Source: Hyphomicrobiales bacterium (GTDB lineage Bacteria > Pseudomonadota > Alphaproteobacteria > Rhizobiales > Devosiaceae). From it: a stretch of 64,000 nucleotides of DNA. The stretch spans positions 62,001-126,000 of the forward strand of contig SEEL01000006.1 in the NCBI GenBank assembly GCA_004144345.1, written 5' to 3'. Below the pieces are notes generated by a model that worked only from the letters and a program-made list of their open reading frames with translations, did not search any database and was not told the DNA's origin. Every line of letters begins with the position of its first letter. The stretch's first letter is position 1. The position numbers and the translations under genes are program-made. Positions 1 to 64,000 of this stretch are shown here, one piece after another.

Positions 1-654
1 CTCGGTTAGCAGCGCGGCGACATCGCTACCCGGCGCTTCCAGCACAGCCTTGACCGCGGTGAGATCGTTCCACGGCAGAACGATCACGTCCTCGGCGGCG
101 GACTTCACCTGACCACGCGTCTCGAGGTGCGGCTGGCGCACATGCTCGTTGGGCGAATCCACATCGGGAACGGGCGGCGCATTGCTGATCAGGACGTTGT
201 CGAACCAGCCGTGATACTGCCCCTCGAACTTGATGAACTTGCTGCGTCCGGTGGCGGCGCGCGACAGGCGCAACGCGGCCTGCACCATCTCGGAACCGGA
301 CATGCCGACGCGGAGCATTTCGGCATTGGGAACGGCGGCCTGGATGAGGCGTGCCAGTGCCAGTTCGGCGCGATGCTGGCCGCCATACATCTGGCCCTGG
401 CCAAGCGCCGCCGTCACCGCATCGATAACGGGCTTGGGTGCATGGCCGAGAATGGCCGGCCCCATACCCAGCGCGTAGTCCAGCATGCGGTTGCCGTCGA
501 TATCGAAGAGATAGGCGCCTTCGGCCCGCTCGAAGCACAGCGGCACGGTCGCGCCGCTCAGCCGGACGTTGGAATTGACCGCGCCGGCAATCAGCGACTC
601 CGCCTCGGCGTTGTACTGCCGCGATGCTTCAAAGCTCATGCTGTTGTCGGTCAT
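1..654 (-). CDS. Class III PLP aminotransferase, glutamate-1-semialdehyde aminomutase-like (3' end outside window)
   Basis: The gene starts with ATG at 654 and runs off the left edge, so only the first 218 codons are seen. The visible part has the N-terminal layout of class III aminotransferases close to glutamate-1-semialdehyde 2,1-aminomutase: a YALGMGPAILGHAPKPV segment, a GSEMVQAALRLSRAATGR cofactor-binding segment and FEGQYHGWFDN. The PLP lysine should lie in the missing half. It is the last visible gene of the ridA, PLP enzyme, SDR group, so a catabolic transaminase is likelier than the haem-pathway enzyme. Substrate unknown. Confidence 0.85.
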   Translation of the reverse strand, partial: MTDNSMSFEASRQYNAEAESLIAGAVNSNVRLSGATVPLCFERAEGAYLFDIDGNRMLDYALGMGPAILGHAPKPVIDAVTAALGQGQMYGGQHRAELALARLIQAAVPNAEMLRVGMSGSEMVQAALRLSRAATGRSKFIKFEGQYHGWFDNVLISNAPPVPDVDSPNEHVRQPHLETRGQVKSAAEDVIVLPWNDLTAVKAVLEAPGSDVAALLTE

Positions 655-675
655 TACCTACGCCTTGTCGTTTCA

Positions 676-707
676 GAATATGGATCGTGTGTTCCATATC
701 GTGGCAC
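676..707. promoter_or_regulatory. Candidate operator 1 of the IclR regulon, upstream of the aminotransferase
   Basis: Two dyads overlap here. ATATGGA at 678-684 is repeated inverted as TCCATAT at 693-699 with an 8-nt spacer. The 17-mer GTTCCATATCGTGGCAC at 691-707 has matching ends (GTnCCA and TGGnAC) and aligns with 17-mers at 3028 and 3951. The site lies 22-53 bp before the aminotransferase ATG. That the IclR protein at 3049-3876 binds it is inference. Confidence 0.5.
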
Positions 708-725
708 GAAGGTCAAGCGCCGCGG

Positions 726-1496
726 TCAGTAGATGAGCAAGCCGCCATCCGCCACGACAACGGCGCCGATCATGAAGCTCGCGGCCGGCGAAGCGAGGAA
801 GGCGATGACTTCAGCGACCTCTTCCGGCGTCCCGGCGCGACCGAGCGGCGTCGTGCGGACATAAGGATGCGCCGGAGGGACGGCCGGAATGGTTGTCTCG
901 GGCAAACCGCTCGTGGCCGGACGGATGTCGCCCGGCGCAATCGAGTTGACGCGGATGCCGAGCGGCGCCCATTCGAGCGCCATGTTGCGCGTCAGGGCGT
1001 CGAGACCGGCCTTCGAGGCACAGTAAGCGGATGCATTCATCTGCGCCGCAGCGGCGCCGACAGACGAGACGTTGACGATGGCGCCGCCGCCATTGGTCTT
1101 CATCAGACGCGCGGCCAGTTGCGACAGGGCGAAGGCGCCGGTGAGGTTCACGGCGATTACCCGCTCGAAATGCTCGAGCGTCTCGTCGAGCGCCGGACCC
1201 ATGGCACCGGGGCCGGTGATCGCGGCATTGTTGACGAGAATGTCGAGGCGACCATGCGCGGCTTCGATCGCTGCAAACAGCGCGGCGCGTTGCGCTGCAT
1301 TGGCGACATCGAGAACATGGGCGGTGGCGTGCCCGCCCGCCGCCTTGATCTCGGCGACAAGGCTTTCGATGGGGGCGGCGTCGAGGCCGGCGATCGCCAC
1401 GTGATGTCCGTCAGCCGCGAGGCGGCGACTCGTGGCTGCTCCGATGCCGGTGCCACCGCCAGTGACCAGCGCGATGCCTGGCGTTGTCTTCCTCAT
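726..1496 (-). CDS. SDR-family NAD(P)-dependent oxidoreductase
   Basis: A 256-residue classical short-chain dehydrogenase. The cofactor motif TGGGTGIG is at residues 12-19, followed by the structural NNAA motif, the catalytic serine in VNVSSVG and the YCASK active-site motif; it ends near VADGGLLIY. The ATG at 1496 is chosen because it begins the Rossmann strand directly, whereas a longer reading to 1613 would run through the upstream gene. It starts 2 bp after the PLP-enzyme stop, so the two are almost certainly co-transcribed. It probably oxidises or reduces a hydroxyl/keto intermediate of the pathway; substrate not inferable. Confidence 0.88.
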   Translation of the reverse strand: MRKTTPGIALVTGGGTGIGAATSRRLAADGHHVAIAGLDAAPIESLVAEIKAAGGHATAHVLDVANAAQRAALFAAIEAAHGRLDILVNNAAITGPGAMGPALDETLEHFERVIAVNLTGAFALSQLAARLMKTNGGGAIVNVSSVGAAAAQMNASAYCASKAGLDALTRNMALEWAPLGIRVNSIAPGDIRPATSGLPETTIPAVPPAHPYVRTTPLGRAGTPEEVAEVIAFLASPAASFMIGAVVVADGGLLIY

Positions 1497-1498
1497 TT

Positions 1499-2593
1499 TC
1501 AGTCCCCGAAACTGGCCTCGATGTCGGCGCGGGTGATGGCCCGCACGCCGGGCACGCTGCCCATGTTGCGCACCGAGACCGGGTCCTTGAAGCCGTGCCC
1601 GGTGAGGATGCAAACGGTGCGCGAACCTGGCTGCAACTCGCCCCGGCGCAGCGCTTCCAGCGCGCCGAGCACACTTACCGCCCCAGCCGGCTCGACGAGG
1701 ATCCCCTCCTCCTGAGCCAGCCGTCGTTGCAGCGAGAGGACTTCGGTCTCATCGACGATGTAGCCAGAACCGCCCGTCTCGCGCGCTGTGGCGATGACAT
1801 CATCGCCATCGAGGACGAAGCCCACGCCGAGGCCGCTGATGGTGGTCGACGTGCTGACCGGTCGTGCCGCGGCAGCACCGGCGCGCAAGGGCGTCACAAC
1901 CGTGTCGTTACCCTCCGGTTGGACAGCATGCAGGCGCGGCATCTGCGCCAGCGCCGCTTCGCCGTGCAGATCGGCAAAGCCCTTGGCGATTGCCACATAG
2001 AGGCCGCCGCCGCCAACCGGCACGAAGACATCGTCAATGCCGTCGAGGTCATTGGCGAGCTCGTAGGCGATGGTCTTGATGCCCGCCATCGGCACGGGAC
2101 TGCGCGCGTAGGCCGTGATGAATATCTGGATGCCGCGACTGGCGGCACCGGCACTGAGTGCTTCGGTGATGCGGGCGCTCTCGGCCGCATCGATGGTGAA
2201 GTCCTTCACCCGATAGACATTGGCGCCATACGCCAGCATCTGCTCGAGCTTTCCGGCCGGAGCATTCTCCGACACATAGAGGGAGCATTCCATATCGGCG
2301 GCGGCGCAGAACGCCGCGAGCGCCGCGCCCGTGTTACCCGACGATGTCGCGATGCAGCGATCCACGCCGGCCGCCCGGGCCATGCCGATGGCGATACCGG
2401 CGAAACGGTCCTTGTAGGAACCGGTGGGGTTGAGATTTTCGAGCTTGAAATAGAGTTCTGGCAACCCGGCCTTGGGGCCGATGGAGACGCTGCGCACCAG
2501 CGGCGTGGCGCCCTGCCCCAGATCGATGGGGCCGCTGCCGCCGACGACAGGCAGGAAGCGCTCGTGCCGTTCATAGAGGCCTTTATTGCGCAT
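1499..2593 (-). CDS. Threonine synthase/threonine dehydratase-like PLP enzyme (fold type II)
   Basis: A 364-residue fold type II PLP enzyme. The PLP lysine is in NPTGSYKDR, followed by the SSGNTG phosphate-contact motif and a glycine-rich VPVGGGG cofactor loop. The arrangement resembles threonine synthase and diaminopropionate ammonia-lyase-like proteins. The ATG at 2593 overlaps the 3' end of ridA by 11 bp. The RidA pairing is informative: such lyases release enamine/imine intermediates such as 2-aminoacrylate, which RidA hydrolyses. I infer a catabolic beta- or alpha,beta-elimination rather than threonine biosynthesis; the exact substrate is unknown. Confidence 0.85.
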   Translation of the reverse strand: MRNKGLYERHERFLPVVGGSGPIDLGQGATPLVRSVSIGPKAGLPELYFKLENLNPTGSYKDRFAGIAIGMARAAGVDRCIATSSGNTGAALAAFCAAADMECSLYVSENAPAGKLEQMLAYGANVYRVKDFTIDAAESARITEALSAGAASRGIQIFITAYARSPVPMAGIKTIAYELANDLDGIDDVFVPVGGGGLYVAIAKGFADLHGEAALAQMPRLHAVQPEGNDTVVTPLRAGAAAARPVSTSTTISGLGVGFVLDGDDVIATARETGGSGYIVDETEVLSLQRRLAQEEGILVEPAGAVSVLGALEALRRGELQPGSRTVCILTGHGFKDPVSVRNMGSVPGVRAITRADIEASFGD

Positions 2594-2978
2594 CTCGGCT
2601 TTTCTCCGGCACCACGGCGACGCACTCGATCTCGAACCGCAGCGTCGGCGGCAGGCAGTTGACGATAGTGGTTCGAGCAGGAAACGGCGCGGCGAAACAT
2701 TCCGCATAGAGGCGATTGAACAGCGGCAGGTCGGCCGCGTCGCGCACATAGTTGCGGGTCTGCGCGACCAGCGCCAGGCTCGAGCCGCAGCCTTCGAGAA
2801 TCGCCTTCAGATTGTCGAGCGAGCGGCGAAACTCGCCCTCAAATGTGTCGGAGACAATCGCCCCTTCCCCGTCGACCGAAGCCTGGCCGGAAACGAACAG
2901 CAGATTGCCCACCTGCGTAGCTGGGCTGAACGGTAAATGCGAGCGGGGCGTGTCATGTCGGCTGGGGTATTGGATCAT
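2583..2978 (-). CDS. ridA: RidA family reactive enamine/imine deaminase
   Basis: A 131-residue protein of the YjgF/YER057c/UK114 (RidA) family, with GNLLFVSGQASVDGEG near residue 27 and a C-terminal FEIECVAVVP strand typical of the trimer interface. The start at 2978 is supported by a GGAGAG ribosome-binding sequence a few bases upstream; longer readings have no such support. The family hydrolyses enamine/imine products of PLP lyases. Overlap with the downstream PLP enzyme gene suggests this copy is dedicated to that enzyme. Because RidA subfamilies differ in activity, the arginine-dependent deaminase role is assumed, not shown. Confidence 0.85.
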   Translation of the reverse strand: MIQYPSRHDTPRSHLPFSPATQVGNLLFVSGQASVDGEGAIVSDTFEGEFRRSLDNLKAILEGCGSSLALVAQTRNYVRDAADLPLFNRLYAECFAAPFPARTTIVNCLPPTLRFEIECVAVVPEKSRDAQ

Positions 2979-3027
2979 TGAACTCTCCAGGTCCCCGAGA
3001 GTTATCGTGCCGTCCTGTGAAATACAA

Positions 3028-3044
3028 GTTCTACAATGCAGCAC
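3028..3044. promoter_or_regulatory. Candidate operator 2 of the IclR regulon, upstream of ridA
   Basis: The 17-mer GTTCTACAATGCAGCAC is a good dyad (GTnCTnCAnTGnAGnAC) in the 70-bp gap between the IclR gene end and the ridA start. It aligns with 17-mers at 691 and 3951. Regulation by the neighbouring IclR protein is inferred. Confidence 0.5.
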
Positions 3045-3048
3045 GAAT

Positions 3049-3876
3049 TCAACGATCGGCGCGGTCCGTCGCGCCCCGGCTCGTCGTGAAATGGCGGTCG
3101 AGCTTATTCAGATGCTCCTGCACCTCGATGCCCAGCGCAGCGGTGTAGCGCGTGGCGGGAATCGAGATGCTGAGGGCGCCGACAACGCGGCTATTGAGGA
3201 ACAGCGGCGCGCCGACGCAAACGACGCCATCATCATTCTCTTCGAGGTCGAACGCTATTCCAGTGCGCTTGGCCTCATCCAGCGCCTTGATCAGATCGGG
3301 CTTGCTGATCACGGTCTGGCTGGTTCGGGATTTCAGGTTGGTGCGCGCAATCAGCGCATCGCGATGCTCGAGACTGAACTGGGAGACGATCGCGCGGCCG
3401 AGGGCGGTGGAATAGAACATGTCGCGCGTGCCGGCGGGTACGCGCCAGGAGAGCGGGCGCTGCGCTTCGAGCACGGCGAGATAGTAGACGAATGTGCCTT
3501 CGAGGATGCCCAGATTGACGGTTTCGTTGAACTCGCTACGGAGCGACGTCATCAGCGGCAGGGCCATCAGCTTCAGATCTTCGTGGCGCGCGTTGCGGCC
3601 CAGATAGGAAACCTGGCTGGTCAAATAGTAGAAGCTGCTGTCCTCGATCTGCCCGACATAGCCAAGCGAGTTCAGCGTCTGCAGGATACGGAACAGCGTA
3701 CCCTTGGGCAGGTCGGTTGCTTTCGACAATTGGCGGAGCGGCGCGGGCTCGCCGATCTCGGCCATCACCTCGAGGAGGTGGAAGGCCTTGATGAGCACAC
3801 CGACAAGCCCCTGCTCGCGTGCGCTCAAATCGGCGCCCTCATCGAGCTGCGCGCCGATCGTTTCGCTATCCGACAT
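3049..3876 (-). CDS. IclR-family transcriptional regulator
   Basis: A 275-residue regulator with an N-terminal winged helix-turn-helix (recognition segment LPKGTLFRILQTL) and a C-terminal IclR effector domain. The start at 3876 follows a clear GGAGG ribosome-binding sequence; the longer frame to 4050 reads through the divergent promoter. It sits between the ridA operon on the same strand and the divergent lactonase gene. It is the obvious candidate to recognise the 17-bp dyads at 691, 3028 and 3951. IclR effector domains often bind small organic acids, so the inducer may be a pathway intermediate. Confidence 0.9.
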   Translation of the reverse strand: MSDSETIGAQLDEGADLSAREQGLVGVLIKAFHLLEVMAEIGEPAPLRQLSKATDLPKGTLFRILQTLNSLGYVGQIEDSSFYYLTSQVSYLGRNARHEDLKLMALPLMTSLRSEFNETVNLGILEGTFVYYLAVLEAQRPLSWRVPAGTRDMFYSTALGRAIVSQFSLEHRDALIARTNLKSRTSQTVISKPDLIKALDEAKRTGIAFDLEENDDGVVCVGAPLFLNSRVVGALSISIPATRYTAALGIEVQEHLNKLDRHFTTSRGATDRADR

Positions 3877-3950
3877 TCGATCCTCCGATAGACTGCGGTG
3901 CCGGCGTTGATCGGCGGTCACCCCCCTCCTTTGGTATAGGGGTTTGCGAC

Positions 3951-3967
3951 GTTCCACAATGAAGTAT
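3951..3967. promoter_or_regulatory. Candidate operator 3, in the iclR/lactonase divergent promoter
   Basis: GTTCCACAATGAAGTAT lies in the 153-bp gap between the divergent IclR and SMP-30 genes. It shares GTTCCACAATG and the spacing of the two other 17-mers but is a weaker dyad. The position fits combined autoregulation and control of the lactonase. Confidence 0.45.
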
Positions 3968-4029
3968 GATCGGACCGCATCGTGGCGTAGGCTGCAATCG
4001 CCAACCTCCGACACCAACGACATGCCATC

Positions 4030-4902
4030 ATGACGCCCCGACAGATACATGCCGAGCCCCTTGGTCCCTATCGCGCGGCGCTCGGCGAGGGTCCGCTATG
4101 GAACGCCCGGACTGGCCGGCTGCTGTGGCTCGACATCCTCAGCCAGCGCCTGCTCGAGACCGATCCGAACGATGGCGCAAGCAAGATCACCGCGTTTGCC
4201 GAGCGCGTGTCGGCCATTGCGCACCGCGCGGGCGGCGGCTTGCTGGCGGCTGCAGGATCACGGCTCTGCACGCTGGGCGATGAGGGCAGCCTCCAGACCA
4301 TCGTGACCCTACCGGCGGAGGCGCATGGCAATCTCAATGATGGAAAGGCCGATGCACGGGGGCGCTTCTGGTGCGGCACGGCGTCGTTCGAAGCCGGTGG
4401 GCACTCGTCGCTCTATCGCTTCGATAACGGCGCACCGCCCGTCGCCGTGCTTGGCGGTGTGTCGATGTCGAACGGCATTGGCTGGAGTCCCGACAACAGC
4501 CGCCTCTATTATGTCGACAGCCCGACGCGCCGGCTCGACGCCTTTGCGTTCGACCTCGACAGCGGCGAAGTGAGGGCGCGAGCCCCGCTCATCGAGTTGC
4601 CAGAGGGCCAGTTGCCCGATGGCCTGTGCGTCGATGCCGAGGGGTGCATCTGGCTGGCCGTGTGGGGCGGATCGCATGTGCTGCGCATAACGCCCGATGG
4701 CGCCATCGATGCCGAAATCCGCATACCGACAGCGGCGGTAAGCAGTTGCGCCTTTGGGGGATCGGATGGGCGCACGCTGTTCATCACCACGGCGCAGGAA
4801 GGCATGACTGCCGAACAGCTGGCGGCCGACCCATGGGCCGGCGCCCTGTTTGCGGCCGATGTCGGCGTTACCGGATCGGCGGTCGCCACTACCCGCCTAT
4901 GA
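4030..4902 (+). CDS. SMP-30/gluconolactonase family (sugar) lactonase
   Basis: A 290-residue six-bladed beta-propeller of the SMP-30/gluconolactonase/LRE family. The metal ligands are recognisable: Glu in ALGEGPLW near the N-terminus, Asn in GNLNDGKAD and Asp in LPDGLCVDAEG. There is no signal peptide, so it acts in the cytoplasm. The usual reaction is opening of an aldonolactone, the product of a sugar or aldose dehydrogenase. It diverges from the IclR gene and its last 6 bp overlap, tail to tail, the deacylase gene. A lactonase next to an epimerase and SDRs suggests that part of the substrate is sugar-like. Confidence 0.88.
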   Translation: MTPRQIHAEPLGPYRAALGEGPLWNARTGRLLWLDILSQRLLETDPNDGASKITAFAERVSAIAHRAGGGLLAAAGSRLCTLGDEGSLQTIVTLPAEAHGNLNDGKADARGRFWCGTASFEAGGHSSLYRFDNGAPPVAVLGGVSMSNGIGWSPDNSRLYYVDSPTRRLDAFAFDLDSGEVRARAPLIELPEGQLPDGLCVDAEGCIWLAVWGGSHVLRITPDGAIDAEIRIPTAAVSSCAFGGSDGRTLFITTAQEGMTAEQLAADPWAGALFAADVGVTGSAVATTRL

Positions 4903-5829
4903 GCGGTCGGGCTGCGCGATCGCCATCAGCAGTTCGCCCTGCTCCACCCACCGGTTGCGGCGCGTGAACATGGCGTAGCCCGACGTGGTCGAGTGGACCG
5001 TGCCGAGGCTCGTGCCATCCAGGTCGGCGATGGTGAAGCACAAGGTGCCCGGCTCGACCTGCTGGAGCGGCTCGATGTGGCAGGTGCAGATGCCGGTGAC
5101 CGGGGCGGCCAGTGCGTTGTCGAGATCGCCCGAGCCCTCGACGCGAAGCGGCAGCGCCATTTCGGGCTGCGGCGCATCATACATCTTGAGATGGTGCAGC
5201 ACCCGCAGCACACCGGCGCGGTAGCCGTCGAGGATGGCGGCGGGCGGATAGGTGCCACCACCGGCCTCGACATAGATCGCCGGAATGCCGAGCGCTTCGG
5301 CTGCCGAGAGCGTCCGACCCGGCGGCAGCGGCGGATCGTGCCGCCACACCACGGGGGCGCCGAAGGCCAGGGCCATGTCGCGCGAGCGCTGTCCCAGCAT
5401 GCCGTCGCTGCTGGTGTAGCCGGCAAAGAACGCGGCATCGAGACCAATGCCGCCGCTATGGAGATCCACCAGATAGTTCGCCCGCGAGATCGCGTGCTCG
5501 GTGATGAGCGCGGCGACCTGTTGCGTCGCGCTACCGGCCGTATCGCCGGGGAAGCAGCGGGCGAGGTTCAGCCCGTCGGAGGGCGAGCAGCGCGTATAGG
5601 CTGCGACTGCCTCGGCATTGGCCACGGGCACGACGAGCAGCGTGCCCGCCAGCCGGTCGAAGTCGATCTCGGTGAGGATGCCGCTCAGGACGAGCGGCCC
5701 CTCCATTTCGTCGCCGTGAATGCCGCCGACAAGGGCGACGGTCGGGCCCGTCTGGCGGCCCGTCACGGTGAAGACCGACAGGACCCTGCCGTTCCCCTGA
5801 ATGGCGAAGTCCTGTCGGGCGATACTCAC
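4897..5829 (-). CDS. Succinylglutamate desuccinylase/aspartoacylase-family zinc deacylase
   Basis: A 310-residue zinc-dependent deacylase of the AspA/AstE group. The zinc site is visible as GGIHGDEMEGP (His and Glu ligands) and VDLHSGG (second His), with DGLNLARCFPGD of the fold. GTG at 5829 is the chosen start because it overlaps the TGA of the epimerase gene as GTGA. The family removes N-acyl groups from amino acids. As last gene of the importer operon it probably acts on the imported compound or an early product. A second, distinct family member lies at 28514-29545. Confidence 0.82.
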   Translation of the reverse strand: MSIARQDFAIQGNGRVLSVFTVTGRQTGPTVALVGGIHGDEMEGPLVLSGILTEIDFDRLAGTLLVVPVANAEAVAAYTRCSPSDGLNLARCFPGDTAGSATQQVAALITEHAISRANYLVDLHSGGIGLDAAFFAGYTSSDGMLGQRSRDMALAFGAPVVWRHDPPLPPGRTLSAAEALGIPAIYVEAGGGTYPPAAILDGYRAGVLRVLHHLKMYDAPQPEMALPLRVEGSGDLDNALAAPVTGICTCHIEPLQQVEPGTLCFTIADLDGTSLGTVHSTTSGYAMFTRRNRWVEQGELLMAIAQPDRS

Positions 5830-6863
5830 TGCGGATTCGCCAACAGGGCCGGAATTGCTTCGGCGGTTTCGAGATTGCGCATGACCTGTTCGTAAGACCA
5901 TTTCGGCGCGTAGCCAAGCAGCCGCTTCGCCTTGCTGATATCCATGTCCAGCTGCCAGCGCAGCGGCAGGCGGACCTCGATGCTCGGCAGGCCGAGAAGC
6001 TCGCTCGCGACACGAGCGCCTTCGCGTAGCGTCGTCGTGTCAGGCCCGGCGATATTGAAGGCCTCGCCCAGAGCGGCGGGATGGTCGAGGGCAAGCAGCA
6101 CGCCCTGCACGACGTCGCGCACGTCAGCCAGGTGCAGGCTCCACGGCTCGCCATCGGGACCGGCAAGGCTCACGGCAGGGTTGTTCGCGGCGCGGTCGCC
6201 GACTTCCTCTTCAAGGCGCTTGGCCATGCCCTTGTGCTCGGCAAAGAGCGGCCAGAGGTGGCTGTTGCGCTCGAGAAATTCCTGCTGCAGCAGCGTGCGC
6301 ATCCAGTTGAAGCGGAAAATCTTCGGCGCTTCTTCGGGCGACACGACGGTGGCGAAGCGAACGATGCTGTAGGGCACGTCATACTGCTTGGCGTGGTTGA
6401 ACAGGATATGCTCGCCCAGCAGTTTCGAGGTGCCGTAATAGTCAGCCGGCAGCTGCGGCGCATCCTCGGCCAGCGGCACGCTCGGCGGCGCGCCCGGGCA
6501 ATAGGTGCCATCGGTGCTGGCCAGCACGAAACGGCCGCCCTTGCCGCCCTGTTTGACGAAGGCTTCGAGCAGACGCAGCGTGCCGAAGGCATTGATGTCG
6601 TAGAAGGCATCGACCGGCGTGTTGCCGCGGATCAACTGCGCCGCCAGATGAATGACGTGGGTGGCGCCGGCCATCGCGGTGTTGATGGCCTCCTGGTCGC
6701 GCAACGAGCCTTCGAAGACGCGCACGCCTTCAAGCATCTTGAGCTTGGCGGCCTGCGTATCGCCCGGCATCACCAGGCCACGAACCGCCCAGCCGCGCGC
6801 CAGCAGCGCCGCGGCGACATTGGCTCCAACTCGGCCGGTAATGCCGGTAATCAGCACGTCCAT
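5826..6863 (-). CDS. NAD-dependent epimerase/dehydratase family protein
   Basis: A 345-residue extended SDR. It opens with the dinucleotide-binding motif GITGRVG at residues 7-13, has a LASTDGTY serine/threonine segment, and the catalytic YYGTSK motif. Family members epimerise, dehydrate or oxidise nucleotide sugars or sugar acids; uronate dehydrogenases and UDP-sugar epimerases share this fold. The ATG at 6863 is preferred over the longer 6938 reading because it begins exactly at the Rossmann strand. It is translationally coupled (4-bp overlap) to the deacylase. A 71-bp gap separates it from the ATPase gene before it. Confidence 0.83.
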   Translation of the reverse strand: MDVLITGITGRVGANVAAALLARGWAVRGLVMPGDTQAAKLKMLEGVRVFEGSLRDQEAINTAMAGATHVIHLAAQLIRGNTPVDAFYDINAFGTLRLLEAFVKQGGKGGRFVLASTDGTYCPGAPPSVPLAEDAPQLPADYYGTSKLLGEHILFNHAKQYDVPYSIVRFATVVSPEEAPKIFRFNWMRTLLQQEFLERNSHLWPLFAEHKGMAKRLEEEVGDRAANNPAVSLAGPDGEPWSLHLADVRDVVQGVLLALDHPAALGEAFNIAGPDTTTLREGARVASELLGLPSIEVRLPLRWQLDMDISKAKRLLGYAPKWSYEQVMRNLETAEAIPALLANPQ

Positions 6864-6934
6864 ATATGCCCCTCGTTCTTTTATGTGGTTTATTCGTTTC
6901 ACTATACAGAATGCACGTGGACCGCAAGCGGTCG

Positions 6935-7900
6935 TCACGGTTCCGGATGAACGCAGTAAGCGACCTGCTCACCCTGTCGCACTTCGGGCATGGGGCCGCT
7001 GCACGCGTCCGTCGCCTTCCAGCAGCGATCGCGGAACGGGCAGCCCGAGGGACGCGCCGAGGGATGTGGCGCCGAGCCCTTGAGCCGGCGGCGCTCCACC
7101 GGGGCGCCCTCAACCCGCGGGACCGCAGACAGCAGCGCGGCCGTATAGGGATGCCGGGGGCGCGACACGACCTGCTCGGTCGGTCCGCTCTCCACCACGC
7201 GTCCCAGATAGAGCACGACGATGCGGTCCGAAAGAAAGCGCAGCACCCTTATGTCGTGCGTGATGATCAGCATGCCCACTGGATACTGCGCGCGCAGATC
7301 GACGATCATGTTGAGGATCTGCGCCTGCACAGACACATCGAGGGCCGATGTCGGCTCGTCGGCGATGAGGAAATTGGGGCCGAGCGCCAGAGCGCGCGCC
7401 AGCGCCACGCGCTGCAGCTGCCCACCCGATATCTGGAACGGTTTTCTGGTACCGGTCGAACGCGGCAGGCCCACCGCATCGAGCAGTTCATCGACGCGCT
7501 TGGCGCGTCGGCTCGCGTCCCAATGCTGGACGACGAGCGGATCCTCGATCAGTTCGGCAATCGTCAGGCGGCGGTTGAGCGAGCTGCGCGGATCCTGGAA
7601 GACAACCCCGATCTGCGAGGCAATCAGGCGGCGGCGTGCTGCTGCGCCAAGGGCATAGACGTCGGTATCGCCAAGCTGCACGCTGCCGGCACGGGGCGTG
7701 CGCAGACCCACCAGCGTACGGGCGAGCGTGGTCTTGCCCGAGCCAGATTCGCCGACGAGGCCGACGACCTCACCGGGCCGAACGGTGAGCCCGGCCTCGA
7801 CCAACAGGTCCACCGTCTTCCGGCGGAACAGCCCGGTGCGCTTTTCGACGCCTACCGTGACATCGACAGCGCGAAGCGACGTTTCAGCCATCTTGGTCAT
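6935..7900 (-). CDS. Dipeptide/oligopeptide-type ABC transporter ATP-binding protein (DppF-like)
   Basis: A 321-residue ABC ATPase. Walker A GESGSGKT is at residues 50-57, with an SGGQLQRVALARAL signature and Walker B LIADEPTSALD. The C-terminal cysteine cluster GCPFRDRCWKATDAC is the oligopeptide/dipeptide-transporter extension. Its ATG overlaps the TGA of the preceding ATPase gene by 4 bp. It forms the second nucleotide-binding subunit of the importer encoded from 12337 down to here. Confidence 0.93.
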   Translation of the reverse strand: MTKMAETSLRAVDVTVGVEKRTGLFRRKTVDLLVEAGLTVRPGEVVGLVGESGSGKTTLARTLVGLRTPRAGSVQLGDTDVYALGAAARRRLIASQIGVVFQDPRSSLNRRLTIAELIEDPLVVQHWDASRRAKRVDELLDAVGLPRSTGTRKPFQISGGQLQRVALARALALGPNFLIADEPTSALDVSVQAQILNMIVDLRAQYPVGMLIITHDIRVLRFLSDRIVVLYLGRVVESGPTEQVVSRPRHPYTAALLSAVPRVEGAPVERRRLKGSAPHPSARPSGCPFRDRCWKATDACSGPMPEVRQGEQVAYCVHPEP

Positions 7901-8886
7901 GCTGCAACGCCCTCATGCGGATGGAAGCAAGCCAGCATTGCATCGCCGCTCTGCTCGCGGATGGGCCTGGTAGCGCAAAGATCCGATGCAGCGAAGCAGC
8001 GGTTGCGGAAGCGGCAGCCCGAGGGGAAGGCCATAGGCGGCGGCACGTTGCCGGCGATCTGCAGCAGGCGCTCCCGTCGTTCTTCCAGCGAGCGGCTGGC
8101 GCCGATGAGGCCCGCCGAATATTGGTGGCGAGGGGCGGTGAGCATGCGCGATGTCAGCCCGCTCTCGACCATCTGGCCGGCATACATCACGCCAACGCGG
8201 TCGGTGGTCTCGGCGACCACGCCCAGGTCATGCGACACGAAGATGAGCGAAAAGCCGAGGTCTTTGCGCAACTGTCCAAGCAGGTCGATGATCTGCGCCT
8301 GTACGGTCACGTCGAGCGCCGATGTCGGCTCGTCGGCGATGAGCAGCTTCGGTTCACCCGCAAGGCCGAGCGCGATGAGCGCCCGCTGGCGCTGGCCGCC
8401 CGAGAGCTGATGGGGGTAGCTGTCGAGGATCGTGCGAGATGCCGGCAGGCCGACCAGTTCTAGCAACTCGGATGGTTGACGGCGGCGAAGGTGGCGGCAC
8501 GCCTGCCCCAGCTGCGCACCGATGGTCATGCCGGGATTGAGCGACGACAGCGCGTCCTGATAAATCATCGCCACGGTCGTACCGAATAGCGAACGGCGTT
8601 CTGCCGGCCGCAACGCCAGCAGATTGCGTCCTTCGAGCATGATCTCGCCTTCGACCTTGGCGGCGGCCGGCAGCAGCCCGATGATCGCGGAGCTCAAGAG
8701 CGATTTGCCGCAACCGGATTCGCCGACAAGGCCAAAGGCTTCGCCCTGCCGTACGTCGAAGCTGATCGCATCGAGCACAGGCGTCTGGCCGAATGATCGC
8801 GGGAAGCGCACCGAGAGGTCGCGCACCGAAAGCATGGGCGTATCGTCGCGCGCATCGCTCGGCCCAGGTGTCGATATCTGGGTCAT
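7897..8886 (-). CDS. Dipeptide/oligopeptide-type ABC transporter ATP-binding protein (DppD-like)
   Basis: A 329-residue ABC ATPase with Walker A GESGCGKS, signature LSGGQRQRALIAL, Walker B LLIADEPTSALD and the C-terminal cysteine cluster GCRFRNRCFAASDLC. The start at 8886 makes a 4-bp ATGA overlap with the permease gene upstream; a much longer in-frame reading to 9615 only traverses that gene. It pairs with the DppF-like subunit. Confidence 0.93.
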   Translation of the reverse strand: MTQISTPGPSDARDDTPMLSVRDLSVRFPRSFGQTPVLDAISFDVRQGEAFGLVGESGCGKSLLSSAIIGLLPAAAKVEGEIMLEGRNLLALRPAERRSLFGTTVAMIYQDALSSLNPGMTIGAQLGQACRHLRRRQPSELLELVGLPASRTILDSYPHQLSGGQRQRALIALGLAGEPKLLIADEPTSALDVTVQAQIIDLLGQLRKDLGFSLIFVSHDLGVVAETTDRVGVMYAGQMVESGLTSRMLTAPRHQYSAGLIGASRSLEERRERLLQIAGNVPPPMAFPSGCRFRNRCFAASDLCATRPIREQSGDAMLACFHPHEGVAA

Positions 8887-9722
8887 TGGCCGGTATCGAA
8901 TCTCTTGTTGAGCCAGTCCGCCATACGGTTGAGGACCAGCACGCTGAGGAAGATGGCGAGACCGCTGAAAGTGGTGATCCACCAGGACCCGCTCAGCACC
9001 AGCCGTCGGCCATCGGCGAGAATATTGCCCCAGGACGGAGTGGGCGGCGGCACGCCGACGCCGATGAAGGACAGCGCGCCCTCGAGCACGATCGCGTCGG
9101 CGCAAATGACCGTGGCGAACACCAGGATGGGGATGGCGATGTTGATAGCGATGTGGTGGCGTAGGAGCCGCACGGTGCTGGTGCCGAAGAGCCGCGCCGC
9201 CACGACATATTCTTCTTCCAATTCGGTCATCAGCGCGCCGCGCACCATGCGCGCCACGGCGGGCGCGAAGATGATCGAGATGGCGACCACGGTGGTCACC
9301 GCGCCGCCGCCAAAAGCGGTGGCAAACACGATGGCCAACAGGATGCCCGGCAGCGACATCACCACGTCGACGAGACGCATGATCGCTTCGCCGACAAGGC
9401 GCGGCGTTACCACCGCTAAGATGCCGACGAGGCCGCCGAGCGCGAGCGCCACCAGCGTGGCAGCCGCGCCAATGAATACCGAGGTCCGCGCCCCGGCGAT
9501 GACCCGCGAGAACAAGTCGCGACCCAGATGATCGGTGCCGAACAGATGCGTCCAGGAGGGCGGCGCATTGAACGGGCCGGCGTTGATTTTCAGCGCATCG
9601 AACGGGGTGATCCATGGCCCGAAGACGGCCAGCACCACCAGAACGGCGAAGGCAAGCATCGGCAGCAGGGGCGGCGCGGCCGGGCGCGATGCCGGCGTGG
9701 GAGCAGCGAGTTCGGCGCTCAT
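8883..9722 (-). CDS. Peptide-type ABC transporter permease (DppC-like)
   Basis: A 279-residue inner-membrane permease with an N-terminal transmembrane segment, the GTDHLGRDLFSRVIAGAR motif characteristic of OppC/DppC, and about five further hydrophobic segments with the EAA-type loop near VAARLFGTS. It is coupled by 4-bp overlaps on both sides. It forms the translocation channel with the DppB-like subunit. Confidence 0.93.
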   Translation of the reverse strand: MSAELAAPTPASRPAAPPLLPMLAFAVLVVLAVFGPWITPFDALKINAGPFNAPPSWTHLFGTDHLGRDLFSRVIAGARTSVFIGAAATLVALALGGLVGILAVVTPRLVGEAIMRLVDVVMSLPGILLAIVFATAFGGGAVTTVVAISIIFAPAVARMVRGALMTELEEEYVVAARLFGTSTVRLLRHHIAINIAIPILVFATVICADAIVLEGALSFIGVGVPPPTPSWGNILADGRRLVLSGSWWITTFSGLAIFLSVLVLNRMADWLNKRFDTGQ

Positions 9723-10669
9723 GACTGGGCGGTTCTGAGTTTGGGACTGACCAGGAGGTAGGTCAGATCGACGAGCAGATTGACCACCACGAAAATGATG
9801 GCGTTGACGACGGCCACGCCCTGCACCACGGCGATGTCGCCCTGGTTCACGGCGGTGAGCAGCAGCCCGCCGATGCCCGGAATGTTGAACAGCGCTTCGA
9901 CGATAATGGCGCCGCCGAGAATATAGCCGAGCCGCAACCCGAAGGCGGTGATCGGACTGACCAGCGCGTTGCGCAGTCCGTTATTGCCGATGACCACAGC
10001 GGGATGGAGGCCAATGCCGCGCGCTGTGCGGATATAGTCCTTGGACAGCTCTTCGTTCAGTGAGGCGCGAACGACACGCGCCAGGGCCGAGGCGATGGGA
10101 AGCGCCAGCACGAGCGCCGGCATGGCGAGCGCATGCAGCCACGGCAGGAAGCCGGCAGATATATCGACGAAGCCGCCCGAGGGGAACCAGCCCAACTGGA
10201 CGGCAAAGATACTTATCGCCATGAGGCCGACCCAGAAGTCGGGCGCCGCAATGCCGAACACGGTGGCCGCTTCGATGATGCGGTCCGAGGCCCGGTCGCG
10301 CCGCGCTGCGGCGATGACGCCGAGCGCGCCGCCGAGCAGCAGGGCAATGCCGGCCGCGAGTAACGCCAATTGAGCCGTGATAGGCAGCGACCGCAGGATG
10401 AGGTCGCGCACCGGGACCTGCCGAACCAGCGATGTCCCTAGATCGCCATGGGCGATGGCAACGAGGAACCGCACATAGCGGATGGGCAGAGGATCGTTGA
10501 GCCCGTGCTCGATGGCGTAGGCGGCGCGCTGCTCGGGCGTGGCGAACGTGCCAAGCGACGAGATCGCCGGATCGCCCGGAGCGAGATCGATGAGCGCGAA
10601 GACGATGAAGATGACGACGAAGATGACAAAGACGCCGAACGCCAGACGCCGCAGGATAAAACTTAGCAT
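9719..10669 (-). CDS. Peptide-type ABC transporter permease (DppB-like)
   Basis: A permease of about 316 residues with the DppB/OppB N-terminus (MLSFILRRLAFGVFVIF), the DPAISSLG-type periplasmic segment and an EAA loop near RTARGIGLHP. The ATG at 10669 has GGAG 11 nt upstream; an in-frame GTG at 10681 has no room for a ribosome-binding site. It lies 79 bp after the binding-protein gene, with a strong hairpin between them. Confidence 0.92.
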   Translation of the reverse strand: MLSFILRRLAFGVFVIFVVIFIVFALIDLAPGDPAISSLGTFATPEQRAAYAIEHGLNDPLPIRYVRFLVAIAHGDLGTSLVRQVPVRDLILRSLPITAQLALLAAGIALLLGGALGVIAAARRDRASDRIIEAATVFGIAAPDFWVGLMAISIFAVQLGWFPSGGFVDISAGFLPWLHALAMPALVLALPIASALARVVRASLNEELSKDYIRTARGIGLHPAVVIGNNGLRNALVSPITAFGLRLGYILGGAIIVEALFNIPGIGGLLLTAVNQGDIAVVQGVAVVNAIIFVVVNLLVDLTYLLVSPKLRTAQS

Positions 10670-10705
10670 CGAATAGCTCACTCCGGCGGCCCTGGTGGCC
10701 GGAAG

Positions 10706-10731
10706 GTACGATCGCGTTGCCGCGATCGTAC
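10706..10731 (-). promoter_or_regulatory. Strong stem-loop between binding-protein gene and permease genes
   Basis: GTACGATCGCG (10706-10716) and CGCGATCGTAC (10721-10731) form a perfect 11-bp stem with a 4-nt loop. In the direction of transcription (minus) no U-run follows, so a full terminator is unlikely. Such hairpins after binding-protein genes commonly stabilise the upstream message, giving more binding protein than permease. Confidence 0.65.
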
Positions 10732-10747
10732 AGTTTTGCTTGGGGGC

Positions 10748-12337
10748 TTACGCGCCCTGGATATAGCTCAGGCCGGTACGCGGCAAGGCAACGAAGCCCG
10801 GCGTGTCGGTGACCCAGGCGGTCGGCTGCTTGCGATGGTGCAGCGGGAACGCCGGGCACTGCTGGGCGGCATATTCGAGGATCTCGGCATAGGCTGCCTT
10901 GAGCTCGGCCTCGTCCGAAAGCTGGAGCGCTGCTTCGAGCATGGCTTCCATCTTGTCGGTCTCGGCAGTGTTCCAGTGCCAGAGGGCGCGGGCGAGCGTG
11001 CCGGCAAAGACCCAGCGCAGCAGCAGGTCCGGATCGGGGCTGAAGATCGAGGGATCGGTGAAGGCCAGATAGGCCTCGAACGATGCATCGCTCACAAAGG
11101 CGTAGAGCGATTCCGTTTCGCCCGGCTTCAGCGTGACGGTGATACCGGCTTCGGCGAGCGACGCCTGGATCAGTTCGCCCTGCGGCAGGATCCATGCCTG
11201 GTCGGAAACCATCAGCTCGAAGCTGAGATTGGACACACCGGCTTCGGCGAGCAGTGCCTTGGCCTTTTCGACGTCGCGCACGAACACCGTCTCCGGACGG
11301 GTGTAGTACGGATGGTCTTCGGGGAAGTAGGCGAGCGCCGGCGCACCATTGCCGAGGAACACGGCCTGGGTGATGAGGTCGCGGTCGATGGCGAACAGCA
11401 CGGCCTGACGGACGCGCGGGTCGTTGAACGGGGCCTTGCCGCAGTTGAATTCAAGCAGCGACATGGTGAAAGTCTGGAGCGACGCGGTTTCGAAGCCGGC
11501 ATCGTCAAGCGACTGGAGGTCCGGATAGGGAACTTCCTCTATCGCCGAAACCTGGCCGGTGCGAAGCGCCGCGACACGCGCGGACGGCTCGAGAATGAGG
11601 CGCAGGTCGATGCTGTCATAGTCGTTCGGGAGGGCGCCGTTGTAGCCCTCGTGACGGGTGAGCAACACGCGTTCGCCGCTCAGGTTTTCGGCCAGCACAT
11701 AGGGGCCGGAGCCCATCGGCGCGAGCGCGATTTCGTTGGCGCTGCGCGCGGTGGTGTCGGCTTCCGACATGATCTTGATCATGGCGAGGCGCTGCTTCAG
11801 CACGCCGAGGCCGGCCGGCAGATGATTGAGCGTCAGTTCGACCGTCTGGGCATCGGTGGCGGTCACCGACTTGAGGAAGTTGAGGAACTGCGCGGCGAAC
11901 GAGCCGAGTTCGGTGCTCATGACGCGGGCATAGGTGAACGCCACGTCCTGCGCGGTGAGCGGGCTGCCATTGTGGAAGGTCGCGCCGGCGCGGATCTTGG
12001 CGCGGTAGACGAGGTCGCTGACCTGCTCGATGTCGCCGTCAACCAGCTCGGCCTTGGCGTCGCCGGTGGCCGGCTCGATCCGGTACAGGCCCTCGAACAC
12101 ATAGCTGATCACGCACATGCCGCCGACCTGATTGGCCAGATGCGGGTCGAGGCCGAGGATCGCATTGCCAAGACCGCCGACGGCGGTTCCGCTCGCACCG
12201 TCCTGCGCCATGGCGCCAGACGACCAGAGGGCGGCGGCGGCGACGCTCGTGAGGCCCGCAGCGCCGGCAAATTTCAGCAGGTCGCGCCGGGACAAGGCGT
12301 GAGGAATGGTGATTGTCTTCTCGATAACTCTGCTCAC
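10748..12337 (-). CDS. Tat-exported ABC transporter substrate-binding protein, family 5 (SBP_bac_5)
   Basis: A 529-residue family 5 (DppA/OppA-type) binding protein. The N-terminus carries a twin-arginine signal, SRRDLLKFAGAAG near residues 16-28, then a hydrophobic stretch and an AMAQ cleavage site, so it is probably folded before export. GTG at 12337 is chosen because GGAGGG stands 5 nt upstream; reading to 12406 would run into the promoter repeats. It supplies substrate to the DppBCD/F-like transporter. Family 5 proteins bind peptides but also oligosaccharides, opines and nickel, so the ligand is open. Confidence 0.92.
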   Translation of the reverse strand: MSRVIEKTITIPHALSRRDLLKFAGAAGLTSVAAAALWSSGAMAQDGASGTAVGGLGNAILGLDPHLANQVGGMCVISYVFEGLYRIEPATGDAKAELVDGDIEQVSDLVYRAKIRAGATFHNGSPLTAQDVAFTYARVMSTELGSFAAQFLNFLKSVTATDAQTVELTLNHLPAGLGVLKQRLAMIKIMSEADTTARSANEIALAPMGSGPYVLAENLSGERVLLTRHEGYNGALPNDYDSIDLRLILEPSARVAALRTGQVSAIEEVPYPDLQSLDDAGFETASLQTFTMSLLEFNCGKAPFNDPRVRQAVLFAIDRDLITQAVFLGNGAPALAYFPEDHPYYTRPETVFVRDVEKAKALLAEAGVSNLSFELMVSDQAWILPQGELIQASLAEAGITVTLKPGETESLYAFVSDASFEAYLAFTDPSIFSPDPDLLLRWVFAGTLARALWHWNTAETDKMEAMLEAALQLSDEAELKAAYAEILEYAAQQCPAFPLHHRKQPTAWVTDTPGFVALPRTGLSYIQGA

Positions 12338-12379
12338 AGAGACCCTCCGTTGTTTCGCAGTGTGGATCATCCGAACCAC

Positions 12380-12420
12380 GTTGTGAACTACAACTACGTT
12401 TGTCAAGCGATGTCAAACGT
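12380..12420. promoter_or_regulatory. Divergent promoter region with two inverted repeats
   Basis: GTTGT-GAACT-ACAAC (12380-12394) and ACGTTTG (12396-12402)/CAAACGT (12414-12420) are perfect inverted repeats. On the minus strand the sequence TTGACA occurs twice (complement of 12401-12406 and 12411-12416) and could be a -35 box for the binding-protein operon, although no good -10 box follows. They lie in the 214-bp gap between the divergent binding-protein and SDR genes. No regulator gene is adjacent. Confidence 0.4.
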
Positions 12421-12551
12421 GGATTTCGCCGGGCCTCGGGGATGTTTCGGGCGGCGCTTCGGCGGCGGATGGCGCGCCCGCTTGTTCCGTATAACAAAAC
12501 GTGCATTCTCCATGTCAGAACGTCAAATGAATTCGCATGGAAGCAATCGAG

Positions 12552-13388
12552 ATGCAGATCACCAAGACCGCCGCCGGACGTCTGGCCATCGTCACTGGCG
12601 CCGCGGGCGGCCAGGGCAGGGCCCTTGCCATTGCCCTGGGGCGCCGGGGCTATGCACTCGGTCTCATCGATACCCGGGCCGATGCAGTGGCGCAACTTGC
12701 CGCCGAACTTGCGGCTGAGGACATCCTGGCGCAGGCCATTGCCGTCGATGTCTCAGATCGCGACGCCGTGCGCGCCGGGCTTGAGCAGTGCGCCGCCCGC
12801 TTCGGCGCGCCCTTCATCCTCGCCTCCACCGCCGCCATCCTGCGCGGCGGGCTATTGATGGAGATGGACGACGCCGCTTTCGCGGAAACGTTGCGCGTCA
12901 ACATAATGGGGACGCTCGTCGTCAACACCGAGGTAGCGCGGCTGATGATCGAGGCGGGGCGCGGTGGCCGCATCGTCAATTGGTCGTCGGTTTCGTCCAA
13001 GCATGGCTCGCTCGGCTACGGCGCCTATTGCGCGTCCAAGAGCGCCGTCGAGTCGCTGACCAAATCCGTGGCGGTGGCGCTGGCACCGCATGGCATCAGC
13101 GTGAACGCCATCCTGCCCGGCAGCATCGAGACCGAAATGCTGGGCTATTTCGACGAGGCAGCGCGCAGCGACGTCGCGGCCGGCATCCCGCTCGGACGCT
13201 GGGGGCAGCCGGACGACATCGTCGCCGCTGCCCTCTTCCTCCTCGGCGACGATGCGGGCTGGACCACCGGTACCGAAGTCGTCGTCGATGGCGGCCTCCT
13301 GTCGAGCTATGGCGCGCCGGATCTGACGGGAACAATTGCCCGGCTGGAACGGGAACGCGCCCATCTCACCCAGCGCAAGGTGTCGTGA
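12552..13388 (+). CDS. SDR-family oxidoreductase
   Basis: A 278-residue classical SDR with the [12 protein letters not shown] cofactor motif, catalytic serine in NWSSVSS and YCASK active site. The usual NNAG motif is replaced by ASTAA. The start at 12552 has GGAAG 8 nt upstream; the in-frame ATG at 12537 lacks such a site. It is transcribed away from the importer operon and followed 1 bp later by a second SDR gene. A role in the same catabolic route is inferred from position only. Confidence 0.85.
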
Positions 13389-13389
13389 G

Positions 13390-14166
13390 ATGGCTGTTGC
13401 TCTGGTAGCCGGCGGCACGAGCAGTGTCGGCGCTTCGGTCGTCCAGCTCCTGCTGGCGGCGGGCTGGCAGGTCGCCGTTTGCGGCAGTTCAGAGGCAAAG
13501 GTGACGGCGTTGGCCGAGGCCCATCGCGACGTCGCTGACCGTTACTGGCCATTCGTCGCCGACCTGACGGACCCTGCCACGCAGGATGGGCTGGTTGAGC
13601 GGGTGGTCGAGCGTTTCGGCGGCATCGACCTCTTGGTCAACAGCGCCGGCGGGTCGGAATCGACGCCCGAGCTGGTCTTCGACCGCGTGCGCTGGCGAGC
13701 GGAACTCGACCTCAATCTCGAAGCCGCCGCGGCCGTATCGATTCGCGCCATCGACGCGATGCGCGCGGGTGGCGGTGGGCGCATCGTCAATATCGGGTCG
13801 GTCTATGGCTCGCTCGCGCTCAACCCCGCCTTTTACCAAACACCGGGCGCCGAGAGCGATGCCGGCCCCTCGCGCGCGCTCGGCTACATGGCGGCCAAGG
13901 GCGGGCTGGTCAATCTGACGCGCGAGCTGGCGGCGATCGGCGGTCGCTACGGCGTCACCGTCAATTGCGTCTCGCCCGGCATGCTCAACGTGCCGACGCG
14001 GCCGCTCAGCGCCGACCATGTCGCGCGGTTCTCGGCCATGACGCCGCTGGGGCGCGTGGGCTCCGCCGACGACATTGCCCCGCTCGTGGTGTTCCTCGGC
14101 TCACCGGGCGCCAGCTTTATCACCGGGCAGGACATCAAGGTCGACGGCGGCTGGTCGATCTGGTGA
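13390..14166 (+). CDS. SDR-family oxidoreductase (second of pair)
   Basis: A 258-residue classical SDR. The glycine motif AGGTSSVG is a variant of TGxxxGxG; NSAGG, the catalytic serine in NIGSVYGS and YMAAK are in place, and it ends in VDGGWSIW. It begins 1 bp after the previous SDR stop, so the two form one transcript. Tandem SDRs of this type often carry out consecutive oxidation/reduction of a sugar or polyol; no specific substrate can be assigned. Confidence 0.85.
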
Positions 14167-14548
14167 CTGGATCCGGGTTCTACGTCGTCCGAATTCCTGC
14201 CAGCGTCCTAAGGGCGCGGCGCTGGCAGGACGACCGGCCCGCCGCAGGCTGAAGGTCGGAATAGAGCGCCCTCCCCCCCGGCAAGGTGGGCACCCGCGAC
14301 CGAGATTTGCGCCCTCGCCTACGGCGTATCCACTGGCTCAGCTGTCTCGGGAAAAGGTCGCGGGCGCGCTTGTCCGGCATCCTCTGGCTGGGCGCTAGCT
14401 CCAAAACGAGCACGCAAGGCCCCGAGGACAACCGGCAGGTTGAGCTTGGCCATCATCCTCCCGGCAGTTTCTAGCAGTGCTTTGCAGCAAACTGCCGGTT
14501 TTCCTGGCGTCTTGGGAAGAGCGCAATGCCTTCAAGGGTCAAAGCTGC
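14167..14548. other. 382-bp gap without a gene; stem-loops only
   Basis: No convincing coding frame is seen. A perfect 10-bp inverted repeat, CCTGCCAGCG (14196-14205) and CGCTGGCAGG (14220-14229), lies 30 bp after the SDR stop and could end or protect that message; it has no T-run. A typical terminator follows at 14461-14502. The rest is unremarkable GC-rich sequence leading to the tRNA pair. Confidence 0.6.
14461..14502 (+). terminator. Rho-independent terminator
   Basis: CCGGCAGTTT (14461-14470) pairs perfectly with AAACTGCCGG (14489-14498), followed by TTTT. The 18-nt loop can fold further (GCA/TGC). It would stop plus-strand transcripts from the SDR pair before the tRNA genes. Confidence 0.75.
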
Positions 14549-14623
<75 letters not shown>

Positions 14624-14758
14624 ACGGCGCGGTTCCTACACGGTTCGGCAGGGGCGCGCAACGAAGCACAACTGACGCAGGATGGGTGCTTGTAACCGCC
14701 AAAACTCGCAGCTATAACGCCGCAACTTCAGCGCCCCCGGGCGCCCGGAAGTCCCTAT

Positions 14759-14835
14759 CGGAGTATAGCGCAGCCTGGTAGCGCACCTGCTTCGGGAGCA
14801 GGGGGTCGAGTGTTCGAATCACTCTACTCCGACCA
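14759..14835 (+). tRNA. tRNA-Pro (anticodon CGG)
   Basis: A 77-nt cloverleaf with CCA encoded: acceptor CGGAGTA/TACTCCG, anticodon arm CCTGC-TTCGGGA-GCAGG with anticodon CGG, and T-arm GAGTG-TTCGAAT-CACTC. CGG reads CCG, giving proline. Its 3' end is repeated at 38333-38357 (see the repeat entries). Confidence 0.95.
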
Positions 14836-14836
14836 A
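14812..14836 (+). repeat. Left copy of 25-bp direct repeat (3' end of tRNA-Pro), att-like
   Basis: The repeat starts at GTTCGAATCAC in the T-arm, ends with the encoded CCA plus one A, and matches 38333-38357 at 24 of 25 bases in the same orientation. Tyrosine integrases commonly use such tRNA 3' ends as attB. Whether this one was used is inference. Confidence 0.6.
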
Positions 14837-14840
14837 TCAA

Positions 14841-14870
14841 CCCCGGCGTCTCACGGCGCCGGGGTTTTTT
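14841..14870 (+). terminator. Rho-independent terminator after tRNA-Pro
   Basis: CCCCGGCG (14841-14848) pairs with CGCCGGGG (14857-14864), followed by six T. The same hairpin, loop included, recurs at 25694-25722. Confidence 0.85.
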
Positions 14871-14922
14871 CATATCTGGCCGCAAGCCGCCGTGCTCTCC
14901 GGACTTGTTTAGCGCGCGCAGC

Positions 14923-15711
14923 CTAGCGACCGCCGCCGGCTAGCTTGCGGGTGCTCGACTTCCGGGGACTTGCCTTCTTTGTTGCCGTCTCCAGGGCCAG
15001 ATGCGCCCCGACATCTGAGGCAAGCAGCGACTGAAGTTGGCGGACGATCTGGGCCGCGTGTTCCGTGGCAAGGCGATCCGCAAGATTGGCGTCGCGTTTG
15101 ACGATGGCGGCGATCATGGCAGCGTGCTGTTGGACATATTCGCGCGGCAGGTGATCCTGGAAGGTACGGTAGTAGATGCGAAACAGGCGTCGTCCTTCAT
15201 CTAGCAGGCGGCCGAACAGGTCGGTGTAGTAGCGGTTGCGACCGGCCTCGGCGATGGCGACGTGCAGGTCGCGGCTAGACGCGATCATGGCTAGCGCATC
15301 CGCACTCTCGACGGCGGCATCGAACAGGTCCGCGTGGCCGCGGATCACTTCCACATCTAGGTCGACATGGTGCATCGCGGCGAGACGGTGCGTAACGCGG
15401 TACATGAGCGTGAGCGTATCGAAATAGACCGGCAGTTCCGCGAAATTGATCGGCGACACGATGGTGTTGCGGTTGGGCAACGTCGTGACGAACCGCTCAT
15501 TCGCCAGCCGCATCAGCGCCTCGCGCACAGGGGTACGAGACAGATGGAAGCGTTGCGAGAGCCGCGTTTCATCAAGAGGCTCGCCGGGCTCCAGCACCAT
15601 CTCGATGATCTCCTGGCGGAGAACCGTGTAGACACGCTGGACGCCCGATCCGCGGGCGGGAAGAGATTTCTTGGCGGGCTTGGCGGGCTTGGCGGGTTTA
15701 CTGGCTGCCAT
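14923..15711 (-). CDS. GntR-family transcriptional regulator, FCD type, with Lys/Ala/Pro-rich tail
   Basis: A 262-residue GntR regulator. The winged helix has the recognition segment LSQRFHLSRTPVREALMRL (about residues 50-70). The all-helical FCD effector domain follows, with the expected Asp/His ligand pattern (SRDLHVAIAEA and two histidines in the last helices). The ATG at 15711 follows GAGGAAG. Odd are the basic N-terminal repeat KPAKPAKPAKK, encoded by three near-identical DNA repeats, and a basic C-terminal tail. It is divergent from the M24 peptidase gene and probably controls it and the downstream importer through the TGTCGACA sites. Confidence 0.88.
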   Translation of the reverse strand: MAASKPAKPAKPAKKSLPARGSGVQRVYTVLRQEIIEMVLEPGEPLDETRLSQRFHLSRTPVREALMRLANERFVTTLPNRNTIVSPINFAELPVYFDTLTLMYRVTHRLAAMHHVDLDVEVIRGHADLFDAAVESADALAMIASSRDLHVAIAEAGRNRYYTDLFGRLLDEGRRLFRIYYRTFQDHLPREYVQQHAAMIAAIVKRDANLADRLATEHAAQIVRQLQSLLASDVGAHLALETATKKASPRKSSTRKLAGGGR

Positions 15712-15948
15712 AGTCTTCCTCGATTGCTGCGCCGGCTGCAACTTACCGGCTGCACACCGGCTCCCATCCGGGAGTCCGTCTGACGCAAATAGTGCGCAAG
15801 TCGTAATTCTGGCGATCGCTGCCGATCCCGCGAGCTCGTCGCTCGATCGGCCGGGGCCTGCCCGCGTCGGGCGACGACCATCCCGATGCCTCTATCGCGA
15901 ATGACCGGCGCAATGAAGACCCTTGCGGGTGCGCGGCTGCTGTATATA

Positions 15949-15967
15949 GTTTGTCGACATTGTTACG
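15949..15967. promoter_or_regulatory. Candidate GntR operator upstream of the M24 peptidase
   Basis: TGTCGACA at 15952-15959 is a perfect 8-bp palindrome inside TTGTCGACATTGTTAC, 25-32 bp before the peptidase ATG. The same TGTCGACA followed by WTGT is found at 17853 before the binding-protein gene. FCD-type GntR sites are often short dyads of this kind. Confidence 0.45.
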
Positions 15968-15983
15968 CTTTCCCCGAGGGCTC

Positions 15984-17774
15984 ATGTCGCAAACGCACCA
16001 CCAGCGTCTCACCGCACTTCGCTCGCACTTCGACAGTTGGGACGTCGATGCCGTGCTGGTGCCGCGCTACGACGAGCACCAAGGCGAGTACTGCGCGCCG
16101 CACGACGAGCGACTGGCGTTCCTCACCGGCTTTTCCGGCTCGGCCGGCCTCTGTCTCGTGCTGCGCGAGCGCGCGATCTTATTCGTCGATGGCCGCTACC
16201 AAGTGCAAGTGCGGCAGGAGACGGACGCCGGCAGCTTTGAGATCGCGCATCTGATCGACGATCCGGTGGAGCGCTGGCTGGAGCGGGAAGCGCCGGCCGG
16301 TGTGCGCCTCGGACTGAACGCCATGCTAATCCCAGCCAGCCTCCACGAGCGGATCGAGCGCAGCGTAAGCCGCCTCGGTGGCGGGGTGACTGCACTGGCC
16401 GGCGATCCTGTCGATGCAATCTGGCCGGAGCAGCCGGAGAAGCCAACTGGCCGCATCACACCAATGCCAGTTGAGCGTGCTGGCGAAAGTTCTGCGGACA
16501 AACGCGCGCGTGTCGCGAAGCGGCTGCGCGAGATGCGAGCCAACTTGCTGATCGAAGCGCAGCCGGACAACATCGCATGGCTGCTCAATGTGCGGGGATC
16601 GGACGTCGCCTTCACCACGGCACCGCAATCCTTCCTGCTGATCGATGATGGCGGCGCGGTCGAGTGGTTCGTCGACACGCGCAAGCTGCCGAATGATCGC
16701 AGCGACCTCGAGCTCGACGATGTGGCGCTGGCCGATCCGTCAACGCTGCTGGCTCGCATCGCAGAGCGCGCCCGCGGGCAGACGGTGGTGGTCGATCCTG
16801 ACCAAGCATCGGTGGCGCTGTCGCTCGCCGCGAAGGACGGTGGCGGCCGGGTCGACGCACGGATGTCACCGATCACCCTGATCAAGGCGCACAAGAACCC
16901 AATCGAACTGCAGGGCTTTCGCGACTGCCACATCGAGGATGGTGCGGCGTGGACAAACTTCAACGCGTGGCTGCTACACGAGGCACCGGCGCGCGCTGCG
17001 GCCGGGCACCCTGTCCGCGAGATGGAGGTCGAGGAGCAGATGCTGGCCTTTCGCGCCCGCTCGCCGTCATTCATCGGCGCCAGCTTCCATCCGATTTCGG
17101 CCGCCGCGTCCAACGCGGCGATGTGCCACTATTCCTCGAGCCCCGCTACCAATGCAGCGCTCACCGAGCACGCGCCGTTCCTCCTCGATTCGGGCGGGCA
17201 CTATCTGTCGGGCACCACAGACGCGACGCGGACCATTGCACTGGGCCCGCAGAGCGAGACAGTGTGCACGGCCTATACCGCCGTCCTCAAGGGCTTCCTC
17301 GCCATGCTGATGCTGCGCTTCCCGGCGGGCACCTATGGGCATCAGATCGACGCTTTTGCGCGCCAGGCGCTGTGGGATCTCGGGCTCGACTTCGACCACG
17401 GAACCGGCCACGGCGTGGGTCACGTCGGGGCCATCCACGAGGGCCCGCATCGCATCACGCGGAACCCTAATCCGTTCCGCATCGAGGCCGGCATCGTGCT
17501 CACAGTAGAACCCGGTTATTATCGCACAGACGCGTTCGGTATTCGCATCGAGAACCAGGTGGAAGCGGTCGACGATGGCGGTGGTTTCTTGCGGCTCGAG
17601 AGCCTGACGCAGATCCCCATCGCCACCGACATGATCGATGTCGCGGCCCTTACCCGAGCGGAAATCGCCTTCCTCGATCGCTACCACGCAGGGGTGAGAG
17701 AGCATCTGCTCGGTCGCGTTTTGCCGGAAGCGACGAGCTACCTGCTGGCGGCCACCGCGCCGCTTTCGACCTAA
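15984..17774 (+). CDS. M24-family aminopeptidase P (Xaa-Pro aminopeptidase)
   Basis: A 596-residue aminopeptidase P with two creatinase-type N-terminal domains, then the M24 pita-bread domain from about residue 310 and a short C-terminal extension. The metal ligands are present: Asp in LLDSGG and TTDATRT, His in HGTGHGVGHVGAIHEGP, Glu in TVEPGYY and RIENQVEAV. It has no signal peptide, so it is cytoplasmic. ATG at 15984 is preferred over an in-frame TTG at 15951 that lies inside the putative operator. It cleaves N-terminal residues preceding proline; with a peptide-type importer downstream it may process imported peptides. Confidence 0.92.
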   Translation: MSQTHHQRLTALRSHFDSWDVDAVLVPRYDEHQGEYCAPHDERLAFLTGFSGSAGLCLVLRERAILFVDGRYQVQVRQETDAGSFEIAHLIDDPVERWLEREAPAGVRLGLNAMLIPASLHERIERSVSRLGGGVTALAGDPVDAIWPEQPEKPTGRITPMPVERAGESSADKRARVAKRLREMRANLLIEAQPDNIAWLLNVRGSDVAFTTAPQSFLLIDDGGAVEWFVDTRKLPNDRSDLELDDVALADPSTLLARIAERARGQTVVVDPDQASVALSLAAKDGGGRVDARMSPITLIKAHKNPIELQGFRDCHIEDGAAWTNFNAWLLHEAPARAAAGHPVREMEVEEQMLAFRARSPSFIGASFHPISAAASNAAMCHYSSSPATNAALTEHAPFLLDSGGHYLSGTTDATRTIALGPQSETVCTAYTAVLKGFLAMLMLRFPAGTYGHQIDAFARQALWDLGLDFDHGTGHGVGHVGAIHEGPHRITRNPNPFRIEAGIVLTVEPGYYRTDAFGIRIENQVEAVDDGGGFLRLESLTQIPIATDMIDVAALTRAEIAFLDRYHAGVREHLLGRVLPEATSYLLAATAPLST

Positions 17775-17823
17775 CGCGACACCCGAGTCCAAAGTCGAAT
17801 GTGCTTGGCCATATACGCCCTCA

Positions 17824-17873
17824 AGACAACGTTGTCTGACTGCTGGACATTCTGTCGACAATGTGTCCACAAT
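17824..17873. promoter_or_regulatory. Operator/promoter region of the module B1 importer
   Basis: AGACAACGTTGTCT (17824-17837) is a perfect 14-bp palindrome. TGTCGACA (17853-17860), followed by ATGTGTCCACAAT, repeats the core seen at 15952. Both lie in the 211-bp gap between the peptidase and the binding-protein gene, 113-162 bp before the latter. This suggests separate control of the importer by the GntR regulator. Confidence 0.45.
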
Positions 17874-17985
17874 CCTCTCGCTGCCCCGGAAGCGCCCGTT
17901 ACCGTGACAGCCCGAAGTGATTGAAAACCGGTGCCGTCGTTCGGCGAACCGGGATCCGTACAAGCATGGTCAGGGGAGCATCATC

Positions 17986-19563
17986 ATGCAGATATCAGGA
18001 CATTACACTTTGCTACGCGGCGTCGCCTTCACGGCACTCGCGGCCGCCGGCATCGCGCTTAGCGCACCGGCTCTTGCCCAGGACAGCGAACTCAACTGGG
18101 GTATCCGCGACACACCGCGGGCCCTGTTCGCGCCCTACAACTACTCCGGCGACACGATGATCATGTCGCTCATCCAGGACCAGTTGCTCACCTATGACGC
18201 CGACGGCGCACTGGTGTCCGACGTGGCCACCTCGTGGGAAGCGCCCGATCCGCTGACCTATGTCTACACCATCCGCAACGATACGAAATTCTCGGATGGC
18301 TCGCCCGTTACCGTCGACGACGTCGTCTATTCGCTCAATCTCAACCTCGACGCGGCGGTGGGCTCGCAACTCGCTTCGCTGTACGGCACCGTTGAATCCA
18401 TCACCGGCGAGGGCGACAAGGTTACCGTCAAGCTCAAGCAGGCCAACTCTACGTGGAAGTTCATTCCAGCGAGCATCGGCGGCTATATCTGGAAGAAGGC
18501 GTCGGTCGAAGCTAACCTCGCCAACTACGGCAGCCCGCAGGTCCTGCCCATCGGTTCGGGTCCCTATATGGTGTCCGAATGGGTGGCGGATTCGCACGTC
18601 ACGCTGACGCGCAACCCGCATTATCATGGCGATGCGCCGCAGTTCGAGACGGTGACGTTCCGCGTCCTGCCCGACGACCAGACGCGCTTCCTTGCCATGC
18701 AGCAGGGCGATATCGACGGCACCTTCGTCGTTCCGACCACCGCGCTCGCGCAGTGGAAGGCCGTTGCCGACGTCGTCGACTTTCCGTCCTACATCTGGCG
18801 CGGTTTCACGCTCGACTTCGAGACACCGCCCCTGGACGACATCCATGTCCGCCGCGCGTTGAACTATGCCGTGGATAAGGAAGCGCTGGCGGCCGGCCTG
18901 TTTGCGGGCCTTGCCGTCCCCTCCTCGACGGTCAACGATCCGGGCATCTTCAGCGGCGCCCTGCCGCAGGATGAAGTCGACGCCGCCTACGCCAAGGTCG
19001 TGTCGTTCCCTTATGACGTTGCTAAGGCGAAGGAAGAAATGGCGCAGTCGGCCTATCCCGACGGCTTTGCCATCACCCTCAACGTGCCTGAGGACTCGGC
19101 CACCATCGGCCAGCTTTCGCAGGTCGTGAAGGCCAACTGGGCGGAGATCGGTGTCGATATGACGCTGAACCTGATGCCGGGCGGCCCGCGCTTCCAGATC
19201 ATCCTCGACCACGAGCCCGGGCTCGGCGTGCAGGTGATCGGCAACCGTCCGGACGCGCCCGATCCGGCACAGATGGCCGAGCAGTACTTCTCGATCGCCC
19301 AGGCGGCAAAGAACGGCAACAACTCGTCGAACCTCAAGGACCCGGCGATCGACGCCGTGATCGCCAAGGCGCTCGAGGCGACCGATCCAGCCGAGACGGC
19401 GCGTCACGTGCTCGAAGCGCAGATCATGGCCTCCGAACAGGTGCCGTTCGTCTCGCTGATCTGGCAGCGCTCGGTCGTCGCCCTGAAGCAGGGTTGGACC
19501 ATGGACGGGCTTCGTCCGTCCTATGACATGTCGGTCTGGGTCGACCGGCTGAACGTCAAATAA
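17986..19563 (+). CDS. ABC transporter substrate-binding protein, family 5 (SBP_bac_5)
   Basis: A 525-residue family 5 binding protein with a Sec signal peptide (hydrophobic core near residues 10-28, cleavage after APALA before QDSE). The ATG at 17986 follows GGGGAG. The family 5 landmark RDTPRALFAPYNYSGD lies close to the mature N-terminus, and the chain ends SVWVDRLNVK. It feeds the DppB/DppC/fused-ATPase importer immediately downstream. The GH95 enzyme at the end of the operon raises the possibility that the ligand is a fucose- or galactose-containing oligosaccharide rather than a peptide. Confidence 0.92.
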   Translation: MQISGHYTLLRGVAFTALAAAGIALSAPALAQDSELNWGIRDTPRALFAPYNYSGDTMIMSLIQDQLLTYDADGALVSDVATSWEAPDPLTYVYTIRNDTKFSDGSPVTVDDVVYSLNLNLDAAVGSQLASLYGTVESITGEGDKVTVKLKQANSTWKFIPASIGGYIWKKASVEANLANYGSPQVLPIGSGPYMVSEWVADSHVTLTRNPHYHGDAPQFETVTFRVLPDDQTRFLAMQQGDIDGTFVVPTTALAQWKAVADVVDFPSYIWRGFTLDFETPPLDDIHVRRALNYAVDKEALAAGLFAGLAVPSSTVNDPGIFSGALPQDEVDAAYAKVVSFPYDVAKAKEEMAQSAYPDGFAITLNVPEDSATIGQLSQVVKANWAEIGVDMTLNLMPGGPRFQIILDHEPGLGVQVIGNRPDAPDPAQMAEQYFSIAQAAKNGNNSSNLKDPAIDAVIAKALEATDPAETARHVLEAQIMASEQVPFVSLIWQRSVVALKQGWTMDGLRPSYDMSVWVDRLNVK

Positions 19564-19575
19564 GGCATAAATAAC

Positions 19576-19589
19576 GCCGCCGGCGCGGC
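19576..19589 (+). promoter_or_regulatory. Short stem-loop between binding-protein and permease genes
   Basis: GCCGC-CGGC-GCGGC forms a 5-bp stem directly after the binding-protein stop. Weak alone, but it sits where the cluster 1 and B2 binding-protein genes also have hairpins. Confidence 0.35.
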
Positions 19590-19619
19590 ACTGGGTATCG
19601 GGCTAACTTACGGACTATT

Positions 19620-20594
19620 GTGGACATGGACACACGTGGGATTGCCTCTTATCTGCTGCGCCGGCTGCTGCTGCTGATTCCGCTCGCCGTCGGCGTTTCT
19701 ATCGTCGTCTTTCTTCTTGCCTCGATGATCCCCGGCGGCCCGATCGCGGCGCTACTGGCCGGCAAGTCGACCGACACCGCCACCATCGAGGCGATGCGGC
19801 AGCGCTACAATCTCGACCTTCCGCTCTATGAGCAGTACCTGCTGTGGATGCGCGGCGTCCTGCAGGGCAACCTCGGTACCTCGATTTTTACCGGACAGCC
19901 CGTCAGCGCCGCCATTCTCGAGCGCATCTGGCTAACCCTCGCGCTCAATCTTAGCGGCGTTCTAATGTGCCTCCTGATCGGCGGGATGCTCGGCATCGCT
20001 GCGGCGGTCAACCGCGGTTCCTTCTTCGATCGGGCTATCGTTTCCGTGTCGCTCTTCCTGTCGAGCGCGCCGTCCTTCGTACTGGCCATCGCTGGGCTCT
20101 ATCTGCTGGCATATAAGCTTGGCTGGTTCCCCCTCTTCGGCATCGGCAAGGGCGGCTTCCTCGAAACGCTGCGCCACCTCGCTCTGCCGGCGTTGGTCGT
20201 CTCCATCAGCCCGCTGGGCTTCGTCACCAAGATGGTGCGTGCCTCGATGATCGACCAGCTCGACCAGGACTATGTCACCTTCGCGCGGGCCCGCGGTGTG
20301 CCCTACTCGCGCGTGCTGTTCGTGCATGCTCTGCGCAATGCGCTGATCCCCATTCTCACCGCCGCCGGCCTGTTGTTCGTCGGACTGCTGACCGGCACCG
20401 TGTTCGTCGAGACGGTGTTCGGCCTGCCCGGCATGGGACGCCTGCTGATCACCGCCGTGCAATTCAACGACTTCCCGGTGATGCAGGGCGTGGTGCTGTT
20501 CGTTGCGGCGTGGATCGTGCTGCTCAACCTAATCATCGACGCGCTCTATACGATCGTCGACCCGCGCGTCGCGTTTGCGAGGGCCGCGCAATGA
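19620..20594 (+). CDS. Peptide-type ABC transporter permease (DppB-like)
   Basis: A 324-residue DppB/OppB-type permease with N-terminal YLLRRLLLLIPLAVGVSIVVF, LGTSIFTGQPVSAAI in the conserved periplasmic region, about six membrane spans, and an EAA loop near TFARARGVPYSR. The start is GTG at 19620 (GGA 5 nt upstream) or ATG at 19626. Its stop overlaps the next ATG as ATGA. Confidence 0.92.
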   Translation: MDMDTRGIASYLLRRLLLLIPLAVGVSIVVFLLASMIPGGPIAALLAGKSTDTATIEAMRQRYNLDLPLYEQYLLWMRGVLQGNLGTSIFTGQPVSAAILERIWLTLALNLSGVLMCLLIGGMLGIAAAVNRGSFFDRAIVSVSLFLSSAPSFVLAIAGLYLLAYKLGWFPLFGIGKGGFLETLRHLALPALVVSISPLGFVTKMVRASMIDQLDQDYVTFARARGVPYSRVLFVHALRNALIPILTAAGLLFVGLLTGTVFVETVFGLPGMGRLLITAVQFNDFPVMQGVVLFVAAWIVLLNLIIDALYTIVDPRVAFARAAQ

Positions 20595-21439
20595 CCGCCA
20601 TATCCGCACCCGCACCGCGCCGCCGCCTCCTCGACTGGCGCGCTATCCCGCTTGGTGTCGCGCTGCCGTTGCTCTACGTCCTGCTCGTGCTGGTGCTGAC
20701 AGTGTTCGGCAACTTCATGATGCCCTACTCGCCGGCCGCGCAAGATCTCTACCGCATCTCCGCCCCGCCCTCCGCCGAGCACTGGTTCGGCACCGACGAT
20801 CTGGGGCGCGATGTGCTGTCCCGGCTGATCGCCGGCGCCCGCACCGCCATCGTCGGGCCGCTGGTCGTTGCCCTTACTGGCTTCATCGGCTCGAGCCTCA
20901 TCGGAATCTATGCCGGCTACAGCGGCGGCACCGCCGACAACGCCATCATGCGGGTGGTCGATTTCGTTATCGCCATGCCGAGTCTGCTCATCGCCATCGT
21001 TCTGGTCTCGGTGCTCGGGGGCGGTTACTGGCTGGCCATCGCCGTACTCAGCCTGCTGAACCTGCCCGGCGACATCCGCATCGTTCGCGGCGCCGCGCTC
21101 AAGGAGCGCAACCTCGCCTACATCGAAGCCGCTCGCGCCATCGGTGTGCCGAAGTGGCGCATCATGTACTACCACATCCTGCCCAACATCATGGCACTGC
21201 AGGCATCCAACTTCGCCATCAACGTCGCCGGCTCACTGGTTGCGCTTGCCGGTCTCGCCTTCCTCGGCCTCGGCTCCGAGCTGGGCACGCCGGAATGGGG
21301 TTCGATGCTGGCCGACGGCCAGGCCCTGCTGTTCTCTAATCCTGCCGCGGCGCTCGCGCCCGCCGGCGCTATCATCCTGCTCGCGCTATCGGTCAATCTG
21401 GTCGGCGACTGGGCCTATGACAGGTACACCGGCCGATGA
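20591..21439 (+). CDS. Peptide-type ABC transporter permease (DppC-like)
   Basis: A 282-residue permease with the DppC hallmark HWFGTDDLGRDVLSRLIAGAR, about six membrane spans and an EAA loop at EAARAIGVPKWRIMYYH. The start is fixed by the 4-bp overlap with the DppB-like gene; it overlaps the ATPase gene by 4 bp at the other end. Confidence 0.93.
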   Translation: MTAISAPAPRRRLLDWRAIPLGVALPLLYVLLVLVLTVFGNFMMPYSPAAQDLYRISAPPSAEHWFGTDDLGRDVLSRLIAGARTAIVGPLVVALTGFIGSSLIGIYAGYSGGTADNAIMRVVDFVIAMPSLLIAIVLVSVLGGGYWLAIAVLSLLNLPGDIRIVRGAALKERNLAYIEAARAIGVPKWRIMYYHILPNIMALQASNFAINVAGSLVALAGLAFLGLGSELGTPEWGSMLADGQALLFSNPAAALAPAGAIILLALSVNLVGDWAYDRYTGR

Positions 21440-23289
21440 GCGGAGCGCCTTCCAAGTTGCTGTCGATCCGTGGACTTGTCGTCACCCATGCGGACCATGC
21501 CGGGCCGCGCACCATCCTGTCGGGTATCGACCTCGACGTGCATGAGGGCGAGACCGTCGGCATCGTGGGTGAATCCGGTTCTGGCAAATCGATGACCGCC
21601 AAGGCTGTCATGGGCCTCCTGCCGCCACGTGTCACCGCCAGCGGCAGCATCCGCTTTCGCGACCGGGAACTGGTCGGCGCGGGCGAAGCCGCCATGGCCG
21701 GGCTGCGCGGTCCCTCGGTCTCGCTGCTGATGCAGGACCCGTTCACCATGCTCGATCCGCTGATGGTGTGCGGCGAGCAGATCGTCGAAGGCCTGAAGCT
21801 GGCGACGCCGCATGCCAGTCGCGGCGAGCTGCGCGCCGAGGCGGTGCGGCGGCTGGCCGAAGTCGGCATTCGCGACCCCGATATCGCGGCCCGCTATCCG
21901 TTCCAATTGTCGGGCGGCATGCGCCAGCGCGTGGCACTCGCTGCGGCGCTGGCGGCAAATCCGGACCTGCTGATCGCCGATGAGCCCTCGACGGCGCTCG
22001 ACGTCACCACGCAGGCCGAAATTCTCAACTTGCTGCGCTCGCTGCAGCAGTCGCGCGGCATGGCCCTGTTGCTGATCACACACGATCTGCGCGTCGCCTT
22101 CTCGACCTGCGACCGTGTGCATGTGTTCTATGCCGGCCGCGTACTGGAAGCCTCGCCCGCCGCCGCGCTCAAGGCCGAACCTCTCCACCCCTATGGCCTC
22201 GGCCTGATGCTGTCCGAGCCAGTGCTCGACCATCGGGTCCAGACGCTGTCAGCGATCCCCGGCTCCGTGCCGACGCCCGACTCCGTGGCCAATCGGTGTG
22301 CCTTCGCGCCGCGCTGTGAGTGGCGCAGCGACATTTGCGACGCCGCACGGCCCGCGCTGCGCGAGGCGGAGGCTGGGCACGCCACAGCCTGCGTGCGCAT
22401 AGCCGACATCCGCGACGCGATGCACGATCGCCGCGAAAGCCGCCGAAGCGTCGCGGCCACGGCGATCGCTGAAGCGACAACCGAGCGGCAACTGCTGCTG
22501 CGCGTCGACGGTGCCAACAAGCAGTTCGAGGGCCGCCGGGGCGGTGCCCCCGTGATCGCGCTCAACGACGTGTCGATTGCCATCGCGCAAGGCGAGTCCG
22601 TTGGCCTCGTGGGCGAGTCCGGTTCGGGCAAGACCACGCTGGGCCGCTGCATCGTCGGCCTCGAAACGCTCACCAGCGGCCGCATCGACATCGCCGGCCT
22701 TGATGCTTCCGACTACGGCCGCGCCGACCAGGCCACGCGCCGCCAGCTCCGGCGAACCGCGCAGATCGTGTTCCAGGACCCCTACTCCTCGCTCAATCCG
22801 CGCCACACCATCGGCGGCGCGCTGGGCGAGGCGCTGGCAGTGAACGGCTTCGACCGCTCGCGCATCGCTGGTCGCGTCGCCGAATTGCTCGATCTCGTCG
22901 GCCTGCCCAAGGCGTATACCAGCCGCTACCCGCGCGCGCTGTCCGGCGGCGAGCGCCAGCGTGTCGCCATCGCCCGCGCCCTTGCGGTCGGCCCGCGCCT
23001 CCTCGTCTGCGACGAGCCGGTCTCGGCGCTGGACGTATCGGTGCAGGCGCAGATTCTGACCCTGCTGCGCGAACTGCGCACCGAGCTCGGGCTCTCCTAT
23101 CTATTCATCACGCACGACCTCGCCGTGGTCCGCCAGATCGTCGACCGCGTCTACGTGCTCTACCGCGCCAATCTCGTTGAATCTGGACCCGTCGATCAGG
23201 TCCTCGACGCGCCAAGTCACGACTACACCCGCCGGCTGATCGGCTCGATTCCGGGCAGCACGCGCGACCATCATGGGGAAATGCAATGA
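21436..23289 (+). CDS. Fused dipeptide-type ABC ATPase (DppD-DppF in one chain)
   Basis: A 617-residue protein with two complete ABC ATPase domains. The first has Walker A GESGSGKS at residues 45-52, signature [15 protein letters not shown] and [12 protein letters not shown], then an oligopeptide-type cysteine cluster ([14 protein letters not shown]). The second has Walker A GESGSGKT near residue 395, signature [15 protein letters not shown] and [12 protein letters not shown]. It replaces the separate D and F subunits used by the importer at 7-10 kb, so the two transporters belong to different subgroups. Overlaps of 4 bp couple it to the permease and to the GH95 gene. Confidence 0.94.
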
Positions 23290-25613
23290 GCGATCTAGAG
23301 CTTTGGTACGATAAGCCCGCCACCAAATGGCTGGCGGCTTTGCCTGTCGGCAATGGCCGGCTGGGCGGCATGGTATTCGGCCGCGTGCGCAAGGAATGGA
23401 TCCAGCTCAACGAGGATTCGCTGTGGACGGGCCGGGCGCGCAGCCGCATCAATCCGCTGGCGCGCGAGAACCTCGATGGCGTTCGCCGCATGATCATGGA
23501 TGGCGATGTGCGCGAGGCGCAGTTCGTCACCGAGAACACCATGTTCGGCATGCCGTGCGATCTCACCACCTACGAGACGCTGAGCAATCTCGTGCTGCTG
23601 TTCAGCGGCCAGTATGACGAGGAGGCCGTGGACTATCGCCGTGAGCTCGACCTCGAGACCGGCATCGCCACCGTCAGCTACAAGATCGGCGACGTCGCCT
23701 ATCGCCGCGAGATCCTGTCCAGCGAGCCTGCTGGCGCCATCGTCATCCGCCTCACTGCCGACAAGCCGGGCGCCCTCACCTTCAGCACCGCCTTCTGGCG
23801 CCGCTACCAGAACAATTACACCTTCCGCGCCACCTCCGACGACACGGTCACCCTCAGCGGGCGCTGCGGCGTGCATGGCGTCAAATACGAAGCGCTGGTG
23901 AAGTCGATCGCCGAAGGCGGCACGACGAAGGCCAGCGGCGACCATGTGGTGGTCACCGGCGCTGATGCCGCCACCATCATCGTCACTTGCGCCACCGATT
24001 TCCGTCACGCCGACTACGCCGCCGAGGCACTGCGGGTCGCCAACGCCGCGGCGGCGCAGTCCTATGAGGAACTGCGCGCCGCGCACATCGCCGACCACCA
24101 GCGCCTGTTCAACCGCATGCGCCTCGACATCAAGGCCCCGGCCGATCAGGCGCATTTGCCGTCGCTGCCGACCGACGAGCGTCTGGCGCGCGTCAAGGCG
24201 GGTGCCGACGACGAGCAATTGGTGGCGCTGACGTTCGCCTATGGCCGCTACATGCTGCAGGGCGCGAGCCGGCCCGGCACGCTGCCGACTAACCTCCAGG
24301 GCATCTGGAACGATACGATCGCGCCGGCGTGGGATTCGAAGTACACCATCAACATCAACGAGCAGATGCACTACTGGTCGGCCGAGACCACCAATCTCGC
24401 CGAAACGCACCTGCCGCTGTTCGATCTGATCGAGCGCATGCTCGAGAGTGGCCGCGAAGTGGCGCGCGAGCACTATGGCTGCCGGGGCTGGGTGGCGCAC
24501 CACAACACCGATATCTGGGCCGATTGTGGCCCACTCGACAATGCTTTCTGCGGGCTCTGGCCGCTGGGCGGCGCGTGGCTGACGCTGCATCTGTGGGAGC
24601 ACTACACGTTCGCGCCCGACATCGCGTTTCTGCGCGACAAGGCTTACCCGATCATGAAGGAGGCGGCCGAGTTCCTGGTCGACTTCGCCATCGAAGGCCC
24701 CGACGGCAAGCTCCTGATCGGCCCCTCGATCTCGCCGGAGAACGCCTGGAAGGGCAAGTCGGGCGAGCGTCTGGCGCTGTGCATGAGCTCGACCATGGAC
24801 GTGCAGATCACTCGTGCCCTGTTTGACCATTGCATCGAAGCAGCGGAACTGCTCGGCATCGACAGCGACTTCGCGGCGACGCTCGACACGCTGCGCAAGA
24901 AACTTCCGCCGACCCGTGTCGACCACAGCGGCCGCATTGCCGAATGGCTCGACGATGTCGAGGAGTACGAGCCCGGCCATCGCCATAACTCGCATCTGTT
25001 CGCGCTCTATCCGGACGACCAGATCACGCCGCAGTCGACGCCCGATCTCGCCGCGGCGGCGCGCAAATCGCTGGAGTTCCGTATCGCCAGCGGCGGTGCC
25101 GGCTTCTGCTGGAGCTGTGCTTGGATCGTCGGCCTGTGGGCACGCCTCGGCGATGGCGACAAGGCGCGCTGGCACGCCTACGACTTCCTGCGCCGCAGCA
25201 CCGAGGACAATCTGTTCAGCATGCACCCGCCGCAGGGAAGCAATCTGATCTATGTGTTCCAGGCCGACGGCAATCTCGGCCTCACTGCCGCGCTGGCCGA
25301 GGCCGTGCTGCAATCGCATGGCGGTCAGATCCACCTGCTTCCGGCCCTTCCCGAAGCCTGGGACACTGGCTCGTTCAGCGGCATGCGCGCCCGCGGCGGC
25401 TTCGAGCTGTCGCTCGCGTGGACAAAGGGCCGCCTCTCCGAGGCCGCCCTCCGCTCCGAGTACGGCCGCCGCTGCACTCTCCTAAGCGCCACGCCGTTCA
25501 CCGTCACCGACGCGTCAGGCCAGCGCCTTGCGGCGAGCACGTCAACATCTGCCGGCTACTCAACGAGCTTCGACACCACGACTGGCGCTACCTATCAGAT
25601 CGTGCCGGCATAG
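23286..25613 (+). CDS. Glycoside hydrolase family 95, alpha-L-fucosidase/alpha-L-galactosidase-like
   Basis: A 775-residue GH95 enzyme. The N-terminal GH65N-like domain starts LWYDKPATKWLAALPVGNGRLGG. The (alpha/alpha)6 catalytic domain has TININEQMHYWSAE (about 352-365, the NxN pair), the SPEN acid (about 482), GHRHNSHLFALYP (about 564) and the FQADGNLG aspartate (about 658). There is no signal peptide, so it is cytoplasmic and must act on imported oligosaccharide. The first codon overlaps the fused ATPase stop, placing it in the importer operon. Fucosidase and L-galactosidase activity cannot be separated by eye. Confidence 0.9.
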   Translation: MSDLELWYDKPATKWLAALPVGNGRLGGMVFGRVRKEWIQLNEDSLWTGRARSRINPLARENLDGVRRMIMDGDVREAQFVTENTMFGMPCDLTTYETLSNLVLLFSGQYDEEAVDYRRELDLETGIATVSYKIGDVAYRREILSSEPAGAIVIRLTADKPGALTFSTAFWRRYQNNYTFRATSDDTVTLSGRCGVHGVKYEALVKSIAEGGTTKASGDHVVVTGADAATIIVTCATDFRHADYAAEALRVANAAAAQSYEELRAAHIADHQRLFNRMRLDIKAPADQAHLPSLPTDERLARVKAGADDEQLVALTFAYGRYMLQGASRPGTLPTNLQGIWNDTIAPAWDSKYTININEQMHYWSAETTNLAETHLPLFDLIERMLESGREVAREHYGCRGWVAHHNTDIWADCGPLDNAFCGLWPLGGAWLTLHLWEHYTFAPDIAFLRDKAYPIMKEAAEFLVDFAIEGPDGKLLIGPSISPENAWKGKSGERLALCMSSTMDVQITRALFDHCIEAAELLGIDSDFAATLDTLRKKLPPTRVDHSGRIAEWLDDVEEYEPGHRHNSHLFALYPDDQITPQSTPDLAAAARKSLEFRIASGGAGFCWSCAWIVGLWARLGDGDKARWHAYDFLRRSTEDNLFSMHPPQGSNLIYVFQADGNLGLTAALAEAVLQSHGGQIHLLPALPEAWDTGSFSGMRARGGFELSLAWTKGRLSEAALRSEYGRRCTLLSATPFTVTDASGQRLAASTSTSAGYSTSFDTTTGATYQIVPA

Positions 25614-25693
25614 CCGGGCCCGCGCCACCTGCAAAGCGGGCTGTCTGCTCTGGGCCAAGCCGCCACACAGCTGCAGACTAGAGCGAGCATCAT

Positions 25694-25722
25694 CCCCGGC
25701 GTCTCACGGCGCCGGGGTTTTT
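25694..25722 (+). terminator. Rho-independent terminator of module B1 (copy of the tRNA-Pro terminator)
   Basis: Stem CCCCGGCG/CGCCGGGG with loop TCTCACGG and five T, identical in stem and loop to 14841-14864 and likewise followed by CAT. It lies 80 bp after the GH95 stop and serves plus-strand transcripts. The remainder of the 185-bp gap to the next gene shows nothing else. Confidence 0.85.
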
Positions 25723-25798
25723 CATGAACAGGATTGGCGTAGGCAGGTCCTGCCCAGCGTCAGCAGCCGCCACCGGCGGACGGCGCGCCACAGACACC

Positions 25799-26650
25799 TT
25801 AGGCTGGCATGGGTGAGGTGCTACCAGACTTATGGATAGCGCGCAGGCGCGCTGCCAGGCCCTCGCCCATGATCAGTCGCCGCTCGGCGCCCGAACAATC
25901 GGCCAATACCGATTGCTCCAGCGCATGCTCGAAGCCGGCAAACTCGAGCACCGGACTGAAGTCTGATCCCCAGTGCAGCCGATCAGCGGAAAAATGCGCC
26001 CGCAGTGCATCAACAAACGGGCGGGCCGCGACGTGTGGTGGCGTCGGGTCGACGGCATAGAGGCCCGACAGCTTGACGCTGACATTTGCGAGTGGCGCCA
26101 ACGCCAGTAGTGACGCGAGCCTGTCCTCCGCCGCTGGCGCTGAAACTGCGGCCTCAACGCGACCAGGCAGGCCGAGATGCGCGAACATGAACTGACAACC
26201 TGGCGTCCGCTCGATCAGCGCTCTCAAGCCGGAAACTGCCGGCGGCGGGGCATTGATCGAGATCAGCGCCCGAGCGTGATCGAGCGTCTCCCACACCTCA
26301 CGCGGCCAGGCTGCAACGCCGCGAGCCGCTTCGTCGTCCGCCAGATACAACGAGACGCCGACGTGGCCGGCGGCGAGCAAATCGAGCAGCGCCTCAACAC
26401 TAGGGATGTGGCCGCAGGGAAGGTACGCGACACTCGCGATCCAGGGCCTCGTGATTGCGAGCTCGCGCACATAGGCATTGTTGCCTGGATCGATATCCTC
26501 CTCATAGCAGACGACCAGAGCCTGACCGATGCCGTGACGCTGCATCAACTGCTCATAGAAGGCGACGTCCGACTGCCCACCCAGTGGTGAGGTCCCTGCG
26601 AAGCCGGTGTAGCCCCGCCGGAACAGGTGGATATGGGCGTCGACGATCAC
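25799..26650 (-). CDS. Amidohydrolase family 2 (TIM-barrel) hydrolase
   Basis: A 283-residue metal-dependent hydrolase of the Amidohydro_2 type. DAHIHLF at residues 4-10 supplies the HxH pair, FAHLG a further histidine and HWGSDFSP the catalytic Asp. Relatives hydrolyse lactones (sugar lactonases, PDC lactonase) or decarboxylate aromatic acids. GTG at 26650 is fixed by the GTGA overlap with the oxidoreductase gene. As the last gene of the minus-strand run it probably acts late in the pathway; a lactonase role would follow logically after a dehydrogenase. Confidence 0.8.
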   Translation of the reverse strand: MIVDAHIHLFRRGYTGFAGTSPLGGQSDVAFYEQLMQRHGIGQALVVCYEEDIDPGNNAYVRELAITRPWIASVAYLPCGHIPSVEALLDLLAAGHVGVSLYLADDEAARGVAAWPREVWETLDHARALISINAPPPAVSGLRALIERTPGCQFMFAHLGLPGRVEAAVSAPAAEDRLASLLALAPLANVSVKLSGLYAVDPTPPHVAARPFVDALRAHFSADRLHWGSDFSPVLEFAGFEHALEQSVLADCSGAERRLIMGEGLAARLRAIHKSGSTSPMPA

Positions 26651-27573
26651 GGGTTGACCATGCGCACGATCCGCTCGGCGATGAGCAAACCGCGCAGCGC
26701 ATCTTCGGGCGTAACGGGAGCGACGAGCCGTCCCGAGCGAATGCCCGAGAGGAACGCTTCAAGCTCAACCCGCAGGGGATCGTCGTCACTTGCCAGGGGC
26801 AGTTGGTGGTGCCCCTCAGCGGTATAGAGGTCTATGCCCCGCCCCGCCTCGAACTCGACGCTGCCCCGCGTCCCGACGAGTTCCACCCTGTCTGGTGGAC
26901 AGTCGAGACTGGGATGCAGCCAGGCCAGCGACAAGTGCCATTGCGCTCCTCGCAGCGACCCTATCTCCGTTGCGGTCAGCGACCGGAAGTCGTTGGCCGG
27001 AAGCCGTCGTGCCGACACATCGACGGCATCGCTGCCATCGAACCACAGCGCCAGATCAATGTCGTGCACCATTGTGGTGAACACCGGATCGACATCGCGA
27101 TATCGCTCGGCATGGCTGCTGTCACGATAGCGCCGCGACACGATCCGCAGCAGGTCGCCTATCTGCCCCTCCTGGACGATCTCATGCAATTTGCGGTGCG
27201 GCGCCGAGAAGCGCAATATGTGCCCTGGCTGGAGGAAGGCGCGGCTGCATGAGGCGGCCTCGCAGAGCTGCTGCATGATAGCGGAGTCCGGCGCTACCGG
27301 TTTCTCGACCAGCACCGGAATGTTGCGCTCCAGTGCCATGATCGCCAGTGGCGCATGCGCTACAGCCGGCGTGGCGATGACGATGCCGTCCGGTGCGAAG
27401 CGCTGGATCAGCCGGCCTGCGTCCTGGTCCCGGTCCGCGACTGGAAACAGCGCTCCGAGCCGCTCCAGCTCATCGGCGCGCGACTCCGCCACGGCCAGTT
27501 CCACGCCCATGTCCAAAAGCGCTCGCAGGTGTTCCTTGCCGAATGCCCCGCCGCCTGCCACGAGGACCTTCAC
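26647..27573 (-). CDS. Gfo/Idh/MocA-family NAD(P)-dependent oxidoreductase
   Basis: A 308-residue oxidoreductase with an N-terminal Rossmann domain (VLVAGGGAFGKEH), the EKPVA motif containing the catalytic-type lysine, and a C-terminal Gfo/Idh substrate domain with HDIDLALWF. GTG at 27573 overlaps the preceding TGA as GTGA; longer readings only traverse the PLP gene. The family oxidises sugars, inositols or cyclic and amino-acid-derived substrates. Coupled to the Amidohydro_2 gene downstream. Confidence 0.86.
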   Translation of the reverse strand: MKVLVAGGGAFGKEHLRALLDMGVELAVAESRADELERLGALFPVADRDQDAGRLIQRFAPDGIVIATPAVAHAPLAIMALERNIPVLVEKPVAPDSAIMQQLCEAASCSRAFLQPGHILRFSAPHRKLHEIVQEGQIGDLLRIVSRRYRDSSHAERYRDVDPVFTTMVHDIDLALWFDGSDAVDVSARRLPANDFRSLTATEIGSLRGAQWHLSLAWLHPSLDCPPDRVELVGTRGSVEFEAGRGIDLYTAEGHHQLPLASDDDPLRVELEAFLSGIRSGRLVAPVTPEDALRGLLIAERIVRMVNP

Positions 27574-28517
27574 AGTACGGTCCCCTCCGGTCCGGCGCCG
27601 CACACCAGTGCACAAATCCGCTGGCTCGTCGCAAGTACCCCATGACCGCTGCGCAACGCGGCTACCGACGCCGAGCCAGCGAGGTCGGCCGCGATTCCAT
27701 GTTCGAACCACAGCCACTGTGCAGCGGCGAGCATTTCCTCATCCGATACCAGAACGACGTCCTTTACGTGCCTCCGGGCGATCTCGAACAATCGCTCATC
27801 GGTGCGCCGGCAACTCATTGTCGCTACCTTGCTGGTAAGCTCGCCCAGCGTCACCACTTCGCCGGCATCGAGGCTCGCCTTCATCGTCGGCGATCCCGCC
27901 GGTTCGACGGCCACAATGTTCACCTCTGGCCGTCGCGCCTTGATCGCCGTGGCGAGGCCGGACACCAACCCGCCACCGCCGATTGCGACGACCACTGTGT
28001 CGAAATCGGCAATCTGCTCCATGATCTCAAGACCGAGCGTCCCCTGCCCTGCCACCACCAATGGATCGGCGAAGGGGTGGAAATAGGCAGCGCCGCTATC
28101 ACGTGCGAAGGCAAGCGCCGCTTCGTTCGACACCGCCCACTCCGCGCCGACGATGCGCACGTCGGCGCCCCATTTGCGCATCTTATCCACCTTCACCGGC
28201 GACACCGTCTCCGGCACATAGACGAACGCCGGCACGCCAGCGACGAAGGCGCTCCGCGCTACCGCCAGGCCATGATTGCCGCCCGACGCGGTGACGATTC
28301 CCGCAGCAATCTCCTCCGGCCGCGCGCCGAGCAGCCGGTTCATGGCACCGCGCGCCTTGAACGACCCCGTCACCTGCAGCAGTTCGAGTTTCAGCACGAC
28401 GCTTGCCGAGACCGGCAGCGCTTCGCGTTCGCGGCCAGCCTCATAGACCGGCGTCGTCCGCACATAAGGCGCGATACGATCGCGCGCGAGCTCGACGTCC
28501 TCGATGCCGATCATCAT
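27570..28517 (-). CDS. Threonine dehydratase-like PLP enzyme (EutB-like)
   Basis: A 315-residue fold type II PLP enzyme of the threonine/serine dehydratase group. LQVTGSFKARGA holds the PLP lysine, followed by TASGGNHG and the IGGGGL cofactor loop. It lacks the ACT regulatory domain of biosynthetic threonine deaminase, and this short form next to a DoeB/EutE-like deacylase recalls hydroxyectoine utilisation EutB. ATGATGA at the junction couples it to the deacylase (start 28517 or 28514). I infer a dedicated dehydratase/lyase acting on the deacylated amino acid. Confidence 0.8.
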   Translation of the reverse strand: MMIGIEDVELARDRIAPYVRTTPVYEAGREREALPVSASVVLKLELLQVTGSFKARGAMNRLLGARPEEIAAGIVTASGGNHGLAVARSAFVAGVPAFVYVPETVSPVKVDKMRKWGADVRIVGAEWAVSNEAALAFARDSGAAYFHPFADPLVVAGQGTLGLEIMEQIADFDTVVVAIGGGGLVSGLATAIKARRPEVNIVAVEPAGSPTMKASLDAGEVVTLGELTSKVATMSCRRTDERLFEIARRHVKDVVLVSDEEMLAAAQWLWFEHGIAADLAGSASVAALRSGHGVLATSQRICALVCGAGPEGTVL

Positions 28518-29545
28518 GGCGCGACCCGGCCATAGGGCGAGGCGACGACAACGCAGCAATTGCCCAGCGACACGCGCCCCGGATGGCGCTGGCCATAGAC
28601 AATACCGTCGATGCCATAATGCACAGTCACCGGCTCGGCCGTGAGGTCCCAGATGCGCCGCACGCGCCCCGCTGGCTGCCCCGCCGACACGCGCTCGCCC
28701 AGTTGGTGGAAGGGCTCGAATACGCCGTCGGTGGGCGCATAGACATAGGCCGCGGCGCCGCTGAGTTCGAGGATCTGCCGATCTGCACCCGCGTCGCGCG
28801 GCGGCGTTCCCTCCATCACGCCCAGGTGCGCCAGGACATTGCGGACGCCACGCCGGCAGATCTCGAGCGCATCCAGCGAGACAGTGCCGCGTCCGCGCAT
28901 CTCCGTTCCCACCGTGATGAGCCCGGCAGCGCAGGCCGTCGCGGTCGCCGTACGCTGGTCGCCCATATTGGCGATCACCACGGTGTAGGGTGCATCGAAT
29001 GCCTCCACCGCCGCGACATTCCTGCGATGCAACTCAACATCGTTGGTCGGCTCGATGATGGCGCTCGGCAGAATATCCAGCGAGGATCCGCCGGAATGCA
29101 GATCGAGGAAGGCGTCCGCCATGGGGAAGATCCGGTGCGTCACATAGGCCGCGATCTGTTCGGTAATCGAGCCCATGGCATTGCCTGGCCAGATACGGTT
29201 GAAGTTCAGGCCGTCCACCGGCGAGGTGCGGGTCGCGGCCATCACCGCATGAACATTGTTCGCCGGCATCAGGATCAGCCGTCCCTGGATCGTCGCCGGG
29301 TCGAGATCGCGCGCCAGCTCGCCGATCGTGATGGGCCCCTCATACTCGTCACCATGGTTGCCGCCCTCGATCACCACAGTCGGGCCCTCGCCATTGGCGA
29401 TCACCGCAATCGGCACCTGCGTCACGCCCCATGCGTCCCCATTGGGCGAGTGCGGGATGCTGACGAAGCCGAGTTGCCTCCCCTGCTTGTCGAAATCGAC
29501 ATTGGTGAAGCCGTTGCCGGTGTAGCTGTGAGGAATGTTCAGCAT
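28514..29545 (-). CDS. DoeB/EutE-like N-acyl amino acid deacylase (AspA/AstE family)
   Basis: A 343-residue zinc deacylase. Zinc ligands are in GGNHGDEYEGP and LDLHSGGSS, and the segments DAWGVTQVPIAVI, TRTSPVDGLNFNRIWPG and TEMRGRGTVS match the layout I know for the DoeB/EutE branch, which deacetylates N-acetyl-diaminobutyrate in ectoine breakdown. The 29-bp gap before it is the largest within the minus-strand run below 34.8 kb. No ectoine hydrolase (DoeA) or DoeC/DoeD partner is nearby, so a different N-acyl amino acid is likely. Confidence 0.83.
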   Translation of the reverse strand: MLNIPHSYTGNGFTNVDFDKQGRQLGFVSIPHSPNGDAWGVTQVPIAVIANGEGPTVVIEGGNHGDEYEGPITIGELARDLDPATIQGRLILMPANNVHAVMAATRTSPVDGLNFNRIWPGNAMGSITEQIAAYVTHRIFPMADAFLDLHSGGSSLDILPSAIIEPTNDVELHRRNVAAVEAFDAPYTVVIANMGDQRTATATACAAGLITVGTEMRGRGTVSLDALEICRRGVRNVLAHLGVMEGTPPRDAGADRQILELSGAAAYVYAPTDGVFEPFHQLGERVSAGQPAGRVRRIWDLTAEPVTVHYGIDGIVYGQRHPGRVSLGNCCVVVASPYGRVAP

Positions 29546-29574
29546 GGAATACTTCGCGTTTTGGATCGTTGGAG

Positions 29575-30654
29575 TCAGGCGTGCCGCAGCGCGGCGATCG
29601 TCGTCACGAGTTCATCGGCCGACGGCCGGTCGAGCGCGCCGAAACTGTATCTGGTGTGGAACGAGGCTCCCGGCGCGATCTGGACCAGTTGCCCACCCCG
29701 CCGCGCAGCGGCCAGACCATCGGCCGGCGCGGTGGCGGGCAGCACCAGTCCAAGCGCATCCTGATTGGGCCCACGTGTCATCCAGCGCACCGCATAGGGC
29801 AACTCGGATGGCCTGTAGCTGACGAAGTCACCGCCGCCATCGGGATGCCGCTGCAGCACATGCGTAAAGCCATCGGCGCCGGCCGCCACCTGCATGGTCA
29901 GCACCAGCTCAGGCAGCACGGCGACACCCGCCTCCACCACCCGATGCGACGGCGGATCGGCGCTGACGCGCTCGTGGTAGTCTCGTGCCGCCGCAGGTGC
30001 GTCGTCCTGCCCTCGCACAGCGATGCTGGCGTCATCGGCCGCGTCATGCAGCGTCGCGCCGTCCACCGGCAGGAAATTGATATGCGCGAGATACATAAAG
30101 GGTAGCAGCGTTCCCGCCTGGTTTTCCACCACCAGGTCGACATCGATCGATGTGCCGGCTTCACGCAGGCGGAGGCGCGGCCGCGCCACGAAGTCATGCG
30201 AGAAGGCCAGCACATCGCGGCCCTCACCCATGATATCGACGAACGCCCCGTCGGCATCATGGCCGCACTCGAGCCAGGCCTCTGTCAATGGCAGGGCTGG
30301 CAACTCACCGTGCAGCGGATGCCGGTCCTCGGGTCCCGGATTGCCCATCGCCGTACCACCACAATGCAGCAGCAACGCGCCATAGCTGCGCAAATAGTCG
30401 CGCGTCGCCTGCGGCTCGTCGAACATCGATCGCATGGTCAGGCGCCGGCCGTGGAACTGCGCGTCCCACACCTGCTGCCCCTGGAACGGCAGGACGACAA
30501 TCTCGCCCACCGCATTGGCGATCCTGAGGCCAGCCACGCCGGAGCGATAGCGAAATGCCGTGGCGGTGAAGGCGCCGAAGCGCGCCACAACAATTGGGAC
30601 CGGCGTGAACAGTGACGAATCGAGCCTGAAGGCGGCGGCCGCTTTCGACACCAT
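29575..30654 (-). CDS. DUF4432/aldose 1-epimerase-like protein
   Basis: A 359-residue all-beta protein resembling the DUF4432 group of galactose-mutarotase-like proteins: HGELPALPLTEAWLE, a central AHINFLPVDGA and C-terminal RWMTRGPNQDALGLVLPAT. Start ATG at 30654 lies 1 bp after the amidohydrolase stop; longer readings only traverse that gene. Members of this fold interconvert sugar anomers or act on sugar-like rings. Its presence in an amino-acid-like catabolic operon suggests the substrate carries a sugar or cyclic moiety. Confidence 0.75.
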   Translation of the reverse strand: MVSKAAAAFRLDSSLFTPVPIVVARFGAFTATAFRYRSGVAGLRIANAVGEIVVLPFQGQQVWDAQFHGRRLTMRSMFDEPQATRDYLRSYGALLLHCGGTAMGNPGPEDRHPLHGELPALPLTEAWLECGHDADGAFVDIMGEGRDVLAFSHDFVARPRLRLREAGTSIDVDLVVENQAGTLLPFMYLAHINFLPVDGATLHDAADDASIAVRGQDDAPAAARDYHERVSADPPSHRVVEAGVAVLPELVLTMQVAAGADGFTHVLQRHPDGGGDFVSYRPSELPYAVRWMTRGPNQDALGLVLPATAPADGLAAARRGGQLVQIAPGASFHTRYSFGALDRPSADELVTTIAALRHA

Positions 30655-30655
30655 G

Positions 30656-32143
30656 CTAACCCCGCCGCCGCATCGAGCGGCCGATGTCGTTCGCTGCCAC
30701 GACATGTCCCATGCGCGACAGCAGGTCGCGCGAAGCTTCCCGCACCCGTGCGTAGATGGCGTGTTCGTCGAGCTGGGCAAAACGACCCGCATCGAGCACC
30801 ACGCTGCCATTGATGATGACCGTGTGGACCGATTTTGAACGCGACGCGTAGAACAGGTTTCGGATCAGATTGGTGCTCGGCACCATCTCCGGCCGGTTGA
30901 GCGTGTGGATGACGATGTCGGCCCGCTTGCCGGCTTCGAGCGAGCCGATCTCATGTTCAAGCCCTACAGCCCGGGCCCCTGCCCGCGTTGCCATCTGCAG
31001 GCCGTCTTCGGCGATGAGGTAGGTCCGGTCCATGTGCACGTCGCGTGCCGCCATGACCGCCAGGTTTGCCTGCCGCCACAAATCGAAATCATTCGACCAA
31101 TTGGGGGAATCCGACCCAAGGCCGACATTGGCCCCACGCCGCCACAGTTCGGCATGCCGCCCATGCAATGAGCTCCCATGTCCCCACATCATCGACGCCG
31201 CCGGCGCCCAGGCTATCGACGCGCCGCGGTCGATCAGCGCCTCGCACTCGGCATCCGTGAGATGATTGGCATGGCCGAAGGTCACATTGCGATCGAGAAA
31301 ACCCGTCTCATGCAGATGCACCAACGGGTCCTTGCCAAAGCGCTGCCGATCCGCCTCGGTATCGGCCGGGCTGTATGACTGGTGGATGTTCAGCGTCACC
31401 TTCGCCGCATCGGCGCAGGCTTTTGCCTCCATCATAAGGTCTTCGCTCGCCGTCCCCAGACCGAGTACAGCCACGTGGCCACGGACCAACACGTCGGGAT
31501 CGGCATTGCGCTTGGCCTGGCGCCCTAGCGTCGCCATCGCCTCGGCCTTCGTCTTGGGCGCCCGCGCCAGTTCGGTGTGCAGTCGTGCCTGTGTCGCGCA
31601 ACTTGTGCAGCCGTCATCCTGCTCGAGCTTGCCCTGCGAAAACCCCTGCGGCTGGTCCCAGATGAAGGCGTCACCAAGGATGGCGCGGATGCCAACTTCG
31701 TTAGCGGCTTTTGCGCCCATCTCGGGCGTCAGGATGGTGCCGGCCTCCATGAAACAGGTCGAACCGTTCCGTACCATCTCCATCGAGGCCAGCAGTACCG
31801 ACAGATACTCGTCCTCGTCCGTCACCGTGTTGTAGAAATGTCCTTCGAACGTGTCGAACGAGTCACTCTCGACCAGCTGGTCCGGCAACACGCTGCGAAA
31901 CAGATGATACGACGCATGCACGTGGCACTCGACAAAACCCGGATGCACGGGCGCGCCCTCGGCGTCGATCTCACGCTTGCCGCGGTAGCGGCTCGCGACG
32001 TCCCGATCCTCGCCCACGGCGAGGATCCGCCCGTCATCGCCAACGGCAATGGCGCCATCCGTGATGATCGTCCCGTCATCATCCATGGTGATGATGTAGC
32101 CGTGCCTAACCACCAGCTCCGCCAGGATCTTGCTGTCGCTCAT
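30656..32143 (-). CDS. Chlorohydrolase/deaminase-like amidohydrolase (AtzA/SsnA type)
   Basis: A 495-residue amidohydrolase of the cytosine-deaminase-like superfamily. Metal ligands: HPGFVECHVHAS (HxH, about residue 75), NIHQS, FGHANHL and the Asp of GLGSDSPNWSND. The C-terminal beta-sandwich segment GSLEAGKRADIVIH is intact. Members remove amino or chloro groups from rings or hydrolyse cyclic amides. It follows the importer ATPase by 1 bp and is the first catabolic enzyme of the operon, so it probably opens or deaminates the imported compound. Confidence 0.88.
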   Translation of the reverse strand: MSDSKILAELVVRHGYIITMDDDGTIITDGAIAVGDDGRILAVGEDRDVASRYRGKREIDAEGAPVHPGFVECHVHASYHLFRSVLPDQLVESDSFDTFEGHFYNTVTDEDEYLSVLLASMEMVRNGSTCFMEAGTILTPEMGAKAANEVGIRAILGDAFIWDQPQGFSQGKLEQDDGCTSCATQARLHTELARAPKTKAEAMATLGRQAKRNADPDVLVRGHVAVLGLGTASEDLMMEAKACADAAKVTLNIHQSYSPADTEADRQRFGKDPLVHLHETGFLDRNVTFGHANHLTDAECEALIDRGASIAWAPAASMMWGHGSSLHGRHAELWRRGANVGLGSDSPNWSNDFDLWRQANLAVMAARDVHMDRTYLIAEDGLQMATRAGARAVGLEHEIGSLEAGKRADIVIHTLNRPEMVPSTNLIRNLFYASRSKSVHTVIINGSVVLDAGRFAQLDEHAIYARVREASRDLLSRMGHVVAANDIGRSMRRRG

Positions 32144-32144
32144 C

Positions 32145-33224
32145 TCAACTCTCCCGCAGCAGATTGGCAGCGCCCGCCGCCCAGCTCAGTGTGACGTCGT
32201 TACCGATGCCGAGCCCGTCGGCCTCCTCGTCCCGGCACTCGACCCACACGGAAACGCTGCCTGCCACCACGACCCGCAGCCGGATACTGTTGCCCTGGTA
32301 GACGATCTCGGCGATGGCGCCCGCGATCTGGCGATCTGCCGAGGCGCCAGCGCCCCGACCGACACGGATCGCCTCCGGGCGTATCGACAGCGCCACGCGC
32401 TGCCCCAGCTGTAGTCCCGGCCCGATCGCAGCGTGCAGCGTGCCCACTTCGGTGTCTAGCGTCACGCCGTCGGCAGACAGCCCCGACACGTGCCCCCGCA
32501 GCAGATTGGTGGCGCCAACAAAGTCGGACACGAAGATCGAGCTGGGCCGCCGGTAGATGTCGCGCGGCGTGCCATACTGCTCGATACGACCGGCATTCAT
32601 GATGGCGATGCGGTCCGACATCACCAGCGCCTCGGTCTGGTCATGCGTCACGAACACGAAAGTTGCGCCCAGCCGCTTCTGGATCGCGCGCAGTTCCAGC
32701 TGCATCTGCTGACGCAGCTTCAGGTCCAGCGCCGACAGCGGTTCGTCGAGCAGTAGCACCCGCGGCTCCGCCGCCAGCGCGCGCGCCAGCGCCACACGCT
32801 GCGCCTGCCCGCCGCTCAGCTGCGCCGGATCCCGATCGCCAAGCGCTTCGAGCCGCACCAGTGCAAGCATCTCATCGACGCGGGCATTGATCTGGGCGCG
32901 CTGCACGCCGCGCAGCCGCAGGCCATAGCCGACATTCTCCCGCACGCTCATGTGCGGGAACAGGGCGCCACGCTGGAACACCATATTGGTCGGGCGTCGC
33001 TCCGGCAGGCGGTTGGTCAAATCCTCGCCATAGATCAATACTTGCCCGCGCGACGGTCGATCGAAGCCGGAGATAATCCGCAACAGGGTCGACTTGCCGC
33101 AACCGCTCGCGCCGAGCAGCGACACGAACTCACCGTCGGCGATCTTGAAGTCGATCTGCTCAAGCGCGGTCATCGACCCGAAGCGCTTGCTCAGCCCAAC
33201 CACCTCGACGGCATGACTGGTCAC
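32145..33224 (-). CDS. Spermidine/putrescine-type ABC transporter ATP-binding protein (PotA-like)
   Basis: A 359-residue ATPase with Walker A GASGCGKS, QLSGGQAQRVALARAL signature, LLLDEPLSALD Walker B and a C-terminal TOBE domain (LSIRPEAIRVG). GTG at 33224 overlaps the TAG of the permease gene by one base. With the two permeases and the PotD-like binding protein it forms a complete polyamine/opine-type importer. Confidence 0.92.
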   Translation of the reverse strand: MTSHAVEVVGLSKRFGSMTALEQIDFKIADGEFVSLLGASGCGKSTLLRIISGFDRPSRGQVLIYGEDLTNRLPERRPTNMVFQRGALFPHMSVRENVGYGLRLRGVQRAQINARVDEMLALVRLEALGDRDPAQLSGGQAQRVALARALAAEPRVLLLDEPLSALDLKLRQQMQLELRAIQKRLGATFVFVTHDQTEALVMSDRIAIMNAGRIEQYGTPRDIYRRPSSIFVSDFVGATNLLRGHVSGLSADGVTLDTEVGTLHAAIGPGLQLGQRVALSIRPEAIRVGRGAGASADRQIAGAIAEIVYQGNSIRLRVVVAGSVSVWVECRDEEADGLGIGNDVTLSWAAGAANLLRES

Positions 33225-34012
33225 TATGAGTTCCTCTTGTTGAGCAGATTTGAACCGATCACCAGGCAGGTCAGCAGCACCAGCAGGAAGGTCGCGATCG
33301 CATTGACCGAGGGATCGATGCCGCGTCGCATCAACCCCCACACCAGAGTCGGCACCGTTTGCTGGCTGCCGATGTTGAACCAGGTGATGACGAATTCATC
33401 GAGCGATAGCGCTGCCGCCAGCAGTGCCGCACCAACAACAGATGGGCGGATAAGCGGTAATGTGATGTCGCGGAAGGCCTGGAAGCGAGACGCGCCCAGA
33501 TCGCGCGCGGCCTCGAGGATCGTGAAGTCGAAACTCTCGAGCCGGGAGTTCATCGTGAGGATGACGAAAGGCAGGCTCACCAGCACATGACCGACAGCGG
33601 CGCCAGTCAGTCCTTGCGGCAACCCGATGGTGCGGAAGAACACAGCCAGTGCGATGCCGATCACCAGCAGGGGCACGATCGCCGGCAGCATGCTGGCCGA
33701 CAACAGCGCGTCGCGCCACCGCCGGTTGCGCAGCGTTACCAGGCCATAGGCAAAGGCCGCCCCCGCAACACCGCCGCCCACAGCCGACAGCAGCGCAAGG
33801 ATTGCCGAATTCTGCAGCGCCATCGGAATGAGCGGATCGGAAAACGCCCGCGCGTACCACGCCAGCGTGAGCCCCTCGACGGGCAGGCTGAGCCGTGGCG
33901 ACGTGGTGAAGGAGAAGAACACGATCACGATGATCGGCGCGTAGAGGTAGAACAGCACCAGTGCCACAAACAGGCCGGGCAGCAGCCGCGACTTCACCAT
34001 CTCGTCACCCAT
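33224..34012 (-). CDS. ABC transporter permease (PotC-like)
   Basis: A 262-residue permease of about six membrane spans with the EAA loop ILEAARDLGASRFQAF. ATG at 34012 overlaps the PotB-like gene by 19 bp; ATG at 34000 is an alternative. It is the second channel subunit of the module B2 importer. Confidence 0.9.
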   Translation of the reverse strand: MGDEMVKSRLLPGLFVALVLFYLYAPIIVIVFFSFTTSPRLSLPVEGLTLAWYARAFSDPLIPMALQNSAILALLSAVGGGVAGAAFAYGLVTLRNRRWRDALLSASMLPAIVPLLVIGIALAVFFRTIGLPQGLTGAAVGHVLVSLPFVILTMNSRLESFDFTILEAARDLGASRFQAFRDITLPLIRPSVVGAALLAAALSLDEFVITWFNIGSQQTVPTLVWGLMRRGIDPSVNAIATFLLVLLTCLVIGSNLLNKRNS

Positions 34013-34848
34013 CGGACGACCTGCGTGATGGCGACATAAAGCAACAGCGACACCCCCACGACGATGAACGCCATGGCCGCACCGAGCGGCCAGTTGGTGC
34101 CCGTACCCCGAAACTGGTCGGCGATCATGTTGCCGATCATGACGCTCTGGGTGCCTCCCACCAGCGTGGGCGTGACATAGTCACCTGCGGCCAGCAGGAA
34201 CGCGAAGGCGAACGCGGTGCGAACACCCGGCATCACCATCGGCACCAATATTGTGCGCAGCAGATGGAAGCGGTTGGCGCCCAGATCACGCGCCGCTTCG
34301 ATATGGTCACGCGGCACATTGAGCATTGCTGAATAGAGCGGCAGCACCGCCATCGGCAGCAACAGCCCGACCAGCGTGACCACCACCGAGAACTGGCTGT
34401 AGATCAGGAATTCGAGCGGCTCCTCGATCAGCCCGAGCCATTGCAGCGCCGAATTGAGCAGCCCCTGCTTCCCCAGGATCGTGCGCCACGCATAGATGCG
34501 CACAAGGTAGCCACTGAACAGCGACAGCATCACCAGTTGCAGGATCAACTGGCCACGCCGCTCGAACACGAAGCGCATGATGTAGGCAAGTGTGAAGGCC
34601 ACCGGCACGACTATCGCCGCCGCCCCGAGTCCCACGCCGATCGTACGCAGCAGCACACCGCGATACAGGTCGGACTCGATAACCTTCTGGTAGTTGGCGA
34701 AGGTGAAATCGGGGATCAGCACAAAGCCCTGGGCGCGCCACAAGCTGATCACCAGTAGGCTCAGCATCGGCACGCCGAAGAACAGAAAGTAAAACAGGCC
34801 GGCCGGCAGCAGGGGCGCGATGCCGCCCCCCGGCGCACGATCTGTCAT
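33994..34848 (-). CDS. ABC transporter permease (PotB-like)
   Basis: A permease of about 284 residues with six predicted spans and the EAA loop IEAARDLGANRFHLLRT. The start is uncertain: ATG at 34848 leads into APLLPAGLFYFLFFGVP, while TTG at 34869 has GGAAAG close by. The longer reading to 34953 runs into the repeated regulatory element and is rejected. First gene of the permease operon, about 70 nt downstream of a possible TTGACT/AAAATC promoter. Confidence 0.88.
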   Translation of the reverse strand: MTDRAPGGGIAPLLPAGLFYFLFFGVPMLSLLVISLWRAQGFVLIPDFTFANYQKVIESDLYRGVLLRTIGVGLGAAAIVVPVAFTLAYIMRFVFERRGQLILQLVMLSLFSGYLVRIYAWRTILGKQGLLNSALQWLGLIEEPLEFLIYSQFSVVVTLVGLLLPMAVLPLYSAMLNVPRDHIEAARDLGANRFHLLRTILVPMVMPGVRTAFAFAFLLAAGDYVTPTLVGGTQSVMIGNMIADQFRGTGTNWPLGAAMAFIVVGVSLLLYVAITQVVRWVTRW

Positions 34849-34933
34849 GGCATTCGAGCTGTTGCTCAAGGTCTTTCCACCGGCTCGATCGCTGCCGGAA
34901 TCGCCCGTACAGCGTGGTTGGGTCGATTTTCTT

Positions 34934-34970
34934 GGTTTTGTATATGAAGTCAAGAACTACTTATGAAACC
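34934..34970 (-). promoter_or_regulatory. Copy 1 of duplicated regulatory element, before the permease operon
   Basis: A 37-nt stretch whose central 28 bases (34940-34967) are identical to 37471-37498. Its ends GGTTT and AAACC are inverted, and TTCATA occurs twice on the minus strand. It includes, on the minus strand, TTGACT (34953-34948), 17 nt before AAAATC, a plausible promoter for potB. It overlaps the serine hydrolase stop codon. The divergent IclR protein at 37523 is the likely binder. Confidence 0.6.
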
Positions 34971-36145
34971 AAAGAGCTTTCTGTGCGCCGACGGATTTCG
35001 GGCAGCTCCCGCAGCGCCTCGATCAGGTTTTGCGCGCGCGGATCGGCTTCTTCCATCTGATTGCTGACGAAGGCGAAGCCCAGCCGCAAGCCCGGCTCGG
35101 CGAACGTCACCTGCCCACCTGCGCCATCATGGCCGAACCCCGCCGCTGTCAGATAACGCCGCGCCGGGGAATCGAGCTGGAAGCCCATGCCCCACGCCAT
35201 CCATGGCTCTGGTTCGTGAAACACGGGCGCGCCGCTGCTCTGCACCGCGGTGGCGCGCCGGATCGTCTCGTCATTGAGCAATCGCACGCCGCCGGTCTCC
35301 GTTACGGCAGCCGACCACGCCCGCGCCAGCGCCCGCGCATTTGAGATACCGCCCGCTCCGGGGATCTCCGCCGCCTGCAGCTGCGGATCGTTGAACCCGC
35401 CATCGGGGCTGGCCAGCGTGCGCGGGAGCGCGCCTCGCAGCGTCAGCCCGCGCTCTATCCATTCACTGGACTCATGCACGAAGTGTTCCGTGCCCTCGGC
35501 GAAACTGTGGCCCACACCGATATGCGCGACCCGCTCCTGCTGCGCACTCGGCAGGCCGATCCACATGTCCGCCTGCAGCGGCGCGGCAATCATGTCTGCC
35601 AGCAATTGGCCCACCCGCTTACCCGTCACGCGCCGCAGCACGTTGCCGATCAGCCAGCCATGCGTGATGAAATGATAGGAGTGTCCCTCGCCCGGCGCCC
35701 AGAGCGGCGCCTGCGCCGCCAGCAGCGCGACCATCGCGTCCCAGTCGACGATGTCGTCGACATCCAGCGCCACGGCCGGCGCCGACAGGCCGGCCCGATG
35801 CGACAGAAGATCCCTCACCAGAGTGTCTTGTTTGCCGGCCGCCGCGTATTCCGGCCAGTAGCGCGTGACGGGCGCGTCGTAGTCGAGCCGACCATCCTGC
35901 ACGAGCCGCGCCGCCAGCAGTGACATGAGGCCTTTGGTGCACGAAAAGATCACGCTGATCGTGCCTTCGTCCCAGGGGCGGCCGCTACGGATATCGGCAA
36001 CGCCGCCCCACAGATCGACCACCGGCGCGCCGTCCAGATAGACGCAGGCCGAGGCGCCGCCGTCATAGTACTCGACAATATCGGCAAAGACCGCCGCCAG
36101 TGGCTCAAAGCCCGGCGCTGCGCTGCCCGCGACCAATTCTGTCAT
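34961..36145 (-). CDS. Serine hydrolase, class C beta-lactamase/EstB family
   Basis: A 394-residue protein of the beta-lactamase (class C)/penicillin-binding-like serine hydrolase family. SCTKG gives the nucleophile SxxK, SYHF lies at the position of the second-site tyrosine, and FGHDGAGG provides the HxG-type third motif. There is no signal peptide, so it is probably a cytoplasmic esterase or amidase rather than an antibiotic resistance enzyme. ATG at 36145 follows GGGAGGG. It sits between the binding-protein gene and the permease genes; its TAA lies inside regulatory element copy 1. It may hydrolyse an ester or amide of the imported substrate. Confidence 0.85.
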   Translation of the reverse strand: MTELVAGSAAPGFEPLAAVFADIVEYYDGGASACVYLDGAPVVDLWGGVADIRSGRPWDEGTISVIFSCTKGLMSLLAARLVQDGRLDYDAPVTRYWPEYAAAGKQDTLVRDLLSHRAGLSAPAVALDVDDIVDWDAMVALLAAQAPLWAPGEGHSYHFITHGWLIGNVLRRVTGKRVGQLLADMIAAPLQADMWIGLPSAQQERVAHIGVGHSFAEGTEHFVHESSEWIERGLTLRGALPRTLASPDGGFNDPQLQAAEIPGAGGISNARALARAWSAAVTETGGVRLLNDETIRRATAVQSSGAPVFHEPEPWMAWGMGFQLDSPARRYLTAAGFGHDGAGGQVTFAEPGLRLGFAFVSNQMEEADPRAQNLIEALRELPEIRRRTESSLVS

Positions 36146-36167
36146 CGCGTGCCCTCCCGGCAAGAAG

Positions 36168-36196
36168 CTGCGGGCGAAGGGTTTCTCCGCCCGCAG
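36168..36196 (-). promoter_or_regulatory. Stem-loop after the module B2 binding-protein gene
   Basis: CTGCGGGCG (36168-36176) and CGCCCGCAG (36188-36196) form a perfect 9-bp stem with an 11-nt loop, 8 bp past the binding-protein stop. No U-run follows. It is the same position as the 10706 hairpin. Confidence 0.55.
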
Positions 36197-36203
36197 GATC
36201 GGC

Positions 36204-37385
36204 TTACGCGGCCTTGAACGTCTGCCAGGCCTCGATCCAGGCCGAGACGCCAACGATATCGCCATCGGCTTCCTGCGGCGGCAGCAGGCTCGCCTGGGTG
36301 CCAAGAATGCCACCACCCGGCTGCCGCACGTCGTCGTAGTTGTAGAGGACCTGCGCATCGGCGGTCAGCAGGTCGTAGGCAGCTTCCACCGTGCAGCCCG
36401 AGCCGAGTTCGGTGGCCAGCGCCGCGTTCGATTCCGCTGATGTCACATAGTCGATGAACGCGTAGGCATTATCGATATTGGGCGCGTCGACGGCGATCGC
36501 GTAGGCGTCCGACCAGAACAGCGTGTCGTCGATCTTGGGCGAGCCGGCGACCAGCGTTACGCCCTTCTCCTTGGCAATCACCAGCTGGTAGGCCCAGCCG
36601 CCGATGCCGATCGACGCATCGCCGCGGATGATCACGTCGGCCATGTCGCCGAAGCCAGTGCCCAGCGTAACGATGTTCGGCTTGATCGAGATCAGCGCTT
36701 CCAGCGCCTTGTCGAGTTCGGCTTGCGTCAGGCGGCCGAGGCCCTGGGCACCGGTCGACTTGGCGAACAGACAGATATTGCCGAACGGGTCGTCGAGCAG
36801 CACGAGCTCGCCCTTGAACTTCGGATCGGCAAAGTCGGTATAGCGATCCGGAACGCCTTCCCATTTCTCCGGATTCCAGACGCAGGGGCTGTTGCCCCAG
36901 ATCAGCGGCACGCCGTAGGTCTTGCCGTCACGAACCAGCCACGGGGCGTCCTTGAACGCCGGGAACAGGCCGCCGGCATTGGGGATGCGCGCCATGTCGA
37001 GTGGCAGGAACAGTTCCGTCCCCGCATCGAGCACGGTGCTCTGAAAATCCTTGTTGACCGAGAACAGATCGAGCGCGCCACGTCCGCCCGTCATGAAGCG
37101 GGTCAGCGGCTCGTCGGCCGAGGAGGTGAAGCTCGCATTCATCTGGATATTGTTGTCGCGCAGGAAGGGCCCCGCAACATTGGCGGCCTGCTCGCCATCA
37201 TATCCCAGAAAATTCAGCGGCCCGCCGAGTTTGCCATCAGCACCGCTTGCGCTTCCTGCGTTCAGCCCCAGCACGGTCAGCGTCGTCAATCCGGCTGCCC
37301 CCTGGATGAAACGGCGCCTGCTCATGTCTGCATTGAGCCGGGCGTCCAGCAACGTCCTCAACCTGTCGTCCACGTTCTTCTCCAT
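36204..37385 (-). CDS. Tat-exported spermidine/putrescine-type substrate-binding protein (PotD-like)
   Basis: A 393-residue binding protein with a twin-arginine signal, SRRRFIQGAAG about residues 21-31, preceded by an unusually long polar n-region. The mature part has LNFLGYDGEQA and a C-terminal SAWIEAWQTFKAA; the overall size and a WGNSPCVWNPEKW hinge-like segment fit PotD/family 1-6 type proteins of polyamine/opine importers. ATG at 37385 is preferred because longer readings enter the regulatory element. It is divergent from the IclR gene and heads the eleven-gene minus-strand run. Confidence 0.88.
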   Translation of the reverse strand: MEKNVDDRLRTLLDARLNADMSRRRFIQGAAGLTTLTVLGLNAGSASGADGKLGGPLNFLGYDGEQAANVAGPFLRDNNIQMNASFTSSADEPLTRFMTGGRGALDLFSVNKDFQSTVLDAGTELFLPLDMARIPNAGGLFPAFKDAPWLVRDGKTYGVPLIWGNSPCVWNPEKWEGVPDRYTDFADPKFKGELVLLDDPFGNICLFAKSTGAQGLGRLTQAELDKALEALISIKPNIVTLGTGFGDMADVIIRGDASIGIGGWAYQLVIAKEKGVTLVAGSPKIDDTLFWSDAYAIAVDAPNIDNAYAFIDYVTSAESNAALATELGSGCTVEAAYDLLTADAQVLYNYDDVRQPGGGILGTQASLLPPQEADGDIVGVSAWIEAWQTFKAA

Positions 37386-37464
37386 ATCAAGACTCTCGTC
37401 GAGAGCTCGTCTAGGTTTGCATCTCCTGTTGCCAGAGCTTGCCCCGGCATTGCGATTAGGGAGA

Positions 37465-37500
37465 GGTTTCGTATATGAAGTCAAGAACTACTTATGAACC
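37465..37500. promoter_or_regulatory. Copy 2 of duplicated regulatory element, iclR/binding-protein divergent promoter
   Basis: This is the partner of 34934-34970, with 28 identical central bases, and shares GGTTT at the left end. It lies 80 bp before the binding-protein ATG on one side and 22 bp before the IclR ATG on the other, a position suited to autorepression plus control of the transport operon. TTGACT on the minus strand (37484-37479) could be a -35 box, but its -10 partner is weak. Confidence 0.6.
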
Positions 37501-37522
37501 TCAACCCGAGGAAAGCCCCCTG

Positions 37523-38287
37523 ATGTCCAGCGATGAGCGAGCCACCTATTCGGCGCCGGCACTCGAGAAGGGTCTCGATATCCTCGAATTGCTCGCAGGC
37601 GCGGACGAACCGATGACCGCGCGCCAGATCGGCGAGCAGCTCGGTCGTTCCAAGAGCGAGATTTTTCGCATGGTGTATGTGCTGGTCGATCGCGGCTATC
37701 TGCATCGCGACGCCGCCACCGATCAGCTTTCGCTGAGCAACCGCCTGTTCGAACTCGGCATGCGTACGCCGCGTTCGCGTACCCTCGTCGCCGCCGCCCT
37801 ACCCCGCATGGAGCGGCTGAGCACGCTCATTGGCCATTCGAGCCACCTCGTCGTGGTCAGCCGGGGTGAGACCATCGTCGTCGCGAGCGCTACCGCGCGC
37901 GCCGAGTTCAATTTCTCGCTGCAGCTCGGCTACGGGAATCCGGCGGTCGATGCTGTGTCGGGTAAAACCATACTCGCCTTCCAGCCTGCCGAGCGCCGGG
38001 ACGCGATGATTACCCAGAGCATGACGTTGATGGCGAAGCCGCCCGCTCGCAAAGCCCTGATCAAGGAGCTCGATGGGATCGCGGATGACGGCTCCGTCAT
38101 TACCAACAGCCGTCATTTGGTGGGTGTGACCGACATCTGCGCGCCAATACTCGACCGCACGGGCCGCGCCCTCGGCAGCATCGTGGTCCCGTGCCTGCAA
38201 CGGGTGGGATCGCAGTGGGGCATGGAAGACATTCGCGACAAGCTCGTCGCCACCTGCCGCGATATCGCCGGCGAGCTCACCCCATAG
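37523..38287 (+). CDS. IclR-family transcriptional regulator
   Basis: A 254-residue IclR regulator with winged helix (MTARQIGEQLGRSKSEIFRM) and C-terminal effector domain (GVTDICAPILDRTGRALGSI). ATG at 37523 is chosen: GAGGAAAG precedes it, and the longer frame from 37475 begins inside the regulatory element. Divergent from the PotD-like gene; the duplicated element in front of both transport transcription units is its probable target. Confidence 0.9.
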   Translation: MSSDERATYSAPALEKGLDILELLAGADEPMTARQIGEQLGRSKSEIFRMVYVLVDRGYLHRDAATDQLSLSNRLFELGMRTPRSRTLVAAALPRMERLSTLIGHSSHLVVVSRGETIVVASATARAEFNFSLQLGYGNPAVDAVSGKTILAFQPAERRDAMITQSMTLMAKPPARKALIKELDGIADDGSVITNSRHLVGVTDICAPILDRTGRALGSIVVPCLQRVGSQWGMEDIRDKLVATCRDIAGELTP

Positions 38288-38332
38288 CTCCCGTCACTCC
38301 GGCGACTTCGTTAGCTGCTCTACCTTCACGGC

Positions 38333-38357
38333 GTTCGAATCACGCTACTCCGACCAA
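38333..38357 (+). repeat. Right copy of 25-bp direct repeat (tRNA-Pro 3' fragment), att-like
   Basis: Identical to 14812-14836 except one base (CACGCTACTCCG against CACTCTACTCCG). The bases 5' of it do not complete a T-stem or any other tRNA arm, so it is only a fragment, not a gene. Same orientation as the tRNA. Consistent with attR of an island, or with a decayed duplicate tRNA. Confidence 0.65.
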
Positions 38358-38360
38358 CAA

Positions 38361-38386
38361 AAAGGCCGGTCTCGCGACCGGCCTTT
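38361..38386 (-). terminator. Rho-independent terminator of bioY
   Basis: AAAGGCCGGTC (38361-38371) and GACCGGCCTTT (38376-38386) form an 11-bp stem with a 4-nt loop. On the minus strand TTTTTGTTGG follows, ending bioY; on the plus strand GCTTTTT follows, so it may work both ways. Confidence 0.8.
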
Positions 38387-38410
38387 GCTTTTTCGGGTTG
38401 GCGGCGCGGC

Positions 38411-39025
38411 TCAGCGGCGCGACTTGGCCAGCGTCCAGATGCCGGTGACGGTCAGCGCCGCGAACAGCATCTTGATCACGTCCCAGACGATGAAGGGCTG
38501 TACGGCCTTGGCGAACGCCGAGCCGACGATATCGGTCTGGTCGATCCAGGCAGCGCCCGAACCGAGGGCCAGCAGCCACAGGAAGCCCAGCGCAAACAGC
38601 AGCGCGTCGCCGATCAGCATGGCGGCAAACAGCGCGCCCGCCTTGCCGGAGGCGCCGAGGTCGGCGGCCTTGCCGATGATGTAAGCCATCGGCACGAAGC
38701 CGAGGAGGAAGCCGCCGGTCGGGCCGACGAGATAGGCCATGCCGCCACCGGTGGCGAACACCGGCAGGCCGGCGGCGCCCTCGAGCAGATAGGCGACCAC
38801 GGTGGCGACGCCAATGCGCCAGCCGAAGGCGGCAGCGAGAGCGGCAATGGCGAAGCCCTGCAGGGTCACCGGCACCGGCCAGGTCGGGACGTTGACCTTG
38901 GCGGCCAGCGTGATCAGCACGGTACCGAGGAGCACAGTGGCAAGATTGCTCACGAGGCGGCTGGTCTGCGATTTTGGCTCAAGAGCTCCCAGAATCGTAT
39001 TGGGAGTGGTCAGCGTCAGGGCCAT
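38411..39025 (-). CDS. bioY: Biotin transporter BioY (ECF-type S component)
   Basis: A 204-residue membrane protein with six hydrophobic segments and the BioY signatures VPVTLQGFAIAALAA, GGGMAYLVGPTGGFLLGFVPMAYIIG and a C-terminal WDVIKMLFAALT. It binds biotin and works alone or with an ECF energising module; no BioM/BioN genes are adjacent. No BioR-type operator was recognised in the 64-bp gap upstream. Confidence 0.94.
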   Translation of the reverse strand: MALTLTTPNTILGALEPKSQTSRLVSNLATVLLGTVLITLAAKVNVPTWPVPVTLQGFAIAALAAAFGWRIGVATVVAYLLEGAAGLPVFATGGGMAYLVGPTGGFLLGFVPMAYIIGKAADLGASGKAGALFAAMLIGDALLFALGFLWLLALGSGAAWIDQTDIVGSAFAKAVQPFIVWDVIKMLFAALTVTGIWTLAKSRR

Positions 39026-39089
39026 TGCGTTACCTTCTTTCGGGCGCGGAAATGCTGCCTGTTTCTAGTCTCTCACCCGATTGAGCGCA

Positions 39090-40007
39090 ATGGCCGACGC
39101 CCCCCCGCCGCTGGACTTCGATACCGACTTTAGCCCTGAAACCGGCGCGCCAATGGCCGTACTGGAGGGGGTCGTGCGGGTCACCGCCCCCAATGCCGGC
39201 CCGTTCACCTTCACCGGCACCAACAGCTTTATCATAGGCGGCGAGCGGGTGGCGGTGCTCGACCCCGGCCCCGACGATGCGGGCCACCGGGCCGCCCTGC
39301 TGGCGGCCATCGGCGGGCGGCCGGTCGAGGCCATCATCCTCACCCACACGCACAAGGATCACTCGGCGGGCGTCAAGGCGCTGCAGGCCGCCACGGGCGC
39401 GCCGCTCTGGTTCGCCGGTCCCCACCGGCTCAGCCGGCCGCCGCGCCTGTTCGAGATCAACGCCCTCGCCCGCGATTGCGACTGGGGCCTCACGCCCGAC
39501 CGGACCTTCTTCGATGGCGAGAGTTTTGCGGTCGGCGGCGTCGGCCTCGAGGCCATCGCCACGCCCGGCCATTGTGCCAATCACATGGCCTACGGCCTCA
39601 CCGGTACCAGCTGGCTGCTGAGCGGCGACCACATCATGGGCTGGAACTCGACCCTCGTGGCCGTTCCCGACGGTTCGATGGCCGACTATCTCGCCTCGCT
39701 GCGCAAGGTGATCGCCCTGCCCTATGCGAGCTATCTCCCCGCGCATGGCGGTTCCATTCCCGATGGCCCGGCCTATGCCCGCGCCCTCCTCGCGCATCGC
39801 GAATTGCGCAACCGGCAGGTGGTGGATGCCGTTCAGTCCGGCGCGCGCAGCGTCGATGATCTCCTGGCGCGCATCTACCCGACGCTCGCCGCGCGGCTCA
39901 AATTCGCCGCCGCCCTGACGCTGCGGGCACATATCGAATATCTCGCGGCCCAGGGCAGCATCCGGTCGCGGCGCGGTCTCTTCGGCCTTCGCCTGTCGCC
40001 CGCCTAG
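39090..40007 (+). CDS. MBL-fold metallo-hydrolase
   Basis: A 305-residue metallo-beta-lactamase-fold hydrolase with the metal motif THTHKDH (HxHxDH), GHCANH and SGDH metal ligands, and a C-terminal winged-helix-like extension as in LACTB2-type proteins. ATG at 39090 or TTG at 39081 are possible starts; neither has a strong ribosome-binding site. Divergent from bioY; its stop overlaps the DUF1499 gene tail to tail. Confidence 0.85.
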   Translation: MADAPPPLDFDTDFSPETGAPMAVLEGVVRVTAPNAGPFTFTGTNSFIIGGERVAVLDPGPDDAGHRAALLAAIGGRPVEAIILTHTHKDHSAGVKALQAATGAPLWFAGPHRLSRPPRLFEINALARDCDWGLTPDRTFFDGESFAVGGVGLEAIATPGHCANHMAYGLTGTSWLLSGDHIMGWNSTLVAVPDGSMADYLASLRKVIALPYASYLPAHGGSIPDGPAYARALLAHRELRNRQVVDAVQSGARSVDDLLARIYPTLAARLKFAAALTLRAHIEYLAAQGSIRSRRGLFGLRLSPA

Positions 40008-40777
40008 TCTTCGGCCACCGGCTGTGTCGGGGCGTTGCGCAGCAGCAGCGTGACCTGATTGTCCAGCTCGAGCAGGAAGCTCTCGACCCGCTCACCGTTC
40101 TCGCCAAAATCCGGGAACGACGACAGCGAGGCCGAGCGCATGGCGATCGTCGTGCCATCGGTCCCGCCGGCGATGCGCAGCGCCACCTCCTGCCGGAAGC
40201 CGAGCAGCGTCGTCACAACCGCATTGAGCTGTCCCGCATCGAGCGCCGACAGCGGCGAGCGGCTGGCGCGGATTTCCCAGCCGCGCGCATCGAGCAGCGT
40301 CTCGACCAGCGTGAACATCTGCGGCGCGGTGATGGGGTAGTTGCGAGAGCGCGCATTGGGATAGGCCGCCTCGATCCGCGCCCTCTCATCGGGCCCCATA
40401 AATCGCGACTCGACGAAGCTCACCAGCGGCGGCGGGTTGCCGAAATCGGTGGACACATCGGCCGATGACGGGCGGCTTGCCGCCTGCCAGGCGAAGAACG
40501 CGCCGGGCAGCAGGCAAAGGATGCCGAAGAAGAAGGCAACGCCCGCGCGGGCCCAGCCACGGTCACCCGTCACCCACAACCGGGCGAAGGCAACGATGGC
40601 GGCGGCGACGGCAATGGCGGCGAGCGCCATGGCCGCCATCTCGACGACGACGAAATTGTCGCTGGTGATGAGGTGCGCCCGATGCAGCAGCACCGGCAGG
40701 AAGGCGAGCGGCAGCGCCAACGCCCCGAAGCGGCGCGCCCATACCGCCCATTTCGACGTACGAATGAGAATACGCAT
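40004..40777 (-). CDS. DUF1499 domain membrane protein
   Basis: A 257-residue protein with three or so N-terminal membrane spans followed by a DUF1499 domain (SRNYPITAPQMFTLVETLLDARGW, SLSSFPDFGENGERVESFL). Function of the domain is unknown. ATG at 40777 overlaps the M48 peptidase stop (ATGA), so it is translationally coupled to it. Confidence 0.82.
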   Translation of the reverse strand: MRILIRTSKWAVWARRFGALALPLAFLPVLLHRAHLITSDNFVVVEMAAMALAAIAVAAAIVAFARLWVTGDRGWARAGVAFFFGILCLLPGAFFAWQAASRPSSADVSTDFGNPPPLVSFVESRFMGPDERARIEAAYPNARSRNYPITAPQMFTLVETLLDARGWEIRASRSPLSALDAGQLNAVVTTLLGFRQEVALRIAGGTDGTTIAMRSASLSSFPDFGENGERVESFLLELDNQVTLLLRNAPTQPVAED

Positions 40778-41943
40778 CAGCCGGCCGACGCTTCGGGAGT
40801 CACGAGATCCGGCAAGGGGGGCGGCGGCGGCACCGGGCACATGTCCCTGATGGCTTCCCACTCGGCGGCGGTGAAGGCGGGCTTGAGGCCCGGCGTGTTG
40901 ACGTCGAACGCTTCCAGCGCCCGCCGCCGCTCGTCAGTCAGCGGATGGTTCGCAAACAGCGCCAGCGCGCGCGAGAACTCGTCATCGCCCGCGACGCGAT
41001 CGAGGAGATCGACCAGCCCCGCCGGGCTGAAGTCCAGCCGCTGTGCGGTCTTGCCGGCGAAATTGTCGGCCTGCGCTTCGGCCTGCCGCGAGAACCGGTT
41101 GTCGATCAGCGACGAGCCGATGGCACCGGCGACCGACAGTCCCGTCATGTCGCCGAGCACAAAGCCGACGAGCAGGCCGGTGGTCGAGGTGGAGATCAGT
41201 GTCTGCATGCCGTGGCGGTAATAGACGTGCCCCAGTTCATGCGCCAGCACGCCGGCGAACTCGTCTGGCGTGCGGCTCGCCTGGATCAGCGAGGAGAGAT
41301 AATAGGCCTGCCCGCCCGGCAGCGCGAAAGCGTTGGGGATGTCCGAGCGGATCACCGTGACCTCAGGCGTGAAGGGTGAATTGAGTCCGGCGAACGCTGC
41401 CTCGGTGAAACGGGCGATGGCGCGGTTGGCGACCGATTCCGGATTGGCATCGCAGATGGCGTAGCCCTGCCCTCCGGTCAGCGACGCCTCGATCTGGCGC
41501 GCCGCCGTATCGCCGATCTTGATCTCCCATTCGGGCGGGAACACCGTCACCAGCCGGTCGGCCAGCATCGGGATGCCGTAGAGGTAGGCGATGATCACCG
41601 AGAACAGTGCCGCCGTGGCGAGTCCGATGGATTGCACCTGCCGCCAGCCGTCACGGCGCTCATGCTTGCCGAGCGAGGGCAGCACATTGAGCGCGGCCCG
41701 CATGTGTTCGATACCGTTCACCGCCAGCCGCGCGCCCGCCGGGCGCTCATGGTTGGCGATGCGCAGCTCCATCATGCGCGTGTGCAGCAGATAGGATTGT
41801 TCGGCCGGCCAGCGATCGACGATCTCGCGCGTTCCCGCATCGAGGATCGCCAGCATCACCGGGTCCGAGGCCAGATCGATGATGCAGGTCACGTCGCGCA
41901 CTTCGGCGACGGCGCCGTCCTGATAGCGGGCAGCGAACTCCAT
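40777..41943 (-). CDS. M48-family zinc metallopeptidase, membrane-anchored
   Basis: A 388-residue protein with a soluble N-terminal domain, one membrane span near residue 110 (IGLATAALFSVIIAYLYG) and an M48 peptidase domain with the zinc motif HELGH and the downstream EAQAD glutamate. It ends in a proline-rich tail. ATG at 41943 overlaps the DUF898 stop; 1-base-shared junctions with both neighbours make a tight three-gene operon. M48 relatives (HtpX, BepA, LoiP) act in envelope protein quality control. Confidence 0.88.
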   Translation of the reverse strand: MEFAARYQDGAVAEVRDVTCIIDLASDPVMLAILDAGTREIVDRWPAEQSYLLHTRMMELRIANHERPAGARLAVNGIEHMRAALNVLPSLGKHERRDGWRQVQSIGLATAALFSVIIAYLYGIPMLADRLVTVFPPEWEIKIGDTAARQIEASLTGGQGYAICDANPESVANRAIARFTEAAFAGLNSPFTPEVTVIRSDIPNAFALPGGQAYYLSSLIQASRTPDEFAGVLAHELGHVYYRHGMQTLISTSTTGLLVGFVLGDMTGLSVAGAIGSSLIDNRFSRQAEAQADNFAGKTAQRLDFSPAGLVDLLDRVAGDDEFSRALALFANHPLTDERRRALEAFDVNTPGLKPAFTAAEWEAIRDMCPVPPPPPLPDLVTPEASAG

Positions 41944-43169
41944 CAATACGTCCCCACATTGAGGGCGTCGGCGAGGCCCTGCCCCACCACCGAGCGGTCC
42001 TCCGGCGTGGCGCGCACGCTGCGCACGCTATCGGGGTTGGCGATCGCCGCGCTGCGCGCGAGAAGCTTCCACCAGCCGAGCGCGAGGATCACCTCGGCGA
42101 GCAGGCCGAAGGCGCCGAGCACCACGAGGTAGATGCCCACCAGCAGCACGACGTTGAGCGTGCCGGACTGGAACATCGAAAGCAGCGCACCGCCGTCCGG
42201 TTCCTGCCCGCCCGCCGCAGCCGCCACATAGATGCTGCCAATGGCGATCGCCGCGGTGATCGCCAGCACCACCAGCAGCACGACGACCGCCACGACGTAG
42301 AGGACATACTGCCAGAACAGCGTTCCGGTGCCGATGTTGACGGTCAGCTTGGCCTCGCCCAGCGAGACCGTTGAAAGCATGCGCGAGGCACTGCGGGTGC
42401 GATAGAGCGCCAGCGTGAAGGCGAACACCAGTACGCAGGCGCAGCAGAGCGCGATGCCGATCGGTCCGGGCACGGGTACATCGCCCACCATCGTGTAGTC
42501 GCCCGAGCCGGCGATCCAGAAGGCAGCAGCGCCGATGGTCAGCACATTGAGGAAATAGGCGCCGTAATAGGGAGCGGCAAAGGCCCGCCAATTACCGGCG
42601 ATCTCGAATTTGCGGTCGCCGAACCAGCTGTTGCGCCAGCGATAGCGCCAGAGGCTCGAGGCCATCCACGGATAGACCAGCCCCAGTGTCGGCAGCATCA
42701 GCAGCGACCAGCCGAAGCGGCGCGCGGCATAGGCGAAGGCATTGCCGCGCATGTCGAAGCGGATGCCCCGCCACAGGGTGCGCGACAGGCGGAAGTCGCG
42801 GGCGCGGTAGATGGCGTAGCCCATCATGAACCACACCACGACGCCGATCCCGCCATAGCCGAGCAGCACATAATCCACGTCCTGCATCGAGAGCACGAAG
42901 ATGGCGACATAGACCGGCAGGAAGAAGGCCAGCGCGAAGAAGAAGCCGGCCAGCAATTGCTGCGCGGTGCCGGTATATTCGAGCGGCTCGCCGTCGATCA
43001 CCGTGTTCTGCCAGTAGAAGCGGCGTTTCCAGTTGGCCTGCCAGAAACGATAGAGCCCGATGGTGGGGATCATCAGCAGATAGCCGCGCAGGATGATGCC
43101 CAGCAATTCGCCGCGCGAGCCGGTGAACTCGACGCGACCTATGCGTGGCTCTTGTGTTGTTTCCGCCAT
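41943..43169 (-). CDS. DUF898 (YjgN-family) membrane protein
   Basis: A 408-residue polytopic membrane protein with repeated IPTIGLYRFWQANWKRRFYWQNT and YPWMASSLWRYRWRNSWFGDRKF modules typical of DUF898. About eight to nine hydrophobic segments. Function unknown; the fixed arrangement with an M48 peptidase gene suggests a partner or substrate relation in the membrane. Confidence 0.86.
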   Translation of the reverse strand: MAETTQEPRIGRVEFTGSRGELLGIILRGYLLMIPTIGLYRFWQANWKRRFYWQNTVIDGEPLEYTGTAQQLLAGFFFALAFFLPVYVAIFVLSMQDVDYVLLGYGGIGVVVWFMMGYAIYRARDFRLSRTLWRGIRFDMRGNAFAYAARRFGWSLLMLPTLGLVYPWMASSLWRYRWRNSWFGDRKFEIAGNWRAFAAPYYGAYFLNVLTIGAAAFWIAGSGDYTMVGDVPVPGPIGIALCCACVLVFAFTLALYRTRSASRMLSTVSLGEAKLTVNIGTGTLFWQYVLYVVAVVVLLVVLAITAAIAIGSIYVAAAAGGQEPDGGALLSMFQSGTLNVVLLVGIYLVVLGAFGLLAEVILALGWWKLLARSAAIANPDSVRSVRATPEDRSVVGQGLADALNVGTY

Positions 43170-43225
43170 GACTCGTGCCGCCAGCCCGGAACTACGATTT
43201 CACGCACAGGCGCAGGCGGCAAGGG

Positions 43226-43855
43226 TCACGGGTACAAACGCTGGCGCGTCCACAGGGCATCCGGCGCGCTGCGGCTGAAGCGGACGCGGTCGTGCAGGCG
43301 GTGCGCGCCGTCCTGCCAGAACTCCACCTCGGACGGCACGATGCGGAAGCCCGACCAGTGGGCGGGCCGCGTTATCGGTCCGTCGAGCGAGGATTTGAGC
43401 GTTTCCACCTGCTCGAGCAGCTCAAAGCGGCTTTTGAGCGGGCGCGACTGCTTGCTGGCATGGGCGCCCAACTGCGAGACGCGGGAGCGCGTGGCGAAAT
43501 AGGCGTCGGCCTCGCCGGGCTGGACGAGTTCCACCGGCCCGCGCGCCCGTACCTGGCGGCGCAGCGATTTCCAGTGGAACACCACCGCCGCCTTGGGCTG
43601 CGCCAGCAATTGCTGGCCCTTGCGGCTCTCGAAATTGGTGAAGAACACGATGCCCCGGTGGTCGCGGGCGTTCATGAGCACCATGCGCACGTCCGGCAGC
43701 CCGGCCTCGTCCACCGTCGCCAGCGCCATGGCGTGGGGGTCGTTGGTCTCCTTGGCACCAGCCTCGGCAAACCACTCCTCGAACAGCGAATAGGGGTCGA
43801 TTTCGCCCCGGTCGGAATCATCGAAAAGGCGTTCAGAAAGACTGCTAGCGGTCAT
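43226..43855 (-). CDS. pdxH: Pyridoxamine 5'-phosphate oxidase
   Basis: A 209-residue FMN-dependent oxidase of the PdxH family: MALATVDEAGLPDVRMVLMN, FFTNFESRKGQQL, SRVSQLGAHASKQS and the C-terminal substrate motif FWQDGAHRLHDRVRF. It makes pyridoxal 5'-phosphate from PNP or PMP. ATG at 43855 matches the usual family length; the longer frame extends into the dnaJ-like promoter. Divergent from the chaperone gene, with a 57-bp gap before the DUF898 gene. Confidence 0.95.
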   Translation of the reverse strand: MTASSLSERLFDDSDRGEIDPYSLFEEWFAEAGAKETNDPHAMALATVDEAGLPDVRMVLMNARDHRGIVFFTNFESRKGQQLLAQPKAAVVFHWKSLRRQVRARGPVELVQPGEADAYFATRSRVSQLGAHASKQSRPLKSRFELLEQVETLKSSLDGPITRPAHWSGFRIVPSEVEFWQDGAHRLHDRVRFSRSAPDALWTRQRLYP

Positions 43856-43944
43856 GGTAACGATCTGGACAAGCCGAAGGGTCGTGGCCATATAGGTTAG
43901 GAAACCACGGATTTTCAATCCGTTCTGCACCATCCAAGGAACCC

Positions 43945-44886
43945 ATGCGCGATCCATACACCGTGCTCGGGGTTTCTCGTTCTGTGAGCGAGAAGGATCT
44001 GAAGTCGGCTTACCGCAAGCTGGCCAAGGCCAATCACCCCGACCAGAACCAGTCCGATCCGAAAGCTCAGGCGAAATTCGCCGAGATTTCGGCCGCCTAC
44101 GATTTCCTGACCGACACCGACAAGAAGGCCGCCTATGACCGCGGCGAGATCGATGCCGAAGGCAATCCGAAATTCGCCGGCTTCAGCGGCGGCCGCCGTG
44201 GCCCGGGGGCCCAGCCGGGCGGCTTCTCGGCCGAGGACATCCTCAAGGAGTTCATGAGCGGCTTTGGCGGCGCCCAGCAGGCGCGCGGCGGCCGGGGAAC
44301 CGGCGCCGGCGGCTGGGATCCGTTCACCGGCTCGATGGGCGGCGGCGCTGCCGGCGCCCGTCCCGGTGGCAGCCTCAAGGGCGACGACGCCAATGTGACG
44401 CTCGCCGTCAGCCTCGAGGACGCCCACAAGGGCGGCTCGGTGCCGTTGCGCCTGCCGACCAACAAGGTCGTCAACGTCAAGCTGCCCGAGAAGGTCGAGG
44501 ACGGCCAGCAGATCCGGCTCAAGGGCCAGGGCATGCCCTCGCATGTGGGCGGCGATCCGGGCGACGCGCTCGTCACCGTCAAGTTCGAGCGTCACCGGCA
44601 TTTCCGCCGCGACGGCGCGGACCTGCGCGTCGATGTGCCGATCACGCTCTATGAGGCGGTGCTTGGCGGCAAGGTACGCGTGCCGACCCTCGATGGCTCG
44701 GCCGAGTTGACGCTGCCGGCCAACATCAACACGGCCAAGGCGCTCCGCCTCAAGGGCAAGGGCCTGCATGGCAATGGCGACCTCTATGCCAGCCTCAGGA
44801 TCGTGCTGCCCGACAGTGGCGATCCCGATCTCGAAGGGCTGATGCGCTTCTGGCGCGACCAGAAGCCCTACAAGGTCCGCGACTGA
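43945..44886 (+). CDS. DnaJ-class co-chaperone without zinc finger (CbpA-like)
   Basis: A 313-residue protein with an N-terminal J-domain (HPD in KANHPDQNQ), a Gly-rich linker (about residues 75-140) and a DnaJ C-terminal domain (LRLPTNKVVNVKLPEKVEDG). No CxxCxGxG zinc repeats, so it is a CbpA-type rather than DnaJ proper. AAGGA precedes the ATG. It would stimulate DnaK ATPase activity. Confidence 0.92.
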   Translation: MRDPYTVLGVSRSVSEKDLKSAYRKLAKANHPDQNQSDPKAQAKFAEISAAYDFLTDTDKKAAYDRGEIDAEGNPKFAGFSGGRRGPGAQPGGFSAEDILKEFMSGFGGAQQARGGRGTGAGGWDPFTGSMGGGAAGARPGGSLKGDDANVTLAVSLEDAHKGGSVPLRLPTNKVVNVKLPEKVEDGQQIRLKGQGMPSHVGGDPGDALVTVKFERHRHFRRDGADLRVDVPITLYEAVLGGKVRVPTLDGSAELTLPANINTAKALRLKGKGLHGNGDLYASLRIVLPDSGDPDLEGLMRFWRDQKPYKVRD

Positions 44887-45063
44887 CCGGGGACGCCGCC
44901 GCGTCCGTCCTAAGTCGTGTGCCTAGCGCACTTTTTGGTGCCTTCTTGTGGCGCCGGTAGCCGCTCCCTAGCTCACCGGGGCGGGTCCGGCGCCGCATCA
45001 TTTTCAGCCACCTAACGCTGCCAGGGCATCCGCCTCCGCCGGGGGCAGCGAGGATCAATTCAT

Positions 45064-45756
45064 ATGTCGAAGACGATTGTCGTGGTCGGGTTTGGACCTG
45101 GCATTTCAACGGGCGTAGCCGAGAAATTCGGCGCCGAAGGGTTCAACGTGGCGCTGGTCGGGCGCACCAAGGAGCGGCTCGATGCGGGTGCCGCCGCGCT
45201 CAAGGCCAAGGGCATCAACGCCGTCGCCTTTGTCGCCGATGCCAGCAATCCGGCCGCTATCGGCAAGCTGATCGACGAGGTTCGCGCCACGTTCGGTACC
45301 ATCACGGCCATTCACTGGAACGCCTATGGCGACAGCCAGGCCGGCGATCTCACCGCGGCGAGCGAAACCGAGATCCGCGGCGTGTTCGATGTTGCGATCA
45401 GCGGCCTCCTGTCGGCGGTACAGACCGCCCTGCCCGACCTCAAGGCCAGCAAGGGCGCGGTGCTCATCACCAATGGCGCCTTTGGCGAACTCAACGACCA
45501 GATCAACCACTATGCGGCTGCCAGCAACAATATGGGCCTCGCCATGGCCAATGCGGCCAAGCACAAGCTGGTCGGCTTGCTCGCGGCCAAGCTCAAGGCC
45601 GATGACGTCTTCGTCGGTGAAGTGATGATTGCCGGCTCCATCAAGGGAACCTCGTGGGCCGCCGGCAACCCCAACCCGATCGAGCCGTCGCTGGTGGGCG
45701 AGACCTTCTACAAGCTGTTCGATCAGCGCGCTGACAATTACGCGCGCCTCAGCTGA
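45064..45756 (+). CDS. SDR-fold protein with altered active site
   Basis: A 230-residue Rossmann-fold SDR with GFGPGISTG in place of TGxxxGxG and a serine-region LITNGAFG. The catalytic YxxxK is replaced by YAAASNN, so the lysine is missing and classical dehydrogenase activity is doubtful. The 177-bp gap upstream shows no obvious regulator site. Convergent with the TetR gene. Confidence 0.78.
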   Translation: MSKTIVVVGFGPGISTGVAEKFGAEGFNVALVGRTKERLDAGAAALKAKGINAVAFVADASNPAAIGKLIDEVRATFGTITAIHWNAYGDSQAGDLTAASETEIRGVFDVAISGLLSAVQTALPDLKASKGAVLITNGAFGELNDQINHYAAASNNMGLAMANAAKHKLVGLLAAKLKADDVFVGEVMIAGSIKGTSWAAGNPNPIEPSLVGETFYKLFDQRADNYARLS

Positions 45757-45801
45757 CCCAAGCAAGGAGGTCGCTTCCGGGCGGCCTCCCCCAGGCACCG
45801 C

Positions 45802-46380
45802 TCAGGGCGCGGGTGGTGTAGCGCCCTGGAGATGGGCAAAGCCGCGATCGATGATGCCCTGCAAATCGTGCTTGGCGTCGTCGGCCCATAGGGCCCAGCA
45901 GCGGTCGAACACGGCCAGAGCTGCCGCCGCCATCACCGTCGCCCCCAGCGGATCGTGCCCCTCCTCGACCATCGCATCGGCCAGATGGTCGATCTGCGGT
46001 CGCCGCGCGCGATGGAGGCGTGAGCCCAAGGCGGGCTCGGAGCGGATGAAGGCGAGCCGGGCCCGCGTTCGTTCGGGTGAGGCCTCGGCCATTTCGACCA
46101 GCGGCGCGAGCGAGGCCTTCAGCCGCTGCCAGACCGGTTCAGTGGGAGCCGTCCCGCGATAGGCGTCGGCGAGCAAATCAACCGGGCCCAGCACCGCCGC
46201 CACGACGATCTCGTCCTTCGTACCGAGATGCCGGAAGAAGGTGGCGCGCGAAATGCCCAGCCCATCGGCCAATTCCTCGACCGTCTGCTGGTAGCCGCCG
46301 CTCACAACCAGATCGAGCGCCGCATTGGCCAGCTCGATCCGCATGATCTCGCGCTTGCGTTCCTTGATGTCGATTTGCAC
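45802..46380 (-). CDS. TetR-family transcriptional regulator
   Basis: A 192-residue TetR regulator with the helix-turn-helix LADGLGISRATFFRHLGTKDEIV near residues 38-60 and a helical ligand domain with no close signature. GTG at 46380 is the likely start. It is divergent from an MFS transporter gene and probably represses it through the dyad at 46411. Confidence 0.87.
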   Translation of the reverse strand: MQIDIKERKREIMRIELANAALDLVVSGGYQQTVEELADGLGISRATFFRHLGTKDEIVVAAVLGPVDLLADAYRGTAPTEPVWQRLKASLAPLVEMAEASPERTRARLAFIRSEPALGSRLHRARRPQIDHLADAMVEEGHDPLGATVMAAAALAVFDRCWALWADDAKHDLQGIIDRGFAHLQGATPPAP

Positions 46381-46410
46381 GGCCGCACCCTTGCGTCGGT
46401 TTCCCCGGAT

Positions 46411-46444
46411 TGATACTCAGTCTCACGAATAAAATCCAGTCTCA
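46411..46444. promoter_or_regulatory. Probable TetR operator between tetR-like gene and MFS gene
   Basis: TGATACTCAGTCTCA (46411-46425) is a 15-bp dyad with one imperfect pair (TGAnACTnAGTnTCA). Its right half CAGTCTCA recurs at 46437-46444. Located in the 78-bp divergent gap, ending 15 bp before the MFS start. Confidence 0.55.
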
Positions 46445-46458
46445 TCGCCGAGGTTCGC

Positions 46459-47865
46459 TTGCAGGTCGCCGCTGCCACCCCTTCTTTGTCGCCCTATAGT
46501 TCCACGCGGCAGAGCCTCGTGGTTGCCGCGCTGGCTTTTGCCGGCATGGGTGGCTCCTTCATGCAGACCATCCTCATTCCCATCCAGGGTGAGTTGCCGC
46601 GCCTCCTCGACGCGCCGCCCAACGACACTGCCTGGGTGATCACGGCAACCCTGCTCTCGGCCTCGGTCTGCACGCCGATCGCCGGCAAGCTCGGCGACAT
46701 GTTCGGCAAGCGCCGGATTGCCATCCTGCTCACCATCCTCCTCATCATTGGCTCGCTCCTCTGCCTGTTCTCCAACGGACTGCCGATGCTGATCGTCGGC
46801 CGCCTGTTCCAGGGTGCCGGCGCTGGCGTCATCCCGCTCGGCATCTCGCTGCTGCGTGACGTGCTCGACGGCAGGCGCCTGCCCTCCGCCATCGCGCTGG
46901 TCAGCGGCACGCTCGGGATTGGCGGCGCCATCGGCCTGCCGCTCAGCGCCTTCGTCACCGAGAATTTCGACTGGCATGTGCTGTTCATCCTGTCGGCCGG
47001 CATCTCCACCTTGTCGCTCCTCTTCCTGATGCTGATCGTGCCCAAGACGAGTGGCCGCGGCAGTGGCGGGCGCGTCGATTTCCTCGGCGCGATCGGGCTC
47101 GCCATCGGCCTTGTCGGCGTGCTGCTCGCCATCTCGCAGGGCAATCGTTGGGGCTGGACCTCGACGGCGACGCTCACCAGCATCGCCGTGGGCGTCGTCG
47201 CCTTCGCCATCTGGGGCTGGTACGAGCTGCGCGTCGGCAATCCGCTGGTCGATCTGCGCGTCAGCGTTCGTCCCGCCGTGCTGCTTACCAATCTCGCCTC
47301 GGTGGCGATGGGCTTTGCGCTGTTTTCGTCCAGCGTCTCGTTCCCGCAGCTGCTCGGCCTCCCCGTCGATCGCGGCGGCCTCGGCATCGATTTGCTGCGC
47401 GCCAGCCTCATGCTGATGCCGTCCGGCATTGCCATGCTGATCATGTCGCCGGTCGCCGGGCGCATCGCGCGCCGCGTCGGCTCACGGGCACTGCTCATCG
47501 CCGGTGCGTGCGTGCTCGCACTCGCCTATGCGCTGTGCATCGCCTTGCCGCTCAACATGTGGCTCATCGCCACCATCAACTGCATCATCGGTATCGGCAT
47601 CGGCCTTGGTTACGCGGCAATGCCCTCGCTGATCATGGCCGTCGTACCGCGGCACGAAACAGCGGCCGCCAACGGTCTCAACGCCCTGATGCGGTCGCTC
47701 GGCACCACGAGCGCTGCGGCCGTCGTCGGCGCCATCCTCGCCAGCACCGCGGCCGCCGACCAGTCTGGTTCGTTCACGATGGTCTTTGTACTCGGCCTGA
47801 TCGCCGCTATCCTCTGCGCGTCGATCGCCTTCTTCATCCCGGCGCCGGCCGAAGCCCGCGCCTGA
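46459..47865 (+). CDS. MFS drug-efflux-type transporter (DHA2-like)
   Basis: A 468-residue major facilitator with roughly 13-14 hydrophobic segments, GKLGDMFGKRRIAIL as the conserved loop 2-3 motif and PLGISLLRDVLDG further on, as in 14-span drug:H+ antiporters. TTG at 46459 is the start: GAGG stands 5 nt upstream and no ATG is suitably placed. Expression is probably controlled by the divergent TetR protein; exported compound unknown. Confidence 0.88.
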   Translation: MQVAAATPSLSPYSSTRQSLVVAALAFAGMGGSFMQTILIPIQGELPRLLDAPPNDTAWVITATLLSASVCTPIAGKLGDMFGKRRIAILLTILLIIGSLLCLFSNGLPMLIVGRLFQGAGAGVIPLGISLLRDVLDGRRLPSAIALVSGTLGIGGAIGLPLSAFVTENFDWHVLFILSAGISTLSLLFLMLIVPKTSGRGSGGRVDFLGAIGLAIGLVGVLLAISQGNRWGWTSTATLTSIAVGVVAFAIWGWYELRVGNPLVDLRVSVRPAVLLTNLASVAMGFALFSSSVSFPQLLGLPVDRGGLGIDLLRASLMLMPSGIAMLIMSPVAGRIARRVGSRALLIAGACVLALAYALCIALPLNMWLIATINCIIGIGIGLGYAAMPSLIMAVVPRHETAAANGLNALMRSLGTTSAAAVVGAILASTAAADQSGSFTMVFVLGLIAAILCASIAFFIPAPAEARA

Positions 47866-47872
47866 TTTCGTC

Positions 47873-48490
47873 TCAAGCGGGGCGAATAAGCACTTCGCTG
47901 CCGATCGGTGTGAAACCGAGGCCGAGGAACATGCGCAGCGATCGCGCATTGCCCGGCGACACGGCAGCGAACACCAGTTCGCCCTCCGGCACGAGGCCGA
48001 TAGCCTCGGCGATCAACGCCCGGCCCCAACCGCGATTGTGCTCGCTCGCCTCGACACTGAACTCGCGCCGTCCCGCCAGTCCATGGGCGAGCGTGACGAG
48101 GCCGCGCTCATCGCCATAGACGCGAACGTCCGACCGGTATTGCCGCGCATATTGGACGCGCGGGTGATCATCCGCGTCGGTGCGCAATGGCAGTGTCGAT
48201 TTGCCGGTGCCGCGCGCCACCAGCATCACGTCGATGACGCCGACAAACCCCGCGGGGCCCGCGAGCCAGCGCAGGAAGTCCGGGGCCATCGACTCGCCAT
48301 AGCCGTCCGGCCCCTGCTGCAGCACATCCGCTTCTGCCCGCGCCGTAGCGACGACCGCATGACCCGTGAACGCCACCGAGCATTCCCAGCCGCCGGCCAG
48401 CGGCGGCGTCACCGTCACCGCGCCATCGACAGGCGGGAACCGCCCCTCGGCGGCGGCGGCGAGCAGGGGAAGTAGAGGATGGTCACTCAT
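47873..48490 (-). CDS. GNAT-like acetyltransferase domain protein
   Basis: A 205-residue protein. The C-terminal half looks like a GNAT fold (RGWGRALIAEAIGLVPEG, SPGNARSLRMFLGLGFTPIG). The N-terminal half has no motif I recognise. ATG overlaps the isochorismatase stop (ATGA). Substrate unknown. Confidence 0.7.
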   Translation of the reverse strand: MSDHPLLPLLAAAAEGRFPPVDGAVTVTPPLAGGWECSVAFTGHAVVATARAEADVLQQGPDGYGESMAPDFLRWLAGPAGFVGVIDVMLVARGTGKSTLPLRTDADDHPRVQYARQYRSDVRVYGDERGLVTLAHGLAGRREFSVEASEHNRGWGRALIAEAIGLVPEGELVFAAVSPGNARSLRMFLGLGFTPIGSEVLIRPA

Positions 48491-49008
48491 CTCGGCAACG
48501 GCAGGTTCCGCGTCGTCATCACGGTCGCGCCGCTTTGCGCGAAGCGGTCATTGTGCTCGGCGATGATGTCGGGCGCCGTCGGTCCGCCGGTGCTGTGGGC
48601 ATCGCCGATCACCGTCACGCCGAGGCCAAGCGCCTGCGCGCCCTTCACGGTGGCGGCAATGCAGTGATTGGTCGCGGCGCCGATCACGACGACATCGTCC
48701 GCGCTCTGCCCCTTCACCCAGTTGAGCAGTGACGGGTTGCTGAAGGCGTTGGTGACGGTCTTGCCGAAGGTCGGCTCGTCATCGGCCTGCTCCAGCGCCG
48801 GCCAGATCGGCCATCCCGGCGCGCCGGGTTCGAGCTGGTCACCGGCGGGACCGTTCTGCTGCACGAAGGCGATCCCCCGTCCTTCCTGCCGCGCCCACGC
48901 CAGGACCTGGCGCACGCGCTCGGTCAGTCCGTCGGCATCATGCAGCGGCTCGATGCCGTTGAACATGCCGGTCTGCAGATCGACGACGATGATCGGTGCC
49001 TTGCTCAT
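48487..49008 (-). CDS. Isochorismatase-family cysteine hydrolase
   Basis: A 173-residue cysteine hydrolase with the catalytic triad visible: Asp in IIVVDLQTGMF, Lys in FGKTVTNAF and Cys in GAATNHCIAATVKGA. Relatives include nicotinamidase and ureidoacrylate amidohydrolase; the substrate is not evident. It is coupled to the GNAT-like gene. Confidence 0.88.
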   Translation of the reverse strand: MSKAPIIVVDLQTGMFNGIEPLHDADGLTERVRQVLAWARQEGRGIAFVQQNGPAGDQLEPGAPGWPIWPALEQADDEPTFGKTVTNAFSNPSLLNWVKGQSADDVVVIGAATNHCIAATVKGAQALGLGVTVIGDAHSTGGPTAPDIIAEHNDRFAQSGATVMTTRNLPLPR

Positions 49009-49037
49009 CCGTGCAGCCTCCCCCGGCTCTCCCTCAA

Positions 49038-49970
49038 TTACAAGTCGCGCGGTGCGGCGGCGCGTTGCAGACGGTCGTTGATCGCCTCGCCAAGACCACG
49101 CTGCGGGATCGGCGCGACCGCGATGCGGCTGGAACGTGAGTCCAGTTCATGCAGCATCGAGAACAGGTTACGGGCAGCTTCGTGCAGATCACCTGAAGGC
49201 GACAGATTGAGCGTCGCGTCCATCCTGCCGAAGCCGAGATAGGCTTCGCCCGTTTCGGGCGTGGCCGCATTGAGCCGCAGCGCGGCATTGGGTGCATAAT
49301 GGCTCGCCAGCATGCCCGGCGCAGCAATCGCTGCCCCGGCCGCCGCAATGGCGACCTTGCGGCCGATCGTGGCTTCGATCTCCTCGCGCGCCAGCGCCCC
49401 GGCTCGCAATTGCGTCACCGTCTCGCCGTCGACCGCGAGGATCGTCGATTCAACACCGGCCTCGCTCGGCCCGCCATCGAGCACCGGCACCTTGCCGCCA
49501 AAGCCACGCACCACCTGCTCGGCCCGCGTCGGCGACAGTTTGCCGGAGGGATTGGCCGAGGGCGCCGCAATTGGAATGCCGGCCGCACGGATCAGTCCGA
49601 GCGCCAGCGGGTGGTTGGGAATGCGGATGCCGACATTGTCGAGCCCCGCCGTCACGATGTCGCTCAACTGCGCATCGGGACGCTTGGGCAGCACCAGCGT
49701 CAGCGGTCCGGGCCAGAACGACGCCAGCTTCTCGGCCAGCGGCGAGAACACCACCAGCCGCCGCGCCATCTCGACATCGGCGACGTGGACGATCAGCGGA
49801 TTGAAGCGCGGCCGCCCCTTGGTCTCGTAGATCTTGAGCACCGCGTCCGAATTGGTCGCGTCGGCGCCGAGGCCGTAGACGGTCTCGGTCGGGAAGGCCA
49901 CGACCTCCCCGGCGCGCAGCTTTTCGGCAAATCGCTGCAAATCTTCGCTGTGTGGAACCGTAGCGGTCAT
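49038..49970 (-). CDS. L-threonylcarbamoyladenylate synthase, full-length Sua5 type
   Basis: A 310-residue protein with YrdC/TsaC domain (PTETVYGLGADATN, KGRPRFNPLIVHV, SANPSGKLSPT) plus the C-terminal Sua5 domain. It makes threonylcarbamoyl-AMP for t6A37 in ANN-decoding tRNAs. ATG at 49970 gives the normal family length; the track-length frame beyond it is only the antisense of the deacetylase. Confidence 0.93.
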   Translation of the reverse strand: MTATVPHSEDLQRFAEKLRAGEVVAFPTETVYGLGADATNSDAVLKIYETKGRPRFNPLIVHVADVEMARRLVVFSPLAEKLASFWPGPLTLVLPKRPDAQLSDIVTAGLDNVGIRIPNHPLALGLIRAAGIPIAAPSANPSGKLSPTRAEQVVRGFGGKVPVLDGGPSEAGVESTILAVDGETVTQLRAGALAREEIEATIGRKVAIAAAGAAIAAPGMLASHYAPNAALRLNAATPETGEAYLGFGRMDATLNLSPSGDLHEAARNLFSMLHELDSRSSRIAVAPIPQRGLGEAINDRLQRAAAPRDL

Positions 49971-50015
49971 GCCGGGCTGTTTGACAAGGGCGAGCCGCAC
50001 CGTCAAGGAATCAGC

Positions 50016-50939
50016 ATGGCCACCCTGCTCGTCAGCCAGCCCAATTTCGCCAGCCACCAGACGCCGCCCGGCCATCCGGAGCGGCCCGATCGCATCCGGG
50101 CTATCGAAGAAGCGCTGAAGCCGGAGAACTTCCCCGATCTGCTGCGGCGCGAGGCGCCAAGCGGCGACCTCACCCTGGCCGAACTCGTCCATGCCCCCGG
50201 CTACCTGCGGGCCCTGGCCGAGGCCCGTCCGGCCCAGGGGATCTCGCGGATCGACGAGGACACGTTTATTTCCTCGGGCTCGACCGATGCCACGGCCACG
50301 GCGCTCGGCGCCGGCCTTGCGGCACTCGAGGCAGTCGCCCTGGGCGAAGTCGCCAACGCCTTCTGCGCCGTGCGGCCGCCTGGCCATCATGCCGAGCGCG
50401 AGCGGCCGATGGGGTTCTGCCTCGTCAACACCATCGCCATCGTCGCCCGCGAGGCGCAGCGCAAATTCGGCGCCGAACGCGTCGCCATCGTCGATTTCGA
50501 CGTCCATCACGGCAATGGCACGCAGGACATCTTCTACGACGATCCCACCGTCATGTACGCCTCGAGTCACCAGGCGCCGTTGTTTCCCGGCACCGGGGCC
50601 GCCGAGGAGACCGGGGCCGGCAACATCGTCAACGCGCCGCTCGCTGCCCGCACCGACGGAGCCGCGATGAAGGCCGTCTATTCAGCTCTAATCCTGCCGC
50701 GGTTGGCCGCCTTTCGACCGGATTTCATCCTGATCTCGGCCGGCTTCGATGCCGATTATCGCGACCCGCTCGCCCAGTTGAACTGGCACCCCGAGGACTT
50801 CGCCTGGCTCACCCGCGAGCTCCGCACCGTCGCCGACGCCACCTGCGCCGGCCGCATTGTGTCGATGCTCGAAGGGGGTTATGACCTGCAAGGCCTCGCC
50901 ACTGGCGTTGCCGCGCATGTCACTGAACTGATGAGATAA
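50016..50939 (+). CDS. Histone deacetylase-family (acetoin utilisation/acetylpolyamine) deacetylase
   Basis: A 307-residue zinc deacetylase of the arginase/deacetylase fold: RPPGHHAERERPMGFC (two His), VDFDVHHGNGTQDIF (Asp/His ligands) and ISAGFDADYRDPLAQL (Asp ligand). AAGGA precedes the ATG at 50016. These bacterial proteins deacetylate acetylpolyamines or similar small molecules. It precedes xseB by 3 bp, an order conserved in Hyphomicrobiales. Confidence 0.92.
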   Translation: MATLLVSQPNFASHQTPPGHPERPDRIRAIEEALKPENFPDLLRREAPSGDLTLAELVHAPGYLRALAEARPAQGISRIDEDTFISSGSTDATATALGAGLAALEAVALGEVANAFCAVRPPGHHAERERPMGFCLVNTIAIVAREAQRKFGAERVAIVDFDVHHGNGTQDIFYDDPTVMYASSHQAPLFPGTGAAEETGAGNIVNAPLAARTDGAAMKAVYSALILPRLAAFRPDFILISAGFDADYRDPLAQLNWHPEDFAWLTRELRTVADATCAGRIVSMLEGGYDLQGLATGVAAHVTELMR

Positions 50940-50942
50940 TCC

Positions 50943-51188
50943 GTGGCCGATCTCGCTACCGACGACGTCAAGACCATGACCTTCGAGGCCGCTCTGGCCG
51001 AGCTCGAGGGCATCGTTGCGCGGCTCGAGGGCGGCAAGGCGCCGCTCGCCGAATCCATCGCGATTTATGAACGCGGCGAGGCGCTTAAGTCGCATTGCGA
51101 GAGCCTGTTGAAGCAGGCAGAAGCCCGCATCGAAAAGATCACCCTCAAGAACGGCAAGCCCGTAGGGACTGAGCCGCTAGACCCCTAA
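50943..51188 (+). CDS. xseB: Exodeoxyribonuclease VII small subunit
   Basis: An 81-residue XseB protein with the signature [19 protein letters not shown] and [16 protein letters not shown], starting from GTG at 50943. With XseA it degrades single-stranded DNA. In related genomes dxs often follows; here SCO1 does. Confidence 0.94.
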
Positions 51189-51197
51189 GGTTGGCCC

Positions 51198-51794
51198 ATG
51201 GCTTCGTCGGCAATTTCCCGTTTCCGTATCGTACTTTGGGCGCTGGTTGTTGTCGCCGCGATCGGTGCCACCGCGCTCTACGTCTTCCGTCCGCCAGCCC
51301 AGCCGCTCGGCGTCACCGGCGCGCCGTTCACCCTCGAATCCACCAAGGGCGGCAGCTTCACGCAGGACAATCTCAAGGGCACGCCGAGCCTCGTGTTTTT
51401 CGGCTACACCTTCTGCCCCGACGTCTGCCCCACGACCATGGCCGAGAGCGTCGCTTGGCGCGGCGAACTGGGTCTCAAGCCCGAGCAATTGCGCACGATT
51501 TTCGTCACCGTCGATCCGACCCGCGACACCAAACAGGTGCTGACCGAGTACATCGGCGCCTTCGATGACAGCATCATCGGCCTCGTCGGCACGCCCGAGC
51601 AGACCAAAGCCGCCGAGAAATCGTTCGGCGCCATGTCCGAGGCCCAGGCGCCCGACGAATTCGGCAACTACCTCGTCAACCACACCGCGAGCGTCTTCCT
51701 CATCGGCGCCGACGGGCGCTTTGAAGGCACTATCGCGTATGGCGAGGACAAGGCCGCTGCCCTTGCCAAGATCAAGCGCCTGACGGGCGTCTGA
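51198..51794 (+). CDS. SCO1/SenC family copper chaperone
   Basis: A 198-residue membrane-anchored thioredoxin-fold protein: one N-terminal span (residues 11-30), the copper motif CPDVCP and the distal histidine in LVNHTASVF. SCO proteins load the CuA site of cytochrome c oxidase or act as thiol reductants. Nine bp after xseB, and 3 bp before tlyA, so probably co-transcribed. Confidence 0.92.
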   Translation: MASSAISRFRIVLWALVVVAAIGATALYVFRPPAQPLGVTGAPFTLESTKGGSFTQDNLKGTPSLVFFGYTFCPDVCPTTMAESVAWRGELGLKPEQLRTIFVTVDPTRDTKQVLTEYIGAFDDSIIGLVGTPEQTKAAEKSFGAMSEAQAPDEFGNYLVNHTASVFLIGADGRFEGTIAYGEDKAAALAKIKRLTGV

Positions 51795-51797
51795 GCC

Positions 51798-52538
51798 ATG
51801 GCGGAGCGTATCCGCCTCGATCTCGCCCTGGAACAGAGAGGCCTCGCGCCAAGCCGTGCGCGCGCCCGCGACGCCGTGCTGCGCGGCACCGTCAGCGTCA
51901 ATGGCGCCGTCGCCTCGAAGGCCAGCCAGCTGGTTGGTGAGGCCGACCGCATCGACATCGACGATCCCGCCGGCGCCTATGTTTCCCGCGCCGCGCTGAA
52001 GCTGATCGCCGGCCTCGACGCGGGCGATATCGCGGTCGGCGGAAAGACGTGCCTCGATCTCGGCGCCTCTACGGGCGGCTTCACGCAGGTGCTGGTCGAG
52101 CGTGGCGCCGCAAGGGTCTACGCCGTCGATGTCGGCCGTGACCAGTTGCATGAAGCCGTCCGCGCCCTGCCCGCCGTCGTCTCAATGGAAGGCACCAACG
52201 TCAAGGATCTCAACCGGGCGGCCATTCCCGAGCCGATCGACCTGATCGTGTGCGACATCAGCTTCGTCTCGGTGACCAAGGTCCTCGCCGCTCCGCTGGC
52301 CCTCGCCCGTCCCGGCGCCGACGCGATCATCCTGATCAAGCCGCAGTTCGAAGTGGGCCGCGAGAATATCGGCAAGGGCGGTATCGTCACCGATCAGGCG
52401 GCGGTCGAGCGTGCAGTGGGGGCGGTGCTCAAGTTCATGACTGAACAGGGGTTTACCCACCGCCTGTCCGTCGCGTCCCCGATTTCGGGCGGCGATGGAA
52501 ACAAGGAAGTCGTGGCCCTTTTCCGCCGGCTGGGCTAA
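51798..52538 (+). CDS. tlyA: TlyA-family rRNA 2'-O-methyltransferase/hemolysin A homologue
   Basis: A 246-residue protein with an N-terminal S4 RNA-binding domain (LDLALEQRGLAPSRARARDAV) and an FtsJ-like methyltransferase domain with SAM motif CLDLGASTGGFTQVL and LIKPQFEVG lysine. Mycobacterial TlyA methylates 16S and 23S rRNA; the alphaproteobacterial function is taken by homology. Confidence 0.92.
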   Translation: MAERIRLDLALEQRGLAPSRARARDAVLRGTVSVNGAVASKASQLVGEADRIDIDDPAGAYVSRAALKLIAGLDAGDIAVGGKTCLDLGASTGGFTQVLVERGAARVYAVDVGRDQLHEAVRALPAVVSMEGTNVKDLNRAAIPEPIDLIVCDISFVSVTKVLAAPLALARPGADAIILIKPQFEVGRENIGKGGIVTDQAAVERAVGAVLKFMTEQGFTHRLSVASPISGGDGNKEVVALFRRLG

Positions 52539-52642
52539 CATCGGCAATCGACGATTGATGCCGCCATTTTTGCGGCGCTCGCCTCCCCGGCGGGTTCTCT
52601 GATCGTCGCCAAAATCAGACACGCAAATCAGCAGGTGATGCG

Positions 52643-53629
52643 ATGGAATACCGCCGCTTGGGCAAATCCGGCCTGAAGGTCTCTGAATTTTCCTTTGGTG
52701 CCTGGGTCACCTTCGGCAAGCAGGTCGGCGAGGACGATGCCGTCTCGCTGATGGCGCACGCCTACGACAATGGCGTCAATTTCTTCGACAACGCCGAGGG
52801 TTACGAGAAAGGCAACGCCGAGATCGTGATGGGCGAGGCACTGGCCCAGCTCAACTGGTCTCGCGACTCCTATGCGGTGTCCTCGAAAGTCTTCTGGGGT
52901 GGCGAGAAGCCGACGCAGAAGGGGCTTTCGGCCAAGCACGTCACCGACGCAGCCCACGCCGCGCTGAAGCGCTTGCGCGTCGACTATCTCGACCTCTATT
53001 TCTGCCACCGCCCGGACATCGACACGCCGATCGAGGAAACCGTGCGCGCCATGCACAACCTCATCACGCAGGGCAAGGTGCTGTACTGGGGCACGTCCGA
53101 ATGGACGGCGCAGCAGATCACCGAGGCGCACCTTGTGGCGCGACGCGAGCATCTGACGCCGCCCACCATGGAGCAGCCTGAATACAATCTCTTCCGCCGC
53201 GAAAAGGTCGAGAGCGAGTTCCTGCCGCTCTACGAGCTTGGCCTCGGCACGACCATCTGGTCACCCCTCGCCTCGGGCTTCCTCACCGGCAAGTACAATG
53301 ACGGCATCCCGGCCGACAGCCGCGTGAACCTGCCCGGCTATGAATGGCTGAAACGCCACCTCGAATCCGCTGAAGGCAAGACGAAGATCGAGACGGTGAA
53401 GAAGCTGGCGGCGCTGGCGAACGAGATCGGCCTGCCGATCCATCACCTCGCGCTCCTCTGGTGCAACGCCAACCCGCGCGTTTCGACCGTCATTCTCGGC
53501 GCCAGCAAGAAGAGCCAGCTCGCCGACAACCTCAAGGCGCTGGACAGCAAGTCGAAGCTCACGCCCGACGTGCTGGAAAAGGTCGAGGAAATCGTCGGCA
53601 ACAAACCGCCGGCGCCGCAGCGCTACTAG
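52643..53629 (+). CDS. Aldo/keto reductase, potassium-channel beta-subunit-like
   Basis: A 328-residue TIM-barrel reductase of the AKR superfamily. The tetrad is visible: Asp and Tyr in [11 protein letters not shown], Lys in SSKVFWG and His in YFCHRPD. The C-terminal segment is typical of Kv-beta/YghZ-like AKRs. NADPH-dependent carbonyl reduction; substrate unknown. Convergent with aroC, overlapping its stop by 4 bp. Confidence 0.92.
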
Positions 53630-54732
53630 AAGCCGGTCCCGCCGTCGCGGCCGGTCTGGCCGCGATGGCGGAGGAAATGATCCGCGAGGACGATGGCCAT
53701 CATCGCCTCGCCGATCGGCACGGCGCGAATGCCCACGCACGGGTCGTGCCGGCCCTTGGTGATGACTTCGGTATTCTCGTTGGCCGTCGTCACCGTCTCG
53801 CGCGGCGTCAGGATCGACGAGGTCGGCTTCACCGCGAAGCGGACCACGATCGGGTCGCCATTCGAGATACCGCCGAGAATGCCCCCCGCCTTGTTCGTCT
53901 TGAAATACGGGCCATTATTGCCGGCGCGCATTTCGTCGGCATTCTCCCAGCCGGTCAGCGCGGCCGCGGCAAAGCCCTCGCCGATCTCGACGCCCTTCAC
54001 GGCGTTGATCGACATCATCGCCGAGGCGAGATCGGCGCTGAGCTTGCCATAGATCGGCGCGCCCCAGCCCGGCGGCACGCCTTCGGCCACCACTTCGATG
54101 ACCGCGCCCACCGAGTTACCCGCCTTGCGCAGTCCGTCGAGATAGGGCTCCCACTCCTTGGCCGCCTCTTTGTCGGCGCAGAAGAACGGGTTGCGGTCGA
54201 CTTCGTCCCAATCGAAATTGGCGTAGTCGATGGTGTGCGGTCCCATCTGGATCAGCGATGCGCGAATTTTGACGCCGGGAATGACCTGTCGGGCAACAGC
54301 ACCGGCTGCGACACGGGCGGCCGTCTCGCGCGCCGAAGCGCGGCCAGAGCCCTTGTAGTCGCGAATGCCGTATTTCTGCAGATAGGTGAAGTCGGCGTGG
54401 CCCGGCCGGAACTTGTCCTTGATCTCGGCATAGTCCTTGGAGCGCTGGTCGGTGTTCTCGATCAGCAGCGAGATCGGCGTGCCCGTGGTCTTCACCAGCC
54501 CGTCGGCTTCGTCTTCGAACGTGCCCGACATGATCTTCACCGCATCGTCCTCGCGGCGCTGCGTAGTGAATTTCGACTGGCCGGGCCTGCGGCGGTCGAG
54601 ATCGCGCTGGATCATCTGGGGCGTGAGGTGAAGGCCCGGCGGGCAGCCATCGACCACCACGCCAAGCGCCGGCCCGTGGCTTTCGCCCCAGGTGGTGAAG
54701 CGGAACATGTGGCCGAACGTGTTGAAACTCAT
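53626..54732 (-). CDS. aroC: Chorismate synthase
   Basis: A 368-residue chorismate synthase with all three signatures: [19 protein letters not shown] near residue 17, [18 protein letters not shown] near residue 125 and the C-terminal [10 protein letters not shown]. It converts EPSP to chorismate with reduced FMN as last step of the shikimate pathway. The next gene upstream ends 22 bp before it and is read in the same direction. Confidence 0.96.
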
Positions 54733-54754
54733 GTGCCCTCTCTGGCCGAAGGAG

Positions 54755-55384
54755 CTAGTCGTCCCAGCTCTGGCCGGCCGGATAAACCACAGATTTGCCG
54801 TCGATGAAATGGATCACCGAATCCTGCGGCGGGAACCAGTTCACCGCGCGCTCCTGCGGGAACCCTTCGATCAGATGCCGGAGCACCCTCAGGATGCCGC
54901 CATGCGAGACAATCACCGATGGCCCGGTGAGCGAGGCGCCGAAGTCCATGACGCGGCTCGCGACGTCCTCGTAGCTCTCGCCTTCGGACGGGCGGAAGAA
55001 CCAGAAGTCGCCATCGCGCTCGCCAGCGATGGGCATTTCCTTTTCGGCCACTTCGGTGTGGAGGCGGCCCTCATAGATGCCGAACGAGATTTCGATCAGC
55101 CGCTTGTCGATCGTAAGGTCGGGCAACGGCTCGCCCACGCCGGCGCGCACGCGATCCATTGTCTCGCGCGTGCGGCCCAGCGGCGACACGTACCAGGTGA
55201 AGTCGGTCGCCACACGGCCGTCGCGCGCGAGCAGCTGGCTCAGCAGCTTGCCATTGAGGTCGGCCTGCCCGCGCCCACGATTGTTAAGCGGAATGTCCCG
55301 GCTGCCCTGGTAACGCCCTTCGGCGTTCCAGTCCGTTTCACCATGCCGGACAAAGTAAAGTTCCGGCCACACCAGTTCAGCCAT
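54755..55384 (-). CDS. Histidine phosphatase superfamily protein (phosphoglycerate-mutase-like)
   Basis: A 209-residue histidine phosphatase with [10 protein letters not shown] (catalytic His), an [10 protein letters not shown] acid region and VSHGGILR (second His). ATG at 55384 fits the family length. Located 7 bp after fabI and before aroC, an order seen in Hyphomicrobiales. Substrate unknown. Confidence 0.9.
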
Positions 55385-55391
55385 GTCGATC

Positions 55392-56201
55392 TCAGGTCGC
55401 GGGAGTGGGCTCGGTCGGCTCGTCGATAAACATGCCGATGGTGCTGAAACCGCAGTCGACATACTGGATCTGGCCGGTCACGCCGGAGGCCAGATCGCTC
55501 AGGAGGAACAGCGCGGCGGTGCCGACTTCGTCCTGAGTCACGTTGCGCTTCAGCGGCGAAGCCTTCTGCTGATAGCTCAGCATGGTCCGCAGGCCCGAAA
55601 TGCCCGACGCCGCCAGCGTCTTGATGGCGCCGGCCGAGATGGCGTTGACGCGCACATTCTGCGGTCCGAGGTCATGCGCGAGATAGCGCACCGACGCTTC
55701 CAGCGCGGCCTTGGCAACGCCCATGACGTTGTAGTTCGGCACATACTTGTCGGCGCCGTAATAGCTCAGCGTCAGCAGCGAACCGCCCGGGTTCATCATG
55801 GCTTCGGCGCGCTTGGCAACGGCGGTGAAGCTGAACACCGAAATGTTCATCGTCAGCGCGAAATTCTCGGCCGTCGTCTCGATGTAGCGGCCCTCGAGCT
55901 CGTCCTTGTTGGAATAGGCGATCGCGTGGACGACGAAGTCCATGGTCCCCCACTTGTCCTTCAGGATGCGGAAGGTCTCGTCGAGGGCGGCATTATCGGT
56001 CACGTCGCAGTCAACCAGCGTGGTCACGCCGATTTCAGCGGCCAGCGGTTCGACGCGCTTTTTGATCGACTCACCCTGATAGGAAAGGGCGATTTCGGCG
56101 CCCTGGTCGGCGAGCGCCTGAGCGATACCCCAGGCAATAGAGTTCTTGTTGAGCACGCCCATGATGAGGCCGCGCTTGCCCGCCATCAGATCGTTCGCCA
56201 T
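55392..56201 (-). CDS. fabI: Enoyl-[acyl-carrier-protein] reductase (NADH), FabI
   Basis: A 269-residue FabI with the cofactor loop GVLNKNSIAWGIA, catalytic Tyr/Lys of NYNVMGVAKAAL (Y-x6-K) and SAGAIKTLAASGI substrate-loop sequence. It reduces enoyl-ACP in fatty-acid elongation. The target class of triclosan and related inhibitors. Confidence 0.95.
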   Translation of the reverse strand: MANDLMAGKRGLIMGVLNKNSIAWGIAQALADQGAEIALSYQGESIKKRVEPLAAEIGVTTLVDCDVTDNAALDETFRILKDKWGTMDFVVHAIAYSNKDELEGRYIETTAENFALTMNISVFSFTAVAKRAEAMMNPGGSLLTLSYYGADKYVPNYNVMGVAKAALEASVRYLAHDLGPQNVRVNAISAGAIKTLAASGISGLRTMLSYQQKASPLKRNVTQDEVGTAALFLLSDLASGVTGQIQYVDCGFSTIGMFIDEPTEPTPAT

Positions 56202-56307
56202 GGGGGTTCCCTTCCGCTTGTTCTAAGTTGGCCGCTTGTGCCACAGGCCCGGAAAACGGGCAAGTTACGGCTTGTTTCGGTCGGCGCCGCCGCTAAGGTC
56301 GCCAGCC

Positions 56308-57720
56308 ATGAGCCCTGCTTTACTGTCCGTGACCGCCGAACTGACCGCGCTTCTTGGCGAAACCGCGGTCCTCACCGATCCGGCCCGGATGGCCGCCTAC
56401 CTGAACGAGCCGCGCAAACGCTTCCACATCCCGGCCGCGGCAGTCGCCCTTCCCGCCGACGTCGCGCAGGTGCAGGCGCTTACCCGCTGGGCCAATGAGA
56501 ACCGCGTGCCGCTGATCCCGCAGGGCGGCAACACCGGGCTGGTGGGCGCCCAGGTGCCGCTGACCGGCGACGAAGTGATCGTTTCGCTGACGCGCCTCGA
56601 CCGCGTGCGCGAGGTCAATGCGGCCGCAGGGCACATGACCGTCGAGGCCGGCATGATCCTGCAGAAGGCGCATGAGGTGGCCGAGGCCGCCGGCGCTATG
56701 TTCCCGCTGTGGATCGCCAGCCAGGGCTCGGCCCGCATCGGCGGCGTACTCAGCTCGAACGCCGGCGGCGTCCAGGTGCTGGCCTTCGGCAATGCGCGCG
56801 AACTCTGCCTCGGCATCGAGGTGGTGCTGCCCGACGGGCGCCTCTATCGCGGCCTCAACGCCCTGAAGAAAGACAATACCGGCTACGACCTCAAAGATCT
56901 GCTGATCGGGGCCGAAGGCACGCTCGGCATCATTACCGCGGCAACCCTCAAGCTGTTCCCGCAACCCGCTGGATTTGAAACGGCGCTCTGCTCGGTTGCC
57001 GACCCGGCCGCCGCGCTGGAACTGTTCTACCTGATGCGCGAACGGGTCGGCTCGCGGCTCACGGCCTTCGAACTCGTCCCGCGCTTCGGCATCGATCTGC
57101 AACTCAAGCATTCCATGTTGAGCCGTGATCCCGCTGCAAGCGTGTCGCCCTGGTACGCGCTGGTCGAGGTCAACCGCATGAAAGGTGGTGGGCCCGGCGC
57201 GCTGGAAAGCGCTCTCGAGGCCGCGTTCGGCGCCGGCATCGTCAGCGACGCGAGCCTCGCCCAGTCAGAGGCGGACCGTGTGCTGATGTGGGCGGCCCGC
57301 GAGCAGATGAGCGATGTGCAGTCGCGCGAAGGCGCCTCGATCAAGCATGACATCTCGGTGCCCATCGCCGACGTACCGCAACTGATTGCCGAGGGATCGG
57401 CGGCCGTGGCGCGCGTGGTTCCGGGCATCCGTCCCTGCCCGTTCGGCCACATGGGCGACGGCAATATCCACTTCAACCTGAGCCAGCCGGTCGGCGAGGA
57501 TCCGAAGGCGTTCATGGCGCGGGAGAAGGATGTGAACGCCGTGATCTACGAGATCGTGGCGAGGCTCAATGGCTCGATCTCGGCCGAGCACGGTATCGGC
57601 CAGATGAAGTCGGGGCTCCTGAAGCAGGTGAAAGACCCGGTGGCGCTGGAGATGATGCGGGCCATCAAGCGGGCGCTCGATCCCAAAGGCATCATGAACC
57701 CCGGCAAGATGCTGGGCTAG
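56308..57720 (+). CDS. FAD-linked oxidoreductase, D-2-hydroxy-acid dehydrogenase (GlcD/D2HGDH-like)
   Basis: A 470-residue protein with a PCMH FAD domain (PQGGNTGLVGAQVP, HEVAEAAGAMFPLWIAS) and FAD-oxidase C-terminal domain (GHMGDGNIHFN, AEHGIGQMK). Relatives oxidise D-2-hydroxyglutarate, D-lactate or glycolate. ATG at 56308 has AAGG upstream. Divergent from fabI. Confidence 0.92.
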   Translation: MSPALLSVTAELTALLGETAVLTDPARMAAYLNEPRKRFHIPAAAVALPADVAQVQALTRWANENRVPLIPQGGNTGLVGAQVPLTGDEVIVSLTRLDRVREVNAAAGHMTVEAGMILQKAHEVAEAAGAMFPLWIASQGSARIGGVLSSNAGGVQVLAFGNARELCLGIEVVLPDGRLYRGLNALKKDNTGYDLKDLLIGAEGTLGIITAATLKLFPQPAGFETALCSVADPAAALELFYLMRERVGSRLTAFELVPRFGIDLQLKHSMLSRDPAASVSPWYALVEVNRMKGGGPGALESALEAAFGAGIVSDASLAQSEADRVLMWAAREQMSDVQSREGASIKHDISVPIADVPQLIAEGSAAVARVVPGIRPCPFGHMGDGNIHFNLSQPVGEDPKAFMAREKDVNAVIYEIVARLNGSISAEHGIGQMKSGLLKQVKDPVALEMMRAIKRALDPKGIMNPGKMLG

Positions 57721-57733
57721 AGCAGCGCTCCAC

Positions 57734-58474
57734 TCAGAACAGGTCGAGCTGGCCCGAGTCAGCCTTCTTGCGGCGCGGCTTTTCGGGCCCAGCCTCCTCC
57801 GCTGGCGCGGGCTCAATCAGTTCCGGCCCTTCCGACGTCGCCTTGCCGATGGCCTTGCCCACCGCATGATACTGCATCGTGCCCTGCGGGGCGGAGACGG
57901 CCAGTTCGGCGGCGTAGCGGCCTTCGACGTCGCGGGTATTGAGCCACGCATCGATCGCGTCCTGGCCGCGCAGGATCGCCGGCATGCGGTCATAGACGCC
58001 CGAGATTTCGAGATTGGGATCGACCGTGACGATGCAGATCGTATCGATCTCCTCGCCATTCGGCCCGGCCCAGGTGGCGTAGAGCCCGGCAAATGCCATC
58101 GTCTCGGTTTCGGTGGACGTGATGTAGTAGGGCCGGCGCGCCCCATCGGCGCCCTTCATCCACTCATAATAGCCGCTTGCCGGGATGACGCAGCGCGAGT
58201 TGCGCACGGCATCGCGGAAAGACGGCTTGTCGAGCATCGATTCCGCCCGCGCATTGATCAGCAGCGGGAACTCCTTGGGATCCTTTACCCAGCCCGGCAC
58301 GAAGCCCCAGCGGAAGAGATCGGCCGTGCGCCGCCCCTCGCGCTCGGAAATGGCGATGATCGGCTGCGTTGGCGTGATGTTGTAGCGCGGCGGATAATCC
58401 TCAGCCCGGTTGAGCAGGTTGAACAGCGCCGTCATGGCTTCGGGCGGCAGAAGGAAGGCGTAGCGTCCACACAT
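57734..58474 (-). CDS. SOS response-associated peptidase (SRAP/YedK/HMCES family) with clamp-like C-terminus
   Basis: A 246-residue SRAP protein starting MCGRYAF, where Cys2 forms the thiazolidine crosslink to abasic DNA. Further hallmarks: PRYNITPTQP, LLINARAESM, CVIPASGYYEWMK and HAVG. The C-terminus ends QLDLF, matching the beta-clamp-binding pentapeptide. This may tether the protein to the replication fork, as the PIP box does in human HMCES. ATG at 58474 is required by the catalytic Cys2. Confidence 0.93.
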   Translation of the reverse strand: MCGRYAFLLPPEAMTALFNLLNRAEDYPPRYNITPTQPIIAISEREGRRTADLFRWGFVPGWVKDPKEFPLLINARAESMLDKPSFRDAVRNSRCVIPASGYYEWMKGADGARRPYYITSTETETMAFAGLYATWAGPNGEEIDTICIVTVDPNLEISGVYDRMPAILRGQDAIDAWLNTRDVEGRYAAELAVSAPQGTMQYHAVGKAIGKATSEGPELIEPAPAEEAGPEKPRRKKADSGQLDLF

Positions 58475-58527
58475 GGCGCGGAAGTTAGGTGCTTGCGGCG
58501 CAAACGGCAAATGAGTCTGATGCCGCG

Positions 58528-58917
58528 ATGAGCACTTTCCTCGCCGCCAGCGTCGCCATCGTGCGGCGGGACGACCTGCTGCTGATCCAGCGCGCCAGGG
58601 CCCCGTCGGCCGGCCTCTGGACCCTGCCCGGCGGACGGCTCGAGCCCGGCGAGACCACCGAGCAAGGCGCGCTGCGCGAGGTGAAGGAGGAACTGGGCCT
58701 GACGCTCTACGGCCTCCGCCCCCTGCTCGTCCTCCGCCACAAGCAGTTCCGGCTGCAGACCTTCGCGACCCAGGCCTATGATGGCGAGATCGTCCCCGAT
58801 CCCGCCGAAATCCGCGACTGGCGCTGGGTCCAGCCGCATGACCTAGGCAATCTGGCGACGACGCCGGATCTCGCCGATGTGGTCGAAGCCGCCTTCCGCA
58901 TCTTCGACCGCTCGTGA
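58528..58917 (+). CDS. Nudix hydrolase
   Basis: A 129-residue Nudix protein; the box [23 protein letters not shown] is complete near residues 34-56. Starts at ATG 58528. Hydrolyses a nucleoside-diphosphate-linked substrate; specificity unknown. GTGA overlap with the next gene. Confidence 0.92.
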
Positions 58918-59327
58918 GCCGCCTTGCCGCCGACATGATCGTGCGACTACACAAGCTAATGCGCGCCCGCCTCCTTGGCCTTTTGCTGCTCCCCTTGCTC
59001 GCCCTGCCCCAGCCGGCCGTGGCGATCGATCCGCCTTACGAGCCGCAGATGGAGCGCCTCGCCGAGATCCTGGGCAGCCTCTATTTCCTCAATCCGCTCT
59101 GCGTCGAGTCGACCACCGACTGGCGCGCGCAGATGGCCGATCTGGTCATCCTCGACAATCCCGACGAGGACCGGCAGCAGCGGCTCTATGGCGCGTTCAA
59201 TGGCGGCTACACCGCCTATTCGCGGCTCTATCGAAGCTGCACGCCGTCGGCCGAAGAGGCGCTGAAGCGGCTGCTGGTCGAGGCTGAGGCAGTGGCGCGC
59301 GACATCCACACGCGCTTCGCCGAATGA
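58914..59327 (+). CDS. TIGR02301-family exported protein
   Basis: A 137-residue protein with a hydrophobic signal segment ([18 protein letters not shown]) and a mature part matching the alphaproteobacterial TIGR02301 family ([30 protein letters not shown]; two cysteines). GTG at 58914 overlaps the Nudix stop; ATG at 58935 is an alternative. Periplasmic; function unknown. Confidence 0.8.
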
Positions 59328-59422
59328 CGCTTACCGGCCGTTAGGTACAATAGCCGATCCGGCATTAACCTTCCGGTCACATGCCTCACCCTCGCCACAG
59401 AGCGCATGATAATCGTCGTCAA

Positions 59423-59698
59423 ATGCGTCAGGGCAAACCAAACATTCCAAACGTCGGCGACCACGCTCCGGACAAGCACCGTGAAGAGCGGCAGCTTGCG
59501 CTCGAATATCTCGCCGAAGCCTGGAACAGCGCCGAGGATGAGGGAGTGCAGAGCCTTGCCCTCGCCCACGCCTCGCTGTTTGCGGCCATCGCTACGCTGG
59601 TCCGCGCCCATGGCGAAGACGCCACGGCGCTGCTCGTCGGTGGCCTGCCGGATCGCATTCGCAACGGCGAATACAATCTCGACCGCCTGACGCACTAG
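59423..59698 (+). CDS. Small conserved hypothetical protein
   Basis: A 91-residue acidic, helical protein starting MRQGKPNIPNVGDHAPD with AWNSAEDEGVQSLALAHASLF. The longer frame starts at 59381. No domain recognised. Its stop overlaps the dihydroorotase-family gene tail to tail. It is probably real because the frame is intact and strand-matched to its neighbours, but its start is uncertain. Confidence 0.55.
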   Translation: MRQGKPNIPNVGDHAPDKHREERQLALEYLAEAWNSAEDEGVQSLALAHASLFAAIATLVRAHGEDATALLVGGLPDRIRNGEYNLDRLTH

Positions 59699-61029
59699 GC
59701 CGCTGGCGCCATCGTCTCCAGGAACTCGATCGGCCGGCCGCTTGCCGCCGTCACCAGTTCGCCCTGCCACATCACCTTGTTGCCGCGCAGGATCGTGCCC
59801 ACCGGCCAGCCCGTGACCGTCACGCCGTCATAGGGCGTCCAGCCAGCCCGGCTAGCGACCCAGTCATTGGTGATGGTTTCGCGCCGCTTCAAATCGACAA
59901 TGGTGAGGTCGGCGTCATAACCGACCGCAATGCGGCCCTTGCGCGCGATGTTGAAGATGCGCGCCGGGCCGTGGCTGCTCAGATCGACAAAGCGCTCGAG
60001 GCTCAGATTGCCCTGGTTCACGTGGTCCAGCATCAGCGGCACCACCGTCTGCACGCCCGTCATGCCCGACGGCGAGTTCGGATAGGGCTTCTGCTTCTCC
60101 TCGAGCAAATGCGGGGCATGATCGGAGCCGAGCACATCGGCCACGCCATTGTGGACGCCCGCCCAGATGCCCGAACGATGCGCCTTGTCGCGGATCGGCG
60201 GGTTCATCTGCACCAGCGTGCCCAGCCGCTCATAGGCGGTTTCATCGAGCGTCAGATGATGCGGCGTGACCTCGACCGTCGCCACGTCCTTGTGGTTCGC
60301 GAGGAACACCATCTCCTCGGCCGTCGAGATGTGCAGCACGTGGATGCGCTTGCCATATTTATGCGCCAGCGCCACGAGCCGCTGCGTCGAGCGCATCGCC
60401 GCCTCCGGGTCGCGCCACACGGGATGCGAACTCGGATCGCCGGGAATGCGGAGCGGCTTGCGCTCTTCCAGGCGGAACTCGTCCTCGGAGTGGAACGCCG
60501 CGCGCCGCGAGATCACCTTGAGGATTGCCCCGACGCCCTCATCGTCAGCCACCAGCAGTGTGCCGGTGGACGAGCCCATGAACACTTTTACGCCAGCGCA
60601 GCCGGGCAGCCGCTCCAGCACCGGCAACTCGTTCACATTCTCATGCGTACCGCCAATGAAGAAGGCGAAGTCGCAATGCATGCGGCCGGTCGCCCGGGCA
60701 ATCTTGTCCTCAAAGGTCTCGCGCGTGATGGTCAGCGGGTTGGTGTTGGGCATCTCGAACACACCCGTCACCCCGCCCATCACCGCCGAGAGCGAGCCCG
60801 AGGCGAGGTCTTCCTTGTGCTCCAGCCCCGGCTCGCGGAAATGCACCTGCGTGTCGATGACACCGGGCAGGATGTGGAGGCCCTTACAATCGGTCACCTG
60901 ATCGGCGGAATCGCCCGCCAGCGCGCCGAGCGCGGCGATGCGGCCGCCCCTGATGCCGATGTCGGCGCTGTGCACCCCGTCCTGGTTGGCAATGGTGCCG
61001 TTCTTGAAGATCGCGTCGTAGTGCGCCAT
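59695..61029 (-). CDS. Dihydroorotase-family amidohydrolase
   Basis: A 444-residue dihydroorotase-like amidohydrolase: metal motif DTQVHFREPG, carboxylatable Lys in VKVFMGSSTG, His in HVLHISTAEE and EVTPHHL, catalytic Asp in GSDHAPH. It is the PyrC/AllB-type form and could work in pyrimidine synthesis or act on another cyclic amide. ATG at 61029 follows GAGG. Confidence 0.88.
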   Translation of the reverse strand: MAHYDAIFKNGTIANQDGVHSADIGIRGGRIAALGALAGDSADQVTDCKGLHILPGVIDTQVHFREPGLEHKEDLASGSLSAVMGGVTGVFEMPNTNPLTITRETFEDKIARATGRMHCDFAFFIGGTHENVNELPVLERLPGCAGVKVFMGSSTGTLLVADDEGVGAILKVISRRAAFHSEDEFRLEERKPLRIPGDPSSHPVWRDPEAAMRSTQRLVALAHKYGKRIHVLHISTAEEMVFLANHKDVATVEVTPHHLTLDETAYERLGTLVQMNPPIRDKAHRSGIWAGVHNGVADVLGSDHAPHLLEEKQKPYPNSPSGMTGVQTVVPLMLDHVNQGNLSLERFVDLSSHGPARIFNIARKGRIAVGYDADLTIVDLKRRETITNDWVASRAGWTPYDGVTVTGWPVGTILRGNKVMWQGELVTAASGRPIEFLETMAPAA

Positions 61030-61094
61030 GTCTGCCTCACCCGTTTTCCCGGGCATACTGGATTCCCGCCGCCGCGGGAACATACGGTGACAAC

Positions 61095-61874
61095 ATGCCG
61101 ACAACCCTCCGCCCCAGCCGCGCGCTGTTTCGCTTCTCCGGCGCCGACGCGCAAAAACTGCTGTTCGATGTGGTCACGGGCCGCCTCGTGGCGGAAGCCG
61201 GCCCGCCGGTCTGGTGGGCCCTGCTCTCGCCTCAGGGAAAGATTCAAGCCGAGGGGCTAAGCGTTTATGCGGATGGGGCTTTCTGGCTGGACGCCGACAG
61301 CGGGGTCGCCGACGCCTTCCTCAAGCGCATGAAGATGTACCGGCTGCGCGCTGCGGTCGTGATCGACGATCTGCGCGACACGCACCGGGTCGGCCACGAC
61401 CCCGATGCCCCGGACTCGCACATCATCGGCACTGTCGAGGAAGCGGCTGGCTGGGCCGCGCCCGACGACAGCTATGCCCGCTCCCGCATCGTCCGGGGCG
61501 TGGCTGAACTCGGGCCGGACTTTTCGGCCGACACCACTTTCCCGCACGATATCGGCATGGATTTGTTGGGCGGCGTCGACTTCAAGAAGGGCTGCTACAT
61601 CGGCCAGGAAGTCGTCAGCCGCATGCAGCATCGCGGCACCGCCCGCCGCCGGCCAGTGAACGTCTCCGGCATCGACGCACCGGCTGGGAGCGCCGTCACC
61701 GTCGGCTCCCGCGACGCCGGCATCATCGGCACACCGGTGGACGGCAAGGCCGTTGCCATCGTGCGGCTCGACCGTTTCGATGGCGGCGAAGTGACCGTGG
61801 CCGGCAGGCCCGTGACCATCACCCTCCCCAGTTGGGCGACGTACCGGCTTGGGGAATCAGCGCCGGCTGACTAG
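61095..61874 (+). CDS. ygfZ: Folate-binding protein YgfZ-like (iron-sulfur cluster maturation)
   Basis: A 259-residue aminomethyltransferase-like protein with the YgfZ signature KKGCYIGQEVVSRMQ (KGCYxGQE). It is a tetrahydrofolate-binding protein helping Fe-S cluster enzymes. Divergent from the dihydroorotase-like gene with a 65-bp gap. Confidence 0.92.
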   Translation: MPTTLRPSRALFRFSGADAQKLLFDVVTGRLVAEAGPPVWWALLSPQGKIQAEGLSVYADGAFWLDADSGVADAFLKRMKMYRLRAAVVIDDLRDTHRVGHDPDAPDSHIIGTVEEAAGWAAPDDSYARSRIVRGVAELGPDFSADTTFPHDIGMDLLGGVDFKKGCYIGQEVVSRMQHRGTARRRPVNVSGIDAPAGSAVTVGSRDAGIIGTPVDGKAVAIVRLDRFDGGEVTVAGRPVTITLPSWATYRLGESAPAD

Positions 61875-61899
61875 CCTCCGCGCTTTCCGGAGGACTCAT

Positions 61900-62520
61900 A
61901 TGGCGCGCGGCAAGGACAGGGCGTGGCAACGGATGCTATCGGGCCGCCGGCTCGATATCCTCGATCCGTCGCCGGTCGATGTCGAATTGACCGATATCGC
62001 CCATGGCCTCGCCCGCGTGGCGCGCTGGAACGGCCAGACGGCGGGCGACTATCCCTTCTCGGTGGCCCAGCATTCGGTGCTGGTGCTTGAGATCTTCACG
62101 GGCATGGCGCCGGCCTCGGGGCCGCGCGATCGGCTTTACGCCCTGCTCCACGATGCGCCCGAATATGTGATGGGCGACATCATCTCGCCCTTCAAGGCGG
62201 CGATGGGCGGCAATTACAAGGATGTCGAGAACCGGCTGCTCGGCGCGGTGCATCTGCATTTTGCGCTCAATGCCGAGGCCCCGGCCGCATTGCAGCGGCA
62301 GATCAAGAAGGCCGACCGGCAGGCGGCCTACCATGAGGCGGTGAACCTCGCCGGCTTTGATGTCGAGGAAGCGCGCAAGTTCTTCGGCGAGCCCGGTCTG
62401 GCTGCGTTCGAACTCGAGGGTTTCGAGCAGTTGATGCGGCCCTGGCCGACTCGCGAGGCGCATGACCGCTTCGTCGATGCGGTCGATATGCTGGCCACGG
62501 CATTGCACCGGTCTTCGTGA
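61900..62520 (+). CDS. HD-domain hydrolase (YfbR-like nucleotidase)
   Basis: A 206-residue HD-domain metal-dependent phosphohydrolase. Metal ligands: His in SVAQHSVL, His-Asp in LLHDAPEYVMGD and Asp in IKKADRQA. CCGGAGGA precedes ATG at 61900. Relatives are 5'-nucleotidases; substrate not determined. Confidence 0.88.
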   Translation: MARGKDRAWQRMLSGRRLDILDPSPVDVELTDIAHGLARVARWNGQTAGDYPFSVAQHSVLVLEIFTGMAPASGPRDRLYALLHDAPEYVMGDIISPFKAAMGGNYKDVENRLLGAVHLHFALNAEAPAALQRQIKKADRQAAYHEAVNLAGFDVEEARKFFGEPGLAAFELEGFEQLMRPWPTREAHDRFVDAVDMLATALHRSS

Positions 62521-62572
62521 AGTTAAGGTAAACGACTGTTCCGTTTTGACGCAGTTTGCGCCTTATGGTTGA

Positions 62573-62593
62573 TGCGAGGTTAACGAACTCGCA
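62573..62593. promoter_or_regulatory. Inverted repeat upstream of small exported protein
   Basis: TGCGAG (62573-62578) and CTCGCA (62588-62593) with a 9-nt spacer containing GTTAAC. Fifteen bp before the ATG. Function unknown; could be a leader hairpin or a binding site. Confidence 0.3.
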
Positions 62594-62608
62594 CCAGCCG
62601 GAGGCATC

Positions 62609-63076
62609 ATGGTCAACCCAGTCAGAGCACTCGCTTGGGGCGGGTTTTTTGGCTCGATGGTGGCATTCAGCCTGATCGCGCCCGCTCAGATGGCGGCGAT
62701 CGCCGAAGAGCCCGTGAAGGTCGCCTCAGCCGCGATCGAGGATCTGCTCCCGCTCGACAAGATCGACCCGAGGATGTTCCGCAAGTTCGACATCGAGCTG
62801 GATGACAGCGTTTCGATGGACGTGCAGCGCACGCAGACCGTGCGCAAGATCGGCTTCGGCCGTCTGAGCACGGTGACGATCGTCACGACGCCCACGGGCA
62901 CCTACTCCAGCGACGCCCTGCTGTCGCCGAATGTGCGCTATCCGGGTATCGAGGTTACGCCGAAGCAGGGCTGGCAGTACTGGCCCGAAAGCCGCGGCAG
63001 CGGTCATTGGACCAGCTACTCGCAGGGCTCGATCATTTTCTATTTCTACGCCGACGCGCCGGCGGCCCACACCTGA
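62609..63076 (+). CDS. Hypothetical exported protein
   Basis: A 155-residue protein with an N-terminal hydrophobic segment (residues 7-24) and an acidic region, then a beta-rich region rich in Thr and Ser. No family recognised. GGAGG stands just before ATG at 62609. Its stop is immediately followed by the SleB-like gene's stop, tail to tail. Confidence 0.7.
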   Translation: MVNPVRALAWGGFFGSMVAFSLIAPAQMAAIAEEPVKVASAAIEDLLPLDKIDPRMFRKFDIELDDSVSMDVQRTQTVRKIGFGRLSTVTIVTTPTGTYSSDALLSPNVRYPGIEVTPKQGWQYWPESRGSGHWTSYSQGSIIFYFYADAPAAHT

Positions 63077-64000
63077 TCAGCCGGCCGTCCAGCCGCGCTT
63101 GAACTGGTAGAAGATGTGCTGGCCGATCTTGGTGTTCTTCTTCAGCTTGGGCGCCCAGTGCGGATAGACATAGGTCGCGTGGTAATGCGTCGAGGCGCCC
63201 ACTTCCGTCAGGAACAGCGAGCCATTGATCACGCCCGTCGCGATCTCCTCGGCCTGCGCCCAGGCTTTCGGCTCCGTCACCGTCTCGGGAATGCCGTCGC
63301 AGGCGAATGAGAACTGGCAGGCATTGCGCATGTGCTGGTTCTGAAACACCACGTTGCAGATGGTCTTGGGATAGATCTTGTGGGCCACGCGGTTCATGAC
63401 GACCTGCCCCACCGCCACCTGTCCACGATAGCTCTCGCCGCGCGCCTCGAAATAGATCGCCGTGGCCATGCACCACAGTTCCTTCTCCGAAACCTTCTTG
63501 CCGCTCTTGTCGACCAGGAGGTCGAACGCCGTGGCCGGCGTGGTCTCGCGAGCATAGGCGACGGCAAGCGGAGCGCTCACCGGCATGATCGAGGGCGGCA
63601 TCGGCACCACCTGGTCGATCGCGGCAATCGCGGCGCTGGTGGCCGGATCGATGCTGGCGGTCTGGATCGTATCGATCGCCTCGAGTTCGCCCTTGGCGCG
63701 TTTCGGCGCGCGAGCCTCGGCGATGGCGACGCGGATCGCCTCGAAACCGCCGGAGACGGTTTCGCCATCCGGCGTCAGGCGGGCGCGGTTGACCTTTTCG
63801 GCGCGGTTCGGACCAGCGAAGAAACCGGTGTTGAACAGGCTCTCGACCGAGCCGGTGATGATCACTTCGCCGCCGGCGCGGGTCAGCGTCGCGACCGGGC
63901 CACGGGCCAGCAGCAGCGTGTCGCCATCGGCCGGGGCGTGGGCGCCGGCAGTCAACATGGGGTAAGCGGCCAGCGACAGGACCAGCGTGGCGAAAACGCC
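63077..64000 (-). CDS. SleB-family cell wall hydrolase (5' end outside window)
   Basis: At least 307 residues, open through the right edge; the frame continues upstream of the ATG at 63958 with a signal-like stretch (GVFATLVLSLAAYP). The C-terminal SleB/hydrolase_2 domain has ELWCMATAIYFEARGES with the catalytic Glu, GQVAVGQVVMNRV and the QFSFACDG segment. The central region is low-complexity (Ala/Pro/Ile), likely a linker. It cleaves peptidoglycan glycan strands (lytic transglycosylase-like). Confidence 0.85.
   Translation of the reverse strand, partial: GVFATLVLSLAAYPMLTAGAHAPADGDTLLLARGPVATLTRAGGEVIITGSVESLFNTGFFAGPNRAEKVNRARLTPDGETVSGGFEAIRVAIAEARAPKRAKGELEAIDTIQTASIDPATSAAIAAIDQVVPMPPSIMPVSAPLAVAYARETTPATAFDLLVDKSGKKVSEKELWCMATAIYFEARGESYRGQVAVGQVVMNRVAHKIYPKTICNVVFQNQHMRNACQFSFACDGIPETVTEPKAWAQAEEIATGVINGSLFLTEVGASTHYHATYVYPHWAPKLKKNTKIGQHIFYQFKRGWTAG

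Follow-up and report, generated by a model that had tools for sequence, protein, structure and literature searches.

Analysis of a 64,000-nucleotide stretch of a Hyphomicrobiales bacterium contig (the window) indicates, with a probability of roughly 0.8, that positions 14812-38357 (23.5 kb) are a composite genomic island that lacks an integrase, lies at tRNA-Pro(CGG), and consists of two catabolic modules. Genomic islands inserted at tRNA genes are a well-known kind of element, and this one is a clear example.

The putative insertion target is the intact tRNA-Pro(CGG) identified by ARAGORN at 14759-14835 (plus strand), on the attL side. A 25-bp stretch from its T loop to its 3′ end plus one base (GTTCGAATCACTCTACTCCGACCAA, 14812-14836, plus strand) recurs as a direct repeat at 38333-38357 (plus strand), with 24 of 25 bases identical and one mismatch (T to G). 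A repeat of the tRNA 3′ end, as expected of an island inserted at a tRNA gene, is therefore present at the far border, on the attR side. A window scan at ≤3 mismatches uncovered no third copy (and none in 100 shuffles), and the 24-base pattern occurs at ≤2 mismatches only at these two sites in the source genome (4.1 Mb, 132 contigs). A preliminary description of this DNA had reported the repeat in exactly this form and had placed the right copy outside any foldable tRNA; ARAGORN likewise finds no tRNA there, nor the tRNA array that the same description had regarded as speaking against insertion, and the sole other tRNA in the window is a tRNA-Gln at 14549-14623. Alignments controlled with shuffled sequences (five in all, each chosen post hoc after the sequence had been inspected) led us to set aside several candidates in front of the right fragment: a longer tRNA remnant (390 of 500 shuffles aligned equally well), a likeness of the preceding 45 bases to the end of a sulfotransferase gene in the relative G006 (10 of 500 shuffles, in one of the five comparisons), and a likeness of the same bases to the region behind the IclR gene of G006 (265 of 500 equal).

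Empty sites in related genomes show the state expected before insertion. In 3 of 18 same-genus genomes (G003, G007, and G016) tRNA-Pro is joined directly to bioY, with the bioY match starting 61-72 bp from the tRNA 3′ end. The junction in these genomes reads CCGACCA followed by ACA(A/G)AAAGGCCGG, and its A form also stands behind the right fragment of the window, where the original tRNA/bioY junction and its ACAAAAAGGCCGG-type terminator (38357-38386, plus strand), of the same kind as at the empty sites, lead to bioY (38411-39025, minus strand; Pfam), the right-hand backbone flank. Because the empty-site downstream junction follows the right copy, we interpret that copy as the displaced attB half. 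The intact tRNA-Pro of the window is instead followed by a terminator of the ATCAACCCCGG type, unlike the empty-site junctions. A similar direct tRNA-Pro/bioY arrangement, with AAACAAAGGCCGG, is found in a genome of another genus (G104), while G118 and G119 were rejected as empty sites, given a junction pattern at 2 mismatches but bioY approximately 3 kb away. The comparison that the preliminary description had proposed thus recovered tRNA-Pro sites joined to bioY in G003, G007, G016, and G104, and supports its reading of the locus as the footprint of site-specific integration.

G006, the closest relative, has genes for an SH3 protein and a sulfotransferase between tRNA-Pro and bioY; its site is not empty, and the tRNA 3′ end has no second match there, which we count against the island reading. 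The arrangement is unreadable in several other relatives, where tRNA-Pro and bioY are oriented differently or sit on separate contigs; the same holds for G012, where a match was obtained to the fragment alone and to no intact tRNA-Pro. In a bioY tree that gives no firm order (1 of 17 inner branches is marked as well supported, and G002 is absent from the rows), the window groups with G006 (93/83), G012 comes next (89/85), and the empty sites are scattered over separate parts. The reliability of the tree is further reduced by G119, a genome of another genus that is placed among the members of this one on a long branch.

The tRNA-Pro site is an integration hot spot in the genus, since 5 of 18 relatives (G001, G002, G012, G014, and G018) carry displaced tRNA-Pro 3′ fragments and at least 4 of 18 have a tyrosine-integrase gene or remnant downstream of tRNA-Pro. 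One integrase family is found 3′ of this tRNA in G002 and G018; G013 and G001 retain remnants of it, and G014 a weaker trace of 22 residues. ARAGORN predicts no tRNA in the five fragment loci. The fragments of these relatives measure 45-49 bp and begin in the anticodon arm, while that of the window measures 25 bp and begins in the T loop; the integrase of the relatives therefore need not have acted here.

Pfam matches agree with the accessory catabolic content reported earlier, and define two gene sets with ABC importers and their own GntR and IclR regulators. The right-hand operon (12.4 kb) makes up module 2 (25723-38332) and encodes an Amidohydro_2 protein, a Gfo/Idh oxidoreductase, a PALP dehydratase, an AstE/AspA-type deacylase, and a DUF4432 protein (25799-30810, minus strand), followed by an amidohydrolase, an ABC importer (ATPase, two permeases, and an SBP_bac_8 protein), and a beta-lactamase-fold hydrolase (30656-37484, minus strand), and ends with the IclR regulator (37475-38287, plus strand). 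Both minus-strand blocks are collinear in G006, whose contig C18 carries module 2 at 78.2% identity over about 12.5 kb; DNA similarity stops at 38283, within the IclR gene. The G006 copy lies on the 3′ side of tRNA-Met and has no tRNA-Pro repeat. The preliminary description had held that the same 23.5 kb in another context without the repeat would argue against insertion. This applies to the right half (25845-38283) in G006 and not to the whole, so the island is best regarded as composite and the insertion reading is not undone.

For the history of module 2, we give slightly less than even odds to a reading in which it is ancestral, older than the split from G006, and was relocated within the genome between tRNA-Met and tRNA-Pro rather than acquired twice. 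Its identity to the G006 copy resembles that of the backbone (77.9% for the bioY region, 75.7-85.3% for the tRNA-Met neighbourhood). Moreover, the DUF4432 protein has a match at E ≤1e-40 in 8 of 136 family genomes (the source genome included), of which G006 alone is close (75%), the other six reaching ≤49%. Two acquisitions from related donors would give the same picture, however, and the flank of module 2 in G006 has no long match in the source genome (longest 409 bases, 71%). In G006, 26.5 kb separate tRNA-Met from backbone that in G011 lies about 1.5 kb from tRNA-Met; the same backbone is approximately 11.4 kb from tRNA-Met in G017 and on its other side in G004. The insert at tRNA-Met is thus judged from G011 alone, which we also count against the island reading. 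A search of plasmids with one module 2 protein (E ≤1e-60) returned no match. Relocation of module 2 is compatible with a composite island at tRNA-Pro.

The left-hand operon, module 1 (14870-25688), encodes a GntR/FCD regulator (14923-15741, minus strand), an M24 peptidase with creatinase-type N-terminal domains (15951-17774, plus strand), a peptide-type ABC importer consisting of an SBP_bac_5 protein, two permeases, and a fused double ATPase (17917-23289, plus strand), and a GH95 glycoside hydrolase (23286-25613, plus strand), all assigned with Pfam. The GH95 gene has no close relative in the family: the best near-full-length matches are 45% identical, and one partial match reaches 47%. The 19 island proteins were also compared by tblastn with 94 loci, comprising 80 GH95 loci (flanks ≤10 kb) and 14 further stretches, 6 of them picked for GH95. 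Among the best 45 of these 94 loci, none carries a second module 1 gene beside GH95 at E ≤1e-25, and loci outside the best 45 could each hold at most one match; 6 of the 45 matched the module 2 ATPase alone beside GH95.

The border between the modules is marked by a terminator, T1. This terminator, of the ATCAACCCCGG type that is commonest behind tRNA-Pro in the genus, lies directly 3′ of the intact tRNA (14836-14869, plus strand), and a second copy (25689-25722, plus strand) forms a direct repeat with it (33 of 34 bases) and is placed exactly between the two operons. The source genome contains no third match to the 29-base T1 core at ≤3 mismatches. The preliminary description, which treated the island as one unit, had missed this copy. 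The terminator part of the tRNA locus is therefore duplicated inside the island, while the tRNA part is undetectable by shuffle-controlled alignment: a candidate decayed tRNA piece before the second copy was rejected (445 of 500 shuffles aligned at least equally), and the lack of a detectable upstream remnant, which we count against the favored reading, gives no support to entry of module 1 by recombination in the tRNA itself. A likeness between the stretches just past both T1 copies was likewise set aside (39 of 500 shuffles equal).

Arrival of the whole 23.5 kb in a single event, with both operons and the internal terminator copy pre-assembled at a donor tRNA-Pro, would account for the single outer pair of tRNA repeats and for the shared hairpin of the two T1 copies. 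The hairpin behind tRNA-Pro in another species, G013, differs from T1 by one base, so T1 could be of outside origin; it is unlike the hairpins in G006 and G012, which are the closest relatives, a difference that we weigh against a single event. Since G006 also carries module 2 without a match to the module 1 GH95 protein (E ≤1e-60), we consider arrival in one piece unlikely.

As the preliminary description had stated, no integrase is seen: the source genome has seven matches to PF00589 (tyrosine integrase) and three to PF00239 (resolvase), all on contigs other than that of the window (C49). The tRNA-Pro integrase of the genus is absent from the source genome at E ≤1e-5, and a search for its remnants in the window gave only hits with E-values of 3.7 to 7.4 (best 3.7). 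Pfam analysis of 20 frames (19 from the island and bioY) returned enzyme, transport, and regulatory domains as best matches, with no conjugation genes or integrase of the kind that an integrative and conjugative element would carry. Decayed islands often lack an integrase, and our claim of insertion at a tRNA is founded on the far-border direct repeat and the empty sites, not on an integrase. The GC content of the island is not distinct from that of its flanks. In gene sets picked automatically, with some spurious frames included, GC3 is 0.818 in the flanks (41 frames), 0.812 in module 1 (7 frames), and 0.768 in module 2 (12 frames), and pooled codon distances are 0.063 and 0.094 for modules 1 and 2, respectively; module 1 thus resembles the flanks and module 2 is slightly off, which we count against the island reading. 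That site-specific integration played no part, and that short duplications of the tRNA 3′ end and terminator arose while a permissive intergenic region gathered operons through recombination, homologous or illegitimate, would fit the contig without a PF00589 match and the inner repeat that starts right behind the tRNA without a detectable tRNA piece, but is improbable given that the right copy carries the empty-site downstream junction, as a displaced attB half should, and that the same tRNA bears integrases and displaced fragments in relatives.

We therefore favor a composite island that began from the ancestral arrangement seen in relatives, with tRNA-Pro leading to bioY via one shared terminator. 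An element would have integrated site-specifically in the 3′ part of tRNA-Pro; as both flanks suggest, it probably brought a new tRNA 3′ end together with T1 and displaced the old 25-bp 3′ end and junction to 38333-38386. Module 2 was in existence around the split from G006 or else came from a shared pool. Module 1 was most likely inserted later, between the tRNA and the pre-existing module 2, because the second T1 copy parts the modules. The recombinase genes, now absent, have probably been lost since, which should leave the island immobile today, barring an integrase encoded elsewhere that acts on it in trans. More speculatively, and as a long shot, recombinase-less catabolic cassettes like module 2 may be mobilized in trans from one tRNA gene 3′ end to another (tRNA-Met in G006, tRNA-Pro in the window), with the tRNA terminator rather than the tRNA body providing module 1 with its patch for recombination or homology.

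The locus offers a well-resolved case of ordinary catabolic operons piling up behind a tRNA gene, within a single genus where empty sites, integrases in intact as well as decayed form, displaced tRNA fragments, and another copy of module 2 beside a different tRNA are all available. It suggests that repeated tRNA terminators may expose inner borders of composite islands that are missed by a search for tRNA fragments alone.

Similar arrangements have been described elsewhere. In Dehalococcoides, as far as the excerpted account goes (PMC3146451), tandem islands with metabolic cargo follow one another downstream of a single RNA gene, ssrA, with insertion in the T-loop region and repeated 3′ ends (20 bp there) marking the islands; 28 repeats were aligned, and just part of the islands (16) keep the integration module with the serine recombinase DsiB. 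Unlike these, the window island has no recombinase, and what marks its inner border is a copy of the terminator rather than part of the RNA gene. According to the available part of PMC8978831, two islands are also combined at a tRNA gene in CGI48 of Shewanella putrefaciens (tRNA-Trp), although both CGI48 and the island inside it have been shown to excise by means of an integrase and an excisionase, whereas no integrase was found here. Cargo between attachment-like repeats without an integrase of its own also resembles that of cis-mobilizable elements, which are partly defined in PMC3146451 and, with accretion, have been reviewed (PMC5704250), a likeness that concerns sequence alone in our case. 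In an example of a tRNA gene fragment left by integration (PMC9897764), the fragment is 44 bp long, whereas the one here has 25 bp and is not predicted as a tRNA by ARAGORN; the repeats differ by 1 bp there too.

The tRNA-Pro(CGG) gene that ARAGORN calls at 14759-14835 shares its 3′ end with a distant site, such that the 25-base sequence at 14812-14836 is found again at 38333-38357 with one mismatch. Searches allowing up to three mismatches found no further match in the window, 100 shuffles produced 0 chance matches, and the 24-base pattern has no other copy in the 4.1-Mb source genome at up to two mismatches. This repeat is genuine rather than a chance match, as the preliminary description had claimed, and ARAGORN calls no tRNA near 38.3 kb, which agrees with its statement that the right copy belongs to no foldable tRNA. 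The 19 reading frames examined in between encode regulators, importers, hydrolases, and other enzymes, consistent with the catabolic content proposed earlier. The analysis as a whole indicates a site-specific insertion at tRNA-Pro, made up of two modules, whose recombinase is now absent.

Among same-genus genomes, a tRNA-Pro 3′-end match and a BioY match were present in 19 of 19, the source genome included. Three of the 18 relatives (G003, G007, and G016) have only 61-72 bp between the tRNA 3′ end and the bioY match, and this spacer begins ACA(A/G)AAAGGCCGG, whose A form also follows the right-hand fragment in the window. Searching 136 family genomes for the junction pattern with up to two mismatches returned seven: the source genome, these three relatives, and G104, G118, and G119 from other genera. 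The empty site joined to bioY that had been suggested as a check is therefore found in the three relatives and in G104, where tRNA-Pro directly adjoins bioY; in G118 and G119 bioY lies ~3 kb off despite the pattern match. The window's intact tRNA-Pro instead precedes a ATCAACCCCGG-type terminator, which is more common in the genus than any other type. Because the spacers of empty sites match the right flank while the intact tRNA carries this terminator, we infer that the right fragment and its flank are the old tRNA/bioY junction and that the left tRNA-Pro has acquired a new 3′ flank. The base peculiar to the right copy also occurs in the tRNA-Pro of G007 and G011, whereas the alternative base is found in the tRNA-Pro of G006 and the fragment of G012, and is therefore useless for dating the insertion.

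The 34-base terminator directly behind tRNA-Pro (14836-14869) has a second copy with one mismatch at 25689-25722, between the ends of a GH95 gene (25613) and an amidohydrolase gene (25799), where it divides two operons of opposite orientation. Its 29-base core has just these two matches in the source genome at up to three mismatches, folding around the second copy is better than in 199 of 200 shuffles, and no trace of tRNA sequence could be detected ahead of this copy. Insertion as first described stands, but not as a single 23.5-kb unit, since the terminator copy splits the island into module 1 (14870-25688) and module 2 (25723-38332). Most simply, module 1 would have inserted between tRNA-Pro and a module 2 that was already there, and the older terminator would have stayed in place; a role as shared terminator could account for its retention while the tRNA piece was lost. 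The window's hairpin is unlike those of G006 and G012 and one base from that of G013, so an outside source is conceivable, and the hairpin possibly derives from beyond this lineage.

G006, which the bioY tree places closest to the source genome (93/83), carries a collinear counterpart of window 25845-38283 on its contig C18 (78.2% over 12.5 kb), in which the DUF4432 gene has an internal stop. At one end, a few bases separate this copy from a displaced tRNA-Met 3′ fragment, beyond which come an integrase fragment, a phage-type lysozyme gene, and finally the intact tRNA-Met; the other flank has no long match in the window's source genome. Module 2 is located at tRNA-Pro in the window and at tRNA-Met in G006, and therefore these sister species have one gene set behind different tRNA genes. 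Backbone DNA found ~1.5 kb from tRNA-Met in G011 lies 26.5 kb from it in G006 and ~11.4 kb in G017, and on the opposite side of the tRNA in G004. Separate gain of module 2 by the two sister species is possible. Its identity is like that of the backbone (77.9% at bioY, 75.7-85.3% near tRNA-Met), which agrees with ancestral presence, and the similarities fit a module that was in the common ancestor and then relocated. The stretch between the intact tRNA-Met and its displaced fragment (L108, G006:C18:69138-74304) is a 5-kb phage-like remnant with an integrase fragment, lysozyme, and Stf0 sulfotransferase.

Within module 2, a 34-bp direct repeat (33/34) occurs at 34934-34967 and 37465-37498, one copy being at the IclR/SBP divergent start and the other ahead of the permease gene; both copies are also in G006. 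It is possibly a regulator-binding site, or possibly a scar left when the SBP and beta-lactamase-fold genes were inserted. At 27570-29545, a PALP dehydratase adjoins a DoeB/EutE-like deacylase, both below curated cut-offs. The sole NCBIfam match of the latter, an AstE/AspA protein, is ectoine DoeB/EutE (279.6 bits vs. 402.7), while the PALP protein matches many dehydratase families, led by a serine/threonine dehydratase subfamily (306.9 vs. 331), and scores lower against EutB (205-217 against about 413). The pair may belong to a pathway for an ectoine-like or acylated amino compound. The proposed comparison of composition inside and outside gave GC3 values of 0.818 for the flanks, 0.812 for module 1, and 0.768 for module 2, weak evidence in either direction.

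The GH95 protein of module 1 has matches (E up to 1e-60) in 38 of 136 family genomes, including the source genome, and a search of 94 loci revealed no further module-1 gene next to GH95. Apart from the source genome's own gene, the best near-full-length family matches are 45% identical and one partial match 47%. The best 80 of the matches listed from a representative-genome collection are mostly from Paenibacillus and other Bacillota (43-50%). Among the matches listed, GH95 (23286-25613) is slightly nearer to Paenibacillus-type homologs (≤50%, best segment) than to homologs from the family it belongs to.

The tRNA-Pro site is an integration hot spot in the genus. Displaced tRNA-Pro 3′ fragments of 45-49 bases, starting within the anticodon arm, occur in five of the 18 relatives (G001, G002, G012, G014, and G018), and ARAGORN calls no tRNA at these loci. 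A similar stretch precedes all five fragments (L003, L015, L017, L023, and L071), with CCGGAA in four and, at the very edge of the sequence compared, CGGAA in the remaining one; it is probably the common end of one element family. Downstream of tRNA-Pro, G002 encodes a 391-aa tyrosine integrase (~3 kb away) and G018 a 265-residue frame 69% identical to its C-terminal part, G013 and G001 retain tyrosine integrase remnants, and a local search alone gave a 22-residue trace in G014. The source genome contains no relative of this tRNA-Pro integrase at E up to 1e-5, in keeping with the reported lack of an integrase. The window's right fragment starts at the T loop, not in the anticodon arm as in the relatives, and, in view of the sublocations at which integrases act, a different integrase may have acted here. 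A classification of sublocations is cited in PMC9897764 and named in PMC3146451.

Tandem islands behind an RNA gene have been described, for example at ssrA in Dehalococcoides (PMC3146451), and PMC8978831 describes a composite island at a tRNA gene. Less usual in the present case are the complete comparative record and an inner border formed by a terminator copy instead of a tRNA piece. Window 1-14500, beyond tRNA-Gln, has no long DNA match in the fetched stretches of G003, G006, G007, and G016, and short matches to G006 alone. The right flank, unlike the left, is syntenic with relatives, and the left side of the window may also be variable.
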